Origin: Catellatospora paridis
Lineage (GTDB): Bacteria; Actinomycetota; Actinomycetes; Mycobacteriales; Micromonosporaceae
Length of the DNA stretch: 64,000 bases
Direction of reading: 5' to 3'
Assembly: GCF_009720365.1 (NCBI RefSeq)
Contig: NZ_ML769313.1
Span: 828,990 to 892,989, forward strand
Below are positions 1 to 64,000 of the stretch, piece by piece. The position numbers and the translations under genes are program-made. The notes under the pieces were generated by a model, which was not told the origin of the DNA, did not search any database, and was given only the letters and a program-made list of their open reading frames with translations. Each line of letters begins with the position of its first letter. The first letter of the stretch is position 1.

Positions 1-467
1 TGGCTGCCGCAAGCAGCCACAACAGGACAAGAGCGAGTCGCAACACGCCCCACCGCCGCCACGTTCGCCCAGCCGGAGCAACGGGCACAACACGCACTCC
101 ACCATGCATGATCACATGATGCCAGTGCGTGTCTAGTCGCGACCGTCGATGGCGCCATAGCCCGCTGCCACTTTCACCATGACCCGCGCTACGGCGACGT
201 CCACCGGCAGGTCACAGCGGTCAGGACCAGGCCGACGCGATGACGGTTGCGGATCGGCTCCACACACTCGCCACCGACACCGACCTGCTCGCCTGCCGGC
301 TTCGGCGCTATTGTGTCGCGGGTCGAGCAGTCCTGCCCGAGTTGCTGGGCGCATGGGGACCAGGCGGGGACCACACGTCATGCATCTCAGTCCCGGACGG
401 GCCCGGCAGCCTCGTCAAATCACGGCCTGTATCGCGTGTGACGTGCGTAGAGGCTTGGTCACCCGTC
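1..467. other. No supportable gene
   Basis: Short frames are open in several registers, as expected for GC-rich noise. One from 240 reads a plausible 50-residue start but shows no family match I recognise and runs into the tRNA scar. I see no repeat or strong hairpin here. Confidence 0.5.
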
Positions 468-510
468 CTGGGGGTCAAGGGGTCGTCGGTTCGAATCCGG
501 CCAGCCCGAC
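468..510 (+). repeat. tRNA-Pro(GGG) 3'-half scar, copy 1
   Basis: These 43 bp match the 3' half of an actinobacterial tRNA-Pro with anticodon GGG. They begin at the anticodon loop (CTGGGGG), continue with the 3' anticodon strand TCAAG, a T-arm with TTCGAAT loop, and the acceptor 3' strand. The 5' half is absent, so it is not a tRNA gene. The same 43 bp recur at 5773-5815 and 39809-39851. A tRNA 3' end beginning at the anticodon loop is the usual core left by tyrosine-recombinase integration, so I infer an attachment-site scar. Confidence 0.8.
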
Positions 511-531
511 AGAACGAAATAGCAGGTCACG

Positions 532-559
532 GGCGGTTCCGGTACTTGCGGGAGCCGCC
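532..559 (+). terminator. Hairpin after tRNA scar copy 1
   Basis: A 9-bp stem (532-540 with 551-559, one G-T wobble) is followed by TTT. Scar copy 3 has a related stem at the same distance, so this is probably the native tRNA-Pro terminator carried with the scar. Confidence 0.6.
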
Positions 560-910
560 TTTGACGTTCTTCTGGACACGGTTTTTTTACACGTACGCGC
601 GTACGGTTTGGGCTCGTGTCGGGCGACCTGCTCGGTCCCGGAGTGCCTGCGACTGGCGTACCGCCCGCCCATGCCTGAACTGGATCTTTCTGTGCGCTAC
701 TTTGACCGGGGTGATGAACGCCTGACCCGCGCTGTTGTCTGGGACGTTGAGATGATCATGTGATTGCGTTCTACGCAAGTAATCGATGTATGCCGTTGTC
801 GAGCGTAGGGCCAATGTGGACTGTCAAGACACGCTCGAGACACCGTGTGGCCGCATCTCACCTGCTCCCGTGCCGTGGCGCTCTGGCGGTAAACCCGTGT
901 TGGCGCCATG

Positions 911-983
911 CCCGGTCAGAGCCGTCGGTACGAATCCGACCAGCGCGAGCACGCGAAGGATTTCCGCAGGTGACAGCCTGCGG
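911..983 (+). other. Decayed tRNA-like 3' end plus hairpin
   Basis: A canonical T-arm (stem GTCGG/CCGAC, loop TACGAAT, 924-940) is followed by an acceptor-like strand and a stem-loop CCGCAGG/CCTGCGG at 964-983. No matching 5' half, D-arm or anticodon arm can be folded upstream. The order GGTCA, T-arm, CCAGC resembles the tRNA-Pro scar but is diverged. I read it as another relic, possibly of a different tRNA. Confidence 0.4.
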
Positions 984-1202
984 GTGTCTCCTCTTGCGTG
1001 TGTGAACGCCCGGTGGGGCGGAGCACACCGCTTGTACACCGCAGCCAGACATCTTGACTCGGTGTGTGTTGTGCTCGGCTGGTTGCGGCACCGTCGCGGG
1101 AAGGGCCACCTGAGCCCAAGGGCGGATTGCCGGTCGCGAGTCGCGGCGCGCCGGACTACGGCCGCCCATCGCCGGCTGGCCACCCCCACAGCTGTGGCCG
1201 GG

Positions 1203-2030
1203 TCACGGCCACTGCGGCTGGAACGAGGTAATGACGTCGGTGCCCTCCTGGATCACGCCGTAGGTCGACTCCGGCACCGCGTTCCACGCGCCGGGTAGGT
1301 CGCCGAGCGGTTCGGAGACGACGAGCCGGCTCTCGTCCGAGACGTGCTGCAGCACGGCGACGTCCGGGTGGAGCTCGCGCAGCGTGGCGACGTTGGTGCT
1401 GTAGAACAGCGAGCGGGAGTCGCCGATCGACGAGTAGCGAAACGCCCACACCTTGACCCCGTCCGAAGTGGCGACCGTCATCTGGATCGGGTGTTCGATC
1501 CCGTGCTCGCGGCCGGTCTTCTCGACGAATCCGACCATGCGCGCCACGGCACTCGGCGGATCGTCGCGCAGTCCGAGGGTGAGCGCGAGGTAGAACATCA
1601 GCTCCGAGTCGGTGGAGCCCTCGATGAAGGGGTACAGCTGCGGGTCGACCCTCAGGACGAGATCGCGTTTGACGGTGGGAAAGGCGGCGATGGAGCCGTT
1701 GTGCATCCAGAGCCAGTTCTGGTACTGGAACGGGTGGCAGTTGCTCTCCTGAACCGGCGTACCGGTCGAGGCCCTGATGTGGGCGAGCACGATCGGCGCC
1801 CGAATGTGCGCGGCGAGGTTGCGCAGGTTGCGGTTGTTCCAGGCAGGACCGATGCCGTGGAAGACGCCTGGGTCGCCTCCCGTGTACCAGCCGACGCCGA
1901 AGCCGTCGCCGTTGGTCGTCTCGACACCGAGGGTGGCGTGCAGGCTCTGGTCGATCAAGGAATGCTTCGGCTTGTAGAGCAGGTCATCCAGGAGCAGGGG
2001 CGAGCCCGAGTAGGCAAGCCATCGGCACAT
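1203..2030 (-). CDS. Class II glutamine amidotransferase
   Basis: This 275-residue Ntn-type glutaminase domain resembles the stand-alone YafJ/EgtC group. It would hydrolyse glutamine to glutamate, passing ammonia to an unknown acceptor or releasing it. The protein starts Met-Cys (MCRWLAYSG), so Cys2 becomes the N-terminal nucleophile. NGDGFGVGWY lies at 40-49 and HNGSI at 110-114, both class II signatures. AGGAGG stands 7 nt before the start. The next gene upstream on this strand, 24 bp away, is a broken glutamate decarboxylase, so the pair may once have run glutamine to glutamate to GABA. The acceptor substrate cannot be told from sequence. Confidence 0.85.
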   Translation of the reverse strand: MCRWLAYSGSPLLLDDLLYKPKHSLIDQSLHATLGVETTNGDGFGVGWYTGGDPGVFHGIGPAWNNRNLRNLAAHIRAPIVLAHIRASTGTPVQESNCHPFQYQNWLWMHNGSIAAFPTVKRDLVLRVDPQLYPFIEGSTDSELMFYLALTLGLRDDPPSAVARMVGFVEKTGREHGIEHPIQMTVATSDGVKVWAFRYSSIGDSRSLFYSTNVATLRELHPDVAVLQHVSDESRLVVSEPLGDLPGAWNAVPESTYGVIQEGTDVITSFQPQWP

Positions 2031-2054
2031 GGTGTCCTCCTGCCGGTGGTCGGA

Positions 2055-2534
2055 TCAGTGATGGAACGCGGACGCCGTCTCGGGCGCGTGCTGCGGCCCG
2101 AATTGCGCGGCGAGTTCCGGCAGGTCGCTGCGGGCGACCGCCTCCTCGGCCGAGAGGTGGAAGCGGCCGCCCTCCACCGGTGCCATCCGGGGCTCGACCT
2201 CCCGGTGGTTGCAAATGTCCCAGCACACCTGCACATTGCCGCCCAAGTCATTGTCGATCATGTTCTTGGTGGCGCGCTCGGCCATGAGCAGCGTCGCCCG
2301 CGGTTCCATCCAGGTGGTGACGAAGGTGGCGAGGTTCAGGCGTGCGTTGCCGTCCAGCATCAGCTCGTCATGAATCAGTTGGTACGCGCCATCCGGCGGC
2401 GCCGGATCGTCCGGCAGCTCGTGCACCGGCAGCGCGACCTGCCGGCCGAGCGCCGGGTTCGCCGCCGAGACCACGGTGTTTCCCGCGTGGCGTCCGGACC
2501 GGTCACCTGGTCTTCTGCCTGTATGCAGTGCCAT
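2055..2534 (-). pseudogene. Glutamate decarboxylase remnant (internal deletion)
   Basis: The first about 100 codons read as the N-terminus of a PLP-dependent glutamate decarboxylase ([16 protein letters not shown], then TWMEP and KNMID). The frame then jumps to the segment around NVQVCWD and [12 protein letters not shown], which in GadB lies about 90 residues further on, and ends after a short unrelated tail at 160 residues. GadB is about 465 residues. The PLP-lysine region is absent, so no activity is expected. The frame itself is open, so the damage is by deletion rather than by stops. Confidence 0.75.
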
Positions 2535-2876
2535 GAACGGCACCCCCGTCAGTCGTGCCGACAGGCTCCAGGCTAGGCGGGAGTGGCGCCCGTCGGCTGG
2601 GATCGCCGGTTTTGCCACCGGTTCGGCGACGGCCATCCAGAGACCGAGATACGGCGGACAGGCCGGGGCCGGTAGGCCGGCACCGGGGGCGCGACCGCCG
2701 GCTCTGGGAGCAGCCCCGTGTCGTGACCTGGGACCGAGGAGGTGTCCAGAGCGCGCAAGGCCTCAAGCGACGGGTGAAGGCGCACCTTCGCCCGTCACTT
2801 TCCATGCGCCGTGGCAGGCTGCCGGAGTCGGCAGTGGCAGCCGGCCGCAGGTCGGTCACCTGGACCTGTCGAGGCG
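2535..2876. other. Intergenic, no gene seen
   Basis: About 340 bp between the start of the decarboxylase remnant and the 3' end of the P450 gene. I find no frame with family resemblance and no strong terminator. Confidence 0.5.
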
Positions 2877-4193
2877 TCAATGCTCGCGCCGCGAGGCGGA
2901 CACTCTGAACCGCCTGCCGGGGTTCGGGCCGGGCGTGGCCGTTATCCGCAGTGGCCGTCCCGGTCGTGTCGGAGACAAGCGCAGCCTGCGTACCAGCATC
3001 GCGACCGTCGCCACCGACAGCACCTGGGTCATCCCTGCCCCGAGGCAGGTGTGGCCGCCCACCGAGAAGGGCGCATAGACCGCTGCCTTCCGCCCAGCTG
3101 TGAAGTCCCGGTCGAGGTCGAACCGCTGCGGGTCGGGGAAGTGCTCGGGCAGGTGGTGGGTGACGCACGTGGCGACGAGAACCCGCTGCCCCTGGTCGAT
3201 GCGGCAGCCGCCGAAGTCGAACGCCTGCGCCGCGGTCCGGGCGGAGCCGGGCGCCGGCGGGTGGACCCGCAGCGTCTCCATCACCAGGCCGTGCAGGGCA
3301 GGTAGCTCGCGGAGCCGGTCGAAGGCGAGCGGGCCGCCGCGCTGTGCGGCATCGACCTCGTCGGTGACCCGAGCGAGCACGGCTGGGTTCCGCAGCAGTA
3401 CGTCGATCATGAAGCCGTAGAGGTAGGCGACCGTGTTGACGCCTGCGAAGTAGCCCTGCAACGCCATCCCCGCCCGCACGTCGAGCGGGTACGGTGCACC
3501 GTGCTCGTCGGTCGCGTCGAGTGCCTGGTCGAGCAGGTCGGGGATGCCGTGTCGCGGCCTGGCCGCCCGCTCGGCGAGCGCAGTATGGGCGAACTGGTGG
3601 ATCGCGGCCCGCGCCCTGCGGTAGGCCGGCCACCGCAGTGTCGCGGCCGGCCATTTCCCGGCGAGGGTGACGTCGAGGACGAGTTCGAATGCCGATCGCA
3701 GGGTCTCGAACTGGGAGGCGGAACTCGCCCCGGTGTACGCGATGGACAGCTGAGCCGCCGCGAGCCGCTGGCACGCGTCGACCACGGGCAGCGCGGGCCG
3801 GTTCGCCCAGCCGTCAAGGATCCGCTCGGTCTCGGCGGCGACGGGCTCCCAGCGGGCGGCGAGCAGGTCGCGGGAGAGGCCGGTGGCGAGCAGCCCGCGC
3901 AGATGCCGGTGCGGGCGGCCACGCAGTACGTGGACCCGCATGCCGAACTCCTGGTCGAGCCCGCCGAAGCTCTCCTTGCTGGTGAACACCTTCTCGCCGT
4001 GTTCGAGCAGGAAGCGGTTGGCTGCCGCCCCAGCCATGATGACGAAGGACTGGTTCAGGGCCCGCACCCGGAACACCGGGCCCAGATCCCGGTAGGTGTC
4101 CACGAAGAACTGCTGGACGTCTCCCATCATCCGCAACGCGTTGCCCAGCACCGGAACACCCGCGGCGATCGGCGGCAGTGGGCCTACGGTCAC
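2877..4193 (-). CDS. Cytochrome P450
   Basis: A soluble bacterial P450 of 438 residues. The heme loop FSVGGHTCLG (376-385) supplies the thiolate Cys383. The ExxR motif is ETLR (306-309) and the PERF-type region is FPDPQRFD (352-359). The I-helix oxygen-activation motif, usually AGxDT or AGxET, reads AGVNT (250-254), so the conserved acid is Asn. The start is GTG with GGAGG about 9 nt upstream. An unknown gene lies 24 bp upstream on the same strand and is probably cotranscribed. No ferredoxin lies nearby; the closest redox partners are near 52.6 kb. Substrate unknown. Confidence 0.9.
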   Translation of the reverse strand: MTVGPLPPIAAGVPVLGNALRMMGDVQQFFVDTYRDLGPVFRVRALNQSFVIMAGAAANRFLLEHGEKVFTSKESFGGLDQEFGMRVHVLRGRPHRHLRGLLATGLSRDLLAARWEPVAAETERILDGWANRPALPVVDACQRLAAAQLSIAYTGASSASQFETLRSAFELVLDVTLAGKWPAATLRWPAYRRARAAIHQFAHTALAERAARPRHGIPDLLDQALDATDEHGAPYPLDVRAGMALQGYFAGVNTVAYLYGFMIDVLLRNPAVLARVTDEVDAAQRGGPLAFDRLRELPALHGLVMETLRVHPPAPGSARTAAQAFDFGGCRIDQGQRVLVATCVTHHLPEHFPDPQRFDLDRDFTAGRKAAVYAPFSVGGHTCLGAGMTQVLSVATVAMLVRRLRLSPTRPGRPLRITATPGPNPGRRFRVSASRREH

Positions 4194-4217
4194 GTACGGA
4201 ATCCTCCGGCACGGTTG

Positions 4218-4661
4218 CTAGGAAAGCCAGTGCAGGTCCGGAACGAGGACCTCTGCGGGGATGCGTTCTCGGGCGTTCGGGTGCTCCCCGCTGCCCCGTC
4301 CGATGACGTCCAGGCCCGCCGGGGTGACCAAGGACCGTGCGAACGAGAGCACGACCAGGCTCCGGTCGTCGCTCAGGTGCTCCACCTGCCACTGGCTGCT
4401 GAGCACGCGCAGCAGACCCCGCCCGCGCCAGGTGAACGCCCCGGTGGACGGGTCGAACCGGTCGACGCCGACGATCCGCTTCGTCGCGCCCCTGCGGGTG
4501 CGGTAGGAGACCTCGTCGCTGAGTGCGAACGGTTCGCCTGGGAGCAGCCCGTACCGGAACGTCGGTTGCAGCCGGCGCCCCGACAGCCACATCGGGAAGG
4601 TCGTCGCCAGGACCCGCCACTGGCCGGGAAGTGCCTCGCGCAGCGTAGCCAGGTCATGCAT
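4218..4661 (-). CDS. Unknown protein paired with P450
   Basis: About 147 residues from the Met at 4661; a longer frame opens at 4688. The sequence alternates short beta-like stretches (FRYGLLPG, VSYRTRRGA, GAFTWRGRGLLRVL, SSQWQVEHL, SLVVLSFARSL), suggesting a small all-beta barrel such as a lipocalin or START-like fold. That is inference only. There is no signal peptide or membrane segment. It ends 24 bp before the P450 start and is likely in the same transcript, so it may bind or present the P450 substrate. I do not recognise the family. Confidence 0.6.
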   Translation of the reverse strand: MHDLATLREALPGQWRVLATTFPMWLSGRRLQPTFRYGLLPGEPFALSDEVSYRTRRGATKRIVGVDRFDPSTGAFTWRGRGLLRVLSSQWQVEHLSDDRSLVVLSFARSLVTPAGLDVIGRGSGEHPNARERIPAEVLVPDLHWLS

Positions 4662-4789
4662 CCGCGAAGCGTACCAACGCCGTTGCAACTGAGTGGACTC
4701 TCGTGAGCGCCCGGGTTGCAGTCGGCCGTCGCCGGCCGACGGTCCCCGCCTTGCCCACCGGGGTGGTGCGGGGTTGCCGCTTCGCTGCC

Positions 4790-5463
4790 ACCTTCCTTAC
4801 GCACGTACACAATGACCGCCTGTATACGATGTGGCGGCTGCTGCTGGTGACCGGGCTGCGCCGCGGCGAGCTGGCGGGCATGAAGTGGGAGGACTTCGAT
4901 TCGGCGACCGGGACGGTGCGTGTGGTGCGTCAGCGGGTGGTCGAGGGAGACGACAGCGTGGTTCGGGAGAAGCGGCCGAAGTCGCCGAACAGCGTTCGAA
5001 CGATCATGATCGACAAGGTCAGGGCCGAGATTCTCGGCTGGATGCGGCCAGCCGGTGGCAGCGCGTAGATGTTCACGGGGCGGACGAACATGCCCTTGCG
5101 GCCGGATAACATCACCGGCCGGTTCAACCAGTTGGCGGTTGCGGCAGGGGTACGGGCGGTCGGTCCGCACCAGGTCCGGCACATGCTCGGGTCGAGCCTG
5201 CAGGACTTCGGCTACGGCGTGCACGAGGTCGCCGAGCGTCTGGGGGCATGATCCGGCGACGTTCATGCGGGTACTACGCCCGGGTCAACGCGGTGCGCCG
5301 GCGGCGGGCCGCCGACGATGCCGCGGCGCTGGCAACCGGTCGGCTCGCGCTGGACGGCGCGACCGGGCCGTCGGCACCGACGATCCTTCATCAGCCATCG
5401 CGGCTGCGCAAGCGTCGCCGCACCCGGTCGGATGAACCGGGCGTCGGGGCCCCTCTGAAGTAG
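4790..5463 (+). pseudogene. Tyrosine recombinase (integrase) pseudogene
   Basis: The C-terminal catalytic half of a phage-type integrase. Catalytic Arg lies in TGLRRGE, the HxxR box is HQVRH, and the catalytic Tyr would be in RYYARVN. Three lesions break it: an in-frame TAG at 5066-5068 (expected a residue before FTGRTNMPLRPDN), an extra G near 5245 before HDPAT, and another extra G near 5268 before the YY. The N-terminal arm-binding domain is missing. It sits about 310 bp before tRNA-Pro scar copy 2, the usual place for the integrase of an element that targeted that tRNA. Confidence 0.8.
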
Positions 5464-5679
5464 ATGAGTCGCCGAACCGCCGACGCTGAAGATGCCGCGG
5501 CTCGGTCACGGACTGCTGCCGCTCACCGGAGCGATCGGCCCGTCGGCGCCGACGATCCCGCGGCAGCGGAAGCGGGCCGGCAACCACGACGGTAGCCTGG
5601 TCGGATGAATCCTTTTAGGGCGTTTCCAGAGTTGAGTTCAAGCCCGGCAGTCGTTTAAGCTGGGCAAACACGGCGCAGA

Positions 5680-5815
5680 AATGGTGCAATCACAGACCCC
5701 TTGACTGGGCCACTTTATACTTCTGGCGACCTCGGCAAATGTTGCCTAGTACACCGCTGACCCTCACGACAACTGGGGGTCAAGGGGTCGTCGGTTCGAA
5801 TCCGGCCAGCCCGAC
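5680..5815 (+). repeat. 136-bp att-like repeat, copy A (with tRNA-Pro scar copy 2)
   Basis: This matches 39716-39851 over the full 136 bp with about 10 mismatches. Its last 43 bp (5773-5815) are the tRNA-Pro(GGG) 3' half. The upstream part holds an inverted copy of the scar core (ACCCCTTGAC against GTCAAGGGGT) and a GGCAA/TTGCC dyad, as in integrase arm-site DNA. I infer an attR-like junction, element arm plus tRNA core, left by one of two related elements. Confidence 0.75.
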
Positions 5816-5822
5816 GCTGTGA

Positions 5823-5840
5823 CCTGCCTGTATAGGCAGG
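5823..5840 (+). terminator. Hairpin after scar copy 2
   Basis: CCTGCCT pairs with AGGCAGG across a 4-nt loop just downstream of the scar. It is unrelated to the hairpin behind copies 1 and 3, so the flank of this copy has been replaced. No T-run follows. Confidence 0.45.
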
Positions 5841-6149
5841 CCTACATGGCTTTGTGGATGGTCGTCGTTAGCACTGGTAGCGACGACCATCGCTGTTTTG
5901 GTAACAATTTTGCTCCCAAAAGGGATGTATCGTCGAGCTTGACGACCGATTTGATCTGATTGCGGCCTTCTGAGTTCGACCTCCTTGATCAATAGTCAAG
6001 TCGGCGTTCGCAGCCGCACTGGCGTGTCCGGGACGGCCGGGTGGCGCGAGCAGCGTCAGTGCGGCGCTGGCGACGGCCAGCACTGGTGACGGCCAGCACT
6101 GGCGCGGAGCCGTGCCGGTGACGGTAGGACTGTTGTGGGTGCCGTTGAG
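5841..6149. other. Intergenic, no gene seen
   Basis: About 310 bp between the scar and the first IS fragment. It is more AT-rich near 5850-6000 than its surroundings. I see no coding frame. Confidence 0.5.
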
Positions 6150-6308
6150 TTACTGGATCGGCGGCCGTGTTGAATCGGTGTCGGGGCGGGTCGGGGGCCA
6201 GATCGCGGTGGCGAGTTCGGCGAACGCCGTGGCGATCCGCCGGGCAGTCGGGATGTCGATCGCGATTTCGTAGTGCCTGCGGCGCAGGTTCCGCATGAAG
6301 GCATGCCC
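6150..6308 (-). pseudogene. IS6-type transposase C-terminal fragment
   Basis: Reading minus, GHAFMRNLRRRHYEI and about 35 further residues match the C-terminus of an IS6-family DDE transposase, including the helix that follows the catalytic Glu. It stops at 6150. The same region recurs on the plus strand at 6637-6746, so this is a second, inverted and diverged copy. Everything N-terminal to it is missing. Confidence 0.75.
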
Positions 6309-6746
6309 GGAGACGGGGTCCGGCGCTACGTCTACCGGGCCGTCGACCAGCGCGGGCAGGTCATCGACGTGCTCGTGTCCGCCCGCCGCGACGCCGACGC
6401 GGCCCGCAGGTTCTTCCGGCGGGCTCTTTCGACGTTGAAGGTGACACCGATCGAGGTCGTGATCGATGCCGCGGCGGTGTACCCGGCTGTGCTGGATGAA
6501 CTGGTTCCGCAGGCGTGGCATCACGTCGAACGCCATGCGAACAACCGGGTCGAGGCCGATCACAGCCACCTCAAGCACCGGTTGAGACCGATGCGCGGAC
6601 TCCAGACCGATAGGACCGCTCAGGTGATCATCGCTGGACATGCGTTCATGCAGAACCTGCGTCGCGGACACTACGAGATCGCCATCGACACCCCGCAGGC
6701 CCGGCGGGTCGCCGCGGCGTTTGCCGAACTCGCCAAGGCAGTCTGA
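6309..6746 (+). pseudogene. IS6-type transposase fragment, plus copy
   Basis: About 145 codons from RRYVYRAVDQ to the natural C-terminus. The first catalytic Asp region is cut off or at the very edge. The second Asp lies in EVVIDAAAVYPAV and the Glu in NNRVEADHSHLKHRL. The N-terminal helix-turn-helix is absent. It abuts the inverted minus-strand fragment within about 10 bp, so the two fragments diverge from one breakpoint near 6305. No terminal inverted repeats were recognised. Confidence 0.75.
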
Positions 6747-6804
6747 CCCGGCGCCGACCCGGGTTAACCATGCCCGGCGATCCGCGAACGCAACAGAGCC
6801 CCGC

Positions 6805-7191
6805 TCAGTCCCGCTTACGCAGCCTTTCCAAGAGCACCTCGACGTGACTCTCCGGGATATCCTTTACCGCTGTCAGCAACGTCACGGGACCGTCGCGTAG
6901 TGCCTCCCGCAGCTTCTGCAGGGCACCGCGTGCGGCCGGATTGTCCAATTCGGCGTCGAATTTGACGACGAATTCGGCGTGGTGGCTTTCCGGTGCCTCG
7001 TGGTACCAGTTGCGCAGGTCGTCTGAAGGTGTGAGTTCCTTCGGCCAGTCATCGATGTGGGCTCTCTCCTTGCTCAGCCCGCGCGGCCAGAGCCGATCCA
7101 CGAGCACCCGGCGGCCGTCGTCGGGCCACGGGTCTTCGTATACCCGTCGTGCCCGGAGGTTGTGCGTCGTGTCAGTGCGTCGAGGTGTCAT
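6805..7191 (-). CDS. DUF488 family protein
   Basis: A 128-residue protein of the DUF488 (YeaO-like) family. It has the family core RVYEDPWPDDGRRVLVDRLWPRG near the N-terminus and a conserved WYHEAPE. It is soluble and has no signal peptide. The biochemical role of the family is not established. It is followed on the same strand, upstream, by the aquaporin gene (149-bp gap), which may share a promoter. Confidence 0.85.
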   Translation of the reverse strand: MTPRRTDTTHNLRARRVYEDPWPDDGRRVLVDRLWPRGLSKERAHIDDWPKELTPSDDLRNWYHEAPESHHAEFVVKFDAELDNPAARGALQKLREALRDGPVTLLTAVKDIPESHVEVLLERLRKRD

Positions 7192-7339
7192 GGTCTTCTT
7201 TCTGTGCCGGGCGGCTCAGCTGTATGGCGGAGACGCGTCAAGCTCGCTGGTCAGTTGTACTTTCGGTGGCCGTGCAACGGTCGCCTTCCACGGGGTGGCA
7301 ACGCAGACGTCGAGATCCTTGTAGCCGCCTGGGCGCAAG

Positions 7340-8158
7340 TTACCGAGCTCGTTCCGCCTTGTTGGCGCCCGAGTCTGCAGAAACATCAGGTTGATGTCGG
7401 GCGGAATCCAGCCGGCTGCGCGTCAGGGCTGCGGCTGCCGCTCCCACGATCGGGGCGAGCAGGTACGCCCACCAGTCGGTCAAGCGTCCGGCGACGAGCA
7501 TCGGGCCGAGTGCCCGGGCGGGGTTCACTCCCGCGCCGGAGACCGGGCCGCTGATCAGGATGGCCACGCTCAGCGCCAGGCCGATTGACAGTGCGGTCAC
7601 GGCGGGGCCGGCCGGTGTGTCGATCACGACCGCCATGACGACCATCATGAGGATGAAGGTGGCCACCGCCTCGATCAGGAACACCCGGCCCACGTTGACG
7701 CCAGGCGCTGGTGCTGTCGCGCCGAGGCCGGCGTCCGTGCGGGCGCTTGGCCCGTACAGCACCCATGCGGCAAGCGCGGCCACGATCGATCCTGCGAACT
7801 GGGCGATGAGGTAGGCCGGGACTCTGGCCCAAGGAAATCTGTGGTCGATGGCCAGTGCGATGGTCACTGCTGGGTTGACGTGTGCTCCGGATAGCGCGCC
7901 GAGGCTGGCGACGATGATGAGAAGTGCGAAGCCGCCGGCCAGCGCGACGGTTTCGGAGCTGTAGGCCGCTCCGGCTACAGGCATGGTCAGGCTTGCGGTG
8001 ATCGCGACACCGATGATCGCCAGGACTAGCACAAAGGTTCCCACCGCTTCGGCACAGCAGGCGCGTATCAGGGCGCCGTCGAGCGGATGGCCGTGCAATC
8101 CGGTGTGGTGCGTGGGAGAGGCTGCTGTGGCAATGCTGTGTGGTGACATCGTCTTCAC
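7340..8158 (-). CDS. Aquaporin / MIP family channel
   Basis: A 272-residue integral membrane channel with six predicted helices and the two half-helix NPA motifs: GAHVNPAVT (NPA 95-97) and GAGVNPARALGP (NPA 212-214). It should pass water or small neutral solutes. Selectivity-filter residues cannot be set without alignment. The N-terminal 25 residues are His- and Thr-rich and cytosolic. The C-terminal tail after about 245 is charged. The gene is intact and lies upstream of the DUF488 gene. Confidence 0.9.
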   Translation of the reverse strand: MKTMSPHSIATAASPTHHTGLHGHPLDGALIRACCAEAVGTFVLVLAIIGVAITASLTMPVAGAAYSSETVALAGGFALLIIVASLGALSGAHVNPAVTIALAIDHRFPWARVPAYLIAQFAGSIVAALAAWVLYGPSARTDAGLGATAPAPGVNVGRVFLIEAVATFILMMVVMAVVIDTPAGPAVTALSIGLALSVAILISGPVSGAGVNPARALGPMLVAGRLTDWWAYLLAPIVGAAAAALTRSRLDSARHQPDVSADSGANKAERAR

Positions 8159-8356
8159 CTTTCACCCAGACCTCGCGTCGCACGCGTTCGGCAGCGGTGT
8201 ACACGCCGCGGGCCTGTCGCTGCCGGTTGACCGGCCGCGTCGACGGATCACGACTGGCACCTGGCTTGCGCGTCGCTGTCTGACCGGAGATGTCGCCGCA
8301 GTCCCGGGTCGGTTGATCGCCCCGGACTACGGCGACGTTCGCTGGTATGCGCCTGG

Positions 8357-9184
8357 TCAGCCCTTGATGAAGGCGAGCAGGTCGGCGTTGAACTCGTCCT
8401 GGTTGGTGGCGAACAGGCCGTGCGGTGCACCCTTGTAGATCTTGAAGGTGTTGTTCGGGATGAGCTTGGACGATTTCATGCCGGAGGCGACGATCGGCAC
8501 GATCTGGTCGTCGTCGCCCTGGATGATCAGCACCGGAACGTCGATCTTCTTGCAGTCCTCGGTGAGGTCGGTCTCGGAGAACGCCTTGATGCAGTCGTAG
8601 GCGGCCTTGAAGCCCAGCGTCATGCCCTGCAGCCAGAACTCGTCACGCAGGCCCTGGCTGACCTTGTTGCCCTCGCGGTTGGCTCCGAAGAACGGTGCGG
8701 ACAGGTCCTTCCAGAATTGCGACCGGTCGCGTTCGACTCCTTCGCGCAGGCCGTCGAAGACGCTGCGGGGCAGGCCTTCGGGGTTGGCGTCGGTCTTGAG
8801 CATCAGCGGCGGGATGGCGCCGACCAGTACGGCCTTGGAGACGCGGTCGGTGCCGTGCCGGCCCATGTAGCGGACGATTTCGCCGCCGCCGGTGGAGTGT
8901 CCGACCAGGACGATGTCGCGCAGGTCGAGCTTTTCGATGACGGCGGCGAGGTCGTCGGCGTAGGTGTTGAGGTCGTTGCCCTCCCACGGCTGGCTGGAGC
9001 GGCCGTGGCCGCGCCGGTCGTGGGACATTCCGCGGAAGCCGTTGGACACGACGTACCACATCTGGTCGTCCCAGGCGTCGGCCGTCAGCGGCCAGCCGTG
9101 ACTGAACACGATCGGTTGGCCTGTGCCCCAGTCCTTGTAGAAGATGTCGGTGCCGTCTTTGGTGGTAACCATTCCCGTGCTCAC
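8357..9184 (-). CDS. Alpha/beta hydrolase (non-heme chloroperoxidase type)
   Basis: A 275-residue alpha/beta hydrolase of the group annotated as non-heme chloroperoxidases or arylesterases. The nucleophile elbow is GHSTGG (Ser97), the acid sits in QGDDDQIVP and the His in GAPHGLF near the C-terminus. The oxyanion region is [11 protein letters not shown]. There is no signal peptide. Native activity is probably ester or lactone hydrolysis, with perhydrolysis as a side reaction, as known for the family. It is a single gene. Confidence 0.9.
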
Positions 9185-9617
9185 GATTGCACTCCGGTCC
9201 TAGGCCTTGCCGTGGCAAGATGCCTGTTGGGTGTAACGTCCCGGCGTCTTTCCCAGCGCTGCGAGTGTCAATTTTCGCCAGCGCGAACCTTCGCACGCTC
9301 CAGACGATTCAGGCACCACATGCATGCCTTCAGCCGTGAAGCGCACCTGAACGCTTCGTCGCCCGTCGGGCAGTGCAGCCTCGTCGAGCGGGTTGGGTGT
9401 CTGCCTGCTGAGGATCCTGTGCGTGATCGCTCAGCCAGGGTGCGGAGCGCATCGGCTCCGTACTGTGGTGGAATTGGCGTTCGGCCTGGCCAGCGGCCGT
9501 GGGCATAGCGGTCCCGTCCCAGCCCAAAGCTTATGCTCAGGGCCGCGAAGAATGTCGCGGATTGCCGATGCTGTAGCACTCGTCAGCGGGTCAGATAGTC
9601 CCGGCGACGGCATTCGG
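9185..9617. other. Intergenic, no gene seen
   Basis: About 430 bp upstream of the hydrolase gene and downstream of the HPP gene. A short dyad, CTTGCC with GGCAAG, lies near 9205-9218 and may be part of the hydrolase promoter. No coding frame is convincing. Confidence 0.4.
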
Positions 9618-10121
9618 TCATCGGTCTTTGATGCGCCACAGCGGCATGGTGGGCCCGGTGACGCGGCAGAACAGGCCGTCCACCACGGTCACCAGCACCA
9701 CGGCGGCGAACGCCACGAGCAGCTCGGACGGAGTGTGCAGCAGACCGAGACTCACGATGAGCGTGGTGGCGCCTGCGGGCGGGTGTGTCGCCCGCAGCGG
9801 CACCAGTAACGCTGCGGTCAGACCGAGCGACCCTGCGGCGGCGGCGATCCGGGGGGCGCTGACGCCAGCCTGCAGCGCCGACGGCTCATCTGCCAGCCCG
9901 CAGACGACCAGCGCCGCATAGCCGACGAGGAGCGCGATGCCGTGGCCATACAGGGTGCTGCGCGGTGAGGACTGCGGCGCGCGCGGCTGCTCGACGTGCA
10001 GCATCACCGTCGGGCCGAGGCTGGGGAACAGCCACGGTTGCTGCGTCACGAGTGCGGCGGTGCCGGCGACCGCCATTGCCACGACGCTGCCGGAGAACGC
10101 CTTGCCCGTCTCGACGCCCAT
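9618..10121 (-). CDS. HPP family membrane protein
   Basis: A 167-residue protein with four or five hydrophobic helices and the family motif HPPAGA. The start is the Met before GVETGKAF. HPP proteins of cyanobacteria and chloroplasts have been linked to nitrite transport (established knowledge, not shown here). It is the third gene after a NasA-type oxidoreductase and a helical protein, with a 47-bp gap, which fits a nitrite-handling role. The substrate remains inference. Confidence 0.85.
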   Translation of the reverse strand: MGVETGKAFSGSVVAMAVAGTAALVTQQPWLFPSLGPTVMLHVEQPRAPQSSPRSTLYGHGIALLVGYAALVVCGLADEPSALQAGVSAPRIAAAAGSLGLTAALLVPLRATHPPAGATTLIVSLGLLHTPSELLVAFAAVVLVTVVDGLFCRVTGPTMPLWRIKDR

Positions 10122-10168
10122 CTTGTTTCTACTCGTGGGCTGCGGACGGTCGCCGCGGCCGGCATGGG

Positions 10169-10627
10169 TCACTTCGCCACCAGCAGGGCCTGCGGTGCGG
10201 CCGCCTTCAGCTGGGTGGTCAACCACGCCAACTGCACCTTCGTCTCGGGCTGACAGGCGCTGACCGCGGCGATCAGGTCGTGATCGCGCAATGCCTGCGC
10301 GGCCTGGTACACCGCCGTCCACGTGCAGTCGACCAGGGTCGCCAGCAGCAGCAGGTCCTGCAGGTCGCGCAGCAGTCCGACACCACCGCTGCGAGTGCTG
10401 GGCAGGGTGTCGGCGTGTAGGCGCTCAGGTTCGGTCTCGCGGTGCTCGCCGTAGCGTTCGACGATCGGGGCGAGCATGGAGACATGTTCGCGGCACTGGG
10501 CGGCTAGCAGGCGGCAGGTACGGGCGACTTCCTTCTCCTCGGCATGCCCGGCGCGGATCATGTCATAGGCATCGGCGAGGGTGCCCTCGCCGCCGTGCAG
10601 GAGCCCGACGTAGGTCGCTAGATGCAT
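10169..10627 (-). CDS. Helical protein coupled to molybdoenzyme
   Basis: 152 residues, almost entirely predicted alpha-helix (MHLATYVGLLHGGEGTLADA, then long amphipathic stretches), like a four-helix ferritin-like or hemerythrin-like bundle. There is no clear metal site, though His and Glu are frequent (HAEEKE, CREHVS). Its ATG overlaps the stop of the molybdopterin oxidoreductase in an ATGA, so translation is coupled. It may be a maturation or partner protein of that enzyme. I do not recognise a named family. Confidence 0.75.
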   Translation of the reverse strand: MHLATYVGLLHGGEGTLADAYDMIRAGHAEEKEVARTCRLLAAQCREHVSMLAPIVERYGEHRETEPERLHADTLPSTRSGGVGLLRDLQDLLLLATLVDCTWTAVYQAAQALRDHDLIAAVSACQPETKVQLAWLTTQLKAAAPQALLVAK

Positions 10628-13029
10628 CACGCACCACCTTCGCGCGGCCCACGTGCGGCGGCGGCCAGGGAGGGCTCCGGTTCGGCCGGGGCGGAGGCGG
10701 TGTTCGCCGGTGCGGGCGTCGGGTGGGCACCCGGGCCGAGGCGGGTGATGCGGGCGGCGGCGAGTTTGAACTGCGGCTGCTTGGACACCGGGTCCCAGAC
10801 GGTGTCGACGAGTTCGTTGGCCGCGCGGGGTAGCTCGTCGGGATCGTCCCAGGTGCCGTAGTGGAACGGGATGAACACCGTGCCGGGTCGTCCGCGAGCG
10901 ACGCGCACGGGTAGCCGTACGGCGCCGTTCTCCGTCTCTACCAGAGCCAGGTCGCCTTCGGCCAACCCGAGTCGGGTCGCGTCGTCGACGTTGACCTCGA
11001 CCCACGGCCCGGGCGCGGCATCATTGAGCTGGCGGGCGCGGCCGGTCTTGGTGCGGGTGTGGAAGTGGTAGACGGTGCGACCGGTGGTCAGCACCAGCGG
11101 GTAGTCACCACTGCTGGGATCGACGGGCTGGTAGTGGGCCGTCTTCAGCATCGCCCGGCCGGCCGGGTCGAACAGCGCGTACTGCTGCGGGCTGACCCCC
11201 GCGCCGGTGAGCAGGTCATGGCCGTACGTTTCGCACTCATCGGCCGCGGTCGGGAACACGCCGTCGGTGTAAAGGCGTTCGGTGCCGTCGGGGTGGGCGT
11301 CGTTGCACGGCCACTGCACTCCGCCGGCGCGCAGCTGTTCGTAGCTGATGCCGGTGTAGTCGCAGGGCCGGCCGCGGGTGCACTCCCGCCAGGCCGCGAA
11401 CGCGCCCTCCGGGTCGTGCCAGCCGATCAGCGGGTTGCCGTCGCGGTCACGCAGGTCCATGCGCTGGGCGTAGTCGCAGAAGATGTCGAGGTCGGAGCGG
11501 GCCTGCCCGGGCGGGTCGACGGCCTTGTCGCTCAGGTGGACCGTGCGGTCGACGTTGGTGCAGGTGCCGGTCCTCTCGCCCCACATCGCCGCGGGCAGCA
11601 CAACGTCGGCCAGCTCCGTGGTCTCGGTCGGGAAGCAGTCCTGCACGATCACGAACAGTCGCTCGTCGGCCAGGATGCGCCGGATGCGGGCCAGGTCGGG
11701 CATGCTGACCGCGGGGTTGGTGCCCACGATCCACAGCAGCCTGATCGAACCCTGCTCGGCGTAGCGGAAGATCTGCATGGCGTGGGTGGACTCGGCCCAG
11801 TGCGGGATCTTCAGCGGATCGACGTTCCACAGCCGCGCCAGCTGCTCGATGTGCTCGGGGTTGTCCCAGTTCCGGAAGCCTGGCAGGTCGCCGCCCGCGC
11901 CGGTCTCGCGGTTGTTCTGCGCGGTGGGCTGGCCGTTCATCTGCAGCAGCCCACTACCGGGCCGGCCGATAAGGCCGCGCAGCAGGTGCAGGTTGTTGAC
12001 CTGGCAGGCCGACGCGGTCGCCTGATTCGACTGGTAGACGCCCTGCAACACGGTCGACATGACACTCGGGGCGGTGGTGAAAATCTCCGCGGCGCGGCGG
12101 ATGTCGCGGGCGGGCACGCCACAGATGTCGGCGACCTTGTCCAATGGATAGGCGGCGGCGGTGCGAGCCAGGTCGTCGTATCCGATCGTGTGCGCCGCCA
12201 CCCAGTCGTGGTCGACGGCGTCCAGTTCGATCAGCTGCTGGATTAGCCCGTTGAGCAGCGCCATGTTCGTGCCCGGGCGGATCGGCAGGTGGACTTCGGC
12301 GGCGTCGGCGACGTTGCTGCGGCGCGGGTCGACGCAGACCAGCACCGGCGGATTGGGTGCGGCCAACCGGTCCAGGATGCGGGCCCAGAGCACGGTCTGC
12401 GTCTCGGCCATGTTGTGGCCGTACAGGAAGATCGCGTCGGTGACGTCAAGGTCGGTGTAGCTGCCTGGTTGGCCGTCGCTGCCGAAGTTCTCCTTGAACG
12501 CCGCGGCGGCGGTGGCGGTGCACAGGCGGGTGTTGCCGTCCATGTGCGGGGTGCCCAGCCCGGCCTTGCCGATCACGCCGAGGGTGTAGTACTCCTCTAT
12601 GAACATCTGCCCGGTGCTGTAGAAGCCGTGGGACAGCGGGCCGCTCTCGGCCAGCAGGTGTTGGGACGTGTCGGTGATGAGGGACATGGCCTCGTCCCAG
12701 GTGCTTTCGGTCAGCACCCCGTCGCGGCGGATGAGGGGCCGGGTGAGCCGATCGGGGGAGTTCGCGGCCTGCCAGCCGTAGAGGCCCTTGGGCCCGAGCC
12801 GGCCGTGGTTGACCCGGTCCACGGCCCGGCCGCGGATACCGACCATCCGGCCGCCCGCGACCGCGATCTCACACCCGCAGCCATTGCTGCACAGAACACA
12901 AACCGACGGCACCCAACTCACGGCCGCCTCGCCGACGCCCTCGTCCAGCATGGTGTCGACCCGTACGGGCCACGGCTGCTGCGGGGTATGCGGCGTGCGC
13001 TCCCCCCAGATGTCCGCGATGCGATCGGT
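10627..13029 (-). CDS. Molybdopterin oxidoreductase, NasA/Nap type
   Basis: An 800-residue bis-MGD enzyme; the likely start is the Met of MTDRIADIWG. The N-terminal Fe-S region reads CVLCSNGCGCE (Cys45, 48, 52, 54). The place of the usual fourth ligand, before PKG, is Gly80 (GRLGPKG). NTRLC puts Cys171 where the Mo-binding Cys of NasA/NapA sits, which favours nitrate reductase over selenocysteine formate dehydrogenase. The C-terminal MGD-binding domain (LVLTTGRTVYHFHTRTKTG onwards) is complete. There is no Tat signal, so it is probably cytoplasmic. It heads an operon with the helical protein and HPP gene. No FAD or BFD domain is fused and no nitrite reductase lies nearby. Confidence 0.88.
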   Translation of the reverse strand, partial: TDRIADIWGERTPHTPQQPWPVRVDTMLDEGVGEAAVSWVPSVCVLCSNGCGCEIAVAGGRMVGIRGRAVDRVNHGRLGPKGLYGWQAANSPDRLTRPLIRRDGVLTESTWDEAMSLITDTSQHLLAESGPLSHGFYSTGQMFIEEYYTLGVIGKAGLGTPHMDGNTRLCTATAAAAFKENFGSDGQPGSYTDLDVTDAIFLYGHNMAETQTVLWARILDRLAAPNPPVLVCVDPRRSNVADAAEVHLPIRPGTNMALLNGLIQQLIELDAVDHDWVAAHTIGYDDLARTAAAYPLDKVADICGVPARDIRRAAEIFTTAPSVMSTVLQGVYQSNQATASACQVNNLHLLRGLIGRPGSGLLQMNGQPTAQNNRETGAGGDLPGFRNWDNPEHIEQLARLWNVDPLKIPHWAESTHAMQIFRYAEQGSIRLLWIVGTNPAVSMPDLARIRRILADERLFVIVQDCFPTETTELADVVLPAAMWGERTGTCTNVDRTVHLSDKAVDPPGQARSDLDIFCDYAQRMDLRDRDGNPLIGWHDPEGAFAAWRECTRGRPCDYTGISYEQLRAGGVQWPCNDAHPDGTERLYTDGVFPTAADECETYGHDLLTGAGVSPQQYALFDPAGRAMLKTAHYQPVDPSSGDYPLVLTTGRTVYHFHTRTKTGRARQLNDAAPGPWVEVNVDDATRLGLAEGDLALVETENGAVRLPVRVARGRPGTVFIPFHYGTWDDPDELPRAANELVDTVWDPVSKQPQFKLAAARITRLGPGAHPTPAPANTASAPAEPEPSLAAAARGPREGGA

Positions 13030-13429
13030 CATCTCGCGCCCCCATCCGCAAGTCGCCATCGGGCGACCACATCATCGAGAGTTCCTGGTGGTGGTCGGCC
13101 ACTTCACGACCTGCCGCGGCTCACTTGCCGTCCAGTAACGCTAATGCGCGACGGGCCGAGGGATGGGCGACTCGAGGAAACCCGGCCTGCCCCACCCAGC
13201 CAACACGTCACGGACCGGACGATCGGCCGTTTGAGCAGCTCGCCACGGTGTTGACCTAAACCTGACGGTCAGCGCCGTCCCGCGCGACGATGTACAGGTG
13301 GCCGGTGGGTCGAGCAGCCAGACGCCGGCGAAATCGGGCGAACCGTTGGGAGGCTGATGACATCAGTGGGCGGTTCGCGTGCACCGTCCTGGTCGGCCAA
13401 ACGGCGCTGCGACGCCCATGCCGCGCCGG
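13030..13429. other. Intergenic, no gene seen
   Basis: About 400 bp upstream of the molybdoenzyme gene and downstream of the HxlR gene. It should hold the operon promoter, but I see no clear -10/-35 or operator dyad. Confidence 0.45.
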
Positions 13430-13816
13430 CTACGGAGCGTCGAAGACCTCCCGCGCTTGCTGGATGCCGGCTGCGTTGTCGACCGCCCAGCGGGCGAGGC
13501 GTCGTGCGACGGCGAGCAGGCTGATGCCGCGCGGGGTGAGCGCGTAGTCGACGCGCAGGGGTTTGGCGTCGTGCAGGGTCCGGGTGACCAGCCCGTCCCG
13601 CTCCATGCTTCGCAGGGTGGCGCTGAGCATGCGCTGGGTGATGGGCTCGCTGAGCCGGCGGAGCTCGTTGAAGCGCTTCGTGGAGTGCCCCAGCTGGCAG
13701 ATGACCACGACAGACCACTTGTCGCCGATGCGCTCCAGCACGTCGCGCACCAGCTCGCGGCCCTGACCGCAGAGCACCAGTTCCTGCTCGCTCATGGAGG
13801 TGGTCGGGTGCGCCAT
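13430..13816 (-). CDS. HxlR family transcriptional regulator
   Basis: A 128-residue winged-helix regulator. The HxlR core DKWSVVVICQLGHSTKRFNEL is followed by ITQRMLSATLRSMERDGLV, the recognition helix, and a wing ending YALTPRG. A Cys near the N-terminus (LVLCGQG, Cys16) could sense electrophiles, as in several family members; this is inference. It is divergent from the quinone oxidoreductase/SDR pair and probably represses it together with itself. Confidence 0.9.
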   Translation of the reverse strand: MAHPTTSMSEQELVLCGQGRELVRDVLERIGDKWSVVVICQLGHSTKRFNELRRLSEPITQRMLSATLRSMERDGLVTRTLHDAKPLRVDYALTPRGISLLAVARRLARWAVDNAAGIQQAREVFDAP

Positions 13817-13942
13817 GAACGCCAGTATATGACGGATACCAGGTGCCGACCTGCGGCCAGTCGGTACCGCTGGCGATACCAGGGCACTTTGAAGTGCCTT
13901 CTTGTCGGACTTGCCCAGACTGCGGACACTCGAAGGACGGTA

Positions 13943-13969
13943 CGGGTCAGGTACCAGGTACGTGACCCG
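13943..13969. promoter_or_regulatory. 27-bp nested dyad, probable HxlR operator
   Basis: Outer arms CGGGTCA (943-949) and TGACCCG (963-969) enclose a palindrome GTACC-A-GGTAC (951-961). Only three central or flanking positions break symmetry. It lies 41 bp before the oxidoreductase start in the divergent promoter. GTACC-type half-sites recur near 13861 and 13876 (GGTACC, GATACC). HxlR sites typically contain GTAC or TACT half-sites. Confidence 0.65.
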
Positions 13970-14009
13970 AACCACACGAGAGTCTTGAGCTAGATCACGG
14001 GGGAAGATC

Positions 14010-14993
14010 ATGAAAGCTGTCGGTCTGCACGAGTTCGGCGGTCCGGAGGTGCTGCGGGTCGTCGACGTGCCGGAACCGCACGCCGGTCCCGGGCAGGTCC
14101 GGGTCCGGGTGCACGCTGCCGCCGTGAACCCGGCGGACGTGCTGATACGCAACGGCACGCAGGAATGGGCGCTGGAAGGGGTGCCCGCGCCGTACGTTCC
14201 GGGAATGGACGTCGCGGGCGTGGTCGACGAGATAGGCCCCGACACCGACACGGGGCTGCGCGTCGGTGATCCGGTGATGGCGATGCTGCTGCCGTTCCTT
14301 CCCGCCGACGACGGCACCGTCGCCTACCGGGGCGGCGGCTACGTGCAGTACGCGGTCCTGCCTGCCACGTCGGTGGTCCGCGCGCCGGACGGGTTCGGCC
14401 ACGAGGCCGCCGCGACGCTGCCGATGAACGGCCTGACCGCGCTGCTGGCCTTCGACCAGCTGGGCCTGCCGCCCGGGTCGACCCTGGCCGTAATCGGGGC
14501 CGCCGGAGCGCTCGGCGGATACCTCGTCCAGCTGGCCGCCCACGCCGGACTCACCGTGATCGCCGACGCCGCCCCAGCCGACGAACAGCTCGTCCGCGAG
14601 CTCGGCGCGACCGAGGTCGTGCCCAGGGGTCCCGAGGTCGTCGACAACATCCGCGCACGGTATCCCGACGGCGTGGACGCCGTCGCCGACACGGCGCTGG
14701 TCGGGCCCCGGCTGCTCGACGCGGTCCGCGACGGTGGCACCTTCATCCGGTTCCGGCAGACCGAGGAGCCCGGCGGCTACACCGCCGACAGCACCCGCGG
14801 GATCAGGGTGCTGTCGCCGTTCGTACCCGAATACGACGGCCGCACCGACAAGCTCGACGAGATCCGCCGCCTGGCCGGATCCGGTGTGCTCACGCCCCGG
14901 ATCGCCGAGGTGATGCCCGCTGACCGGGCATCAGAAGCCCACCGCCGGCTCGAGGAGGGCGGGGTACGCGGGCGGTTCGTCCTCACCTTCTGA
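14010..14993 (+). CDS. NADP-dependent quinone oxidoreductase (MDR family)
   Basis: A 327-residue zinc-free medium-chain dehydrogenase/reductase. It has the N-terminal GroES-like fold (MKAVGLHEFGGPEVL) and a Rossmann domain with VIGAAGALGGYLVQLA at about 163-178. Structural-zinc cysteines are absent, so a quinone oxidoreductase or enoyl reductase role is likely. It is first in a two-gene transcript with the SDR 51 bp downstream and is divergent from HxlR, a layout common for electrophile or quinone detoxification. Confidence 0.88.
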   Translation: MKAVGLHEFGGPEVLRVVDVPEPHAGPGQVRVRVHAAAVNPADVLIRNGTQEWALEGVPAPYVPGMDVAGVVDEIGPDTDTGLRVGDPVMAMLLPFLPADDGTVAYRGGGYVQYAVLPATSVVRAPDGFGHEAAATLPMNGLTALLAFDQLGLPPGSTLAVIGAAGALGGYLVQLAAHAGLTVIADAAPADEQLVRELGATEVVPRGPEVVDNIRARYPDGVDAVADTALVGPRLLDAVRDGGTFIRFRQTEEPGGYTADSTRGIRVLSPFVPEYDGRTDKLDEIRRLAGSGVLTPRIAEVMPADRASEAHRRLEEGGVRGRFVLTF

Positions 14994-15044
14994 CAAAGCT
15001 CACCTTCTGGCAACAGTTCGATACATCCGAAAGAGAGAGCAACC

Positions 15045-15809
15045 GTGTCCGCACGCTTCACCGACAAAGTCATCCTGATCACCGGTGCCACTTCTGGCAT
15101 GGGCCGGGCCGTCGCCGAGCGGGTCACCGCCGAGGGCGCCAAGGTCGTGCTGGCCGCCCGCGGCAAGGACGCCGGAGACGCCTTCGCCGCGCAGCTGCGC
15201 GCCGCCGGGCACGACGTGCTGTTCGTGCCGACCGACGTGACGGTCGCGGCCGAGGTCGCGCAGCTGGTCCGGCAAGCCGTCGAGCACTACGGGCGGCTCG
15301 ACGGCGCGTTCAACAACGTCGGCGCCGCCACCGCGTACGCCCCCGTCACCGACATCGGCGAAGACGCCTGGCGTGCCGACCAGGCGCTCAACCTCGACAG
15401 CGTCTTCTACGGACTCAAGTACGAGATCCCCGCGATCCAGGCGGCCGGCGGCGGCGCGATCGTCAACAACTCCTCCAACCTCGGCGTCACCGGCGCGCCC
15501 GGCATGGCCTCCTACAGCGCCGCCAAGCACGGCGTCGTCGGACTCACCCGCTCGGCCGCACTCGACACCGCCTCCACGGGCGTCCGGATCAACGCGCTCG
15601 TCACCGGCGGCGTCGACACCCCGCTGCTGCGCGGCGCGATGGGCCCGAACCCGGAAGAGGCCATCAAGGCCGCAGGCGCGATGCACCCGGTCGGACGGAT
15701 CGCCCAGCCCGAGGAGATCGCCGCGTTCGTCGCGTTCCTGCTCAGCGACGAGGCCAAATTCATCACCGGCGCGGCACTGGCGATCGACGGCGGCATGACC
15801 GCCGCATGA
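15045..15809 (+). CDS. SDR family oxidoreductase
   Basis: A 254-residue classical short-chain dehydrogenase. TGATSGMGRAVAE (about 14-26) is the NAD(P)-binding TGxxxGxG motif. FNNVGAAT carries the NNxG motif, a Ser lies in NNSSNLG, and YSAAKH is the YxxxK pair. The C-terminus FITGAALAIDGGMTAA is typical. The start is GTG. It follows the quinone oxidoreductase and ends before a strong double terminator. Confidence 0.9.
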   Translation: MSARFTDKVILITGATSGMGRAVAERVTAEGAKVVLAARGKDAGDAFAAQLRAAGHDVLFVPTDVTVAAEVAQLVRQAVEHYGRLDGAFNNVGAATAYAPVTDIGEDAWRADQALNLDSVFYGLKYEIPAIQAAGGGAIVNNSSNLGVTGAPGMASYSAAKHGVVGLTRSAALDTASTGVRINALVTGGVDTPLLRGAMGPNPEEAIKAAGAMHPVGRIAQPEEIAAFVAFLLSDEAKFITGAALAIDGGMTAA

Positions 15810-15816
15810 GCCCGTC

Positions 15817-15883
15817 GAGCCCAGGCGGTCCGAGTCTCGAAAGCCGCCTGGGCTCCGGTTGAGGGGCGGGTTCCGCCCCTCAA
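15817..15883. terminator. Double bidirectional terminator
   Basis: Two perfect stems lie in tandem: a 12-bp stem (817-828 with 844-855) and an 11-bp stem (859-869 with 873-883, loop GTT). They separate the plus-strand SDR from the convergent minus-strand crcB pair. Neither has a long T-run, as is common in actinomycetes. Confidence 0.8.
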
Positions 15884-15904
15884 CGCTCAGCGGCGGCTTG
15901 GGTG

Positions 15905-16270
15905 TCAGCCGACGACGGCCCCGGCCGCTGCGTAGCCCAGCACCGCGGCACCGAGGCCTGCGACGATGCTGGCGGTGAGGTTGACCAGGGCGTACAGGCG
16001 GGAGCCGTCCTGGATGAGCCGGACGGTCTCGTAGCTGAACGTGGAGTATGTGGTGAGTGCTCCGCAAAACCCGGTGCCGACTAGTGCCATCAGACCGTTG
16101 GCGGGTGGCAGCCCGAGCACGAACCCCAGCACCAGAGCACCGGCCACATTCACCGCCAACGTGCCCCACGGGAACAGGGAGGGGTGGCGTGTCTGGATGG
16201 CGCGGTCTGTGAGGTACCGCAGCGGTGCGCCGACCGCGGCGCCGAGCGCGACCAGCAACAGCAGCGTCAT
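15905..16270 (-). CDS. crcB: Fluoride channel subunit CrcB/Fluc (second of pair)
   Basis: A 121-residue, four-helix CrcB/Fluc protein with the family signature GFCGALTTYSTFSYE (about 67-81) and NVAGALVLG. Fluc channels are dual-topology dimers that expel fluoride. Adjacent paired genes usually form heterodimers. Its ATG overlaps the stop of the upstream crcB in an ATGA. Confidence 0.9.
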   Translation of the reverse strand: MTLLLLVALGAAVGAPLRYLTDRAIQTRHPSLFPWGTLAVNVAGALVLGFVLGLPPANGLMALVGTGFCGALTTYSTFSYETVRLIQDGSRLYALVNLTASIVAGLGAAVLGYAAAGAVVG

Positions 16271-16749
16271 CGCCGCTGCCCAGGTGCGTGGATCACCGGT
16301 GCTCGCGGCCGCACCAACCAGATGGTGAGTTCCATCGCCGCCCATACCGCCAGCAGCGCTGCGAAAAGCGTACCGGCCAGATAGGCCAGCGCCGTCCGGG
16401 GGTGACCTTCGGCGATCATGACTTGGATGTCGCCGATGTAGGTTGAGAAGGTGGTGAAGCCACCGAGCACTCCCACGCCGAGGAACGGGCGGATCAACTG
16501 CCCACGCCAGACCCGCTGGACTAGCACCATGAGGATCCCGATGAGGGCGCAGCCGACCACGTTGATGGTGAAGACCGTCCACCCGAACGTGCCCGCAGGA
16601 CGGGGGAATGCCGTCTCCAATGCGTACCGGGCGAGCGCCCCGAGCACTCCTCCTGCAGAGATGACGCCCAGTAGCGCCCAGCGGCTGCTGGGGTGCATCT
16701 CGGCGCGGTGCGCCGGAATGGCAAGGTCGACATCGCAGTTCATCGGCAT
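16267..16749 (-). CDS. crcB: Fluoride channel subunit CrcB/Fluc (first of pair)
   Basis: About 160 residues from the Met of MPMNCDVD. Four helices, with VGVLGGFTTFSTYIGD as the Fluc signature and INVVGCALIG as the conserved Asn helix. The N-terminus is about 25 residues longer and more polar than its partner. The two proteins are diverged and translationally coupled, so a heterodimeric pair oriented oppositely in the membrane is likely. A divergent promoter region lies between it and the Kup gene. Confidence 0.9.
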   Translation of the reverse strand: MPMNCDVDLAIPAHRAEMHPSSRWALLGVISAGGVLGALARYALETAFPRPAGTFGWTVFTINVVGCALIGILMVLVQRVWRGQLIRPFLGVGVLGGFTTFSTYIGDIQVMIAEGHPRTALAYLAGTLFAALLAVWAAMELTIWLVRPRAPVIHAPGQRR

Positions 16750-16948
16750 GGCTGACCTCGGCACGGCCACCTCCCGGACGACGACGCGTCGAGCACCGAT
16801 CGTGGTGCAGCTGTGGACAGACACTCAGCGCTCAGCGTACGGCGACATGATCGCCTCGACAGGCATAACGTGCTTTCTCCGGCTTCGTCGAGCCGCACCT
16901 TCCGGGACCACACAACGCGCATATCGGGTTATCCGGGCTCCGATTGCA

Positions 16949-16954
16949 TAGTCT
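16949..16954 (+). promoter_or_regulatory. Candidate -10 box for leaderless kup mRNA
   Basis: TAGTCT fits the actinobacterial TANNNT -10 consensus and ends 6 nt before the GTG start at 16961. No Shine-Dalgarno sequence is visible there, so a leaderless transcript is likely. Confidence 0.5.
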
Positions 16955-16960
16955 GGACGG

Positions 16961-18901
16961 GTGCCGAAGGCCGCAGCCGCCCGCGGGCAACGCAGCCAGA
17001 CCGGCGGGATGGTTCCGGGTGGTGCGGCGGCGTTGCTGCTGGGGGCGCTGGGAGTCGTGTACGGCGACATCGGCACCAGCCCGCTGTACACGCTGCAGAC
17101 CGCGTTCACCGCTGACAACGGCGCGGTGGTGCCGACCCCGGTCAACGTGTACGGCGTCGTCTCGCTGATCTTCTGGGCGATCACGATCGTCGTGTCGGTC
17201 AAGTACGTCAGCCTGATCATGCGCGCTGACAACCGCGGCGAAGGCGGCATCCTGGCCCTGACCGCCCTGATCGAGGACACCGGCCCGCGCCGCGCCCGGG
17301 CGAAGGCCGTCCTGGTCAGCCTCGGCATCCTGGGCGCCGCACTGTTCTACGGCGACGGCACCATCACCCCCGCGATCTCGGTCCTGTCCGCCGTCGAAGG
17401 ACTGCAGATCGTCGAACCGTCCCTGAGCGCCTGGGTCGTGCCCGTCACGGTGGCCGTGCTCACCGCCCTGTTCGCCATCCAGCGCTACGGCACCGCCGTG
17501 GTCGGCCGGATGTTCGGAGCGGTGATGCTGGCCTGGTTCCTCACCCTCGCCGTCCTCGGCGCCGCCGAAGTCGCCCGCCACCCCGGCATACTGCGGGCGC
17601 TGTCGCCGTACTACGCCTGGCAGTTCTTCCGCACCGACGGCTGGACGGCGTTCCTGTCACTGTCATCGGTGGTGCTCGCCGTCACTGGCGCCGAGGCGCT
17701 GTACGCAGACATGGGCCAGTTCGGCCAGCCACCCATCCGGCGGGCCTGGTTCCTGCTGGTCTTCCCCGCGCTCATCCTCAACTACCTGGGACAGGGCTCG
17801 CTTGTGCTGCGCACGCCGTCAGCGGTGACCAACCCGTTCTACCTGCTGGTCCCCTCAACCCTGCAACTGCCGATGGTCTTCCTGGCGACCGCGGCGACCG
17901 TGATCGCCTCCCAGGCGGTGATCACCGGCGCGTTCAGCGTCACCTACCAGGCGATGCGCCTGGGCTACCTGCCCCGCCTGTCGATCCGGCACACCCCCGG
18001 CGGCCAGCAGGGCCGGGTCTACGTCCCCGTCGTCAACCACGTGCTGTTCGTGACCGTGACCGGGCTGGTGCTGGCCTTCGGATCGTCTGCGGCACTCGCC
18101 TCAGCCTACGGCGTCGCGGTCACCGCCACGTTCCTGCTGAACACCACGCTGTTCCTGGTCGTCGCCCGGACACGCTGGCACACGCGCAGAACCGTCATCG
18201 CCCTGATCGGGGTGATGCTGCTCAGCGTCGAGACCATGTTCTTCACCGCCAGCCTCACGAAGATCGCCCACGGCGGGTGGCTCCCACTGACCCTTGCCGC
18301 GTTCGTCTACACCGTCATGGCCACCTGGCGCCAGGGACGGCAGATCGTCGACCGCTACCGCGCCCAGCACGACCGGTCCGTCGAGCACCTGCTGCGCGAC
18401 TCTGCCGCATCGACGCCGCCACCGCAGCAGGTGCCCGGAACCGCGGTGTTCCTGGCCAGCGCGCCCGGGGCGGCCCCCGGCGCGCTGGCGGCCAACGTGC
18501 TCATCAACCACATCGTGCACCGTGACGTCATCGTCATGACCGTGCGCGACGACCGCCGGGCACACGTGCCCGACGCCGACCAGCTGACCGCCCGCGTCAC
18601 GCACGATGCCGCACCGCGGGTCACCCACCTCGACGTCCGCGTCGGTTACCGCGACCGCCTCGACATCCAGGCGATGCTGCGCAAGGCGACCTCCCGAAGG
18701 CTGCTCGCCCCCGACATCGACCTGAGCGAACCGGCGTACTTCCTGACCCGCGAAGTCGCCGTCAACTCGCCCGCGCCGACCATGCCCCGGTGGCGCAAAC
18801 AGGTCTACCTGTTCCTGTCACGCAACGCCGCCGACCAGGTCGAGCACTTCAAGCTGCCGCTGCACCGCACCGTGGTCATGAACGAGGAGACGCCGCTGTG
18901 A
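16961..18901 (+). CDS. kup: Kup family potassium transporter
   Basis: A 646-residue K+/H+ symporter of the KUP/HAK family. GVVYGDIGTSPLYTLQ near residue 30 is the family hallmark. About 12 hydrophobic helices follow to roughly residue 455, then a cytosolic C-terminal domain of about 190 residues. GGEGG-like RADNRGEGGILAL and FFYGDG-like ALFYGDGTITPAI are present. It has a GTG start, probably leaderless. It stands alone between crcB and marR. Confidence 0.93.
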   Translation: MPKAAAARGQRSQTGGMVPGGAAALLLGALGVVYGDIGTSPLYTLQTAFTADNGAVVPTPVNVYGVVSLIFWAITIVVSVKYVSLIMRADNRGEGGILALTALIEDTGPRRARAKAVLVSLGILGAALFYGDGTITPAISVLSAVEGLQIVEPSLSAWVVPVTVAVLTALFAIQRYGTAVVGRMFGAVMLAWFLTLAVLGAAEVARHPGILRALSPYYAWQFFRTDGWTAFLSLSSVVLAVTGAEALYADMGQFGQPPIRRAWFLLVFPALILNYLGQGSLVLRTPSAVTNPFYLLVPSTLQLPMVFLATAATVIASQAVITGAFSVTYQAMRLGYLPRLSIRHTPGGQQGRVYVPVVNHVLFVTVTGLVLAFGSSAALASAYGVAVTATFLLNTTLFLVVARTRWHTRRTVIALIGVMLLSVETMFFTASLTKIAHGGWLPLTLAAFVYTVMATWRQGRQIVDRYRAQHDRSVEHLLRDSAASTPPPQQVPGTAVFLASAPGAAPGALAANVLINHIVHRDVIVMTVRDDRRAHVPDADQLTARVTHDAAPRVTHLDVRVGYRDRLDIQAMLRKATSRRLLAPDIDLSEPAYFLTREVAVNSPAPTMPRWRKQVYLFLSRNAADQVEHFKLPLHRTVVMNEETPL

Positions 18902-19052
18902 CGCCGCGGATCGACCGACTTGCTGCCGGACATTTACCCGAGCCGGCTGCCTCCCACGTCTGCTCCTGGGCGTGTCCGCCGCCTTCGCCGCGTGCTCGTC
19001 GACAGTCAGGCCGTGGTCGGGCACGCATTTGGCCGTGGGGTGCGCCGCGGAG

Positions 19053-19556
19053 TCAGCGGGTGACCGTGGTGGCGAGTTCGCGCAGCAGGTCGGCCAGGCG
19101 TCGGGCGTCGGCCGGGGCCAGCCGGGCCAGCGCTTCGCGCTGCACCGCCAGCCCGGCCGTGACGGCCTCGTCGATCAGCTCCCGGCCCGCCGGGTTGAGC
19201 TGCGCGCGCAGTGAGCGGCGGTCGCCGGGATCGGGCGTACGCGTGATGAGTCCAGCTTTCTCCAGTTTGTCGAGTCGGCCGGTCATGCCGCCCGTGGTGA
19301 GCATCAGGGTGTCGGACAGCTGTTTGGGGGAGAGGTTGAACGGCTCGCCGCTGCGGCGCAGCGTGGCCAGTACGTCAAACTCGCCGCGTCCGATGCCGAG
19401 GCGCTGGTAGGCCTGCTCCATCCGGTCGCCGATGGCGGCGGCGACGCGGTAGACGCGGCCGAAGACCTCCATAGGCAGCAGGTCGTCCAGGTCAGGGCGC
19501 TCGTTGCGCCACTGGCCGATGATCGCGTCGACGGTGTCCGGGGTCATGACGCCCAT
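19053..19556 (-). CDS. MarR family regulator
   Basis: A 167-residue winged-helix regulator. RGEFDVLATLRRSG leads into SPKQLSDTLMLTTGGMTGRLDKLEKAGLI, the recognition helix, and the wing DPGDRRSLRAQL with the family DxRxxxxxLT-like motif. Met1 (19556) and Met4 (19547) are both possible starts. It is divergent from the cupin gene, with tandem dyads between them. Confidence 0.9.
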   Translation of the reverse strand: MGVMTPDTVDAIIGQWRNERPDLDDLLPMEVFGRVYRVAAAIGDRMEQAYQRLGIGRGEFDVLATLRRSGEPFNLSPKQLSDTLMLTTGGMTGRLDKLEKAGLITRTPDPGDRRSLRAQLNPAGRELIDEAVTAGLAVQREALARLAPADARRLADLLRELATTVTR

Positions 19557-19558
19557 GA

Positions 19559-19591
19559 TAGCTTGACGCCAAGTAGCTTAGTGGTAAGTTA
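19559..19591. promoter_or_regulatory. Tandem MarR operator dyads
   Basis: Two copies of TAGCTT-N6-AAGT lie head to tail (19559-19574 and 19574-19589), each an imperfect inverted repeat. They abut the marR start and sit 30 bp before the cupin start, so one protein could control both directions. Confidence 0.6.
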
Positions 19592-19620
19592 CATCAAAGC
19601 TAGTTCAGGGAGGAACGCGA

Positions 19621-20102
19621 TGACGTACACCGCCGACGTCGGCGCGGTGAGTGCCGCGCATCGCTTCGCCCCGCCGGCACCGTGGAGCAGACGGTCATGG
19701 GCTCGGGCTCCATCGCCCGGTTCGTGGCCCCGGGCAGCGTCACCCAGGGCCGGTTCGGCCTCTACGTACTGGCGCATGCCCGCCAGAGTGGGCCAGGCCG
19801 ACCCGCACTTCCACCGCACCTTCTCCGAGTCTTTCTACGTCGTCTCCGGCACGGTGCGGTTGTACAACGGGTCCAGCTGGATCGACGGGCAGCCCGGCGA
19901 CTTCCTGCACGTGCCCGAGGGCGGCGTGCACGGCTTCCGCAACGACAGCGACGCCGAGGCCTCGATGCTCATCCTGTTCGCACCTGGCATCGCGCGGGAG
20001 ACCTACTTCCGCGAACTCGCCGACATCTCCGCCACGGGGCGGCAGCTGTCCGAGGAGGAGTGGACCGACCTGCTCGCCCGCCATGACCAGTACCACGCCT
20101 GA
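19621..20102 (+). CDS. Cupin-domain protein with compensated frameshift
   Basis: A 160-residue small cupin. HFHRTFSESFYVVSG and GDFLHVPEGGVHGFRN are the two cupin motifs with metal-binding His and Glu. Residues about 18-50 (PPAPWSRRSWARAPSP) look foreign. The next register across 19673-19770 gives VEQTVMGSGSIARFVAPG and RFGLYV, as expected for such proteins. One lost base near 19672 and one gained near 19772 thus cancel, leaving the cupin fold readable but about 33 residues altered. It lies 9 bp before the DsbA-like gene. Divergent from MarR. Confidence 0.75.
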
Positions 20103-20111
20103 GGAGATCTG

Positions 20112-20729
20112 ATGACGATGTACACCGACATGTGGTTCGACCCGAAATGCCCATGGGCCTGGAACAACTCCCGATGGCTGCTGGAGGTCGAACGGGTCCG
20201 CGACGTGCGGGTGCGCTTCCACGTTATGAGCCTGTGGCTGCTCAACCGCGACCGCGAGGTCGACCCCTGGTACCGAGAATGGCTGGCCGACACCCTGGGC
20301 CCGGTCCGCGTAATCACCGCCGTGCAGCAGAAGTTCGGCGACGAAGTGGTGCGCGGCCTCTACACCGCCCTCGGCACCCGCATCCACCACGACAAGACCC
20401 CGATCGGCCCCGACCTCTACACCGCCGCACTGTCCGACCTCGGCCTGCCGGCCGACCTCGCCGCTGCGGCCGACGTGACCGACCACGACGAAGCCCTGCG
20501 TCAGAGCCACGAAGACGGCCTGCGCCCGGTCGGCGAAGACCTCGGCACCCCCACGATCCACATCCCCGCTCGCGACGGCAGCGTCAACGCCTTCTTCGGC
20601 CCCGTCGTCACCCCCGTCCCCCTCGGCGAGGCCGCCGGACTGCTCTGGGACGGCGTCCTACTCGTCTCCGCCACCCCCGGCTTCTACGAAATCAAACGCG
20701 GCAACCGCCCCCGCCCCCGCGTCTCTTGA
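20112..20729 (+). CDS. DsbA-family protein, mycothiol-dependent nitroreductase type
   Basis: 205 residues of thioredoxin-like fold with a DsbA helical insertion. The active-site region is FDPKCPWAW near residue 12, with a single Cys where CxxC proteins have two. This matches the actinobacterial group of which mycothiol-dependent enzymes such as Rv2466c (CPWC) are members. GTPTIHIP carries the cis-Pro. GAGGAG lies upstream. Together with the cupin and MarR genes it looks like a thiol or electrophile stress unit. Confidence 0.8.
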   Translation: MTMYTDMWFDPKCPWAWNNSRWLLEVERVRDVRVRFHVMSLWLLNRDREVDPWYREWLADTLGPVRVITAVQQKFGDEVVRGLYTALGTRIHHDKTPIGPDLYTAALSDLGLPADLAAAADVTDHDEALRQSHEDGLRPVGEDLGTPTIHIPARDGSVNAFFGPVVTPVPLGEAAGLLWDGVLLVSATPGFYEIKRGNRPRPRVS

Positions 20730-20810
20730 AAAGGGAGCCCACCAGCCTGACCGCCGCGGTAACGGTGCGGGAGACAGCGGTCGAAAGGTCCTCTGCCAGG
20801 GACGGTGCGA

Positions 20811-21089
20811 CTACGGGAAGGAGTCCGGGGCGGCTGGAGGTGGCGGAGCCATACGGCGAGTGTGGAGGCGGCGCAACGCTGCGACACCGATGACGAGCCA
20901 CACCACGTTCACCGCGGCCGAGGGCAGCGCACGGTGGAACACCGCGTTGACCGCCAGCAGGATCGCACCGGCGAGATTGAGCAGCTGATAGGTCAGCCCA
21001 GCGGCGATGCGCCCGGTGGACAGCAGCCCGTACGCCATCAGCAACACGACGGCGCCCGACCAGCCCACCACTTCGATCCACAGGTCCAC
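20811..21089 (-). CDS. Small membrane protein, CBU_0592 type
   Basis: A 92-residue protein with three hydrophobic segments (VVGWSGAVVLLMAYGLLS, LLNLAGAILLAVNAV and VVWLVIGVAAL) and a Pro-rich C-terminus. The pattern WIEVVGWSGAVVLLMAYGL with YQLLNLAGA fits the CBU_0592 membrane family of unknown role. The start is GTG. It lies 39 bp downstream of the cyclase gene on the same strand. Confidence 0.75.
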   Translation of the reverse strand: MDLWIEVVGWSGAVVLLMAYGLLSTGRIAAGLTYQLLNLAGAILLAVNAVFHRALPSAAVNVVWLVIGVAALRRLHTRRMAPPPPAAPDSFP

Positions 21090-21128
21090 GTTCCAGACCT
21101 CCAGCGGCTGGTCACCTGGCAGGTTTTG

Positions 21129-21833
21129 TCACGACGGCAGAACGGCATAGGCGCGCACGGGAAACGTCCCGAATCGGCGGACCGGAGCGGGTACGGCGTG
21201 CAGCCGGGCACCTTGGGCCGGTAGCGCATCGAGGTTGGTGAGGTGTTCCAGCACGGGGATGTCAGCTCCGAGCAGGATCGAGTGCGCAGGACGGGTGTCG
21301 CCGTCGATGCAGTCGATGTTGACGCTGTCGATGCCGACCAGCCGAGCCCAGGCATCGGCTAGCAGCTGCGCGCCGTCCTCGGCCAGGAACGGAGCATCCT
21401 TGCCGTACGCGTCGGTGCGCCAATGCCGGTCCCAGCCGGTGTGCAGCAGCACCGCCGTCCCAGCGAAATCGTGGCCGCTCAGCATCTGCGCAGTGACGGC
21501 ACGCCCGCTGCCGCGTTCGAGGCGGATCACGACGACAGGCAGGTCCGCGAGCGATTCCAGGGCCAGCCCAGCCAGGTCGGTGCCATGCTCGTACCGGTGA
21601 AACGGGCTGTCCACGTACGTTCCGGTGTTGCCCACGAAACTGATCCGGTCGATGGCGAACTCGGTGCCAGCGGCGTAGCTGGCCCGCGACGCCTTCCGGG
21701 TGAGGTGAGGCGTGATCTCGGGACCGGGCAGCCCGGGATAGGTGATCATCTCGGCCTCGACGACATGGCTCAGATCGACGAACCTGGTCCTCGGGCTGCT
21801 GGCGGACGGCGCCCCGCTCGATGGGACAGTCAT
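21129..21833 (-). CDS. Cyclase / kynurenine formamidase-like hydrolase
   Basis: A 234-residue protein of the putative cyclase family (metal-dependent amidohydrolases such as KynB). The metal motif, HxGTHxDxPxH in KynB, reads NTGTYVDSPFH. Two His are replaced, as in a known actinobacterial subgroup, so metal binding may differ. SLADLPVVVIRLE and LLHTGWDRHW are family core strands. It is probably cotranscribed with the small membrane protein. Substrate unknown. Confidence 0.82.
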   Translation of the reverse strand: MTVPSSGAPSASSPRTRFVDLSHVVEAEMITYPGLPGPEITPHLTRKASRASYAAGTEFAIDRISFVGNTGTYVDSPFHRYEHGTDLAGLALESLADLPVVVIRLERGSGRAVTAQMLSGHDFAGTAVLLHTGWDRHWRTDAYGKDAPFLAEDGAQLLADAWARLVGIDSVNIDCIDGDTRPAHSILLGADIPVLEHLTNLDALPAQGARLHAVPAPVRRFGTFPVRAYAVLPS

Positions 21834-22001
21834 GTGTCCATGATCGCGCGGCTTGGCCCGGAGCGTATCCGGATCTCGCGAGCTGCCGGACCCTCACTTT
21901 CTCCTTCGCCGACCGTGGTGTGGCGAGTATCCGGGTTCCGGGGGTGGGCGGTGAGCTGCGTTGTTAGGTTCGCAGGCGCTGCCTGAGGACGGAGATCTGC
22001 C

Positions 22002-23147
22002 ATGTCTCACCATCTCGACACGCCGCTGGCCCGCCAGAACGGCCGGCTCTATATAGACGATCTTTACGTGTTTCAGGGTGACGGGTCCACGGTCCTCATC
22101 ATGGACGTCAACTCGACGATCACCGGACCGGACGTGCAGGCGGGGCTGCACCCTGAGGCGCGCTACGAGTTCAAGGTCCATGTGGGTGGCGAGGCGTTCG
22201 AGTCGTTGACGTTGCGCATCGCCGCGCATGACGAACCCGACGCGAATGGACGCCAGTAGATCACCGTGCACAGCCTGACCGGGGACGAAGCCCGTGATGA
22301 CAGCGCGAGCGGCACGCTGCTCGCACGCGGCGGGACCGGTGAGCAGATCTCCGGCGGCGGTGTGCGGGTGTGGACCGATCGTGTCGCCGACCCGTTCTAC
22401 GTCGATCTCGACCAGCTGTTCACCATCAACGCGGCGGTCGCCAAGGGCACCGCGGTCGACAGCGCGAAGTGGGACCCGAAGCAGGCGAAGAACTCGTTCG
22501 CGAACACCACTGTGCAGGCGATCGTGGTGGAGGTCTCCCACGAGCATCCGATCCTGCGGCCGGGCGCGCAGGTCGGGGTGTGGTGCTCCACGAAGCTGGC
22601 CACTGACGCGGGCGGCTGGCGGCAGATCAACCGGGCCGGTCACCCGATGATGTGGCCGATCTTCTGGCCCACGGACACGGATTTCTCGAATCCGGCCAAC
22701 GACCGCCATCCTTCGGAGGACCTGGAGGGCGCGGGCAAGTACCTAGCCGACCAGGTCAGTGCCGTCGTCGCCGCGCAGGGCAACGTGGCCGATCCGCAGG
22801 GGTACGGCTGGACGGTCGCCCGGCGGCTGTTCCCGGACGTGCTGCACTACGAGGTCGGCACCCCGGCGACGTTCGGGTTCGCCGGCATCAACGGCCGCAC
22901 GCTGGCCGACTTCGTTCCCGAGGTGATGTTCTCCCTCGTGCTGGGCCGGGCCACGCCGGGCGCCCTCGGCCCGTCGACCAACGAACGACTCCGCACCTCC
23001 ACCTTCCCGCACGTCGTCAAGCCGAAGCCGACAGCCCGCCCCCACCGCTGCCCGGCAAGCGACACTGCGACCTGCTTGATGCCGGCCCGGTCATCCGTTG
23101 ACGTCGCGCGCCGGGGCGAACAACTGCTGGATCCAGTTCGGGTATGA
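22002..23147 (+). pseudogene. DUF4331 protein, split by amber codon
   Basis: The first 85 codons (SHHLDTPLARQNGRLYIDDLYVF) are the N-terminus of a DUF4331 protein. An in-frame TAG at 22257-22259 interrupts it and the same frame continues from ITVHSLTGD to FAGINGRTLADFVPEVMFSL and beyond. A GTG at 22266 could restart the second part. The family end is expected near FPHVVKP. The frame then runs about 35 codons into the opposing aldo/keto reductase remnant, so the native stop is also lost. DUF4331 function is unknown. Confidence 0.8.
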
Positions 23148-23630
23148 CGGCGCCAGCACGCTGACCTTGTCGAGTTCGCGCAGGTCCTGCTCGGTGAGGG
23201 CCAGGCCGCTGGCGTCGATGTTGTCGGTGAGCTGGTCCTCGCGGCGCGCTCCGACGATGACACTGGTCACCGCGGGCTGTGCCAGCAGCCAGGCCAGTGC
23301 CACGCGCGGCACGCTGCCTTCGTGCCGGGCGGCGACGGCGCGCAGCACATCGAGCACGTCGTGGCCGCGCTCGCGGTCCACCGGCGGAAAATCCGGGTAG
23401 TCGGCGGTGGTGCGCCGGCCGCTGCCGTTGGAAGTGCCGTCCCGGTTGGTCTTTCCGGCGAGGAAGCCGCTGGCCAGCGGGCTTCACACCGTCAGCGCCA
23501 GGCCCTCGGCCTGGACCATCGGCACCAGGTCGCGTTCGGCGTCGCGGCCCACCAGTTGATCACCACCGACCTGCCCGATGACCCTGTGTAACCGTGGTCG
23601 AAGCGAGTTGGTGACGGGCTCGCCCGTGCG
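23091..23630 (-). pseudogene. Aldo/keto reductase remnant
   Basis: The C-terminal half of an AKR: LVGRDAERDLVPMVQAEGLALTV, then a TGA at 23484-23486 where AKRs have Trp (VWSPLASGFLAGK), then PPVDRERGHDVLDVL, ALAWLLAQPAVTSVIVGAR and the C-terminus. The stop is a one-base TGG to TGA change in an otherwise open frame. The N-terminal half with the catalytic Tyr and Lys is missing. Confidence 0.75.
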
Positions 23631-23737
23631 GATCGCGGCATGAGCGATGCCAGGTGAGTCCGCCAACGCATCCTGCAGTCAGCCCACATCAGCCTGGTGC
23701 CGTCGATCTATGGCGGCAGGCCGGTAGCGTCCCCGCC

Positions 23738-24322
23738 ATGCCGTTAGCTCCTGGATTGACGGTCCTTGAAGGCCGCTATGTACGTCTCGAGCCCCTTGCC
23801 GAGTCCCATGTCCCTGCCCTGTTCGTAGCAGGCGGCCGAGACGGCGAAGTTTGGCGCTGGCTAAGCGCACCAACTCCGCGTACCGAAGCGGAACTACGGG
23901 AGATCGTGTCTAGACGCCTCAAGGACGTCGACGACGAGAAGCGAGTCGCGTTCGCCGTGCTTGGCCACGACGAGGGAACAGCGATCGGCACCACGAATCT
24001 GCACAGCTGGCATCGTGGCGACGGCTGCATCGAGATCGGCGGCACGTGGTTTGGCCGGAAATGGTGGCGTACCGCAGCGAACACCGAAACGAAACTCCTG
24101 ATGATGACCTATGCCTTCGAGGCGCTTGGATATGCAGCCATCGCCTGGCGCATCAGTCCGGGCAACATCCGCTCACGAGAGGCGATCACGCGCATCGGCG
24201 CCACCCTGATCGGCCACGAGCCGGAGGTCACCGCCGAGCCGACCCTCTTGGTTTATTCGATGCGCCAGGCCGAGTGGCCCGCAGCAAAGGCACGTCTGTC
24301 CGAACGCCTGGCGAGGATCTAG
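23738..24322 (+). CDS. GNAT family N-acetyltransferase
   Basis: A 194-residue GNAT of the RimJ/RimL type. LEGRYVRLEPLAESHVPAL is the N-terminal motif, EIGGTWFGRKWWRTAANTE the acetyl-CoA binding region, and SREAITRIGATLIG the C-terminal motif B. The start ATG follows a purine-poor leader and a longer frame opens at 23654. It stands between two remnants and looks intact. Acceptor unknown. Confidence 0.85.
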   Translation: MPLAPGLTVLEGRYVRLEPLAESHVPALFVAGGRDGEVWRWLSAPTPRTEAELREIVSRRLKDVDDEKRVAFAVLGHDEGTAIGTTNLHSWHRGDGCIEIGGTWFGRKWWRTAANTETKLLMMTYAFEALGYAAIAWRISPGNIRSREAITRIGATLIGHEPEVTAEPTLLVYSMRQAEWPAAKARLSERLARI

Positions 24323-24385
24323 GCAAGTTCCCGGCATTCGCACATCGGCTATTCCGTGCACCCGCCAGGCGCCGACCCTGCCGCC

Positions 24386-24820
24386 ATGACGCAACGCAAC
24401 CTGCTCGGACAGGTCGACGGCACCGTGCAACCACCCGAACAGGGGTAAGACCAGGCCGTCTGGATCGACAAGCAACCCAGCTGGCTGCGCGGCGGCACCA
24501 CTGTCGTCGTGCGCCGGATCCGGGCCGAACTGGAGACCTGGGACGCCGTCGACCGACAAGGCAAAGAACTCACCATCGGACGCCGTCTCAGCTCCGGCGC
24601 CCCTTTGACCGGCAAGGACGAACACGACACAGCCGACTACGCTGCCACCGACCGCCTCGGCTTGCCCGTCATCTCCCAGTTCGCGCACATCCGCCGGGCA
24701 CACGTGGCCGACCCCGCCCGCCGGATCCTTCGCCGGCCCTACAACTACGACGACGGGCTGTCGACCGACGGCACCAGCGACGCCGGACTCGTTATGCCGG
24801 CATCACCTGTGGCCGCAGCC
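24386..24820 (+). pseudogene. DyP-type peroxidase fragment
   Basis: QRNLLGQVDGT is the GxxDG region of dye-decolourising peroxidases. A TAA at 24447-24449 interrupts, then AVWIDKQPSWLRGGTTVVVRRIR, TIGRRLSSGAPLTG, EHDTADYAATD and RILRRPYNYDDGL follow in the same frame. The N-terminal half and the end with the C-terminal heme pocket are missing. The distal Arg lies in RIRAELETW or the later HIRRAH; it is not assignable. Confidence 0.75.
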
Positions 24821-24829
24821 GGTAGTACG

Positions 24830-24842
24830 CCGAAAGTTTCGG
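24830..24842. promoter_or_regulatory. CCGAAA/TTTCGG operator-like dyad
   Basis: A perfect 6-bp inverted repeat around one G, 211 bp before the GH8 start. CGAAA-type inverted repeats occur upstream of xylanase and cellulase genes in streptomycetes and bind LacI-type repressors. A second, imperfect copy lies at 24972-24986. Confidence 0.55.
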
Positions 24843-24971
24843 TGACGAGACGCTCTCACGGAACCGCATGCCAGGGACCGCGCGTCACCAGGGGTGGCGA
24901 ACGGCCCTCGGGGCGCACCGCTAGTCGGCTTCTAATGTCGGCAGTGACTTGGCAAACCGTCCAAATTGTTG

Positions 24972-24986
24972 CCGAAACATTTCCGG
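24972..24986. promoter_or_regulatory. Second CGAAA/TTTCC box
   Basis: CCGAAA-CA-TTTCCGG, an imperfect copy of the dyad at 24830, 67 bp before the GH8 start. Confidence 0.45.
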
Positions 24987-25053
24987 AAGATATTGACGGC
25001 ATGTCGCGACGCTTCACAGAATCGGAACCCCGATGCCAATGTGAGGTGCCCCG

Positions 25054-27489
25054 ATGCGCAGCACCCGATCCACCACTCCACAACCGGCCATCAGGACCCG
25101 TGTGCCACGGGCCGCCCGCTCCCGGCCGGGGCGCCTGCTGCTCACCCTGGCCGTGCTCGCCGCGTCCGGCGCCGTCGCGGCGACCGTGCCCACCACCGCG
25201 GTGCACGCCGCCATCCTGCTGGTGACCACCCAGGCCGAGACGATGACCAGCGGCGGCGGCTGCACCGGCCTGCAGGAGAGCAGGGCGGTGTACTACTGCA
25301 ACGGCGACAGCACCTACACCAGCCACTCGTTCGGCCAGCCGGGCCGCTACAGCATCAAGGTCCGCGGCGCCTCCAGCGCCGCCAGCACGGCCGGCATCAG
25401 CGTTCTCGTCGGCGGCACCATGATCGGCTCGTTGGGCTTCGCCGGTACGGCGTACACGGAGCAGTCGGCGGCCTTCGACCTCGGCTCGGGCGGGGCCAAG
25501 GAGATCAGGCTGCGGCTGGAGACGGACAACGGCCAGAACGACACGTACATCGACTGGTTCGAGCTCTACCACGAGGGCGCCACGCCGGCGCCGCCGCCGG
25601 CACCCGTCCCTCCGTCCACCGGCGCCTACGCCAGCGGCGTGTACCGCAACCTGTTTCGCGAGTGGGACGCTTCGCTCACCGAGACCGCGGTCAGCGCCAA
25701 GCTCGCCACGTACTGGAACCACTTCTTCACCGGCACCGACGACAGCAAGCGTCTGTACTACCCGGCCGGCGCCAACGCCGCCGGGAACCTCGCCTACATC
25801 AAGGACACCGGCAACGACGACGTGCGCTCCGAAGGCATGAGCTACGGCATGATGATCGCCGTCCAGATGAACAAGAGGGCCGAGTTCGACGCCCTGTGGA
25901 ACTGGGCCAAGACCAACATGCAGCACAAGACAGGGGCACGCAAGGGCTACTTCTGCTGGCAGGCGACCTTCAGCGGCTCCTGTCGGGACAGCAATCCGGC
26001 CTCCGACGGCGAGGAGTACTTCGCCACGGCGCTGTTGTTCGCCGGTCATCGCTGGGGCAACGGCACCGGCATCCGCAACTACACCGCCGAGGCGAACGCG
26101 ATCCTCGACGCCATGCTCCACCAGCAGGACATCAACGGCGGCGTGGTCGACAGCGTCACCAGCATGTTCGACCGCGACGAGAAGATGATCGTGTTCGTGC
26201 CGTACGCCAGCGCCGCGAACTTCTCCGACCCGTCATACCACCTGCCCGCCTTCTACGAGCTGTGGTCGCGCTGGGCCACCGGCTGGAACGGCGGCCAGGC
26301 CGCCGACCGCCAGTTCTGGCGTGATGCGGCCGCCCGCAGCCGCACCTACTTCGGCCAGGCCACGCACCCCACGACGGGGCTGAACCCCGACTACGCCGAG
26401 TTCAACGGAACCCCCAACAACACCGGCAACCACGGCGACTTCCGCTTCGACGCCTGGCGCACGTCGGTCAACTGGGCCGTCGACTACGCCTGGTGGGCCG
26501 CGGACGCGAACCAGAAGACCCTCACCGACCGGCTGCAGAGCTTCTTCGAGGCCCAGGGCGTCAACGCGTACGCCAACCAGTACTCCCTGGCGGGAAGCCC
26601 GCTGTCCAGCGACCGCTCACCCGGACTCATCGCCTCCAACGGCGCCGCCTCCCTCGCCGCGACCAACGCCCGCGCCTGGAAGTTCGTCGAGGCGCTGTGG
26701 AACCTGCAGCCCTCCACCGGCCAATACCGCTACTACGACGGCCTGCTCAACTTCATGGCGTTACTGCACGCCAGCGGCAACTTCCGCATCTACAAGCCGG
26801 GCGGCGTCCCGGCCGACACCCAGGCGCCCTCGACCCCGGCCGGCCTCACCTCGACCTCGGCGACGTCCAGCACGGTCACGCTGTCGTGGGCCGCGTCGAC
26901 CGATAACGTCGGCGTTACCGGCTACACCGCGTACCTGGGCGGGGCCACGGCCGGTGCGGCCGGCTGCAGCAGCGTCACCACGACCGGCTGCACCGTCACC
27001 GGCCTGTCTGCGAGCACCGCGTACACCGTCACCGTCAAGGCACAAGACGCGGCCGGCAACACCAGCCCCGCCTCCAGCGCCATCACCGTCACCACGACCA
27101 CCGCATCCGCCGGAGACCGCAACGCCTACCAGCAGATCGAGGCTGAATCCTACGACACCGCCTCCGGCATCACGACCGAATCTGGTGACTCAGGAACCAT
27201 AGTCTCCTTCGCGGGCTCCGGTAGCCACGTCGCGCTGCGCGGCGTGCAGTTCGGCAGTGGCGGCGCCGGCCGGGTCCAGTTCCGCGCACTCACCTCGGCG
27301 GCGGGCGTCAACGTCCAGGTCCGACTCGGCAGCGCAACCGCCGCACCGGTCTGCACCGTGTACCCCGACAGCAACGGCGTCTGGCACCTGAAGTCGAACT
27401 CCTGCTACCCGAAACCGGGCGGCCTTCGCGACGTGTACATCACCGCTACCGGACCCATAAAGATCAACAGTCTCACGTTCCTGCCCTGA
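25054..27489 (+). CDS. Secreted GH8 exo-oligoxylanase with CBMs
   Basis: 811 residues. A signal peptide ends near VHA (50-52). Residues about 55-173 form a Cys-containing xylan-binding type module, followed by a Pro linker (PPPAPVPP). Residues 190-590 are a GH8 domain closest to reducing-end xylose-releasing exo-oligoxylanase (Rex): [10 protein letters not shown] with Glu260 as general acid, [32 protein letters not shown] and [10 protein letters not shown] fibronectin III domain (about 595-685) and a C-terminal CBM6-like module ([11 protein letters not shown]) follow. It should trim xylo-oligosaccharides outside the cell. GAGGTG precedes the ATG. Two CGAAA boxes suggest xylo-oligosaccharide control. 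Confidence 0.9.
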
Positions 27490-27500
27490 CCGAGACGACC

Positions 27501-27534
27501 GACAGCCGGTGTCCGCTGACGTTCACCGGCTGTC
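27501..27534 (+). terminator. Terminator after GH8 gene
   Basis: A perfect 11-bp stem (501-511 with 524-534, 12-nt loop) begins 12 bp after the GH8 stop, followed by two GGCTGTC repeats of its own arm. Confidence 0.75.
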
Positions 27535-27930
27535 GGCTGTCGGCTGTCGTCGCACGGGCGGTTGTGGCGCACCCGGTCCGGCCGATTCCGCTGGAGGGGC
27601 GCGACCGTCACAGCCACAGCAGTTCGCGAACCCAGCCGCCGGTAACGCAGGACGATGTGGCGTCGAGCCGGTCACCCCTGCCAGAGCTCCACGCTGACCG
27701 GCTCGGCGACGTACGCCGTGTGGTCTTCGGCCACGAGATCCGGCTGCGCCTCGAGCTGTGTCTACGCTAGGCCGAGGTCCGACGAGATCGGCCGGGTCCT
27801 CGAGGATCGCGCTCTGGCGCCCGGTCAGGCTCGCGGCCCGGGAGCCGATCGGGCGTTCGAGGAAGTCGCTCGAACTGACACTCACGAATCTGCGAACCGG
27901 GTTACACCATTAAGGCCGCGTGACAGGGCA
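27535..27930. other. Intergenic, no gene seen
   Basis: About 400 bp between the GH8 terminator and the convergent membrane-protein gene. Several short frames are open on both strands but none shows family resemblance. Confidence 0.5.
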
Positions 27931-29283
27931 CTAATAGATGAGGTCGTGTAGGTGTTTGGTGTCCATGTATTCGTTGACGGCCACGATCTGCCCGTTGCGC
28001 ACGGTGAACAGGAAGTGGTGGTCGTTGTGGTAAGACTTGCCGGCGAGGTGTGTTCCTGTGGACACGACTTCGGCGGCCACCTGGTCACCTTCTGCGATTA
28101 GCCCCTGGATGGTGTAGGTGAGTCCGGCGGGGAACTCGGTGCCGATCGCGGCGAGTGCGCTCTGGTATTGGTCTTTGGTTTTGGTCCCGGAGACCGGCAG
28201 GTCGCCGGGTGCCCACCACGTCGCGTCCGGGGTGAGGGTCGCGAGCGCCTGCTCGACACTGCCGGCGGAGAGATTTTCGAAGAACGTGGTAACGGTCTGC
28301 TTGTTCCGGTCGGTCACGCGGGCACGGCGGATTGTCATCCGGCGGCGCAGTCGATCGCGAAGCCGTGTAGGCGACGCAGCGTGCTGGTGGGGGCGGTGTG
28401 GGGTGGCTGGTGGCGGGCCTGCGGACAGGTCGGTGACCGGCCCTGTGCTGCTGGTGGCGGTCAGGGTCGCGGCGAACAGCAGGAGCTGGTTGAGGATGTT
28501 GAGGAACACCAGCAGGCCGACCGCTCCGGCGACGACTTGGTAGGCGGGGTTGGCTTCGGTGCGCTGGATGTAGAGCCGTCCCGCGGTTTTGAGGATTTCC
28601 AGCCCGGCGGCGACCAGCAGAGCTGGGCCCAGGACGCGGCGTAGCCGCATTCGCACGCGCGGGACCGCGGTCAGCACGGCGATGGCCAGAACGGTGTTGA
28701 CCGCGAAGCCCAGGACGAACCCGGCGGTGGCCAACGTCCACTGGCTGGGCAGGCCTTGCGCGCTGAAGATGTCCACCAGCAGCCATCGCAGCCCGGTTTC
28801 GGAGCCGGCGGCGGCGGCCAGCGATGCGGCCAGCAGCAGGCACAGCCCGGCCAGGATGCCCAGGTCGATGAGCTGGCGGGTCAGGAAGCCGCCCGGGTAT
28901 TGCGCCAGCCGCCAGATCGCCCGGATCGAGGAACGCAGCGCGTCGACCCAGAACAGTCCCGCGATGGGCAAGATGAGCAAGGCGACCAGCCCGGCGGTGC
29001 CGCGGGCGTCGCGTAACGCGCTGGCGTCCAGGCGGGGCAGGTTCTGCGAGAGGTAGTCCTGGACCGCGGCCAGCACGGCGGGATCGTCCAGGACGTAGCC
29101 GAGCAACGCGAAGGCGAGCAGCGCCATGGAGAACACGGCGAAGAACCCGTAGTAGGTCACGGCCGCGGAAAGCCTGCCGCCGTCGGCGGCGTCGTAACGC
29201 CTGCCGGCCCGGACCACATGGTCGAGCCAGCCGAACCGGTTGCGGACCCGCACGAAAGCTGCCGCGAGCTGTTGCGCCTTCAC
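27931..29283 (-). CDS. BrkB/YihY membrane protein fused to NTF2-like domain
   Basis: The N-terminal about 300 residues are a YihY/BrkB-family membrane domain with six helices (FGWLDHVVRAGRRYDAADGG, then AAVTYYGFFAVFSMALLAFALL and FWVDALRSSIRAIWRL). After a Pro/His-rich linker (GPPPATPHRPHQHA) a SnoaL/NTF2-like domain of about 125 residues follows (NKQTVTTFFENLSAGSVEQ, ATWWAPGDLP, KSYHNDHHFLFTVRNGQIV). I chose GTG 29283, with AAGGTG 9 nt before it; the frame opens as far back as 29355. An internal ATG at the NTF2 boundary could give a separate protein. The fusion is unusual and both functions are unassigned. Confidence 0.8.
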   Translation of the reverse strand: MKAQQLAAAFVRVRNRFGWLDHVVRAGRRYDAADGGRLSAAVTYYGFFAVFSMALLAFALLGYVLDDPAVLAAVQDYLSQNLPRLDASALRDARGTAGLVALLILPIAGLFWVDALRSSIRAIWRLAQYPGGFLTRQLIDLGILAGLCLLLAASLAAAAGSETGLRWLLVDIFSAQGLPSQWTLATAGFVLGFAVNTVLAIAVLTAVPRVRMRLRRVLGPALLVAAGLEILKTAGRLYIQRTEANPAYQVVAGAVGLLVFLNILNQLLLFAATLTATSSTGPVTDLSAGPPPATPHRPHQHAASPTRLRDRLRRRMTIRRARVTDRNKQTVTTFFENLSAGSVEQALATLTPDATWWAPGDLPVSGTKTKDQYQSALAAIGTEFPAGLTYTIQGLIAEGDQVAAEVVSTGTHLAGKSYHNDHHFLFTVRNGQIVAVNEYMDTKHLHDLIY

Positions 29284-29338
29284 CGAAGCAAACACCTTGG
29301 CATCTTTACCCGGCACCTGACAAAGGAAACCGGGTGAC

Positions 29339-30330
29339 ATGGAGGCCGCACCCACCCCGGGCGGCGCCGTACGCAGCGCGGAGGTCGCCGCACCCGGTTT
29401 CCGCGCCGACCTGTGCAGCGCGTTCTACCCGTTCGCGGCCTGCTCGCCCGTGATCTCCGGACTGCAGCTGACCGACTACGGCCTGCGCTGGCTGCGCGCC
29501 GACGCCGTGCTCGCACACGCGCTCCCGGACCGACGCGCCGCGCTGATGTGGGGCGACCCTGAACAAACCGCCGAGTCGGTCACCTCGTTCGACCGTCGCG
29601 ATGGCCGGCGCTGGCTGGCCGCATACCGCAGCTGGCTGGCCCTTGAGGACGACCTGGTGGCGGCCATGTTCACACCGTTCCCGCCGGTGCGGGCGGCCAC
29701 GCGGCTGCTGGCCCGCGGCGGCGTCGGCGGCACGGCGCACTTGGGCGGGAACACTGCCCGACTTTCGCGTACGGCGGCGTCGGTTGCCGCAGGAGACGAT
29801 CCCACGGTGCCGTTCGTGCTGGTGGGACAGATGAGCCGCGCCGACCCGACCAGGTCGCCGTCGGGAACAGAGACCGCCTGGGCCTACACCCACCTGCCCT
29901 ACCGCTACGCCGGGCGGGGCCGCGACGACGCCGGCATCCGGGGATACGTGGACCGCATCGAAGAAATGGTCGACAAACTGGCGCCCGGATTCGGTGAGCT
30001 GGTCGTCGGCCGTTGCGTCCAAGGTCCTAAGGACCTGGTCAACGAGAACGCCAACATGAGCGGCGCGCTCGGCGGGGGCACCGCCGCGCTCACCCAGCAG
30101 TTGGTGCTGCGGCCGACGCCGGGGCTGGGTCTCGCCGACACCGTGATCGACCGGCTGTATCTGGCCAGCGCCTCGGCCCATCCCGGCCCCGGCGTGCACG
30201 GGGGCCCCGGTGCCAATGCCGCCCGCGCTGCGATTCACCGCGATCGGGCCGTCGCGGGTGCGGTCTACCGCGCGACCGTCTCGGCCGCGTACCAGCTGAT
30301 CTATCGACCGATACCTCCGGCGGCAGCGGC
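29339..30330 (+). pseudogene. FAD-dependent oxidoreductase (phytoene desaturase-like) remnant
   Basis: The frame starts at EAAPTPGGAVRSAE, just after the place where the GxGxxG FAD-binding loop should be, so the first about 30 residues are lost. FRADLCSAFYPF and SPVISGLQLTDYGLRW match the family. About 100 residues are then missing around 29720-29800, before FVLVGQMSRADPTRSP. HPGPGVHGGPGANAARAAI is the C-terminal FAD motif. The open frame continues past homology to 30526. It overlaps the 5' end of the opposing BrkB fusion. Confidence 0.7.
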
Positions 30331-30456
30331 CATCCTGTGTGTAGTCGGGCAGTGTTGCGGCTGCGGAACTAAGGGTAGAATCCTTCATGTTGACTGTTTG
30401 ATCTTAACTGCCCCAGACCTCGGCAGCTCGTCGGAAAAGCCAGAGGTGGGGATGGC

Positions 30457-30888
30457 GTGGAACAGCATCCGATGGTCATCACTGTCACCCGCGCATGTCA
30501 GGGGCGGGTGGCGTGTATGTGCATAGCTGGTGACGTTGACCTGCTCGATTCCGGGGACATAAGCCTGGCGCAGCGGCAATTGGCCGTGGTGTCCTGCGAG
30601 ACCCTGTATGTGGACTTGACCGATGTCACCTTCGGTGGCGCGGCTCTGGTTCATTACCTCTACGCACTGGCGGCGCGGCTGCCCGGGGCAGCGATATCGC
30701 TGTGCGGAGCGCCGGGCATAACTCACCAGATCCTCGAACTGACCGGCCTGGACCAGGTCGCCGCCCTGCGTGACAGCATCCCGGAGGACTGGGCGACGCC
30801 CTCGGCCGCAGCTTCAACCTCGGCCGCCTCCGAACGGCGGCTGCCCGTGGGGCGAGCCGCACTCGGTAGGCCGCAACCAGCGACCTGA
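30457..30888 (+). CDS. STAS-domain protein
   Basis: A 143-residue anti-anti-sigma-like STAS domain (VACMCIAGDVDLLDSGDI, TLYVDLTDVTFGGAALVHYLYAL, LCGAPGITHQILELTGLD) with a disordered Ala/Ser tail of about 35 residues. The phospho-acceptor Ser of the DSSGL motif is replaced (FGGAALV), so partner-switching by phosphorylation is unlikely. The start is GTG with AGGTGGGG upstream. No anti-sigma or sigma gene is adjacent. Confidence 0.82.
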   Translation: MEQHPMVITVTRACQGRVACMCIAGDVDLLDSGDISLAQRQLAVVSCETLYVDLTDVTFGGAALVHYLYALAARLPGAAISLCGAPGITHQILELTGLDQVAALRDSIPEDWATPSAAASTSAASERRLPVGRAALGRPQPAT

Positions 30889-30987
30889 CGCCACCCGGCG
30901 ATCCGGCGCAAACGGGCGGCAACAACGAAGCCAAACGCGGTCGGCGCCTGAGGTCGATGCTGCGCCGCGTTCGTATGCTGCGGAGTG

Positions 30988-31602
30988 TCAGCGCATCGCG
31001 ATCTCGCCCGTGTTGACGGCACGCATAGCCCGCTCGACGGTCTCCTCGCGTTCGCCGACCGGTGCCACGTAGCCGATGACGTCGCGCGCGGCGTCCGGTC
31101 CGAGCGTTCGGGTGATCACCCAGGTGGCCAGATACTGCGACGCCAGGCAGCCACCCGCTGTAGCGATGTTTCCCTCAGCGTGGAACGGCGCGTCCAGCAC
31201 GGTGACGCCGCACGCCTCGACAAAGGGCCGGCTCACCATGTCCGTGCAGGCCGGCATGGCACCCAGCAGCCCGAGGCGCGCCAGCACGAGCGCTCCGGAG
31301 CACTGCGAACCGATCAGTTGCCGCGAAGGGTCGAGCGCCAGCATGGACAGCAGCCGGTCGTCGGCGACCACGTCGCGTGTCTTGACCCCGCTGCCGATCA
31401 GCACGACATCGGCCTCGGTCGCGAATTCCATCGGGCGCTGCCCGCTCACCTCGACGCCGTTCATCGACGTGACCACCGGCGTCGGCGTCGTGATGAAGGC
31501 CGCCAAGCCGTCCTTACGGCACCGGTTGATCAGCGCGGAAGCGATGAAGCTGTCGAGCTCGTTGAACCCGTCGAAGGTGACCACGGCAACCTGCATAACC
31601 AC
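30988..31602 (-). CDS. DJ-1/PfpI family protein
   Basis: A 204-residue class I glutamine amidotransferase-like fold. The nucleophile elbow is GSQCSGALVLARLG (Cys about 100). GFNELDSFIASALI near the N-terminus carries the conserved Glu. A domain with FHAEGNIATAGGCLAS follows. Members include transcription regulators, isonitrile hydratases and glyoxalases; without an AraC domain this is an enzyme-type member. Divergent from the epoxide hydrolase gene. Confidence 0.85.
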   Translation of the reverse strand: MVMQVAVVTFDGFNELDSFIASALINRCRKDGLAAFITTPTPVVTSMNGVEVSGQRPMEFATEADVVLIGSGVKTRDVVADDRLLSMLALDPSRQLIGSQCSGALVLARLGLLGAMPACTDMVSRPFVEACGVTVLDAPFHAEGNIATAGGCLASQYLATWVITRTLGPDAARDVIGYVAPVGEREETVERAMRAVNTGEIAMR

Positions 31603-31896
31603 TCCTCATGTACGGCATCCGATGGTCAGGCTGCCTGATGCGCCACCGCGGGGCGAGAACCAATCAGCGGCTGGTGGCCTCCTTACGGCAGGCCGGCGCC
31701 GCAGCGGGTTGGAGGGGCAGGTACCGCGCCCCCGGATCGCGTCCTCGGAGCAGGTCAAGTCGTTGCCTGAAGTGCGAGGTTCTGGCATGGACTTGGCGTC
31801 GGCGGCGCATATCGACCAATGTGGGACGTGCTGCATGCCAGCCCGGCCTACCTAGCCGTGCTTCGCGATCTGGTGGCGGATTTCGTAGGGGATCGT

Positions 31897-32886
31897 ATGG
31901 CGGGCGACGTCCAGCACAGGTACGTCACGGTCAACGGCGTCAGGCTGCACGTCGCCGAACAGGGCACCGGCCCGCTGGTTGTGCTGCTGCACGGATTCCC
32001 GGAGAGCTGGTACTCGTGGCGGCACCAGTTCGGCCCACTGGCTGCGGCCGGCTACCGCGCCGTCGCTCCTGACCAGCGTGGATACGCCCGCAGCGAGCAG
32101 CCCGAAGCCGTCGAGGCCTACAGCCTGCTCCACCTCGCCGGCGACGTCATCGGGCTCATCGACGCGCTCGGGGAGCAGACAGCGGTGCTCGTCGGCCACG
32201 ACTGGGGCGCACCGGTCGCCTGGGTGACGGCGATGCTTCGCCCCGACGTCGTACGGGCGGTGGCGGGACTGAGCGTCCCGCCTGTGCTACCCGCAGGGAT
32301 GACCCCGCCGTCGGCGACCCGCAAGAAGTTCGGCGACGGCTACTACCAGGTCGTCTTTCAGCAACCCGGGGTCGCCGACGCCATGCTGGCCCGAGACCCG
32401 GCGACCACATTCCGCCGGTTGCTGGTCGGCGCCTCAGGCGACAGCCCGTCCAGCGATCCGCCCCGCCCGTGGATCGTCCCCGACGGTGGCACGCTCCTGG
32501 ACGTGATGCCTGAGCCGACGCGACTGCCGGGCTGGCTCACCGACGACGACATCGAAGCCTTCGTCGGCGACTACGCCATTCACGGCGACCGGGCCTTCAC
32601 GGGCGGCCTGAACTGGTACCGCAACATCGAACGGAACTGGGAACTGCTCGCGGCGTTCCGCGGCCGCCGGATCGAGGTGCCGGCTCTCTACATCGCCGGA
32701 GGCCGCGACATGGTTGTCGGCCTACGTGGCGTCGAGGCCACGTTGAACGCTGTCGAGCAGGCTGCGCCACGGTTGTGGCGTGCCCGGATCCTGCCCGGCT
32801 GCGGCCATTGGACCCAGCAGGAACGCCCCGAGGAGGTCAACCGGGAACTCCTGGACTTCCTTACATGGCTGTCCACCACACCATGA
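31897..32886 (+). CDS. Epoxide hydrolase-like alpha/beta hydrolase
   Basis: About 329 residues from ATG 31897 (GGGGAT upstream); a longer frame opens at 31819. HGFPESWYSWRHQ is the oxyanion HGxP motif. GHDWGAPVAW carries an Asp nucleophile, as in epoxide hydrolases and haloalkane dehalogenases. The acid is in AGGRDMVV and the His in GCGHWTQQERP. A cap domain with Tyr residues (WYRNIERNWELL) supports epoxide hydrolase. Soluble, single gene. Confidence 0.88.
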   Translation: MAGDVQHRYVTVNGVRLHVAEQGTGPLVVLLHGFPESWYSWRHQFGPLAAAGYRAVAPDQRGYARSEQPEAVEAYSLLHLAGDVIGLIDALGEQTAVLVGHDWGAPVAWVTAMLRPDVVRAVAGLSVPPVLPAGMTPPSATRKKFGDGYYQVVFQQPGVADAMLARDPATTFRRLLVGASGDSPSSDPPRPWIVPDGGTLLDVMPEPTRLPGWLTDDDIEAFVGDYAIHGDRAFTGGLNWYRNIERNWELLAAFRGRRIEVPALYIAGGRDMVVGLRGVEATLNAVEQAAPRLWRARILPGCGHWTQQERPEEVNRELLDFLTWLSTTP

Positions 32887-33032
32887 TCGACCCCTATCCG
32901 AACACCGCCCCGACCAGCGGGCACTGTGCCGGTTTGCCGAGTGGGTCCCCTGAACGGGCCCAACCGTGGCGAGGACTCCGGCACGTTGGCGACCAGTACG
33001 CCGCAGCGCCCCGCCAGGCGAAGGAGTGAACG

Positions 33033-33461
33033 ATGCCCACCGTGCGCGGCCGGTCGGACTGGAGCGGGACGCTCCAGGACGGTGCCGGAACAATCTCCAC
33101 CACGAGCGGCACCCTCGACGCCGTGCCATACACGTATGCGAGTCGGTTCGAGGGGGCCGAGGGGGCATGCCCGGAAGAGCTGTTGGCAGCGGCCTACGCT
33201 GCCTGCTACAACCAGGCCCTGTCCAACATCTCCGGCAAGGAGGGCTCCCAGATCGCCTCGGTGAGCACGGCAGCGGACGTGACCACGGGCGTTGGTGACC
33301 GAGGCCCGGCCATCGTCGCCGTGCACCTCACAGTCGAGGCGAAGGCCCCCGGGATGTCACAGCGAGTCTTCCAGCACCTGGCCGAACAGGCTCGCATCCG
33401 CTGTGCGTTCTCGAAAGTGCTCGTCATCGAACCGACCATGAACGCGAATCTGATGCCCTAA
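33033..33461 (+). CDS. OsmC family peroxiredoxin
   Basis: A 142-residue OsmC/Ohr-like thiol peroxidase. PEELLAAAYAACYNQAL has the first Cys and IRCAFSKVL the second. The Arg pair is less clear. The N-terminal WSGTLQDGAGTISTTSG is typical of OsmC rather than Ohr. AAGGAG stands upstream. It probably reduces organic hydroperoxides. The MarR gene follows after 337 bp, but their coupling is uncertain. Confidence 0.9.
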   Translation: MPTVRGRSDWSGTLQDGAGTISTTSGTLDAVPYTYASRFEGAEGACPEELLAAAYAACYNQALSNISGKEGSQIASVSTAADVTTGVGDRGPAIVAVHLTVEAKAPGMSQRVFQHLAEQARIRCAFSKVLVIEPTMNANLMP

Positions 33462-33798
33462 CTGCGTTATCCCCAGTCCTCGACCTCACCTTGGTACTGG
33501 GCCCGCGGCAGGAGCACGCCGACTGCGCCTTGATGCCGCCGACACGTGCCGGAGGCTCGATGGCAAGTAAGGCGCTCTTGGCCGCCAACCCGCCGAGCGG
33601 GGGTGTCCTCGAGGGTCAGTGATCGCCGACCCTCGCAGCCACCGGTCAGCGCACGCCGACGGAGTATCCACCGCACCTGGATGGACGAGGGCCAGGCCAT
33701 TGGCGCTGCGTACTGATACTCGCAGGTCGGGGGTGGGCGGTTCGCTGCGGAAGATCCAAATGTGACACGTGAACGTTCACGTCAGTTAGACTCCGGGC
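33462..33798. other. Intergenic with marR operator
   Basis: Holds the perfect palindrome at 33767-33782 close to the marR start. I see no other structure or gene in it. Confidence 0.5.
33767..33782. promoter_or_regulatory. GAACGTTC palindrome, operator 1
   Basis: A perfect 16-bp palindrome ACGTGAACGTTCACGT, 17 bp before the marR start. It shares the core TGAACGTTCA with the two palindromes upstream of the FMN reductase at 38.7 kb. Confidence 0.75.
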
Positions 33799-34287
33799 AT
33801 GCCTGAACAGCCTCCACGCCCGAACGATCAGCCGCGCTGGCTGACCGCGGCGGAGCTGGAGACATGGCAGCAATTCGCCCTGATGATGCACAAGCTGCCC
33901 ATTGCCCTGGAAGCGCAACTGCAGCAGGACGCGGGCCTTAGCTACGTCGAGTACTACGTCCTCGCCGGACTGTCCGACCAGCCAGGACGGCGCATGCGCA
34001 TGAGCGGCCTGGCCGTGCTCGCCAACGCTGAGCTGTCCCGTCTCTCCCACATGATCAGCAGGCTGGAGCGCCGGGGTTTCGTCCGCCGCGAACCAGACCC
34101 CACCAATGGCCGCTACACCCATGCGATCCTGACCGAAGCCGGTCAGGCCCATCTCGCCGAGGCCGCCCCGGGGCACGTGGCTCGGGTACGGGACCTGGTC
34201 TTCGAGGTTCTCGACCCCGCCGAGCTGGACACTCTGCGCACCGCTGCCGAGAAGATCAGCGAGAGGATCGACCGCCGGGAGCAGTAG
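33799..34287 (+). CDS. MarR family regulator
   Basis: A 162-residue MarR protein. SYVEYYVLAGLSDQPG, then MSGLAVLANAELSRLSHMISRLERRGFV (recognition helix) and a wing DPTNGRYTHAILT. It probably autoregulates through the palindrome in its promoter and may also bind the related palindromes at 38.7 kb. No conserved Cys for oxidant sensing is seen. Confidence 0.9.
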   Translation: MPEQPPRPNDQPRWLTAAELETWQQFALMMHKLPIALEAQLQQDAGLSYVEYYVLAGLSDQPGRRMRMSGLAVLANAELSRLSHMISRLERRGFVRREPDPTNGRYTHAILTEAGQAHLAEAAPGHVARVRDLVFEVLDPAELDTLRTAAEKISERIDRREQ

Positions 34288-34561
34288 ACCTTTCCTCGCA
34301 CGGACACCGCCCTTCAGGTGCCACAGCGCAACGCCGGGCCATGAGGGGCCTCGATGGGAGCGAGGCCGGGCATCCGGCGTCCGGCGTGCGATCGCGGCCG
34401 TGTCGCGACCCCCGGGGCGGAATCCGTAGTCGCGGTCGCCTCGTAGGGACACTGACGCCGCAGCACCCCTGGTCACGGGCAACGATACGATCTGGAACGA
34501 AGCTTCGTCCCTTTGAGACACCGCCTCCCACCTGAGCGGTCGGGGTTTCGGCAAGGTCGGG

Positions 34562-35434
34562 TCAGACGGTGATGTCGGCGGTGATGCCGGCGAACAGGTC
34601 GTCCTCGGGCAGCCGAGTGTCGACCAGCGAGTGGGCCAGCTCGTACTCCTCGGTCGGCCAGACCTCGCGCTGGACGTCGAGCGGCACCCGGAACCACGGG
34701 CCGTCCGGGTCGATCTGCGTGGAGTGGGCGAGCAGCGCCCGGTCGCGCACGTCGAACCAGTCGGCGCACTGCACCCGGGTGGTGAACTCGCGCTCGGTGA
34801 GGCCGTCCTCGTCCCAGACGGCGATCCACTCGCCGAAGGGGGACTCTTGCCCGTGTTCCACGAGGTAGGCGTGGAGCACGCGGATCCGGGCCATCGACAT
34901 GCCGTGGTTGTAGTACACCTTCAGCGGCTGCCAGGGCTGGCCGGACTCCGGGTAGGCGTCGGGGTCGCCGGCCGCCTCGAAGGCCGCCATCGTGATCTTG
35001 TGGGTCATGATGTGGTCGGGGTGCGGGTAGCCGCCGTTCTCGTCGTACGTGGTGATCACGTGCGGACGGAACTGCCGGATCAGCCGGACCAGCGGCTCGG
35101 CCGCCTTCTCCAGCGGCACCAGCGCGAAGCAACCGGCGGGCAGCGGGTCGCCCTCCGGCATGCCGGAGTCGACGAACCCCAGCCAGGCCTGCTGGACGCC
35201 CAGGATCTCGCGGGCGGCGTCCATCTCCCTGCGCCGCACCTCGTGGATGTTGGCCGCGATCTTCGGGTCGCCTTGGAGCTTCGGGTTGAGAATGGAACCT
35301 CGCTCGCCCCCGGTGCAGGTGGCCACCAGCACGTCCACGCCCTGGGCGACGTACTTCGCCATGCTGGCGGCGCCCTTACTGGACTCGTCGTCCGGGTGTG
35401 CGTGGACCGCCATCAATCGCAACTGCTCTGTCAA
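34562..35434 (-). CDS. mca: Mycothiol S-conjugate amidase Mca
   Basis: A zinc amidase that cleaves mycothiol S-conjugates to mercapturic acids and GlcN-inositol. VHAHPDDES (zinc His and Asp, residues 11-16 from the TTG start) and GGYPHPDHIMTH give the metal site; GGERGS and RVQCADWFDVRD are typical. I chose TTG 35434 with AGGAAC 7 nt upstream. A longer frame begins ATG 35452. Length about 290, as in actinobacterial Mca. It shows that the host makes mycothiol. The MFS gene lies 107 bp upstream on the same strand. Confidence 0.93.
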   Translation of the reverse strand: MTEQLRLMAVHAHPDDESSKGAASMAKYVAQGVDVLVATCTGGERGSILNPKLQGDPKIAANIHEVRRREMDAAREILGVQQAWLGFVDSGMPEGDPLPAGCFALVPLEKAAEPLVRLIRQFRPHVITTYDENGGYPHPDHIMTHKITMAAFEAAGDPDAYPESGQPWQPLKVYYNHGMSMARIRVLHAYLVEHGQESPFGEWIAVWDEDGLTEREFTTRVQCADWFDVRDRALLAHSTQIDPDGPWFRVPLDVQREVWPTEEYELAHSLVDTRLPEDDLFAGITADITV

Positions 35435-35541
35435 TGTTTGTTCCTTCCGCATTGCCCCGCTGCGGGGGCGGGAGACTCAGGAGTCGTGGCGCGGCGTCCC
35501 GCCTCACCCCCACGACAGGCTTCGTCAGGGGACCTGGTGCA

Positions 35542-37050
35542 TCAGTGGGCGAGCAGCGGCACCGCCGCCTCGTCCTCGGCGTGTTCGTGGTCCGTACGGC
35601 CGACGTCGACCAGGGACAGGACGACCAGCGTGGCGATCACGAGCATGCCGATGGCGAACCAGATGGCGGTGCTGTAGCCGTGCACCACGCCCTGCAGCTG
35701 GACCAGCTGCTGCTGCGGGTTCGTCGCGGCGTCGGCGATGTGGTCCCGGACGTACGAGGTCGTCACGGACGTGGCGATGGTGTTCAGCAGGGCTGTGCCG
35801 ATCGCGCCGCCCACCTGCTGCGAGGTGTTGACCATCGCGGACGCGACGCCAGCATCGCGGGGCTCGACGCCCGCAGTGGCCAGCGACATGGCAGGCATGA
35901 AGGTCATGCCCATGCCGAGACCGAGCAGCGCCAGAGCCGGCAGGACGGTCGAGGCGTAGGACGAGCGGATCTCCATCTGCGCGAGCAGGAACATGCCGGA
36001 CGCGGCCACCAGGTAGCCGGCACCCATCAGAAACCGGGCCGGAACGCGGGTCATCAGACGCGGCCCGATCTGCGTCGAGCCGATCATCATGCCCGCCACC
36101 ATCGGCAGGAAGCAGAACCCGCTCATGATCGGCGAGTAGCCTTTTACGACCTGCAGGTAGTAGGTCAGGAACAAGAAGGTGCCGAAGATGGCGATGACCG
36201 CGAGGGCGAGGGAGAGGTAGACGCCGCCGCGGTTGCGGTCGGTGACCACTCGCAGGGGCAGCAGTGGTGCCTTGACCCGGGCCTCGGTGATGACGAAGGC
36301 GAGCAGCAGGACCACCCCACCGCCCAACAGGGAGAGGGTCGTGCTGTCGCCCCAGCCGTGGGACTCGGCGTAGTTGAAGCCGTAGACCAGGCAGGTCAGG
36401 GCCAGGGTGGACAGGACCACGCCGGGGATGTCGAGCGGGGAGCGGTTGCGGCTGCTGGCGGGCTCGCGGATGACGAAGTAGGCGCCGGCCGCCGCGGCGA
36501 TGGCGAACGGGATGTTGACGTAGAACGTCCAGCGCCAGTCCAGGTACTCGGTGAGCGCACCGCCGAGGATGAAGCCGACGGCGCTGCCGCCGCCGGCGAT
36601 CGCGCCGTAGATGCCGAACGCCTTGGCGCGTTCCTTGGCGTCGGTGAACATCACGGCGAGCAGTGAGAGCGCGGCGGGGGCGAGCAGGGCGCCGAAGGCG
36701 CCTTGGAGGGCGCGGGCGCCGAACATCATGGTGCCGGTGGTCGCCGCGCCGCCGAGCGCGGAGGCGGCGGCGAACCCGATCAGGCCTATGACGAAGGCGC
36801 GCTTGCGGCCCCACAGGTCGGCCACCCGGCCGCCGAACAGGACCAGGCCGCCGAAGGCCAGCGCGTAGGCGGTGACGACCCACTGCCGGTCGCCGTCGGA
36901 GATACCCAGCTCCTGCTGGGCGGAGGGCAGGGCGATGTTCACGATTGTGGCGTCGAGGACGACGATCAGCTGGGCGAGGGCGATGAAGACGAGCGCTTTC
37001 CAACGCTCGGCGTGCGCGTCGCTGGCAGCTTTGAGGGCTGTGCGAGACAT
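35542..37050 (-). CDS. MFS drug efflux transporter, DHA2 (14-TMS)
   Basis: A 502-residue transporter of the EmrB/QacA group. LDATIVNIALPSAQQELG in helix 1, motif A GGRVADLWGRKRAF and motif C-like AIAGGGSAVGFILGGALTE are visible, with about 14 helices in all. The start is the Met of MSRTALK. An Asp/Glu-rich short tail follows. It probably exports hydrophobic drugs. Its neighbour mca detoxifies mycothiol adducts, so export of mercapturates is an attractive but unproven link. Confidence 0.92.
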   Translation of the reverse strand: MSRTALKAASDAHAERWKALVFIALAQLIVVLDATIVNIALPSAQQELGISDGDRQWVVTAYALAFGGLVLFGGRVADLWGRKRAFVIGLIGFAAASALGGAATTGTMMFGARALQGAFGALLAPAALSLLAVMFTDAKERAKAFGIYGAIAGGGSAVGFILGGALTEYLDWRWTFYVNIPFAIAAAAGAYFVIREPASSRNRSPLDIPGVVLSTLALTCLVYGFNYAESHGWGDSTTLSLLGGGVVLLLAFVITEARVKAPLLPLRVVTDRNRGGVYLSLALAVIAIFGTFLFLTYYLQVVKGYSPIMSGFCFLPMVAGMMIGSTQIGPRLMTRVPARFLMGAGYLVAASGMFLLAQMEIRSSYASTVLPALALLGLGMGMTFMPAMSLATAGVEPRDAGVASAMVNTSQQVGGAIGTALLNTIATSVTTSYVRDHIADAATNPQQQLVQLQGVVHGYSTAIWFAIGMLVIATLVVLSLVDVGRTDHEHAEDEAAVPLLAH

Positions 37051-37420
37051 GGGGGTATCCACTTCGTTACTTCGTGAGGAATTGGCTGGCTGAAGGTGCC
37101 TGAGGACGTGCATCGAAGGGATCACCGCACCCGCTCGTGTCGCAGGACGCTGGGGAGATCAGGCCCCGATTGCATGGTCAGGGCGCCAGGTCGATGATGC
37201 GGACCGGCTGGCTCGCTGAGGGGCCGCCGGGCGGAAAGGCATCCGCCGGGCCGACCGTCCTCGATCGGGAGTCGGCGAAGAGTGCGGGTCCCGGAACCTG
37301 ACCCATGTCCGTTCCGGGACACCGCCTGCTCCGGCTGTCGCCGTACCAGCCCGCACGGTGGCGATCCGAAGTGCGTGGTGGCTCAGCGGCGACCGGCATC
37401 GCGGTTGCGCTGACCGATGG
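37051..37420. other. Intergenic, no gene seen
   Basis: 370 bp between the transporter start and the 3' end of the DUF6069 gene. I see only short overlapping frames on both strands. Confidence 0.5.
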
Positions 37421-37831
37421 TCAAGGCTTGCGTCGGCTGAAGGTGGAGATCAGCACGGCGGCGACCGCGACGTGCATCAGCGCCAGGATCGTCTTGGTTG
37501 CCCCGGTTGCCGAGAAGACGAACAGGGGCATGAAGGACACCAACAGCACCAATACGGCAAGCACGGTCCACATGACCGATGCCTTGCGGGTGAACCGGTC
37601 CAGCAGCGCCCGGGCACCCCAGCCGAGCAGGCTGACGACGAGCGTGAACGTGACGGTGAGCGGCAGGCTGACCGCAGAGGGCGCCTGGCCGTTGCCGGGG
37701 TCGACGACCAGGCCGATATCCAGAATCTGGGCGGCCGTCCAGAGCAGCGCAGCGGCCAGGACGGCACCGCCGACCGTGAGAGCGCCGACGCGCAGCCGCG
37801 AGGCCGGCGGGGAGACGGAAGTGTCAGTCAT
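37421..37831 (-). CDS. DUF6069 family membrane protein
   Basis: About 136 residues with four hydrophobic helices (VGGAVLAAALLWTAAQIL, PLTVTFTLVVSLLGWGA, VMWTVLAVLVLLVSFMPLFVF and ILALMHVAVAAVLI). It matches the DUF6069 pattern; function unknown. I chose the ATG with AAGGAG 7 nt upstream. The alternative ATG 37846 overlaps the stop of the dehydrogenase remnant upstream (ATGA), suggesting they were once an operon. Confidence 0.82.
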   Translation of the reverse strand: MTDTSVSPPASRLRVGALTVGGAVLAAALLWTAAQILDIGLVVDPGNGQAPSAVSLPLTVTFTLVVSLLGWGARALLDRFTRKASVMWTVLAVLVLLVSFMPLFVFSATGATKTILALMHVAVAAVLISTFSRRKP

Positions 37832-37842
37832 CAGGGACTCCT

Positions 37843-37965
37843 TCATGGAACGAGGATGATCTTGCCGCCGGTGCGGCCGGACCCGGCGTCGCGGTGTACC
37901 CGCGCCGCCGAGTCGGTGGGCGGACGGGCCGCGGTGGTGTCGACCCGGACGGCGCCGTCCGCCTG
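37843..37965 (-). pseudogene. C-terminal scrap of an MDR dehydrogenase
   Basis: About 40 codons read LQADGAVRVDTTAA, then DSAARVHRD and TGGKIILVP with a natural stop. This is the C-terminus of a quinone oxidoreductase-type dehydrogenase. The rest of the gene is gone and its 5' edge runs into a terminator hairpin. Too short for its own function. Confidence 0.65.
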
Positions 37966-37976
37966 AAGGCGGACGG
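37955..37976 (-). terminator. Hairpin downstream of FMN reductase (distal)
   Basis: A 9-10 bp stem CCGTCCGCC/GGCGGACGG with a tiny loop. It lies in the 3' region of the reductase gene and overlaps the 5' edge of the dehydrogenase scrap. Confidence 0.6.
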
Positions 37977-37985
37977 GTTTCCCGT

Positions 37986-38005
37986 CGCCTGCCTTCCGGC
38001 AGGCG
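37986..38005 (-). terminator. Terminator downstream of FMN reductase
   Basis: A perfect 8-bp stem CGCCTGCC/GGCAGGCG with a 4-nt loop, 7 bp after the reductase stop. Confidence 0.75.
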
Positions 38006-38011
38006 AGGGCG

Positions 38012-38575
38012 TCAAACCCGGACGGTCTTGAGGGCGCGGGTCCAGGACTCCAGCTGGTCGAACAGGATGGTCGCCGCGGCGTCGTGCTGCGGAGCCGGCT
38101 TGAAGACGGAGAAGTGCTCGAAGTCCGTGAACAGCGAGAAGGACAGCTGCTGACGTACGTGGGCCAGCTGCAGTTCGCTGGCCACGGTCCGCAGGTGCTC
38201 GATGGCCCGAGCTCCGCCGAGGGAACCGTACGAGACGAAGGCGGCGGCCTTGTTGTTCCACTCGCCGTACAGGTAGTCGATCGCGTTCTTGAGCACCCCG
38301 GAGGTGGAGTGGTTGTACTCGGGGGTCACGAAGACGTACCCGTCGAACTCGGCGATCTTGGACGCCCACGCCTTGGTGTGCTCACCCCGGTACTGGCCCA
38401 TGGCCGGTGGCATGGCCTCGTCCAGGTGGGGCAGCGGGAAGTCGGCGAGGTCGACCAGCTCGTACTCGGCGCCGGTGCGGGCGCCGGACTGGCCCATCAC
38501 CCAGTCCGCGACGGCCTTGCCGTTGCGGCCGGGCCGGGTGCTGCCGAGAATGACGGCAATCTTGAGGTCACTCAT
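38012..38575 (-). CDS. NADPH-dependent FMN reductase
   Basis: A 187-residue flavodoxin-like reductase. LGSTRPGRNGKAVADW is the FMN phosphate loop and TPEYNHSTSGVLKNAIDYL the flavin-contacting PEYN motif. Members reduce quinones, azo dyes or flavins. The start is the Met of MSDLKIAV. Two GAACGTTC palindromes lie upstream and strong terminators downstream. It is probably a stress-inducible quinone reductase under a MarR-type repressor. Confidence 0.9.
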   Translation of the reverse strand: MSDLKIAVILGSTRPGRNGKAVADWVMGQSGARTGAEYELVDLADFPLPHLDEAMPPAMGQYRGEHTKAWASKIAEFDGYVFVTPEYNHSTSGVLKNAIDYLYGEWNNKAAAFVSYGSLGGARAIEHLRTVASELQLAHVRQQLSFSLFTDFEHFSVFKPAPQHDAAATILFDQLESWTRALKTVRV

Positions 38576-38680
38576 GCGGTTCTCTCCTTGCTGGGCCGGC
38601 TGGCCAGTGTGAGGCCGGCCGACGGATTGCATGGCCGGCGGGTCGTGCGTTGAGCCGGTACCGACCCGCGCCACAGACTT

Positions 38681-38698
38681 CACTTGAACGTTCAAGTG
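38681..38698. promoter_or_regulatory. GAACGTTC palindrome, operator 2
   Basis: A perfect 18-bp palindrome CACTTGAACGTTCAAGTG, 106 bp before the FMN reductase start. Confidence 0.75.
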
Positions 38699-38715
38699 TC
38701 AGCTTAGCATCAACG

Positions 38716-38729
38716 CTTGAACGTTCAAG
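38716..38729. promoter_or_regulatory. GAACGTTC palindrome, operator 3
   Basis: A perfect 14-bp palindrome CTTGAACGTTCAAG centred 33 bp (about three helical turns) from operator 2, so two dimers could bind on one face. Confidence 0.75.
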
Positions 38730-38823
38730 GGTGAGGTGCGACTCGTGACCGTGGTGGCGGCGGCTGGACGCTGACGAAGCAAAGGCCCACGGCTCGGCGC
38801 GCCACGCCACCCGACGGGCACCC

Positions 38824-39154
38824 GGCACGCTGGTCATCAACCTCGACGGCGCCGCGGCCCTGCGCCAAGCCGTCGCCCTGGAAGCCGGAGGCGACGCCGA
38901 CAGACTCCTGGCCGCCCTCGACCAGGCGGGCCGAGCCACCGTCATCGCGCTGCGCGGGAAGGCCATGCCCTCAGACAACCGCCCGCTACGCGGCAGCCGG
39001 TCACGCAGCCGTCGGCATCGGCATGGGGATGCCCAGCTACCAGACCCCGGCCGAAACCCCCGACCGCGTCGACCCCGCAACCCTGGCCGCAGCAGCCCGG
39101 CTGGTCGTCGCCACGTTTGAGCATCTCGCCACGACGGAAACAGCGTGCACATGA
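38824..39154 (+). pseudogene. Small unknown gene, frameshifted
   Basis: GTLVINLDGAAALRQAVALE and AGRATVIAL read in one register to about 38955. Another register from about 38984 gives YAAAGHAAVGIGMGMPSYQT and ATLAAAARLVVATFEHLATTE to a TGA at 39154. Both parts have convincing composition, so one gene with an indel near 38950-38984 is likely. Its stop overlaps the ATG of the next small frame (ATGA). I do not recognise the family. Confidence 0.45.
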
Positions 39155-39586
39155 GCAGGCAATACTTCGTCATTTACGGCCCCGGCGCGACGTCGCGGGT
39201 ACCCTGCATCCTGCATCCTGCATCCTGCTGCCGCAAGCGCCAGCCTGCAGCTAGACCGCAACGCGGCGCGGACAGCGAGCCAACTGGCAGCTCTCGGCCA
39301 TGCCGTCAGCATCGCCACCGACCTCGTCGTCGTGCCGGGGCGGGGGGCCGAGTTGCCAATCGAGGACCTGCTGGAGTTGTTGGCCTCTGCATGCCGCGTC
39401 GTTCCGAGCCGGAGGCATCCACACCAGACCCTTTGGGCTGCACGCACCGGCGGCGGCCTGCCCTGGCATGAGCGAGGGTTCAGTCAGTTTGACTGGGCCG
39501 TCACCGTAGTGGCCGGAGGGCGTGAACGCTGGTGCGAATGCGCCGTAGTACAGCGCTTCAAATTCGGTCATGGTGCGTTTCGTTGA
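39151..39586 (+). pseudogene. Small unknown gene switched out of frame by 7-bp repeats
   Basis: The ATG at 39151 opens MSRQYFVIYGPGATSRVP, then meets three CCTGCAT units. Beyond them the register with good composition (LDRNAARTASQLAALGHAV, LPIEDLLELLASACRVV, WAVTVVAGGRERWCECAVV) is shifted by one base. Removing one 7-bp unit would join both parts into a 143-residue protein. It may be a phase-off gene or a slipped pseudogene. No family recognised. Confidence 0.45.
39203..39228 (+). repeat. 7-bp tandem repeat CCTGCAT x3
   Basis: Three perfect units (39203-39223) and a partial fourth (CCTGC). The unit length is not a multiple of three, so changes in unit number shift the reading frame. Confidence 0.85.
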
Positions 39587-39715
39587 CGCAGGCGCTTCAG
39601 GGTTTGCAACCCGCCAATTCGGCGCCCACCGTTATTTCAAATTGTCCATTTTGTCATGCGGTGATCAGCTATCCTGAATGCGGATGTGCCGTGAACTGGG
39701 TCAACGTGGTGCTGG

Positions 39716-39851
39716 AATGGTGCAATCACAGACCCCTTGACTGGGGTACTTTATACTTCTGGCGACCTCGGCAAACGTTGCCTAGTGCACCGCTGACCCT
39801 TTATATACCTGGGGGTCAAGGGGTCGTCGGTTCGAATCCGGCCAGCCCGAC
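39716..39851 (+). repeat. 136-bp att-like repeat, copy B (with tRNA-Pro scar copy 3)
   Basis: This is the partner of 5680-5815, of the same length and with about 10 differences, six of them in an 8-bp patch just before the core. The last 43 bp (39809-39851) are the tRNA-Pro(GGG) 3' half, identical to copies 1 and 2. The inverted arm GACCCCTTGAC versus GTCAAGGGGTC is intact here. Confidence 0.8.
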
Positions 39852-40409
39852 AGAATAAAACAGCAGGTAAAAGGCGGTTTCCGAAGATCCGGAAGTCGCC
39901 TTTCTTGCTCTTGAAGACACGGGTAAAGGGCGCGGACGCGCGTATGGTTTGCGTGTCATCTGCCGGTCTGTACGCGGGCTCGGGCCGCCGTTCCGCACGG
40001 ATTGCGCGGCGCGTGAGCGATCCTCGTCTGGGTGCACACTGCGACCTGACCGCAGACCAAATCGGACGGTCGCGCCACGCTCAAGACACATCAGGCGGGC
40101 CCCAACGCAGGTGGAAGTGCTAGTGGCCGTGGCTGAGTCAACTGCCCACCGACTCTGAACGTGAAACAGGTTGTATGTCGGGGCGAGTGGGCCGGCAAGT
40201 GCGGCGCTCGCCGGACAGCCCGGGTAGTACAGCGCTGTCCGACCCCTTTACCTGCCTACAACCGCAGGCCGCTGACGACGCCGTCTTGCTGACAGCATGA
40301 TCAATCACTACCCGGCTCGGAAATAGCAGCTCGTTGAGTGGTCGGTCGCCGGGCAGATGAGATGGTTGTCAGCGACTGTCGAATCGCCGTCTACGGAGCC
40401 AGCCAGCGT
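39852..40409. other. Post-scar flank, no gene seen
   Basis: The first about 100 bp resemble the flank behind scar copy 1 (spacing, hairpin and a GGACGCGCGTATGGTTT-like stretch), so this may be the ancestral tRNA-Pro downstream region. I see no coding frame after it. Confidence 0.5.
39873..39900 (+). terminator. Hairpin after tRNA scar copy 3
   Basis: A 10-bp stem with G-T wobbles (39873-39882 with 39891-39900) is followed by TTTCTT. It is homologous to the hairpin at 532-559. Confidence 0.65.
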
Positions 40410-42617
40410 TCAACGGGCGAGTCGTGCGTACCCGGTCGCGCCGTGGGCCTCGACGTCCCAGTGGACACCGAAGGCGGGCAGGTTGCTGATCTGGATCCGG
40501 CCGATTTCGTCGGGCACCCAGGGGTCGAGGCGGATCTGCCGGTCGTGTGCGTCCAAGCCGAGCATGACTTTGGCGAACGCGAACGGGGCGCCTGTCGCCC
40601 AGGCCTGCGGGCTGCAAGCCGTCGGGTAGGGGACCGGGAAGCCAGCATGGACGCGGGGGAAGCCGGCGAAGGCCTCCGGCAGACGGAAGGCGGAGTGCGT
40701 GGCGGCCTCGAGCTGTGCGAGCGCAATGCGGTTGGCTTCGTCGCGGAACCCGTAACGGGCCAATCCCAGGGCGATGATCGAGTTGTCGTGCGGCCAGATC
40801 GTGCCGGTGTGGTATCCGATCGGGTTGAAGCCGCGGTCGCTGGTCGACAGCGTCCGCACACCCCAACCGCTGAACATGCTGTCCGACATCAGGTGGCTCG
40901 CGATCACGGACGCGCGTTCGGGGGGCACGATGCCCGACCACAGCAGGTGGCCGAGATTGGAGGTCAGCGAGTCGATGGGCTGCTTGTCCCCGTCGAGACC
41001 GATGACGTAGAAACCGCCGCGATCCGGTGACCAGAAGTCGCGGTTGAATCGCGTGTACAGCTGTTCGGCCTGGCGTGTGAGCCGGCCTGCGAAGTCGTCG
41101 TCGCCGATCACCTGGGACGCGAGCTCGGCGGCGCGCGTCTTCGCGTCGTAGACGTAGCCCTGGATCTCGGCGGTGGCGATCGGCAGGTACGGGATGCGCC
41201 CGTCGTGGAACTGCACCCCGTCCCATGAGTCTTTCCAGCACTGGTTGCCAAGGCCCTGCGACGATCGTGTGGCGTATTCGACGTATCCGTCGCCGTCGCG
41301 GTCGCCGTAGCGGTCGATCCACTCCAGCGCGGCCAGCACCCGCGGCCACCGCTCGCGTACGAAGGCGTCGTCGCCGGTGAAGCGCCAGTACTCCGACATC
41401 AGGATGAGCCATAGGGGGGTGGCGTCGGCGGTGCCGAAGTATGGGCTGTGGGGTTTCTCGCCGAGCACGGTCAGCTCCCCGTGGCGGATCTCATGCAGGA
41501 TCTTGCCGGGTTCCTCGTCGCGGAACTCGTCCATCCGGGTGCCCTGCAGTTCGCCGAGCAGGTGCAGGGCACCGCGTGCCAGATCGGGGCCGGCCCACAG
41601 CGTCTGCAGGCAGGTGATCAGCGTGTCGCGGCCGAACAGGGTCATGAACCACGGCAGGCCGGCGGCGGGCAGCACGTAGGGCTCGCCTGCGATGGTGCCT
41701 TCGATCCGTAGCGCTGCCAGGTCGACGATCGACCTGTCGAGCACCGCATTGAGGTCTGCGTTGTCGCATTCGATGTCCGGCGCATGCTCGAGCCAGCGCT
41801 TCAGCGGACCTTCGGAGATCTGCTGCTGCTCACCGAAGTTTTCGTGCATCGGCTCCAGCGTGACACCATCGCGTTCGAGGTCGACGCGCACGAGCGCGGC
41901 GAACAGCTGTCCCGGTGCCAGGTCCAGGTCCCAGACGAGGCTGTCGCCGTCCACCCGCACGGCCGTCTCGCCGACCGGCTTCAGCGAGGCTGCATCGAGT
42001 ATGGTGTCGCGCACGACGCGTACGGTGCAGGCCACGTTGAAGCCGTCGACGGCGTACCCGAACCTGAGCGACCGGGACCCGTCGCCAGGCCGGCACGTGA
42101 TCTGCTGGCTGCGGTCGCGCACGGTCCCCTTCATCTCGAACAGGTCCGCGAAATCGGTCCCGCAGGACAGCCGCAGCTCAATTCTGGCCGCATCGAGGCC
42201 GGAGTTGACGGCGGCGACCTGTTCGAGCATGCCGTTGCCGACGAACCGGAATCGGCGTACCGCGACCGTGTTCGCCCGCAGGCCCGGCAACTCGGTATTG
42301 GCGAGATAGAACGCCGCCGAGTAGTAGTCGACGGCTCGCGACTTCAGCAGCGACAGCCGCGTCCCGTCGAGGGACAGCTCCCACCGGTTCAGAAACCGCG
42401 TGTCGTCGTGCACCAGACCGCCCACCGAGCCGGTGGGCACGTCGCCGAGCGCATCCGACAGCACGAAGGTGCGCCCTTCCAATACCGCGATCGCGTCGGT
42501 GCCCAGCTCCGGCGGGTATGGCTTCGCCGCACCGTCGGCACCCGCGGGGCGCGGCCGCGGATACGGATCCAGCGGGGTGGGTCTGCGCGCGGTCGCAGCG
42601 TCGTCGCTGGATCCCAT
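40410..42617 (-). CDS. Amylo-alpha-1,6-glucosidase (glycogen debranching type)
   Basis: A 735-residue cytoplasmic protein. The N-terminal beta domain (VLEGRTFVLSDALGDVPTG, GLVHDDTRFLNRWEL) is typical of GDE_N-bis. A C-terminal (alpha/alpha)6 barrel follows, with LPWFMTLFGRDTLITCLQ, GNQCWKDSWDGVQF and FNPIGYHTGTIWPHDNSIIALG; catalytic acids are expected in those blocks. The start is the Met of MGSSDDAATA. It should trim alpha-1,6 branches of glycogen or trehalose-linked glucans. No other glycogen gene lies nearby. Confidence 0.88.
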   Translation of the reverse strand: MGSSDDAATARRPTPLDPYPRPRPAGADGAAKPYPPELGTDAIAVLEGRTFVLSDALGDVPTGSVGGLVHDDTRFLNRWELSLDGTRLSLLKSRAVDYYSAAFYLANTELPGLRANTVAVRRFRFVGNGMLEQVAAVNSGLDAARIELRLSCGTDFADLFEMKGTVRDRSQQITCRPGDGSRSLRFGYAVDGFNVACTVRVVRDTILDAASLKPVGETAVRVDGDSLVWDLDLAPGQLFAALVRVDLERDGVTLEPMHENFGEQQQISEGPLKRWLEHAPDIECDNADLNAVLDRSIVDLAALRIEGTIAGEPYVLPAAGLPWFMTLFGRDTLITCLQTLWAGPDLARGALHLLGELQGTRMDEFRDEEPGKILHEIRHGELTVLGEKPHSPYFGTADATPLWLILMSEYWRFTGDDAFVRERWPRVLAALEWIDRYGDRDGDGYVEYATRSSQGLGNQCWKDSWDGVQFHDGRIPYLPIATAEIQGYVYDAKTRAAELASQVIGDDDFAGRLTRQAEQLYTRFNRDFWSPDRGGFYVIGLDGDKQPIDSLTSNLGHLLWSGIVPPERASVIASHLMSDSMFSGWGVRTLSTSDRGFNPIGYHTGTIWPHDNSIIALGLARYGFRDEANRIALAQLEAATHSAFRLPEAFAGFPRVHAGFPVPYPTACSPQAWATGAPFAFAKVMLGLDAHDRQIRLDPWVPDEIGRIQISNLPAFGVHWDVEAHGATGYARLAR

Positions 42618-42711
42618 CAGCAAGCCCCCGTGATCCTGTGATTCACGCGGGCGCGGTCTGGCCGCCCCGGTGCAGGAAGACGCCTGGTACTTCGCCTGCA
42701 CTTGCCCGGGA

Positions 42712-43251
42712 TCACCGCCGCCGGTTCCACAGCGCAACCCAGACGACGGCGTTCAACGCGAGTAGAACCGCGCCCAAACCCCACGCGGACCAATCCAGAG
42801 GCGACCTCAAATAAGGCCAGACAAGGTACAGCGACGCCAGCGAGATGCCGGGGAATACCAGGCCGACAACCACGCTGAGCAGGATCGGCCGTAGCCTGCC
42901 CTTGTTGTCTTGGAAATACGCTTCAAACTGAAACAGCCTCTGGTCGCCGACATATTGCGCCAGCAGCGAGGCCTGTCGATCGCGGATGTAGCGCGCGATT
43001 ACAGTCACGTCCCGGGCCTCGCCATATGCGATCAGTCCTAATGCGCCGGAGATGACGGGCAGCATCAACAGTAGCCTGATGTCCGCTCGCTGGGTGATGA
43101 CGATACCGCCGATTCCGGCTATTGCGGTCATGTTGAGGTTCATTATCGTGCTTTGCGCTCCGAGTTTTTGGAGAAGTTCGGCTCGCAGTGCTGCGTACTC
43201 CGCCAGCACGGCGTCCGCCGCCTTACCGACATTCAACTCGGGTGCTCCCAC
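42712..43251 (-). CDS. Unknown four-helix membrane protein
   Basis: 179 residues: an N-terminal soluble helix (VLAEYAALRAELLQKLGAQ), then helices MTAIAGIGGIVI, LLLMLPVISGALGLIAYG, ILLSVVVGLVFPGISLASLYLVW and WGLGAVLLALNAVVWVALW. About 55 polar residues lie between pairs two and three (VIARYIRDRQASLLAQYVG). I do not recognise the family. It is 95 bp upstream of the debranching gene on the same strand and 87 bp from the catabolic operon end. Confidence 0.7.
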   Translation of the reverse strand: MGAPELNVGKAADAVLAEYAALRAELLQKLGAQSTIMNLNMTAIAGIGGIVITQRADIRLLLMLPVISGALGLIAYGEARDVTVIARYIRDRQASLLAQYVGDQRLFQFEAYFQDNKGRLRPILLSVVVGLVFPGISLASLYLVWPYLRSPLDWSAWGLGAVLLALNAVVWVALWNRRR

Positions 43252-43337
43252 ACCTTCTCCCTCGGTGTCACCTGCAGCTTCGATCTACTGAACATCCCGA
43301 TCATAATGGAAGTCCACTGTTATTCCATTGAAGCGGT

Positions 43338-44975
43338 TTAAGTGAATTCGCCGCGCGTTTGCGGTGTTGCTGAAGTATGGATGTTTTCGAGGGATGAGCG
43401 GTCGGCGACCGCATCGGGGTCATGCTCGACGTCCGGGTGGTTCTCGTTTTCAGCCGTGGTGGGCGGGAGTTGGGGGGCGAACGCCCGCAGCTGACCGACG
43501 AGCGCCGACGGACTGTGTCCTGCGCTCAGTACCGTGCCGTCGGGTCGGATGAGCGCGGTGTGCGCCCTGCCTTGCCTGAGCCAGCGGTGGAGCTCGCTGC
43601 CGGGTGCGGCGTGCACGACGACCACTTCGACGCCCGCTATATCGGCTTGTTCGGCGGGGGACGGCTCGGCTGACGTGACGAGTGCGAAGCGGCCTGCGGC
43701 CACGTCGTCGAAGCGCCGGCCATCGTCGAGGAGCGCGTTCGGACACAGATGGCCGGCCAACGCGCGGCGCAGTCGCGCACGCACCACCAGAGCGGACCGG
43801 CGCAGCGCCGGTGTCTGACTCCCGGCCGTCATCTTCTTGATCACGGGCAACACGTGCAGCCAGGGCACGACAGCGCTGCGCAGGAGCGCGCCCAGAGGAC
43901 CGCTGTCGGTCATCACGACTCCGATGAGTCTGGCCAGCTTGATCATCGAGCGGGCGTGTGCGGCGCGCTCGGTCTGGTAGGTGTGGAGCACGGCTTCGGG
44001 CAGGGTCCCGTCGAGTACGGCGGCTAGTTTCCAGGCGAGGTTCATCGCGTCGCGCAGCCCTGCTGCCATGCCCTGGCCGATGAACGGCGGGGTGAGGTGG
44101 GCGGCGTCGCCGAGTAGGAACACGCGGCGGTCGCGCCACCTGTCGGCGACCTGGGCGCGGAAGGTGTATTCGGCCATGCGGACGATGCGCAGCCGGTCGA
44201 CCGGGACGTCGCCGGTCCATCTGGCGATGAGTGGGTGCAGCCGGGTCATGTCCCGGAAGTCGTCGGCTGTCTGGCCGGGCGTCAACTGGAACTCCCAGCG
44301 GTGGCGGGTCGTCCCTATGCGCATGTAGGTGGCGGCCCGGCTCGGGTCGCAGACCTGCTGGACGCCTTCCCAGTGGCCGAGGTCGGCGTTGGTGTCCACG
44401 TCGACGACGAGCCAGCGCTGGGTGAAGTCGAGGTCGTTCATCGTGGCCCCGATCGCTGTGCGCGTCGGGCTGTTGGCGCCGTCGCAGCCGAGGACGTAGC
44501 CGGCGCGGACGCAGTGTTGTTCGCCGGTAGTCAGGTCCGTGAAGTCGACGCGCACGCCATCGGCGTCCTGCGTGAGCGCGGTCACGTCGGCGTTGCCGCG
44601 AAGGGTGGCAGCGGGGTACCGCGTCAGGTTGTCGCGGAACAGCTGCTCCAGCTCGGGCTGGTCGAACATGCTTCCCTCGGGGAAGCCGTGCCTGCCGCCG
44701 TCGCGATCGCGCCGGATTTCGGCCAGCACGCGCAGGTCGGTGTCGAGCAGGCGCAGGCCCTGGTGCGGTCGGGAAACGGCCGTGAACTTCTCGCGCAGCC
44801 CGAGGCGGGCAATGATCCGTTGGACCTCATCGTCGACGGCGACGGCGCGGGGCTGAGGATAGGCGGACTGCCACCGCTCGAGCAGCAGGCACTGCACGCC
44901 GTACTGGGCGAGCAGCGTCGCGACGGTCAGCCCTGTCGGACCGGCGCCGACTATCACCACAGGCACCATGGTCAT
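43338..44975 (-). CDS. FAD-dependent aromatic hydroxylase, MhpA-like
   Basis: A 545-residue class A flavoprotein monooxygenase. GAGPTGLTVATLLAQYG is the FAD GxGxxG loop, CDGANSPTR the DG motif, and GDAAHLTPPFIGQGMAAGLRD the GD motif, in the form typical of 3-(3-hydroxyphenyl)propionate hydroxylase. The C-terminus is a thioredoxin-like dimer domain plus about 40 extra charged residues. It would add an ortho hydroxyl to make a catechol for the dioxygenase encoded first in the operon. Its ATG overlaps the DoxX stop (4 nt). Confidence 0.9.
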   Translation of the reverse strand: MTMVPVVIVGAGPTGLTVATLLAQYGVQCLLLERWQSAYPQPRAVAVDDEVQRIIARLGLREKFTAVSRPHQGLRLLDTDLRVLAEIRRDRDGGRHGFPEGSMFDQPELEQLFRDNLTRYPAATLRGNADVTALTQDADGVRVDFTDLTTGEQHCVRAGYVLGCDGANSPTRTAIGATMNDLDFTQRWLVVDVDTNADLGHWEGVQQVCDPSRAATYMRIGTTRHRWEFQLTPGQTADDFRDMTRLHPLIARWTGDVPVDRLRIVRMAEYTFRAQVADRWRDRRVFLLGDAAHLTPPFIGQGMAAGLRDAMNLAWKLAAVLDGTLPEAVLHTYQTERAAHARSMIKLARLIGVVMTDSGPLGALLRSAVVPWLHVLPVIKKMTAGSQTPALRRSALVVRARLRRALAGHLCPNALLDDGRRFDDVAAGRFALVTSAEPSPAEQADIAGVEVVVVHAAPGSELHRWLRQGRAHTALIRPDGTVLSAGHSPSALVGQLRAFAPQLPPTTAENENHPDVEHDPDAVADRSSLENIHTSATPQTRGEFT

Positions 44976-45325
44976 GCCCCGCTCAGCAGCAGGATCAGGT
45001 AGCCGGCGGCAAGAAGCGCGCAGACCAGGGCCGGGGCGGCCTTGCGCAGGCCGTCGCCTTTGCGGACGTGTACGACGACGGCTCCGGTGAGCAGGAGCAG
45101 CAGGCCGGCCGCGGCCAGCGCGCCGATCAGCGGTTGGAGCAGGCCGAGGAGCAGGCCGATGGCTGCGGCGAGTTCGAGCGCTCCGATGCGGCGGTAGGCG
45201 GCGGTGGAGAAGCCTGCCTCGGTGGCAAGCTCCCGCATCGCCGGCACGGCCTTGACCTTCGCGGCGCCCAGGGCGGCAAAGGCCACGGCGAGCAGCACCG
45301 CGAGGATGATGGTGGGCAGTGTCAT
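44972..45325 (-). CDS. DoxX family membrane protein
   Basis: 117 residues, four helices (TIILAVLLAVAFAALGAAKV, ALELAAAIGLLLGLLQP, LAAAGLLLLLTGAVVV and ALVCALLAAGYLILLL). DoxX-like proteins are found with redox enzymes; the role here is unknown and may be membrane anchoring or substrate passage. Four-base overlaps at both ends tie it to the acyl-CoA ligase and the hydroxylase. Confidence 0.85.
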   Translation of the reverse strand: MTLPTIILAVLLAVAFAALGAAKVKAVPAMRELATEAGFSTAAYRRIGALELAAAIGLLLGLLQPLIGALAAAGLLLLLTGAVVVHVRKGDGLRKAAPALVCALLAAGYLILLLSGA

Positions 45326-47211
45326 GGTTTTACCTCCGTGCGCCAGGCGATGGTGTACTGGTCCAGGACTGCTTTGACGGCCGCCTGGTGGGCCGTCGCC
45401 TGGACGGTGATGACCGCTACCGGGGTGCTGCCCTCGACGGCGATGTCGATCCCGTGCACGGCGGGTACGTCGTGCAGCGCGGTGTGCAGTTCCGCGCGGG
45501 TCGCGTCCATGCGCAGGGCGAGCCGGTAGAGCTTGCCGACCGCCGTGGCGGGCAGCTCGTCGAGGATGGTGACGGTCTTGGGCGCGGCGGTGGGATCCGG
45601 CACGCGGTCGCGGGCCCAGTCGCGCAACTGCTCCGGCGTCACCGTGGCACCGGGGACGAGGGTGACGTAGGCGACGGGGACCTCTCCGGCGTGCCTGTCG
45701 GGACGCCCGACGGCGCAGGCCGCCACGACGTCGGGATGGGCATGGAGCGCGTCTTCGACGATCGCCGGGTCGATGTTGTGCCCGCCGCGGATGATGAGGT
45801 CTTTGGCACGGCCGGTGAGGTAAACGAAGCCGTCGGCGTCGACCCGCCCCAGGTCGCCGGTGTCCAGCCAGCCGTCGGCGAGCTTGCCCAGTCCGTCCAG
45901 GACGTGGCCAGCGCCGCCGCGGCGGGTGACGTATCCGGGAAAGACGGCCGGGCCGCTGACCGCCAGCACACCGGTGGCGCCGGCGGGCAGGATCCGCCAG
46001 GTCCCGTCGGTCGCCATGGCGATCGCTTCGACGCGCTGGTATGGCAGGCGCTGCCCGACCGAGCCGGGCCGGGGCACGTCTGCGAAGGTACGCGCGCTGG
46101 CACAGGTGGCCTCGGTCAGTCCGTAGCCCTCGACCAGAGTGGCGCCGGTATGTGCCTGGAAGCCCTCGCGGACCGCAGCTGGAAGCGGCGACGCGCCCAC
46201 CATGGGATGGCGCAGGCTACTGATGTCGGCGTCGACCGGGTATCGAGTCAACGCCGCGTACACGGTCGGCACTGCGCTCATGGCGGCGATCCGGTAGTGC
46301 TCGACGATTCTCCAGAACGCCGGGAACAGGTCGGGGTCGCGGTAGCCGAGCGGGCCGGCCCACACCACATGCTGGCCCTTGAACAGCGGTGCCAGCAGCG
46401 TGACCACGAGTGCGTTGACGTGGAACAGCGGAAGGGCGGCCAGGACCACGGTCTGCTGGTTGAACATGGTTGCGGCGGCCAGCATCCAGGCGTCGGCGAC
46501 CTCGTTGGCGTGGGTGTGCGCGGCCAGCTTCGGTGCGCCGGTGGTGCCGCCGGTGTGGAAGATCGCAGCCAGATCACCGGCACGGGGCAGGTCACCGCCG
46601 AAAGCCGACGGGTCCATGGCGGTGGCCAGCTCAGCGAGGTATCCGATGTGCACGCCGCCGACGGCGGGCAGCGCCTGCAGCCCGCCTGTCGCGGCGGTGG
46701 GGCCCAGCACGAGCACGGTGTCGAGCAGACCTTCGCCGGCGAGAGACCGGACGGTGTCCCACGTGCCGGGAGCGAGGTCGGGTCCGGCCGTGACCAGCAC
46801 CCGAGCGCCGCTTCGGCGCAGCAGCTCAGCCAGATGCTGCCCCGACAGGCCGGCGCCCAGGGGCGCTGCGATCCCGGCCAGCTGAGCGGCGAGCGTCGCA
46901 GTGATCAGCTCCGCGCAATTGGGTGACATCAGCGCCACCGCGTCACCACGCCGTACGCCGAGCTGGTGCAGGAGGTTGGCGTAGCGGTGGACGTCGGCCA
47001 GCATCTGGGCGAAGGTGCGCTGCATCGGCTCGCGCCACCGCGCGGCGGCGGGTAGGACGCTGACGGCGATGCGGTCGGGCCAGTGTTCGGCCGCGCGCGC
47101 GAGCAGGGCGTAGGTCGACTCGGGCAGGCCCCGTGCTTGCAGGGGCACGGCTTCGATCGCGGCGAGGTCGGTGGGTGTGGCGTAGCGGGGCCACAGCAGC
47201 TGTTCGTTCAC
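45322..47211 (-). CDS. Acyl-CoA ligase (AMP-binding)
   Basis: A 629-residue ANL-superfamily ligase. The P-loop-like HTGGTTGAPKLAAHTHAN (A3) is present, with VEGYGLTEATC (A5), DGWLDTGDLGRVDADGFVYLTGRAKDLI (A7-A8) and AVGKLYRL with the catalytic Lys (A10). ALPLFHVNAL supports an acyl or aryl substrate. It probably activates a phenylpropanoid-like acid or a ring-cleavage product as its CoA thioester. About 60 residues follow A10. ATGA overlaps lie at both ends. Confidence 0.92.
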   Translation of the reverse strand: MNEQLLWPRYATPTDLAAIEAVPLQARGLPESTYALLARAAEHWPDRIAVSVLPAAARWREPMQRTFAQMLADVHRYANLLHQLGVRRGDAVALMSPNCAELITATLAAQLAGIAAPLGAGLSGQHLAELLRRSGARVLVTAGPDLAPGTWDTVRSLAGEGLLDTVLVLGPTAATGGLQALPAVGGVHIGYLAELATAMDPSAFGGDLPRAGDLAAIFHTGGTTGAPKLAAHTHANEVADAWMLAAATMFNQQTVVLAALPLFHVNALVVTLLAPLFKGQHVVWAGPLGYRDPDLFPAFWRIVEHYRIAAMSAVPTVYAALTRYPVDADISSLRHPMVGASPLPAAVREGFQAHTGATLVEGYGLTEATCASARTFADVPRPGSVGQRLPYQRVEAIAMATDGTWRILPAGATGVLAVSGPAVFPGYVTRRGGAGHVLDGLGKLADGWLDTGDLGRVDADGFVYLTGRAKDLIIRGGHNIDPAIVEDALHAHPDVVAACAVGRPDRHAGEVPVAYVTLVPGATVTPEQLRDWARDRVPDPTAAPKTVTILDELPATAVGKLYRLALRMDATRAELHTALHDVPAVHGIDIAVEGSTPVAVITVQATAHQAAVKAVLDQYTIAWRTEVKP

Positions 47212-48146
47212 CGGGCGTCCCTGACGACCGTGCGCTGGGTGCCCAGATCGATCGCGCAGTCGTCGGTGGCGATCGTGGCCTCGACGACGTCACCGTCCTT
47301 GAGGTACTTCGGGTTGCGGGCCTGGCCGCCGAAGAACAGCTTCCATCTCGTGGCCGGCGGCAACAGCGAAGCGATGACCTGGACGGGCCTCGGCGGCGCG
47401 CTCAGCGCGGTGCCGACCGGTGTACCGGTGAGCAGCAGGTCACCGGCGTCCAACCGCTGGAACCGGGACAGGCTCTGCAGCGCCCGGACCGGCGAGTAGA
47501 TCATGTCAGCGGCCGTCATGTCCTGCCGCAGCGCGCCATTGACCCGCAACGTCAGCCGCAGGTCCGTGAACCGCTTGAGTTCCTCGGCGTCGAGCAGCAC
47601 CAGTGCCGGGCCGACCGGGGTGAACGTCGGGTAGGACTTGGCCTCGTAGAACTGCGTCTGGGGCAGTTGGACGTCGCGCGCGGAGACGTCGTTGGTGACG
47701 ACCAGCCCGGCGACGTAGTCGGCGAGGTTGTCGTCGGTGACCGTCGTGCCGACCGGCATCTCGCGTCCGATGACCAGGCCGATCTCCACCTCGTAGTCCA
47801 GCAGGCGTACGTGGCTGGGCCGGATCACGTCGTCGTGCGGGCCGCTGATCGACCCGGACGACTTGCGGAAGAACGTCATCGGGACGGTGCTGGGATCGCC
47901 GCCGGTGTCGGTCACGTGCGAGGCGTAGTTCGTCATCTGCGCGACGACACGGCACGGCCCTGTCACCGGAGAGATCAGGGCCAACGTGTCGACCGGGACG
48001 GTTTCGCTGTTCGCCGTGGCGGCCGCGATGGCCAGCCCGTCGGCGAGCAGCTGGCCGGTGGTGGTCGCCTCGGTGGCGATCTTCGCCGCGCCGGTAGGTG
48101 AGAGCACCCACCAGGCATCGGCGGTACGCAGGACGGAGATACTCAT
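47208..48146 (-). CDS. Fumarylacetoacetate hydrolase family protein
   Basis: A 312-residue FAH-superfamily hydrolase or decarboxylase. DYEVEIGLVIG holds the ExE metal ligands, NDVSARD the Asp, and KSYPTFTPVGPALV the Lys and loop. Together with an extradiol dioxygenase it would hydrolyse or decarboxylate the ring-fission product of a meta-cleavage route. It overlaps both neighbours by 4 nt. Confidence 0.9.
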   Translation of the reverse strand: MSISVLRTADAWWVLSPTGAAKIATEATTTGQLLADGLAIAAATANSETVPVDTLALISPVTGPCRVVAQMTNYASHVTDTGGDPSTVPMTFFRKSSGSISGPHDDVIRPSHVRLLDYEVEIGLVIGREMPVGTTVTDDNLADYVAGLVVTNDVSARDVQLPQTQFYEAKSYPTFTPVGPALVLLDAEELKRFTDLRLTLRVNGALRQDMTAADMIYSPVRALQSLSRFQRLDAGDLLLTGTPVGTALSAPPRPVQVIASLLPPATRWKLFFGGQARNPKYLKDGDVVEATIATDDCAIDLGTQRTVVRDAR

Positions 48147-49267
48147 GTCGTTGCTACTTTCATCAGGCCGCGAAGGCGGTGCAGGTCGAACTCGTTGTCC
48201 TCGCGCAGCGCGGCGGCGACCGCGCGCAGTTCACGAAGTGCTTGCCGGCCGGGTTTGATCCCGAGGAAGTCACTGGTGGCAGGCGGACCCCACTGGGCCA
48301 GACCGGAGGCGGTCATAGGAGCCCAGCCCGCCTCGAGGGTGTTGTCGAAAAGATCGCCGTCACTGAAGTGCTCCACCAGGAAGCCGTCAGGGTCGCGCCA
48401 GTAGTCGAAGATCTGGCTCCCCTGGATGTGCCTGCCTACGCCCCACGAGCGCCGGTAGCCGTGCTCGCGTAGGTACTCGCCGCCGGCGGCCAGCGCGTCG
48501 AGGTCGGCGACCTGGTAGGCCGAGTGCACGTAACGGTTGGCCGGGCCGAGGGCCAGCGCGAGGGTGTGGTGGTCGGTGGGCGTGCGGCCGCGGTCACAGC
48601 GGATGAAGCTCATCACCGGGCCGCGCTCGCGCTGGTCCTGGTAGTAGAGGAAGTCGCTGACGATCAGACCAAGGTGCTGCAGGTACCAGTTGAGCGTCTG
48701 CACATATCTGGTCGACTGCAGCACGACGTGGCCGAGCCGCTGCACCTTGGCCGGCTCGCGCGGCGGCCGCTGGGCGGCGTTGAGCCGCACCGGGTCGTGC
48801 CCGACGTTCCACGGCAGCGGCCGCTGAGCGGGCAGCGCCGGCAGTTCGTGCGTGTCGGCGACGACGCGTACTCGGATCCCGTTCGGGTCGGTCAGGTCCA
48901 CGCTCACCCCGCCGAGGCTTTCCAGCAGCGGTGTGACGGTCGTGCCGGTGGCGTCGGCAAGGCGCAGCAGGTCGCGGGCGTCGGCGGCCCTGAAGGCCGG
49001 GCCGATGAAACGCGAGCGGGTGCCGCGGCGGATCAGAACGCAGGGGGCACCCGGGTCCATGCCGCGCAGATGCAGCTCCTGCGGCGTGCGCAGGGACGTC
49101 GTGAAGCCGAACGCGTGGGCGAACATCTCAGCCCGTTGCAGGTCCGGCTTGTGGAACTCGAGCCAGGCCAGGTCGTCCACCTTGATGATCGGCTGGCGTG
49201 CCCGGCCGGGGTGCTCGTCGGGCTGCGAGCCGTGCTCGCTGTGCAGACCGGTATGCGGGTCGTGCAT
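48143..49267 (-). CDS. Extradiol ring-cleavage dioxygenase (VOC fold)
   Basis: A 374-residue type I extradiol dioxygenase with two VOC modules. The C-terminal module has the iron triad: His in RLGHVVLQ, His in PTDHHTLALAL and Glu in GFLVEHFSDGD. I chose the Met of MHDPHTG (GAGGAGG upstream) over the frame opening at 49309. It leads the operon and should cleave a catechol made by the MhpA-like hydroxylase. The C-terminal helix is family-typical. Confidence 0.9.
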   Translation of the reverse strand: MHDPHTGLHSEHGSQPDEHPGRARQPIIKVDDLAWLEFHKPDLQRAEMFAHAFGFTTSLRTPQELHLRGMDPGAPCVLIRRGTRSRFIGPAFRAADARDLLRLADATGTTVTPLLESLGGVSVDLTDPNGIRVRVVADTHELPALPAQRPLPWNVGHDPVRLNAAQRPPREPAKVQRLGHVVLQSTRYVQTLNWYLQHLGLIVSDFLYYQDQRERGPVMSFIRCDRGRTPTDHHTLALALGPANRYVHSAYQVADLDALAAGGEYLREHGYRRSWGVGRHIQGSQIFDYWRDPDGFLVEHFSDGDLFDNTLEAGWAPMTASGLAQWGPPATSDFLGIKPGRQALRELRAVAAALREDNEFDLHRLRGLMKVATT

Positions 49268-49291
49268 CGTCGACACCCTCCTCGAAAGTCT

Positions 49292-49305
49292 TGATGAAAT
49301 CATCA
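49292..49305. promoter_or_regulatory. TGATGA/TCATCA operator-like dyad
   Basis: An inverted repeat with 6-bp arms around AA, 25 bp before the dioxygenase start in the divergent promoter shared with tetR. Half-sites TCATCA and TGATGA recur near 49353 and 49372. Confidence 0.55.
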
Positions 49306-49401
49306 CCAACGAGCAGACTGTCAGTCAAATGTTTTGAGGTTTTCATCATCGCTGACCTGTGCCGCTAAGATTGATGACTTACGACTGTGAGGTGACCGGG
49401 T

Positions 49402-50046
49402 ATGGCGCAGAACAGGACAGACAGCCCGAGTCGACAAGAAAGGCGCAAAGCTCGCACTAGGGCGGCGCTCATAAAGGCCGCGCAGTCCGTTGTCGCGGCG
49501 GGCCGTTTGAACGCGCCCATCCTCGAGATCACCCAGGCTGCCGATGTGGGTATGGGCTCCTTCTACAACCACTTCGACAGCAGAGAACAGCTGTTCCGAG
49601 CTGCGGTGGACGATGCCTTGGAGCGCCACGGGAACCGGTTCGACGAGTGGAGCGCCTGCCTGGACGACCCAGCCCACGCCTTCGCGCAGAGCTTCCGGCT
49701 GACCGGGCGGATCCATCGCCGAGAACCCGCGCTCAGCCAGGTCCTGTTCACGTTCGGGCTGGCCATGGCCGCGGTGGACAATGGCCTCGCGCGGCGCGCC
49801 AGCCGCGACATCGACCGCGCGGTGCTTGCCGGCCGCTTCGTCGTGCCTGACACCGACCTGGCCATGGTCGTGGTCGCCGGCGCCGTTCTGTGCCTCGGTC
49901 GCCTGCTGCACGACCAACCCGAACGCGACCACGCCACATCAACCGACCACGTCGCACAGACCGTGCTGCGCATGCTGGGCATGCCGGGCGAGGAGGCCAG
50001 CGAGATATGCCAACGTCCGCTACCTAGTCTGGATGATCCCCCGTAG
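49402..50046 (+). CDS. TetR family regulator
   Basis: A 214-residue regulator. The TetR HTH is RKARTRAALIKAAQSVVA through ITQAADVGMGSFYNHFDSREQLF. The ligand domain resembles that of the TetR at 58405-59076 (both have DDPAxAFAQS and an unusual GSFYNHF). Divergent from the aromatic operon, so probably its substrate- or CoA-ester-responsive repressor. Confidence 0.92.
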   Translation: MAQNRTDSPSRQERRKARTRAALIKAAQSVVAAGRLNAPILEITQAADVGMGSFYNHFDSREQLFRAAVDDALERHGNRFDEWSACLDDPAHAFAQSFRLTGRIHRREPALSQVLFTFGLAMAAVDNGLARRASRDIDRAVLAGRFVVPDTDLAMVVVAGAVLCLGRLLHDQPERDHATSTDHVAQTVLRMLGMPGEEASEICQRPLPSLDDPP

Positions 50047-50304
50047 ACGACGCGGAGCCGTTGAGCCACGACACCTGGCTAACCAGCAGCCTCCGGGCCT
50101 GCGAGCAGTTGTCGGCGTTAGGCGAAAGGGTCTGAACAGTTGTCCAGTTTGGCTAAGCGATCCTCAGTCTTGCGTACAAGCAGTGTGGGCGTCGGCTCGT
50201 CCGACTGCTTGTTGTCGGTGGTGTTGTTTAGCCTTGTCGGCGTCGTGTTCTGGTCGTGTCGGTGAGGAGCGTGGTGGCGCAGTTGTCGTGCGCTGCAGTC
50301 AGCG
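50047..50304. other. TnpB upstream region with hairpin and hexamer repeats
   Basis: Includes a long stem-loop (50176-50212) and, just beyond, about four tandem GTGGCG hexamers (about 50303-50326) within the presumed start of the TnpB-like frame. The hairpin could be a subterminal imprint of an IS200/IS605-like left end. No target duplication is expected for this class. Confidence 0.4.
50176..50212 (+). repeat. Nested inverted repeat upstream of TnpB-like gene
   Basis: Outer arms ACAAGCA/TGCTTGT and inner arms GTCGG/CCGAC with a 5-nt loop and a left-side bulge. A candidate transposon-end hairpin or terminator of the TetR gene. Confidence 0.5.
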
Positions 50305-52334
50305 GTGGCGGTGGCGGTGGCGGTGGCTGAGCTGACCGCGACTGCGTCCTGTGCCGCGATGTCAGCGGTCGTGGAGTCCAGCGGCCTTCGTGTCGGTGAA
50401 CGCCTGCTGGCCCAGCGGGTGGGTTGGCTGTGCGGGCTGGTCTCGGGCATGGCGGGGCGGATCGTGGCCGAGCGCTGGAACAGCCCGGATCTGGACGCCC
50501 TCGCGGCGGGTGTGGGGGCCGACGGGCGTGGGCTGCCGGCCAAGGGCTGGATGACGCTGCGCCGGCTGGGCTGGGCCGCGACCCCACCCGAAGGCGTCTA
50601 CGTTTACGACCGGGTGCGCCGGTGCGCGCAGGAGGAAGCCGCCAGGACGTTGCGTCTGGCCGTGCAGCGCCGCCAGACCTGACCGCGATCGTCAAGACAT
50701 GGCCGCAGGGTGCCAGGCGCGACGACGCTGACTGGCGTGCCCTACGCGCCCTGCTCCCACCCGGTACACCGGCAGCCCAGATCGCCAACCGCACCCGGCA
50801 GGTCCGCGCATACCGGCACGCCCTCCACGGCGAACTACCGTTTGACCTGCCCGATATGGAGGCGGCCCCGGCGGTCGCCGCGCAGGTGCTGCTGGCCGCC
50901 GCGGACCGGCAGCTGACCACCATCACCCGCTGCGACGACGGCCGGGCGGTGCTGCGGGTGCAACTGCCGCTGACCGCCCAGCCCCGTAGTAGGGCCGAGT
51001 GGGCCTGGCACGTCCTGCAGGTCGCCCTGCCACCGACTGTTGCCACCGATGCCACGATCTGCGCGCCGACGCTGCGGATATCAGGGCACCGGATGCGGGT
51101 CGACCTACCCCACCGGGTTACCGTCACGCCCGCCGACCCTTCCGGACACCGCCTCGCGCTTGGTCTGGACTGGGGCGTCAACACGCTGCTCACCGGCGTG
51201 GTCGGCCGCCTGGCCGACGGCGTTAGGGTGGTGACCGACGGGCGGATGCTGCGCTACGACGCCACCGCCATCTCCGCCAAACTCCATCGCCTACGCGGAC
51301 ACCGCGAACACCTGGCCGCCCGACGCGACCACCACAGCGTCCTGGCAGCCGGGCTGCCCGCCACCGACCCCCGCACCCTGCGGCTGCACGCGATGGCCCA
51401 ACGGGCCCGGGTCGAGCACGAGCGGGTCTGCGCCCGCATCCGCCACCTCAACAAAACTTTGGCCTGGTCCGCCGCACGGTGGGCCGTCGACCACGCCACC
51501 GCCCTGCACGCCACCGTGATCTACGTCGAAGACCTGGCCACCTTGCAAGCCCGCGGCACTCGCAAAGGCAACGCTCGACTGTCCGGCCAGGTCCGCGGCG
51601 TGGTCTTCGAAGCGATCAGCCACCTCGCCGCCAAAACCGGCATCGCGGTGGTGACCGTGCCCGCCCGCGGGACCAGCAGATACTGCCCACGCTGCGGTGC
51701 AGGCAGCAGCGTACTCGCCCACACCCCAGCCCCGGACCGGCCAGACGAACGGGGCTGGAAATGGGCTGCCTGCTCCCGATGCGGCCTGTCCGCTGACCGC
51801 GATCACGCCGCAGCCATGCGCATCACCGCCCGCGGACTGCTCGCCCAGGCCCATGTCCGCACCGACCGCAAAACCGGCCGACACACCACCACCACGATCG
51901 TCGACGGCAACGTCGCCACCGTGCGACGCACGACCCCGCGTCCGGCCAAGCAGCCTGACGCTGGACGCGGTCCGAAGAACAGGCCGACCCCGAAGCGACC
52001 ACCAGCATCAGCATCTAAGCTTTCCCACCGTGTGCCCGACCGGCGCACGGCCCCCGCCCCACCCTCGGGTGGCCAGCGTCCGGCGGGGCAGGAACCCAAG
52101 AACCACCACCATCCGGCGGCGGCTTCAGGTCCTGCACACGAACTCCTGAACCCCCAGCACCATCCGACGGGCTTCCACCACGTCCGCGCCACCGCCGTCA
52201 CCGCCCTCAGCGGAGACTTCGGACCCCGGCACACGGCCACGCCTAGACCGGAATGTCTGAAACACACTCAGACAAACTCAGGAGATCAGAGACGCTTCCC
52301 TGGTAGCGTAAATGTTGCTGAGGTGTGGGGGTGA
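50305..52334 (+). pseudogene. TnpB-like RNA-guided nuclease gene, frameshifted, long tail
   Basis: The N-terminal part (GERLLAQRVGWLCGLVSGM through VYVYDRVRRCAQEEAARTL) reads in one register to a stop at 50682. The remainder reads from about 50670 in another (DLTAIVKTWPQGARRDD onward) to 52334. RuvC residues are present: Asp in GLDWGVNTLL, Glu in VIYVEDLATL, Asp in SADRDHAAA. The zinc ribbon is SRYCPRCGAG plus CSRCGLS. After the RuvC end about 165 basic, Pro-rich residues follow, an unusual tail that may reflect guide-RNA-encoding DNA read as protein. Start uncertain (50305-50359). No TnpA partner. One indel near 50670 inactivates it unless bypassed. Confidence 0.75.
52255..52273 (+). repeat. 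Hairpin in TnpB tail DNA
   Basis: GTCTGA/TCAGAC with a 7-nt loop near the 3' end of the TnpB-like frame, a possible right-end or guide-RNA scaffold element. Confidence 0.4.
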
Positions 52335-52594
52335 AGACCTCCTTGTGCCGAGCGACGACTGCGAATGCCTTGCGATGAGTCGCGATGTGCGCCGCGGACC
52401 CCGGCTATGGCTTACCGGCGGTAAAGCGGCCCCAACGGATGGCCATGGACATCGAAGACGCTGGCACAACGGACCGCTGTCGGCTGGACGAGGCTTGGTT
52501 GCCCCGGCTGGGCCGATTGGCGGCACCCGACAGCTGCGCGTAGCCGAGATACCGCCAGGACCGGTCGGACGGCCAGGATGGAAGGAGACTTCCG

Positions 52595-52816
52595 ATGCGG
52601 ATCGTCGTGGACCTGAATAGGTGTCAGGGATACGCGCAGTGCGTGTTTCTGGCGCACGAGGTCTTTAGGCTCAGTGGTGAGGAGACGCTCACCTACGACC
52701 CGAATCCCGATGACGCGCGGCGCCTGCAAGTCGAGCGAGCCGCTGCGGCCTGCCCGGTGCAAGCGATCCTGATCGACCGCTTGGAAGGTGCGCAGCCGCG
52801 GAGCGTGACGTCATGA
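52595..52816 (+). CDS. 3Fe-4S/4Fe-4S ferredoxin of P450 system
   Basis: A 73-residue single-cluster ferredoxin. RCQGYAQC and ACPVQAI supply three Cys; the fourth position of the first motif is Ala (GYAQC), so a 3Fe-4S cluster is likely, as in many actinomycete P450 partners. AAGGAG stands upstream. Its stop overlaps the reductase ATG (ATGA), so the electron chain is translationally coupled. Confidence 0.9.
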   Translation: MRIVVDLNRCQGYAQCVFLAHEVFRLSGEETLTYDPNPDDARRLQVERAAAACPVQAILIDRLEGAQPRSVTS

Positions 52817-54216
52817 CCGTGCCGGCCAGGGTCGCAGAGCTGGTGCGCGACTTCAAGGCCAACGGCCGGATCGTCATCGTCGGCGCCTCCCTGGCGGGAC
52901 TGCGGGCCGCCGAAGCCTTGCGCGAGGAGGGCTTCAGCGGACCGCTGACGATCATCGGCGACGAGCCCCATGAGCCCTACGACCGCCCCCCGCTGTCCAA
53001 GCAGGTGCTCAAGGGTTGGGTGCCGGCCGACCACACCGAGTTGCCTCGCTTGCGGGAACTGGATGCGCAGTGGCGCCTCGGGGTGGCCGCCACCGGGTTG
53101 GACCGGACCGCCAAGCAGGTGCTCCTGGCCGACGGCGAACGAGTGCCGTATGACCGGTTGCTGATCGCCACGGGCACCCGCGCGCGGCAGTGGCCCAACC
53201 CGACCGAGGCCGCCCTGGCGGGGGTGTACACGCTGCGCTCGCGTGACGACGCCGCGCGGCTGCGACAGGCGCTGGCGGCAGGGCCGTCGCGGGTCCTGGT
53301 CATCGGCGGCGGGTTCATCGGCTGCGAAGTGGCCTCGGTATGCCGGGAACTCGACATCCCGGTGACCCTCGTCGAGCGGGGCTCGGCGCCGCTGGTCGGC
53401 GCGCTCGGCGGGGTGATCGGCGAGATCGCCGCACAGATGCAGCGAGATCACGGCGTCGACCTGCGCTGCGAGGTGGGCGTGTTGTCGCTGGAGGGCGACG
53501 CGAGCGGACACGTGCGGCGTGCCCGGCTCTCGGACGGAACCACCGTCGAGGCCGACGTCGTACTGGCCTCGCTTGGCTCGATCCGCAACGTGGAATGGCT
53601 GGAGGGCTCCGGGCTGGCGGCCGGGTTCTGGGGTGTCGGCTGCGACGCCGGCGGTCGCGCCTTCGACATCAACGGCGTGGTGACCGACTCCGTCTACGTG
53701 GCAGGCGACGTGGCGCGCGCCCCCCACGTGCTGTACGAGTACCAGTTTCTGGCGATGGAGCACTGGGACAATGCCGTCCTCGGCGCCCAGGTCGCGGCCC
53801 ACAACATGGTGAGCCTCGAGCCCGACTACCGCCCGCATCTGCTGCTGCCCGGCTTCTGGTCCGGCCAGTTCGGAGTCAACATCAAGTCCGTCGGCGTGCC
53901 ACCTTTCGGCGACGAGATCGTCTTCACCCAGGGTTCGGCCAAACAGCGCCGCTTCGCCGCCGCCTACGGCCGCCGTGGCCGCATCGTCGCCGCCGTCACC
54001 TTCAACAATGGCAAGTGGCTGGAGTACTACGGGCGGATGATCGAGCAGTCGGCGGCGTTCCCGCCCCCGCTACCGGGCTGGGACCGGCCCGACGACATGA
54101 AACCGATCGCGGCCGACTTCCCGGAACCGGGCGTCCCGACGGCGACATCCGACGTGGTCCTGACCGGCCACGACCCGAACCAGCGGACGGCCGAGTTCCG
54201 GCCTCGCGGTCGCTGA
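52813..54216 (+). CDS. NAD(P)H:ferredoxin reductase (FAD)
   Basis: A 467-residue oxidoreductase of the putidaredoxin reductase/rhodocoxin reductase group. VIVGASLAGLRAAEALREEG binds FAD, VLVIGGGFIGCEVASVCREL binds NAD(P)H, and VYVAGDVARAPH is the C-terminal FAD motif. It has a short extra N-terminus (about 20 residues) and a C-terminal tail after about 420. It passes electrons to the ferredoxin and then the P450 downstream. Confidence 0.92.
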   Translation: MTVPARVAELVRDFKANGRIVIVGASLAGLRAAEALREEGFSGPLTIIGDEPHEPYDRPPLSKQVLKGWVPADHTELPRLRELDAQWRLGVAATGLDRTAKQVLLADGERVPYDRLLIATGTRARQWPNPTEAALAGVYTLRSRDDAARLRQALAAGPSRVLVIGGGFIGCEVASVCRELDIPVTLVERGSAPLVGALGGVIGEIAAQMQRDHGVDLRCEVGVLSLEGDASGHVRRARLSDGTTVEADVVLASLGSIRNVEWLEGSGLAAGFWGVGCDAGGRAFDINGVVTDSVYVAGDVARAPHVLYEYQFLAMEHWDNAVLGAQVAAHNMVSLEPDYRPHLLLPGFWSGQFGVNIKSVGVPPFGDEIVFTQGSAKQRRFAAAYGRRGRIVAAVTFNNGKWLEYYGRMIEQSAAFPPPLPGWDRPDDMKPIAADFPEPGVPTATSDVVLTGHDPNQRTAEFRPRGR

Positions 54217-54273
54217 CCTGCCTGGCGATCGAGCGTGCGACCGGGCAGCAGCAACAGGGAGGAGGGGAGCCCC

Positions 54274-55497
54274 ATGGTCCAGGAAACGCCCTGGCAGCAG
54301 GCCCTCCGCAATGCCAACCGCGCAAATCCGTACCCGTTCTACGAGGAGATGCGCAAGACCCCGGTGTCGCGGCAACCGGACGGCACCTACGTCGTCAGCA
54401 CCTATCGAGAGCTCGTCGAGCTGCTCCACGACCCCCGGGTCAGCTCGGATACGAGGAAGCGCCCCGGGGCGATCCCGGGGGTGGACCCCTTCGAGGCGAC
54501 GATCATCACCGAGGACCCGTCGGAGCACGATGTGGATCGCCGTCGGATTATGCGGCACTTCGGGCCGCCCGAGCGTCCCGACATGATCACCGACATGGAG
54601 CCCGAGATCCGCCTCATCTTCACCGAACTGCTGGACGGCATGAAGAGTAAGACCCGTGTCGACGTGGTCGACGAGTTCGCCTTTCCCGGGCCGGTGACCG
54701 TAATCTGCAAGGTCCTGGGCGTGCCGCTGGAGTCGATCCCGCTCTTCCACGACTGGATCGAGACGGCCCTCGACGGCCTGGACCTCGGCCCGGAGGCGAG
54801 CGACCCGGAGCAGCAGCGCCGCCTGGCGGCGGTTTCCGCTCGGGTGGCCGAGATGAGGCAGTTCCTGGCCGATCTGTTCGACCAGTACCGCAAGCAGCCC
54901 GGCCCGGGCATGTTGTCGGGGATGGGCAACGACGACGGCCCGGAGGGGCGCCTGCCCGGGGGGTCGCTGGTCAGCAATGCGATGCTCATGCTCTTCGCGG
55001 GGCATGAGACGACGGTCAACCTGATCGCCCACAGTGTGCTGTCCCTGCTGCGGCACCCCGACCAGCTCGAGAAACTGCGCCGCAGGCCCGAGCTCATCGT
55101 GCCTGGCATCGAGGAGCTGCTGCGCTTCGAGTCGTCGGTTCAGTTCTGGCACACGCGCTCTGCCCTCGAGGACATCGAGATCGCCGGCACCACCATCCCG
55201 GCGGGCTCGACGATCTTCGTGTGCTACGGCTCGGCGAACCGCGATCCGCTACGGTTCGCCCACCCCGACAAGCTCGACCTCGAACGACCCGACAACCAGC
55301 ACGTCGGCTTCAGCCAGGGCATCCACTACTGCTTCGGCGCGCCGCTCGCGCGCCTTGAGGTCCAGATCGCGGTCAGCGAGTTCTTCCGCCGGGTGCAGAA
55401 TCCGCGGCTCGTCGAGGATCCGCCGCCGTACCGCCACAACCAGATCTTCCGTGGCCCGCGCCATGTCCTGGTCGACATCGACGGGATCCGCGACTGA
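54274..55497 (+). CDS. Cytochrome P450 (class I)
   Basis: A 407-residue P450. The heme loop GFSQGIHYCFGAPLAR has Cys353. AGHETT (242-247) is intact and EELLR (280-284) gives ExxR. The start is the Met of MVQETPW with GGAGG upstream; a longer frame begins 54235. It is third in the ferredoxin-reductase-P450 operon, so it is a complete three-component monooxygenase. Substrate unknown. The nearby catabolic operon suggests a hydrophobic or terpenoid/aromatic compound. Confidence 0.92.
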   Translation: MVQETPWQQALRNANRANPYPFYEEMRKTPVSRQPDGTYVVSTYRELVELLHDPRVSSDTRKRPGAIPGVDPFEATIITEDPSEHDVDRRRIMRHFGPPERPDMITDMEPEIRLIFTELLDGMKSKTRVDVVDEFAFPGPVTVICKVLGVPLESIPLFHDWIETALDGLDLGPEASDPEQQRRLAAVSARVAEMRQFLADLFDQYRKQPGPGMLSGMGNDDGPEGRLPGGSLVSNAMLMLFAGHETTVNLIAHSVLSLLRHPDQLEKLRRRPELIVPGIEELLRFESSVQFWHTRSALEDIEIAGTTIPAGSTIFVCYGSANRDPLRFAHPDKLDLERPDNQHVGFSQGIHYCFGAPLARLEVQIAVSEFFRRVQNPRLVEDPPPYRHNQIFRGPRHVLVDIDGIRD

Positions 55498-55521
55498 CAC
55501 AGCCGCGCGTAAAGGCTCGCC

Positions 55522-55800
55522 ATGCGAGCTTTTCAAGTCGTCGAATGGCAACAACCGCCTGAGCTGCTCGAGGTGCCCGAGCCCGGGCCGGGACGGGTCC
55601 TGGCCAGGGTCGGCGGTGCCGGTGCGTGCCACTCCGGCCTGCACATCATGCAGGCACCCGGACCCTCACCGGATTCGCCGCGAAACTGCCCTTCACGCTC
55701 GGCCATGAGAATGCGGGATGGGTGGAGAGGCTGGGTCCGGGCTCACCGGGTTCGCGCCCGCAGACGCCGTGATCCTCCCGCTAGCCGAACCTGTCCTCAC
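55522..55800 (+). pseudogene. Zn-alcohol dehydrogenase fragment
   Basis: MRAFQVVEWQQPPELLEV and GPGRVLARVGGAGACHSGLH are the N-terminus of an MDR alcohol dehydrogenase with the catalytic-zinc Cys region. The frame is lost near 55655; another register gives AAKLPFTLGHENAGWVERLGPG, then a third gives FAPADAVILPLAEP. The Rossmann domain is absent. It lies 25 bp after the P450, so the operon once had a dehydrogenase like the intact one at 62.7 kb. Confidence 0.75.
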
Positions 55801-55839
55801 CGTCTACCCGGCAAACACCGGTCACCCCAACCTTCAGTG

Positions 55840-55855
55840 CTGATATTTACCTCAC
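55840..55855. promoter_or_regulatory. CTGATA operator-like site E
   Basis: CTGATATTTACCTCAC, upstream of the HD-GYP gene. It closely resembles site D (59127) in the CYP102 promoter. Confidence 0.5.
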
Positions 55856-55896
55856 TTCCGACATTCTGGGCAGATCGTTGGCGCCTCGGTGAATAA

Positions 55897-55912
55897 CTGA
55901 TAGTTTCATCAG
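55897..55912. promoter_or_regulatory. CTGATA/ATCAG operator-like site A
   Basis: CTGATAGTTTCATCAG, an imperfect dyad sharing GATAGTTT and ATCAG with site B (59206). It lies 184 bp before the HD-GYP start. Confidence 0.6.
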
Positions 55913-56095
55913 TACGGATCAAATCATCAGCAGTGCACTGGAACCTTGGAGAGCTGCGGTAGCCGTTCCGCACGCGAACATGTCGCGGAAGCCAAGGCTC
56001 AGCGGCTGTCCCGCTTCAGTGAGGTCGCGGCTTCTCGTGCCTGCCGGTGAACGATGTCCTGCCTCTTCATTACGACTTGCACAGGAGCAGCAAAC

Positions 56096-56809
56096 ATGGG
56101 GGAATTTTTTACGCCGACCGGGTCGGTCGGTCTGCTGACGCCGAACGTCGACCTGGACAGCGAGCTGCCGCGCGAGCTCGTGTGGCTGGCCGACAAGGTC
56201 GATGCGGTTCTGGGGGAGTGGGAGCACGCCGCTGCGGTCGCCCGGTGGGCGGGGCAGACAGCCGCGCGGTTGGGCCTCGATCGTCCGGCACAGGTGCGCA
56301 CGGCGGCTGCGGCGCGGCTGCACGACGTCGGGAAGATCGTCATCGACCAGTCGCTGCTGGCGAAGCCCGGTCGGCTCACCGCGCAGGAATGGGAGCAGAT
56401 GCGCCGCCACCCGGAGGAAGGAGCGCGCCTGGTCGTCGAGCTGGCGAACCGGCGGGATCTGGCACCGCCGATCGCCGCGCACCACGAGCGGTACGACGGG
56501 GACGGCTACCCGCGCGGCCTCGCCGGCACGGACATCCCGATCGAGGCGCGGATCATCTCGGTGTGCGACGCGTGGGCCACCATGCGCGTTGACCGCCCCT
56601 ACGCCCGGGCACTCGGGGTGACCCAGGCCCGTAATGAGCTGGAGTCGGGGCGGGGCACCCAGTTCGATCCGGCGGTGGTCGACGCGTTCCTCGGCCTTGC
56701 CGACGAAGGCGCCATCGACGAACCCGCGCTGCTGCGCCGTACCCGGCAGTCGGCCAGCCACTGCCCGTGCCAGCATTGTGTCGCCCCTCGGAGCGAGGGG
56801 GGCCGCTGA
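56096..56809 (+). CDS. HD-GYP domain protein
   Basis: A 237-residue protein that is almost wholly an HD-GYP phosphodiesterase domain. HDVGK (76-80), HPEEGARLV (105-113) and HHERYDGDGYP (129-139) carry the metal ligands and GYP signature. It should degrade cyclic di-GMP or a related dinucleotide. Its C-terminus ends with CPCQHC, a possible metal or redox site. The start is the Met of MGEFFTPTG. One base separates its stop from the diguanylate cyclase start. Confidence 0.9.
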   Translation: MGEFFTPTGSVGLLTPNVDLDSELPRELVWLADKVDAVLGEWEHAAAVARWAGQTAARLGLDRPAQVRTAAAARLHDVGKIVIDQSLLAKPGRLTAQEWEQMRRHPEEGARLVVELANRRDLAPPIAAHHERYDGDGYPRGLAGTDIPIEARIISVCDAWATMRVDRPYARALGVTQARNELESGRGTQFDPAVVDAFLGLADEGAIDEPALLRRTRQSASHCPCQHCVAPRSEGGR

Positions 56810-56810
56810 C

Positions 56811-58265
56811 ATGACTGCGGTGACGGAACTTGTCGATGAAACGGACGAGGCGCTGCGCGCCTGCGACTCCGTGCATCGAGCGTGCAATGCTGTGGCGGCC
56901 GCGGTGAGCGCCCATTCGGCCGCATCGGTGGATGTGCTGCTCGCCAACGCCAACCATCTGTATCTGGTCGCCTGCAGCGGCGTCTGGCATGCGCCCCGAG
57001 CGGCGCGAGTGAACTATGGCATCGCCGGACGTGTCCTGGCCGAGGGACGTACGGTTTCGCTTCGCGATGCCTCGATCGAGTACCCCGACCTGTATGCCGA
57101 GCGGTCGGTCGGCTCGGCAATCTCCGCTCCGGTGCACCACGACCACAAGCCCACGATCGGTGTGGTCACCGTCGAGTTCGACGGCGTGCGGGCCGATCAT
57201 GACGACTGGGAGGCGGCGCTGACTGAGATCGGTGCCCTGCTCGGCCGGCGGATCCATCAGTTGGGCGGACCGTCCAAGGAGAGCGCGCCGCAATGGCTGC
57301 TGCGTCACACGTTGAACATCGCCGCCGCTGACGATCCCGGCGAGCTGGCAACACGCACCTGCCGTGCGGCGGTCGAGCTGTCCGGGCTGCGGTGCGCGGC
57401 TCTTCTCGTCCGCAGGGTGAACGTGTCCGCGGAGTGGAGCGGTCCGCCGCTCATCGTCATGGCGGACTACTGCGCAACCGGTTCTCGGCACCTCATCGAC
57501 GCGGTCAGTGCATTGCCGCCGCCGAGCCTGTCCAGGCTGGTGGACGCTGCGTGTCGACATCAGGCGGCGCACTCGCGGGGAGACCTGAGCGTTCTTGACG
57601 CCCGGGGATTCGAACCGCTTGTCGATGCCGGGGTGGGTACCGTGATCGCGGCCTCCGTGCACATGGGTACCGAACGCCTCGATTTCGAGGCGGCGATGCT
57701 GGTAATGGACGAGATCGCCTTCCAGCCGCCCCCGGACACCGCGTTCGTGCTCGAGTTGCTGATGACGAACGCCGCCGTGTTTTACGAGCGCATGTCAAGA
57801 CAGCAGAAACTGCAGACCATGGCTGAGTCGGATCCGCTCACCGGCCTGCGCCACCGTCGCCCGCTGGCCGGCCGACTGGCTTCGAGTATCCCCTCGCGCA
57901 CCGCCGTTGTCGCCGCGGACATCGACAACCTCAAGGTCATCAACGACATGTGGGGGCACGACGCCGGAGATCGTGCCCTCACCGAGGTCGCCGACGCCAT
58001 TCGCCAGGCGCTGCGCGGCAGTGACGAGGTCTTCCGCGTCGGCGGCGACGAGTTCATCGCAGTACTGGACGTGCCGGACCACGATGAGGCGGTTCGGGTT
58101 GCTGGGCGGATGGCCGCCGCGGTGGCCGATCGCGGGCACACGATCAGCGTCGGTGTCGCCCTGCGGAGCCCGGACGAGCCGGCGGAGACAACCCTTCGTC
58201 GTGCCGATGATGCTATGTACGCCGCGAAGCGGGACAAGAGCATCTCGGTGACGGTGGCCTCCTGA
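56811..58265 (+). CDS. GAF-type sensor diguanylate cyclase (GGDEF)
   Basis: A 484-residue protein. An N-terminal GAF-like domain (about 15-150) and a second sensor region (about 165-325) precede a GGDEF domain (about 335-484). RVGGDEF puts the active site at 411-415, and RGSD at 402-405 is the RxxD inhibitory site, so both catalysis and product feedback look intact. No membrane segments. Coupled to the HD-GYP gene, it gives a paired synthesis/degradation unit for c-di-GMP. Confidence 0.9.
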   Translation: MTAVTELVDETDEALRACDSVHRACNAVAAAVSAHSAASVDVLLANANHLYLVACSGVWHAPRAARVNYGIAGRVLAEGRTVSLRDASIEYPDLYAERSVGSAISAPVHHDHKPTIGVVTVEFDGVRADHDDWEAALTEIGALLGRRIHQLGGPSKESAPQWLLRHTLNIAAADDPGELATRTCRAAVELSGLRCAALLVRRVNVSAEWSGPPLIVMADYCATGSRHLIDAVSALPPPSLSRLVDAACRHQAAHSRGDLSVLDARGFEPLVDAGVGTVIAASVHMGTERLDFEAAMLVMDEIAFQPPPDTAFVLELLMTNAAVFYERMSRQQKLQTMAESDPLTGLRHRRPLAGRLASSIPSRTAVVAADIDNLKVINDMWGHDAGDRALTEVADAIRQALRGSDEVFRVGGDEFIAVLDVPDHDEAVRVAGRMAAAVADRGHTISVGVALRSPDEPAETTLRRADDAMYAAKRDKSISVTVAS

Positions 58266-58404
58266 GCGCGTACGCGCCGCCTGCGGACGCCGGCGGACCT
58301 CACGGGCTGGGCGGTCGCTTGGCCTTGCGAGCATCATGATGCTGCATGTGCCGGTTGCACCTGGTTCGCCGTTCCGGCGCTGCTGGTGCGGCAACCGACG
58401 CCGG

Positions 58405-59076
58405 TCAGCCCTGTGCGGGCATTTCAGCGACCGGCAGTGGCGTGCTGGCCAGGGTATGTGCCTGTGCGGCAGGTACGCCCAGCAGGCGCAGCAACTGCTC
58501 GGCGAGCTGGTCGCATGCGGGGTCATCGACGAGGCTGGGGTCGGTCAGGGAAAGGTGCAGTGTGGCGAGCACCGCACCGGAGACGGCGGCGCGGGCCAGT
58601 AGCGGTTCGGTGACGGTGAAGCGGCCCGAGGCCATCCCGGCCTGAATGTCGCGCAGCGCTCGGGGGGACAGGCCTCGCGTCGAGTCCACGTAGCTCATCC
58701 CGTGCCGGACCAGCACCGCCGAGGTCTGCGGGCGGGCGCGGCACAGGCGAAGGGTCAGCCGGACCGACTGCGCGAACGCCAGCGCAGGATCGTCGACGTC
58801 GATGCTGAGCTGGTCCAGCAGCTCCCCGAGTTCCTCCAGGACCTCGTCGACCGCAGCGGCGAACAGCTCGCTCTTGCTGGAGAAATGGTTGTAGAACGAT
58901 CCAAAGCCGACGTCGGCGGCGTCGGTGATCTCCTGGATGCTCGCTTGCGCGGCCGTGTCGGCGGCGAGCATCACGCGAGCGGCGGCGATCAGCTTCTGGC
59001 GCGTCTGCGCCTTGCGCCGCTCGAGGCGGCTGGGCGCGAGCGTGCTGTCGGACGCTTGCGAACCACGCTTCATCAC
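58405..59076 (-). CDS. TetR family regulator
   Basis: A 223-residue regulator with HTH RKAQTRQKLIAAARVMLA to ITDAADVGFGSFYNHFSSKSELF. It is paralogous to the TetR at 49402 across the whole length (DDPALAFAQSVRLT; C-terminal LLRLLGVP). Divergent from the CYP102 gene, whose promoter holds three CTGATA dyads, so it probably represses the P450 and itself. Confidence 0.92.
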   Translation of the reverse strand: MMKRGSQASDSTLAPSRLERRKAQTRQKLIAAARVMLAADTAAQASIQEITDAADVGFGSFYNHFSSKSELFAAAVDEVLEELGELLDQLSIDVDDPALAFAQSVRLTLRLCRARPQTSAVLVRHGMSYVDSTRGLSPRALRDIQAGMASGRFTVTEPLLARAAVSGAVLATLHLSLTDPSLVDDPACDQLAEQLLRLLGVPAAQAHTLASTPLPVAEMPAQG

Positions 59077-59126
59077 AAACGCAAACCTATCGCAGCCCTG
59101 ATGTGTTCGTCACACCGGCCTCAGAA

Positions 59127-59142
59127 CTGATATCTGCATCAC
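59127..59142. promoter_or_regulatory. CTGATA operator-like site D
   Basis: CTGATATCTGCATCAC, 51 bp before the tetR start. Confidence 0.55.
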
Positions 59143-59187
59143 TCCTGAGCCAGTTAGGTGCGCTGACCTTGGGCCGCGGGCGAGTGG

Positions 59188-59203
59188 CTGATATGTTTGT
59201 CAG
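59188..59203. promoter_or_regulatory. CTGATA operator-like site C
   Basis: CTGATATGTTTGTCAG, next to site B; centres 18 bp apart. Confidence 0.55.
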
Positions 59204-59205
59204 CG

Positions 59206-59221
59206 ATGATAGTTTAATCAG
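59206..59221. promoter_or_regulatory. TGATA/ATCA operator-like site B
   Basis: ATGATAGTTTAATCAG, sharing GATAGTTT and ATCAG with site A at 55897. About 150 bp before the CYP102 start. Confidence 0.6.
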
Positions 59222-59369
59222 CAGGTCGGTGAGCATGCGTAGACGCTTCCTCACCCGTGCTGACCACCACCGGCGGCGCGATGTCGTTGGTGACGATCCC
59301 TGCCGCGGGTGGCCAGCGCCGAGACGGCCATCGACAGCTACCCGCACTTCTCGCAAGGGGGCAAAGCCC

Positions 59370-62300
59370 ATGACCGCGCAACCCGTGACCAAGCACCGTC
59401 CCATCCGCTCACCGCGCGCAATCCCGATCCTTGGCCACACGCCTCAGATCCCCAGCACCAACCCGGTCGCGTACTTCGGCGAGCTGGCCAAGCGGTTCCC
59501 CGAGGGCATTTACAGCATGGACATCGCCGGTATCGAGCAGGTGTTCGTCTACGACCCGGACCTGGTGGCCGAGGTCTGCGACGAGACGCGGTTCTTCAAG
59601 CAGATCGAGAAGACGCCGCTGCAACACGTCCGGGACTTCGCGGGGGCGGCTCTGTTCACGGCCCATCAGCACGAGGAGGAGTGGGGCATGGCGCACCGTG
59701 TCCTCATGCCGGCCTTCAGCCAGCGGGCCATGAAGAACTACTACGGCCAGATGCTGGACATCGCCCAGAACCTGGTGGGCAAGTGGGAGCGTAAGGAGGG
59801 CCAGCCGGTCAACATCACCGACGACTACACGCGGCTGACCCTGGACACCATCGCCCTGTCGGGATTCGGCTATCGGTTCCAGTCCTTCGACAAGGAGGAA
59901 CTGCACCCCTTCCTCAACGCGCTGCTGGAGGCGCTGGTGGAGTCGCTGCGGCGCTCACAGGAGCTGCCGATGATGACCAAGATGCGCAGGGCGGACGACA
60001 AGAAGTACCGCGAGAACATCCAGCTGATGCAGGACCTGGTAGAGAGCGTGATCAACGAGCGCCGCGAGGGGAAGGGCACCGGTGAGGATGACCTGCTGGG
60101 CCTGATGCTGGAGGCCACCGACCCGGAGACCGGCAAGCTGCTGGCCGACGACAACGTCCGCGACCAGGTGCTGACGTTCCTCATCGCCGGTCACGAGACC
60201 ACCAGCGGTCTGCTGTCGTTCGCCGCCTACTCGCTGATGCGCAACCCGCACGTGCTGGCGCAGGCCTACGCCGAGGTGGACCGGCTGATGCCGGGCGACA
60301 CCGTACCGGACTACGACACGATCATGAAGATGGACGTGATCCCGCGGATCCTGGAGGAGACCCTGCGCCTGTGGGCTCCCATCCCCTTGATCGGCAAGTC
60401 CCCGCTGCAGGACACCGTCATCGGCGGCCGGTACGAACTGAAGAAGGGAATGCGGGTCAACATCCTCGAGGGCCCGCTGCACACGCACCCCAAGGCGTGG
60501 GACCGGCCCGACGAGTTCGACATCAACCGGTGGCTACCGGAGAACCGCGCCAAGCATCACCCGCATGCCTACAAGCCGTTCGGCAACGGCGTGCGTGCCT
60601 GCATCGGCCGGCAGTTCGCGCTCACCGAGGCCCGTCTGGCCCTCGCGCTGGTGCTGCAGAAGTTCCAGTTCTCGGACACCACCGACTACAAGATGGACGT
60701 CAAGGAGGCGCTGACCCGCAAACCTGGCGGCTTCGAGCTGAAGGTGCGCACCCGTCAGGAGCACGAGCGGACCGTGTTCGGTGCTGTGGAGCTGCAGACG
60801 GACGAGACACGGGCGCAGGCCACGGTCAGCGGTGTCGGGGTGAACCTGACCGTCGCCTACGGCTCCAGCCTGGGCAGCAGCGAGGACCTGGCGCGCACGA
60901 TCGCCGACCGCGGTGAGCGATCCGGCTTCGGGACCACGCTGACGGGCCTGGACGAGCTGGGCGACAACCTGCCCACCGAGGGCCTGCTCGTCGTCGTCGC
61001 GTCCAGCTACAACGGCAAGGCGCCCGACAACGCCCAGCGGTTCGACGAGCTGATCGCCGCCGGCTTGCCCGAGGGCTCGCTGTCCGACGTGCGGTTCGCG
61101 CTGCTGGGCGCCGGTAACACCCAGTGGGTGGCGACCTACCAGGCATTCCCCAAGCGGATCGAGCAAGCCCTGCTGGCCGCCGGCGCCACCTCGGTCGTCG
61201 ACCGGGGCGTGGCCGACGCCGCCGGCGACTTCGACGGCATGGCCACCCGCTGGATGAACACGTTGTGGACCACCCTGGCCGAGGAGTACGCCGCCGACAC
61301 CTCCGACGACGGTGCGCCGCGCTACCAGGTCCAGCTGCTCACCGAGGCGGACGTGCGCCCGGCGATCGTCTCCGCCCAGGCGTACCCGCTGACCGTGGTC
61401 GCCAATGAGGAACTCGTCAGCGACGCGACCGGGCTGTGGGACTTCCAGATCGAGCCGCCGCGCCCGTCGGCCAAGTCCCTGACCGTCGAACTGCCGGACG
61501 GGGTCACCTACGCCACCGGCAACCACCTGGCCGTCTTCGCCAAGAACGAACCGGCCCTGGTCAAGCGGGCGCTGGCGCGCCTTGGTGTCGAGCACGACCA
61601 GGTGCTGCGGCTCGACCAGCCCGGCACCGGCCGGACACACCTGCCGGTGGGCACGCCCGTGACCGCCGGCCTGCTGGTCACCGAGTTCCTGGAGCTGCAG
61701 GACGTGGCCACCCGCTCCCAGATCCAGACCCTGGCCCAGCACACCGCATGCCCCTGGACCCGGCCGCAGCTGGAGGCCTACACGGCCGACACCGAGGTGG
61801 CCGAGCAGCGCTACCAGGAGGAGATCCTCGGCAAGCGCACCTCGGTGCTGGGCCTGCTGGAGCGTTTCACCGCCATCGACCTGCCGCTGGCCGCGTTCCT
61901 GGCGATGATGGGACCGATCCGTCCGCGCTTCTACTCCATCTCCTCCTCCCCGCTGGCCGACCCGCGCCACGTTCGGCTCACGGCCGGCCTGGTGGAAGGA
62001 CCCGCCCTGTCCGGCGACGGCCAGTACCGGGGGCTGTGCTCGTCCTACATCGCACGCCTGCAACCCGGAGACGTCTTCTACGGCTACGTGCGCGTGCCCT
62101 CGCCGACCTTCGCCCCGCCGGCCGACCCCGCCACGCCGCTCATCCTCATCGGCCCCGGCACCGGCGTCGCACCGCTGCGTGGATTCCTGCAAGAGCGCGC
62201 CTGCCAGCACGCCAACGGCACCCAGGTCGGCCTGTCGCAGGTGTTCGTCGGCTGCCGCCACCCGGGGCACGACTACTTCTACCAGCAGGAGCTGCAGGCC

Positions 62301-62591
62301 TGGGAGAAGACCGGCATCGCCCAGATCCACACCGCCTTCTCCGCGGTCGTCGACCACCCGGCCCGTTACGTCCAGGACGCCGTCACCACCGCCTCAGACA
62401 CGGTGTGGCAGGCGCTCGACGACGGCGCGTACGTCTACGTCTGCGGCGACGGCCGCCGCATGGCCCCGGCTGTCCGCGAATCACTCGCCGCCCTCTACCG
62501 CGACCGCACCGGCGGCGACGACGAGGCCGCCCACCAGTGGCTCGCCCAGCTCGACGCAGACGGCCGCTACCAGCAGGACGTCTTCGCCTGA
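59370..62591 (+). CDS. Self-sufficient P450-reductase fusion, CYP102 type
   Basis: 1073 residues: P450 domain (1-460; AGHETTSG 273-280, ETLR 330-333, heme loop PFGNGVRACIGRQFA with Cys411), then a flavodoxin-like FMN domain from about 490 (TVAYGSSLGSSEDLA), an FAD/NADPH reductase domain (RFYSISSSPLADPRHVRLT, GPGTGVAPLRGFLQE) ending YQQDVFA. It is the BM3 architecture and should hydroxylate or epoxidise fatty acids or other hydrophobic chains without separate partners. The start is the Met of MTAQPVTKH; the frame opens far upstream at 59103. Under the divergent TetR. Confidence 0.93.
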   Translation: MTAQPVTKHRPIRSPRAIPILGHTPQIPSTNPVAYFGELAKRFPEGIYSMDIAGIEQVFVYDPDLVAEVCDETRFFKQIEKTPLQHVRDFAGAALFTAHQHEEEWGMAHRVLMPAFSQRAMKNYYGQMLDIAQNLVGKWERKEGQPVNITDDYTRLTLDTIALSGFGYRFQSFDKEELHPFLNALLEALVESLRRSQELPMMTKMRRADDKKYRENIQLMQDLVESVINERREGKGTGEDDLLGLMLEATDPETGKLLADDNVRDQVLTFLIAGHETTSGLLSFAAYSLMRNPHVLAQAYAEVDRLMPGDTVPDYDTIMKMDVIPRILEETLRLWAPIPLIGKSPLQDTVIGGRYELKKGMRVNILEGPLHTHPKAWDRPDEFDINRWLPENRAKHHPHAYKPFGNGVRACIGRQFALTEARLALALVLQKFQFSDTTDYKMDVKEALTRKPGGFELKVRTRQEHERTVFGAVELQTDETRAQATVSGVGVNLTVAYGSSLGSSEDLARTIADRGERSGFGTTLTGLDELGDNLPTEGLLVVVASSYNGKAPDNAQRFDELIAAGLPEGSLSDVRFALLGAGNTQWVATYQAFPKRIEQALLAAGATSVVDRGVADAAGDFDGMATRWMNTLWTTLAEEYAADTSDDGAPRYQVQLLTEADVRPAIVSAQAYPLTVVANEELVSDATGLWDFQIEPPRPSAKSLTVELPDGVTYATGNHLAVFAKNEPALVKRALARLGVEHDQVLRLDQPGTGRTHLPVGTPVTAGLLVTEFLELQDVATRSQIQTLAQHTACPWTRPQLEAYTADTEVAEQRYQEEILGKRTSVLGLLERFTAIDLPLAAFLAMMGPIRPRFYSISSSPLADPRHVRLTAGLVEGPALSGDGQYRGLCSSYIARLQPGDVFYGYVRVPSPTFAPPADPATPLILIGPGTGVAPLRGFLQERACQHANGTQVGLSQVFVGCRHPGHDYFYQQELQAWEKTGIAQIHTAFSAVVDHPARYVQDAVTTASDTVWQALDDGAYVYVCGDGRRMAPAVRESLAALYRDRTGGDDEAAHQWLAQLDADGRYQQDVFA

Positions 62592-62667
62592 TCCACGCAC
62601 GCCACGCCTGAAGCCCACCGCACCATGCACCTCGAGCCATCGAGGAAACGCACAGAAAAGGATCACC

Positions 62668-63714
62668 ATGGACACGATGCTCGCCGGACGCTTCCATATG
62701 GACCCGAGGAAGTTCGTCGTGGAGGAGGTGCCCGTCCCCGTACCCGGCCCGGGTGAAGTGCTCGTCGAGGTGAAAGCCGCCGGCGTCTGCCTCTCCGACA
62801 TCCACCTGATCGACGGCTCCCTGGTCCCGCTGTTCGCCACCTCCGACGTGGTCACCGTCGGCCACGAGGTCTCCGGCGTGATCCACACCCTCGGGCCCGG
62901 CCTCCAGCGCGGACTGACCGCGGGCACCCGCGTCACCCTGGAGGCCGGCCAGAGCTGTGACCAGTGCACCGACTGCGCACGGCGCCGCCCCTGCACCCAG
63001 ATCCGCACCCGCGGCATCGACTACGACGGCGGCTGGGCACAGTACGCCCTCGCCCGCGAGGACACCCTCATCCCCATCCCCGACGAGCTTCCCTTCGACC
63101 AGGCCGCGATCATCCCCGATGCGGTCTCCACGCCCTACGCCGCCGTCGTGGCCACCGCAGGCGTCCGTCCCGCCCAATCCGTGGGCGTCTGGGGCGTGGG
63201 CGGAGTGGGCGCGCACAACGTCCGCATCGCCCGCCTGGTCGGCGCCGCGCCGATCATCGCCATCGACCCGCTGCCCGGCGCCCGGCAGCGTGCCCTGGCC
63301 TTCGGCGCGGACCTCGCACTCGACCCGACCGCCGACGACTTCACCGACCAGATACTCGCGGCCACCGGCGGACGCGGCCTGGACTTCGCCTTCGACTGTG
63401 CCGGCTTCCCGGCGGTCCGCGAGCAGGCCGCCGCAGCACTCGGCCAGCACGGCGCACTCATCCTGGTCGGCATCACGCCCCAGCCGCTAACCATCAGCGA
63501 AGGCCTGACCTTCAACTACCTGTCCAAGCAGGTGCGGGGGCACTACGGCGGCTTTCCCGAGTCGGTCTCCGAACTGGTGCAGCTGGCCTCCAACGGCCGC
63601 CTCGACCTGGCTCCCTCCATCACCGACCACATCCCACTGGCCGACGCCGCCGACGCAATCCACCGACTGGAGAACAAGACCGGCGACCCGATCCGCCTCA
63701 TCCTCGTTCCATAA
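62668..63714 (+). CDS. Zinc-dependent alcohol dehydrogenase
   Basis: A 348-residue MDR dehydrogenase. CLSDIHLIDG and GHEVSGV hold catalytic zinc ligands. CDQCTDCARRRPC carries four structural-zinc Cys. GVWGVGGVGAHNVRIA is the Rossmann motif. The C-terminus is RLILVP. It lies 76 bp after the CYP102 gene, so it probably oxidises the alcohol made by that P450 to an aldehyde or ketone. It is intact, unlike its counterpart at 55.5 kb. Confidence 0.92.
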   Translation: MDTMLAGRFHMDPRKFVVEEVPVPVPGPGEVLVEVKAAGVCLSDIHLIDGSLVPLFATSDVVTVGHEVSGVIHTLGPGLQRGLTAGTRVTLEAGQSCDQCTDCARRRPCTQIRTRGIDYDGGWAQYALAREDTLIPIPDELPFDQAAIIPDAVSTPYAAVVATAGVRPAQSVGVWGVGGVGAHNVRIARLVGAAPIIAIDPLPGARQRALAFGADLALDPTADDFTDQILAATGGRGLDFAFDCAGFPAVREQAAAALGQHGALILVGITPQPLTISEGLTFNYLSKQVRGHYGGFPESVSELVQLASNGRLDLAPSITDHIPLADAADAIHRLENKTGDPIRLILVP

Positions 63715-63795
63715 CAAGAGCGTGCCGTCATTCATGACCGCAGGCTATGACAACCCGCTCATTCCGCAGTCACTCGTCGATAGTGCTGAGGGCAC

Positions 63796-64000
63796 GCTCC
63801 CGGTTCACGTGCCATGGGGCTGCAGCCGCGCACCCTAGAAGTGTTGGACGACCTTGGAGTTCTGGCCGACGTACAGGCGGCGGGCGGCTCCTACCCGCCG
63901 ATGGGCCTACACGTTGGCCGGGCGGGAACGGCCATTCTGGACCTATTACGCCAGACGCCAGATGTGGGACCCCAGCGCGTTGACCGAGGAGGACATCGAC
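63796..64000 (+). pseudogene. Flavin monooxygenase fragment, cut by window end
   Basis: GSRAMGLQPRTLEVLDDLGVL and AAGGSYPPMGLHVG match the region after the FAD loop of class A hydroxylases, but the GxGxxG start is missing. From about 63923 another register reads RERPFWTYYARRQMWDP and ALTEEDID, which looks like the cap of an alpha/beta hydrolase. So the fragment is either frameshifted or fused to a different gene. The window ends here. Confidence 0.5.

Follow-up and report, generated by a model that had tools for sequence, protein, structure and literature searches.

Why should a single stretch of the Catellatospora paridis genome hold three identical 3′ halves of a tRNA-Pro(GGG) gene, each lacking its 5′ half, and what put them there? 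The window, by which we mean the whole stretch of 64,000 nucleotides that was analysed, lies on contig C2 of the genome labelled G000 here; its relatives carry labels up to G010, which gives a genus set of 11 genomes. An earlier note on this DNA had read the three halves as junctions left by successive integrations at one tRNA gene, and had taken the 34 kb that separate the second from the third for a single accreted unit. We find the first of these proposals very probable, and the second is not supported by comparison with related genomes.

Three tRNA halves and their flanks

Copies A, B and C (Table 1) stand in the same orientation and are identical over 43 bp, an exact repeat with a chance expectation of ~1e-14 (64 kb, 69% G+C). 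The absence of 5′ halves, also claimed in the earlier note, is borne out by 9, 5 and 6 matches out of 33 positions at A, B and C, respectively. The intact tRNA-Pro(GGG) gene, which had been expected to the left of the window, was located instead on contig C5; ARAGORN reports no tRNA within the window or in the 40 kb that precede it on the left. Copies A–C differ by a single base from the corresponding 3′ part of the C5 gene. As a whole-genome search found no other tRNA-Pro copy on C2, the tie between the three copies and the C5 tRNA rests on sequence, not position.

The arms upstream of B and C had been described as the same 93-bp sequence. They are indeed related, but not identical: they agree at 83 of 93 bases, and six of the ten differences, as read from the printed alignment, fall within the eight bases adjoining the core. 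Copy A has an arm too, which recurs before other tRNA-Pro scars in its own genome and in relatives. Downstream, A and C have a flank class in common and that of B differs; a simple terminator scan found none in the right flank of A. An inner motif of the Y arm, GACCCCTTGACTGGGG, bears a likeness to the tRNA anticodon arm.

Table 1. Features of the window at and between the three tRNA-Pro 3′ halves
Feature	Position	Strand	Basis or remark
X-class (L3) left arm, copy A	355..467	+	78-84% identity to G000:C5:50314-50426, G005:C23:66804, G006:5340308, G007:736802
Copy A, 43-bp tRNA-Pro(GGG) 3′ half	468..510	+	Starts at first anticodon-loop base and runs to the 3′ end; without 5′ half
R2-class right flank and hairpin, copy A	511..609	+	Class clustering; folding z -3.2
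Y-class tyrosine integrase relic oriented towards copy B (interrupted C-terminal part)	4784..5605	+	PF00589, E 2.8e-6; internal stop
Y-class (L2) arm, copy B	5680..5772	+	Sequence comparison, class clustering
Copy B, 43-bp tRNA-Pro 3′ half	5773..5815	+	Sequence comparison
R7 right flank, copy B, singleton class	5816..5900	+	Terminator-like hairpin 5857-5891
IS shortly downstream of B, containing a DDE_Tnp_IS240 transposase fragment (ORF 6303-6746)	6131..6801	+	PF13610, 2.6e-38
B–C interval, mosaic; mainly metabolic and regulatory genes	6802..39715	.	Pfam scan of part of the called genes
Y-class (L2) arm, copy C	39716..39808	+	Sequence comparison, class clustering
Copy C, 43-bp tRNA-Pro 3′ half	39809..39851	+	Sequence comparison
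R2-class right flank, copy C	39852..39950	+	Terminator-like hairpin 39870-39903
Block right of C	40410..63716	.	Pieces, locally rearranged, in G006 5192250-5212533, 75-90% identity

Scars and integrases across the genus

One intact tRNA-Pro(GGG) gene is present in each of the 11 genomes, and copies without the 5′ half occur in nine, amounting to 22 scars in the 1.95 Mb of stretches compared, a count that leaves out at least one core copy (G003:C105). G002 has no core-bearing scar, and G007 has truncated scars only. Identity to the tRNA begins at the first base of the anticodon loop, with no further matching base in 18 of the 22 scars, one in three and three in one; the scars are direct repeats equal to the tRNA 3′ end with one crossover position, as expected of attR-type accretion. 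The flanks reassort around this core: eight left and eight right classes occur in 21 combinations, five 3′-flank classes are found among the 11 intact genes alone, and five of the 22 scars have singleton left flanks. A terminator-like hairpin (z below −1.5 plus at least four T in eight, within 65 nt) follows 27 of 33 sites, compared with 8 of 300 random control stretches. The tandem order of intact tRNA followed by elements and repeats is seen in G004, G006, G008 and G010, and scars lie 16–148 kb downstream of the tRNA in G006 (one contig) and in G007 (two contigs). The core does not behave as a dispersed repeat unrelated to integration, as its ends vary little and integrase context is present.

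Neither an intact element nor an intact integrase gene was recognised in the window, and neither an excised form nor an empty site was seen. The relic beside copy B matches residues 180–395 of an intact 395-aa integrase in G010 at 53%, with 71% identity across 94 residues, and the G010 gene ends ~166 bp before the core, adjoining a Y arm as the relic does at copy B. The C-terminus of a Y integrase lies within 310 bp of the arm and points at it in 8 of 16 Y arms, placing a cognate integrase gene beside the att site; the other eight have no integrase match within 310 bp, and copy C has no match to any of the three integrases searched. A second integrase (401 aa) adjoins the tRNA in G007, in an element that also encodes an HTH_17 excisionase-like protein, DUF3631 and a product that is FtsK-like by PHROG only (E 2.2e-21).

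The recurrence across the genus, the anticodon-loop breakpoints, the reassorting flanks and the integrase relic at B with its intact G010 relative all argue for successive site-specific integrations at one tRNA-Pro(GGG) gene, and we regard it as very probable that A, B and C are attR-type scars of such events. The att site of an incoming element would consist of a tRNA-Pro 3′ half, with the 7-nt anticodon loop (CTGGGGG) as its first bases, and then the element's own terminator-like hairpin. An integrase crossover in the anticodon loop would then supply the host gene with the element's 3′ half and putative terminator, and would leave the old 3′ half farther out, beyond the element's other arm; round after round, this would build a ladder of scars, each made up of an arm, a 3′ half and an older flank, from which A, B and C would remain after the elements had decayed, been deleted or been rearranged. 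The anticodon stem-loop is known as a place of integration, in which the 7-bp loop matches the overlap (as described in PMC8371274). That the ladder and the intact tRNA now lie on different contigs is probably due to later rearrangement. Read in this way, the puzzling repeats become a readable record of insertions. Elements at tRNA-Pro(GGG) would have scarred most species of the genus, in which metabolic and mobile genes would have collected at this one gene over a long time, and the reassorting flanks would amount to a natural experiment on the interchangeability of att arms and terminators.

The array might instead have been made elsewhere, if the elements had entered a secondary site on C2 that is not a tRNA gene and had not come there from the tRNA through rearrangement. 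Junctions of an arm with a partial core do exist at non-tRNA sites, for example at a second anticodon-arm-like site ~105 bp downstream of the tRNA, which is joined to a Y arm in G007 and, in G004, to a W arm. However, each of the three copies retains a complete tRNA 3′ half on the target-derived side, which a non-tRNA target could not provide, and the scars of G006 and G007 are found downstream of the tRNA itself, making this origin unlikely.

The same 43 positions recur at ~88% in 22 phage records, including Giles and phiLM21, and vectors derived from Giles integrate near the 3′ end of tRNAPro (PMC11551767). The core alone matched three IMG/VR contigs. We rejected a phage origin, as the exact pattern of Y arm plus core has no match in IMG/VR and no relative of the Y integrase was found there. 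The integrase fragment had no match in the plasmid collection at 1e-8, and a single 'Bacteroidetes MAG' match, in which the remainder of the tRNA half is missing, appears to be fortuitous.

The intervals between the scars

The 5.3 kb from A to B look like the decayed remnant of one Y-class element, with the integrase relic beside B. Stretches similar to the IS that follows B are found on C5 of the same genome and in G004, G007 and G009. Among the B–C genes scanned with Pfam there is neither an integrase nor a transfer gene. Of the genes typical of an actinomycete ICE (AICE), namely int, xis, rep and an FtsK/SpoIIIE-type TraB, the window genes scanned include an integrase relic only, and the remnants are therefore not filed as AICEs.

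In favour of the 34 kb from B to C having entered the tRNA half in one piece, as a single genomic island, both of its ends bear a core scar and a Y arm. Its right part is also collinear in two relatives, 31.0–39.5 kb in G009:C8 (111–123 kb, on a contig that itself carries a scar) and 31.0–38.6 kb in G002 (219–226 kb), so at least this part can travel as a block. The remainder speaks against a single unit: when 6.8–39.7 kb was searched as two pieces in the 10 relatives, none held either half whole (E up to 1e-60). The 13.4–15.8 kb piece matches G002 at 7.92 Mb, far from that genome's 31–38.6 kb block, and it has a second copy on G000:C1, side by side with one of 21.8–23.05 kb (91–93%). There is no integrase match at C, the right-flank class of B has no other member, and presence or absence of B–C as one island with ends at the core was not seen. 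We consider the single island very unlikely. The earlier note had named genus-wide synteny of the full 0–40 kb as what would speak against integration; the 6.8–39.7 kb block is conserved in 0 of 10 relatives, and 0–6.8 kb was compared with a subset of the relatives' stretches only. With successive integrations and later decay as the preferred reading, B–C is a mosaic, not a single unit. The G006 counterpart of the block right of C has the intact tRNA-Pro on one side and the next Y scar on the other, with 50.3–52.3 kb matching elsewhere.

Spread of a tRNA fragment with no integrase involved, through segmental duplication or carried by IS elements, would suit the IS stretches common around the scars and the rearranged genomes, but it is extremely unlikely given a breakpoint at one anticodon-loop base in 18 of 22 scars, left and right flanks that exchange independently, integrase relics adjoining the arms and phage genomes that hold the same span.

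Mirror scars and comparable systems

Three of the 11 genomes (G000, G001 and G006) carry a mirror scar upstream of the intact gene, made up of the tRNA 5′ half and its upstream region and broken off at the same anticodon loop; an orphan 5′ half marks one end, and the intact gene with the duplicated 5′ part marks the other. The duplicated module comprises ~320 bp of the tRNA upstream region and 39 nt of the tRNA. In G000 the orphan half lies at C5:251.8 kb and the intact tRNA at C5:63.4 kb, and the 188 kb between them hold VirB4-like and coupling-protein-like (conjugation-like) genes together with an integrase, which suggests a 5′-type element, putatively a conjugative island. Such an element belongs to a tentative reading, to which we give somewhat less than an even chance, that tRNA-Pro(GGG) is a two-sided docking site, where 3′-type elements bring a 3′ half and terminator and 5′-type elements bring a 5′ half with ~320 bp from upstream of it, the crossover of either type falling in the same 7-nt loop. 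If so, the intact tRNA genes would be chimeras, with both halves, promoter region and terminator derived from mobile elements; every part of the gene would be renewable, and 3′-type and 5′-type integration could be compared at one crossover. A literature search, not designed to exclude such cases, found no combined 5′- and 3′-type use of one crossover.

In G000 an intact 384-aa integrase (V) ends ~420 bp from the tRNA on its upstream side, and G005 has a relic in the same place. Relatives of V were found at 30 loci, 12 of them beside tRNA-Val in the usual orientation and 17 with no tRNA within ~1.5 kb, the remaining one being that of G000. Given this use of tRNA-Val among its relatives, in the usual orientation, we do not accept V as the proven agent of the 5′-type events.

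Integrase-mediated accretion at tRNA genes is already known, and tRNA-Pro(GGG) here is a new locus for it. At a Streptomyces tRNA-Arg, accretion of AICEs and defective AICEs has been described (PMC9513070); as in that account, elements with different integrases are stacked at one tRNA with identical direct repeats between them and a decayed remnant. The Catellatospora scars differ in spanning the species of a genus, in being mostly bare, in flanks that reassort on both sides, and in the use of tRNA-Pro(GGG) with a breakpoint in the anticodon loop. The genomic islands at Dehalococcoides ssrA, as presented in PMC3146451, show direct repeats of the RNA gene's 3′ end that lie downstream of a single gene and no more than 100 kb from it; the likeness extends to islands with and without an integration module and to metabolic cargo, whereas a serine recombinase and tmRNA there contrast with tyrosine recombinases and tRNA-Pro here. 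Tandem AICEs at tRNA-Lys and tRNA-Arg in Frankia and S. avermitilis (PMC3218068) are likewise tRNA-integrated actinobacterial elements; those of Frankia are reported there to excise singly or together, unlike the elements at the Catellatospora tRNA-Pro, which are relics.

Integration of elements into the 5′ part of a tRNA gene has been noted (Zhao and Williams 2002, cited in PMC6563490), and pTN3-like archaeal integrases act in this way with the restored tRNA expressed from the integrase promoter (PMC8371274). The mirror scars of the three Catellatospora genomes would be of the same kind, but in contrast to the pTN3-like case as described, their duplicated part includes the upstream region of the tRNA itself.

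Attachment scars at one tRNA-Pro(GGG) breakpoint

Sequence comparison found the three window copies A, B and C to be identical over 43 bp, a core that covers tRNA-Pro(GGG) from the first anticodon-loop base (CTGGGGG) up to its 3' end. The tRNA 5' half is missing at all three, as the earlier note had read them, and a tRNA gene search of the whole 64-kb window found none. Its account of the arms, the sequence to the left of the core, stands in part: those of B and C are related, but agree at 83 of 93 bases rather than being the same sequence, and copy A has an overlooked arm of its own. The intact gene had been expected left of the window; the 40 kb searched there hold no tRNA, and the gene lies on another contig, C5, of this 9-Mb draft genome of 35 contigs, in which the window is C2:828990-892989. 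Other 3'-half scars in the same genome lie on C5 at 50.3 and 47.1 kb and on C11 at 289.5 kb. An eight-tRNA cluster at C12:52.5-53.7 kb includes a second tRNA-Pro(GGG).

Across 1.95 Mb of stretches from 11 genomes (the window's own, G000, and ten Catellatospora relatives, G001-G010), 33 core sites were found: each genome contributes one intact gene (11 in all), and the other 22 sites, spread over nine genomes, lack the 5' half; at least one further copy (G003:C105) lies outside these stretches. G002 has no such copy among the stretches compared; in G007 the arms lead only into truncated cores. In G006, a single contig, the intact gene at 5191954 is followed by scars 21 and 148 kb downstream, an order repeated over shorter ranges in G004, G008 and G010. 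Leftward of the core, the bases matching the tRNA 5' half number zero in 18 of the 22 copies, one in three and three in one. Clustering of flanks (100 bp left, 70 bp right) gave eight left and eight right classes in 21 combinations, where arms of both the Y and the X class combine with several different right flanks, and every common right flank is likewise found beside several arms. The intact genes show five 3'-flank classes, as expected if every new element replaces the gene's end. Taken together, the breakpoint, the reassorting flanks, the integrases and the phage cores identify the core copies as attachment scars. Accretion at tRNA genes is established, with AICEs at tRNA-Arg in Streptomyces (PMC9513070) and in tandem in Frankia (PMC3218068), and ssrA islands in Dehalococcoides (PMC3146451) described, so the window scars are a further case of a known phenomenon; for Catellatospora genomic islands, or tRNA plus integrase, nothing related was found, as judged from literature listings. 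Outside the genus, Hamadaea tsunoensis carries a Y arm with a tRNA-Pro core.

Coordinates of core copies and related features
Feature	Genome	Position
Copy A, core start	G000, window	468
Copy A, arm	G000, window	355-467
Interrupted tyrosine integrase, pointing at copy B	G000, window	4784-5605
Copy B, core start	G000, window	5773
Copy B, hairpin	G000, window	5857-5891
Copy C, core start	G000, window	39809
Copy C, hairpin	G000, window	39870-39903
Intact tRNA-Pro(GGG)	G000	C5:63333-63407
Mirror scar	G000	C5:251.72-251.87 kb
Mirror scar	G001	C54:14.3 kb
Mirror scar	G006	C1:5172.9 kb
Second anticodon-arm-like inverted repeat	G000	C5:63.2 kb, 51.5 kb
Second anticodon-arm-like inverted repeat	G004	1011.9 kb
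Second anticodon-arm-like inverted repeat	G007	738.9 kb

Integrases, predicted terminators and a second attachment-like site

The window integrase has an intact 395-aa relative in G010 that stops about 166 bp short of the core, beside an arm of the same class; overall, eight of 16 Y arms have the C-terminus of this Y integrase facing them from within 310 bp. A second integrase family (401 aa), together with excisionase-like and FtsK-like proteins, adjoins the tRNA in G007, and a relic of it lies beside the tRNA in G004. The same 43 positions recur at about 88% in 22 phage records, including Giles and phiLM21; Giles vectors are described as integrating near the 3' end of tRNAPro (PMC11551767), and the anticodon stem-loop as a recognised integration region (PMC8371274).

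A hairpin with a T-run (z < -1.5, at least four T in eight bases, no more than 65 nt from the tRNA end; thresholds our own) accompanies 27 of 33 core sites versus 8 of 300 random stretches, and we infer that elements bring a predicted terminator along with the 3' half. Copy A passed this folding test and was not listed by a simple terminator scan; copy B fails at 65 nt, its hairpin lying somewhat further out.

In one downstream flank class, the 5' part and anticodon arm of the tRNA recur as a degenerate copy some 105 bp beyond the gene; judging from its flanks, this copy apparently serves as a secondary attachment site. In G007 a Y arm is followed by sequence like this site's right side, so that the truncated core of G007, at least, is read as integration there; truncated cores also occur in G003 and G005, the reading being given for G007 only. 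In G004 the site's left side precedes the W arm, the non-tRNA arm found at mirror scars.

Orphan 5' halves and the 188-kb stretch

In three of 11 genomes an orphan tRNA-Pro 5' half with its upstream region ends at CTGGGGG and continues into the common W arm. All three mirror scars share the orientation of the intact gene and lie upstream of it, by 188 kb (G000), 57 kb (G001) and 19 kb (G006). Upstream sequence was compared over 45 kb with matches of at least 500 bp, less being available on the orphan side of G001 and for G003, G005, G008 and G009. Beyond their orphans, on the upstream side, G001 and G006 share syntenic stretches of 3.5, 0.86 and 1.7 kb at 89-94%. For the upstream side of the intact genes, the comparison gave a common IS, a 0.69-kb match between G000 and G005 (integrase end plus tRNA upstream region) and single 0.5-0.9 kb matches, one each for G002-G010, G007-G008 and G008-G010; the 45 kb of G006 here take in its own orphan region. 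Such a pattern is what a putative element carrying the 5' half would leave. The G000 stretch from mirror scar to intact tRNA (C5:63.4-251.8 kb) is a putative conjugative island: the 20 genes scanned, of 135 called, include VirB4-like and coupling-protein-like genes at C5:133-137 kb, integrases, WD40/STAND proteins and a gene for DNA polymerase III alpha; a 20-kb piece (C5:80-100 kb) matched one other genome of the genus only (1e-60). At 12 of 30 loci, relatives of the integrase next to the tRNA of G000 lie beside tRNA-Val in the usual orientation, which counts against a 5'-carrying element, and the mirror scars could possibly reflect tRNA duplication by another route. Integration of the 5' type is known for pTN3-like archaeal integrases (PMC8371274) and described as considerably less frequent (PMC6563490). 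The possible sharing of one crossover by 3'-type and 5'-type elements is the part that would be new, our literature search not being designed to exclude precedent.

Units between and beyond the copies

The 5.3 kb between A and B, carrying a P450 and other metabolic genes, has ends equal to those of a 23-kb G010 element (flank class R2 at one end, the Y integrase with a Y arm at the other), and we read it, from this likeness, as a probable decayed unit. The earlier proposal of successive integrations at one tRNA gains from the breakpoint, the flank reassortment and the integrase at B, but its treatment of the 34 kb between B and C as one accretion unit does not hold: searched as two pieces (6.8-23.1 and 23.1-39.7 kb) in 11 genomes at E up to 1e-60, neither is held whole by any relative, and matches are pieces spread over several loci. 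Smaller blocks do travel, since G009:C8 is collinear with the window over 31.0-39.5 kb and G002 over 31.0-38.6 kb. Window segments 13.4-15.8 and 21.8-23.05 kb, 6 kb apart here, have a second copy (91-93%) side by side at G000:C1:84986-88634.

In G006, pieces of the 40.4-63.7 kb block to the right of C recur, locally rearranged, between the tRNA and the first Y scar, so this block is itself cargo of the tRNA-Pro(GGG) hotspot; its far scar is missing, C2 holding three copies only. All 11 genomes contain matches to pieces of the adjoining 20 kb on the window's left. In G007 one of these pieces sits downstream of the tRNA at a distance of about 54 kb, and in G002 the block is about 0.8 Mb from the tRNA, if that contig is circular; between species the region is rearranged. 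Misassembly may also have placed the window copies on a contig apart from the tRNA.

Two window genes are of separate note. A 570-aa protein (50622-52334, plus strand) has a Cas12f1-like TNB domain (TnpB-like), and DNA similar to its gene occurs in hotspot stretches of G003, G005 and G006. A 450-aa ORF (27931-29283, minus strand) combines a membrane domain of BrkB type with a SnoaL-like one, as a fusion or a calling artefact.
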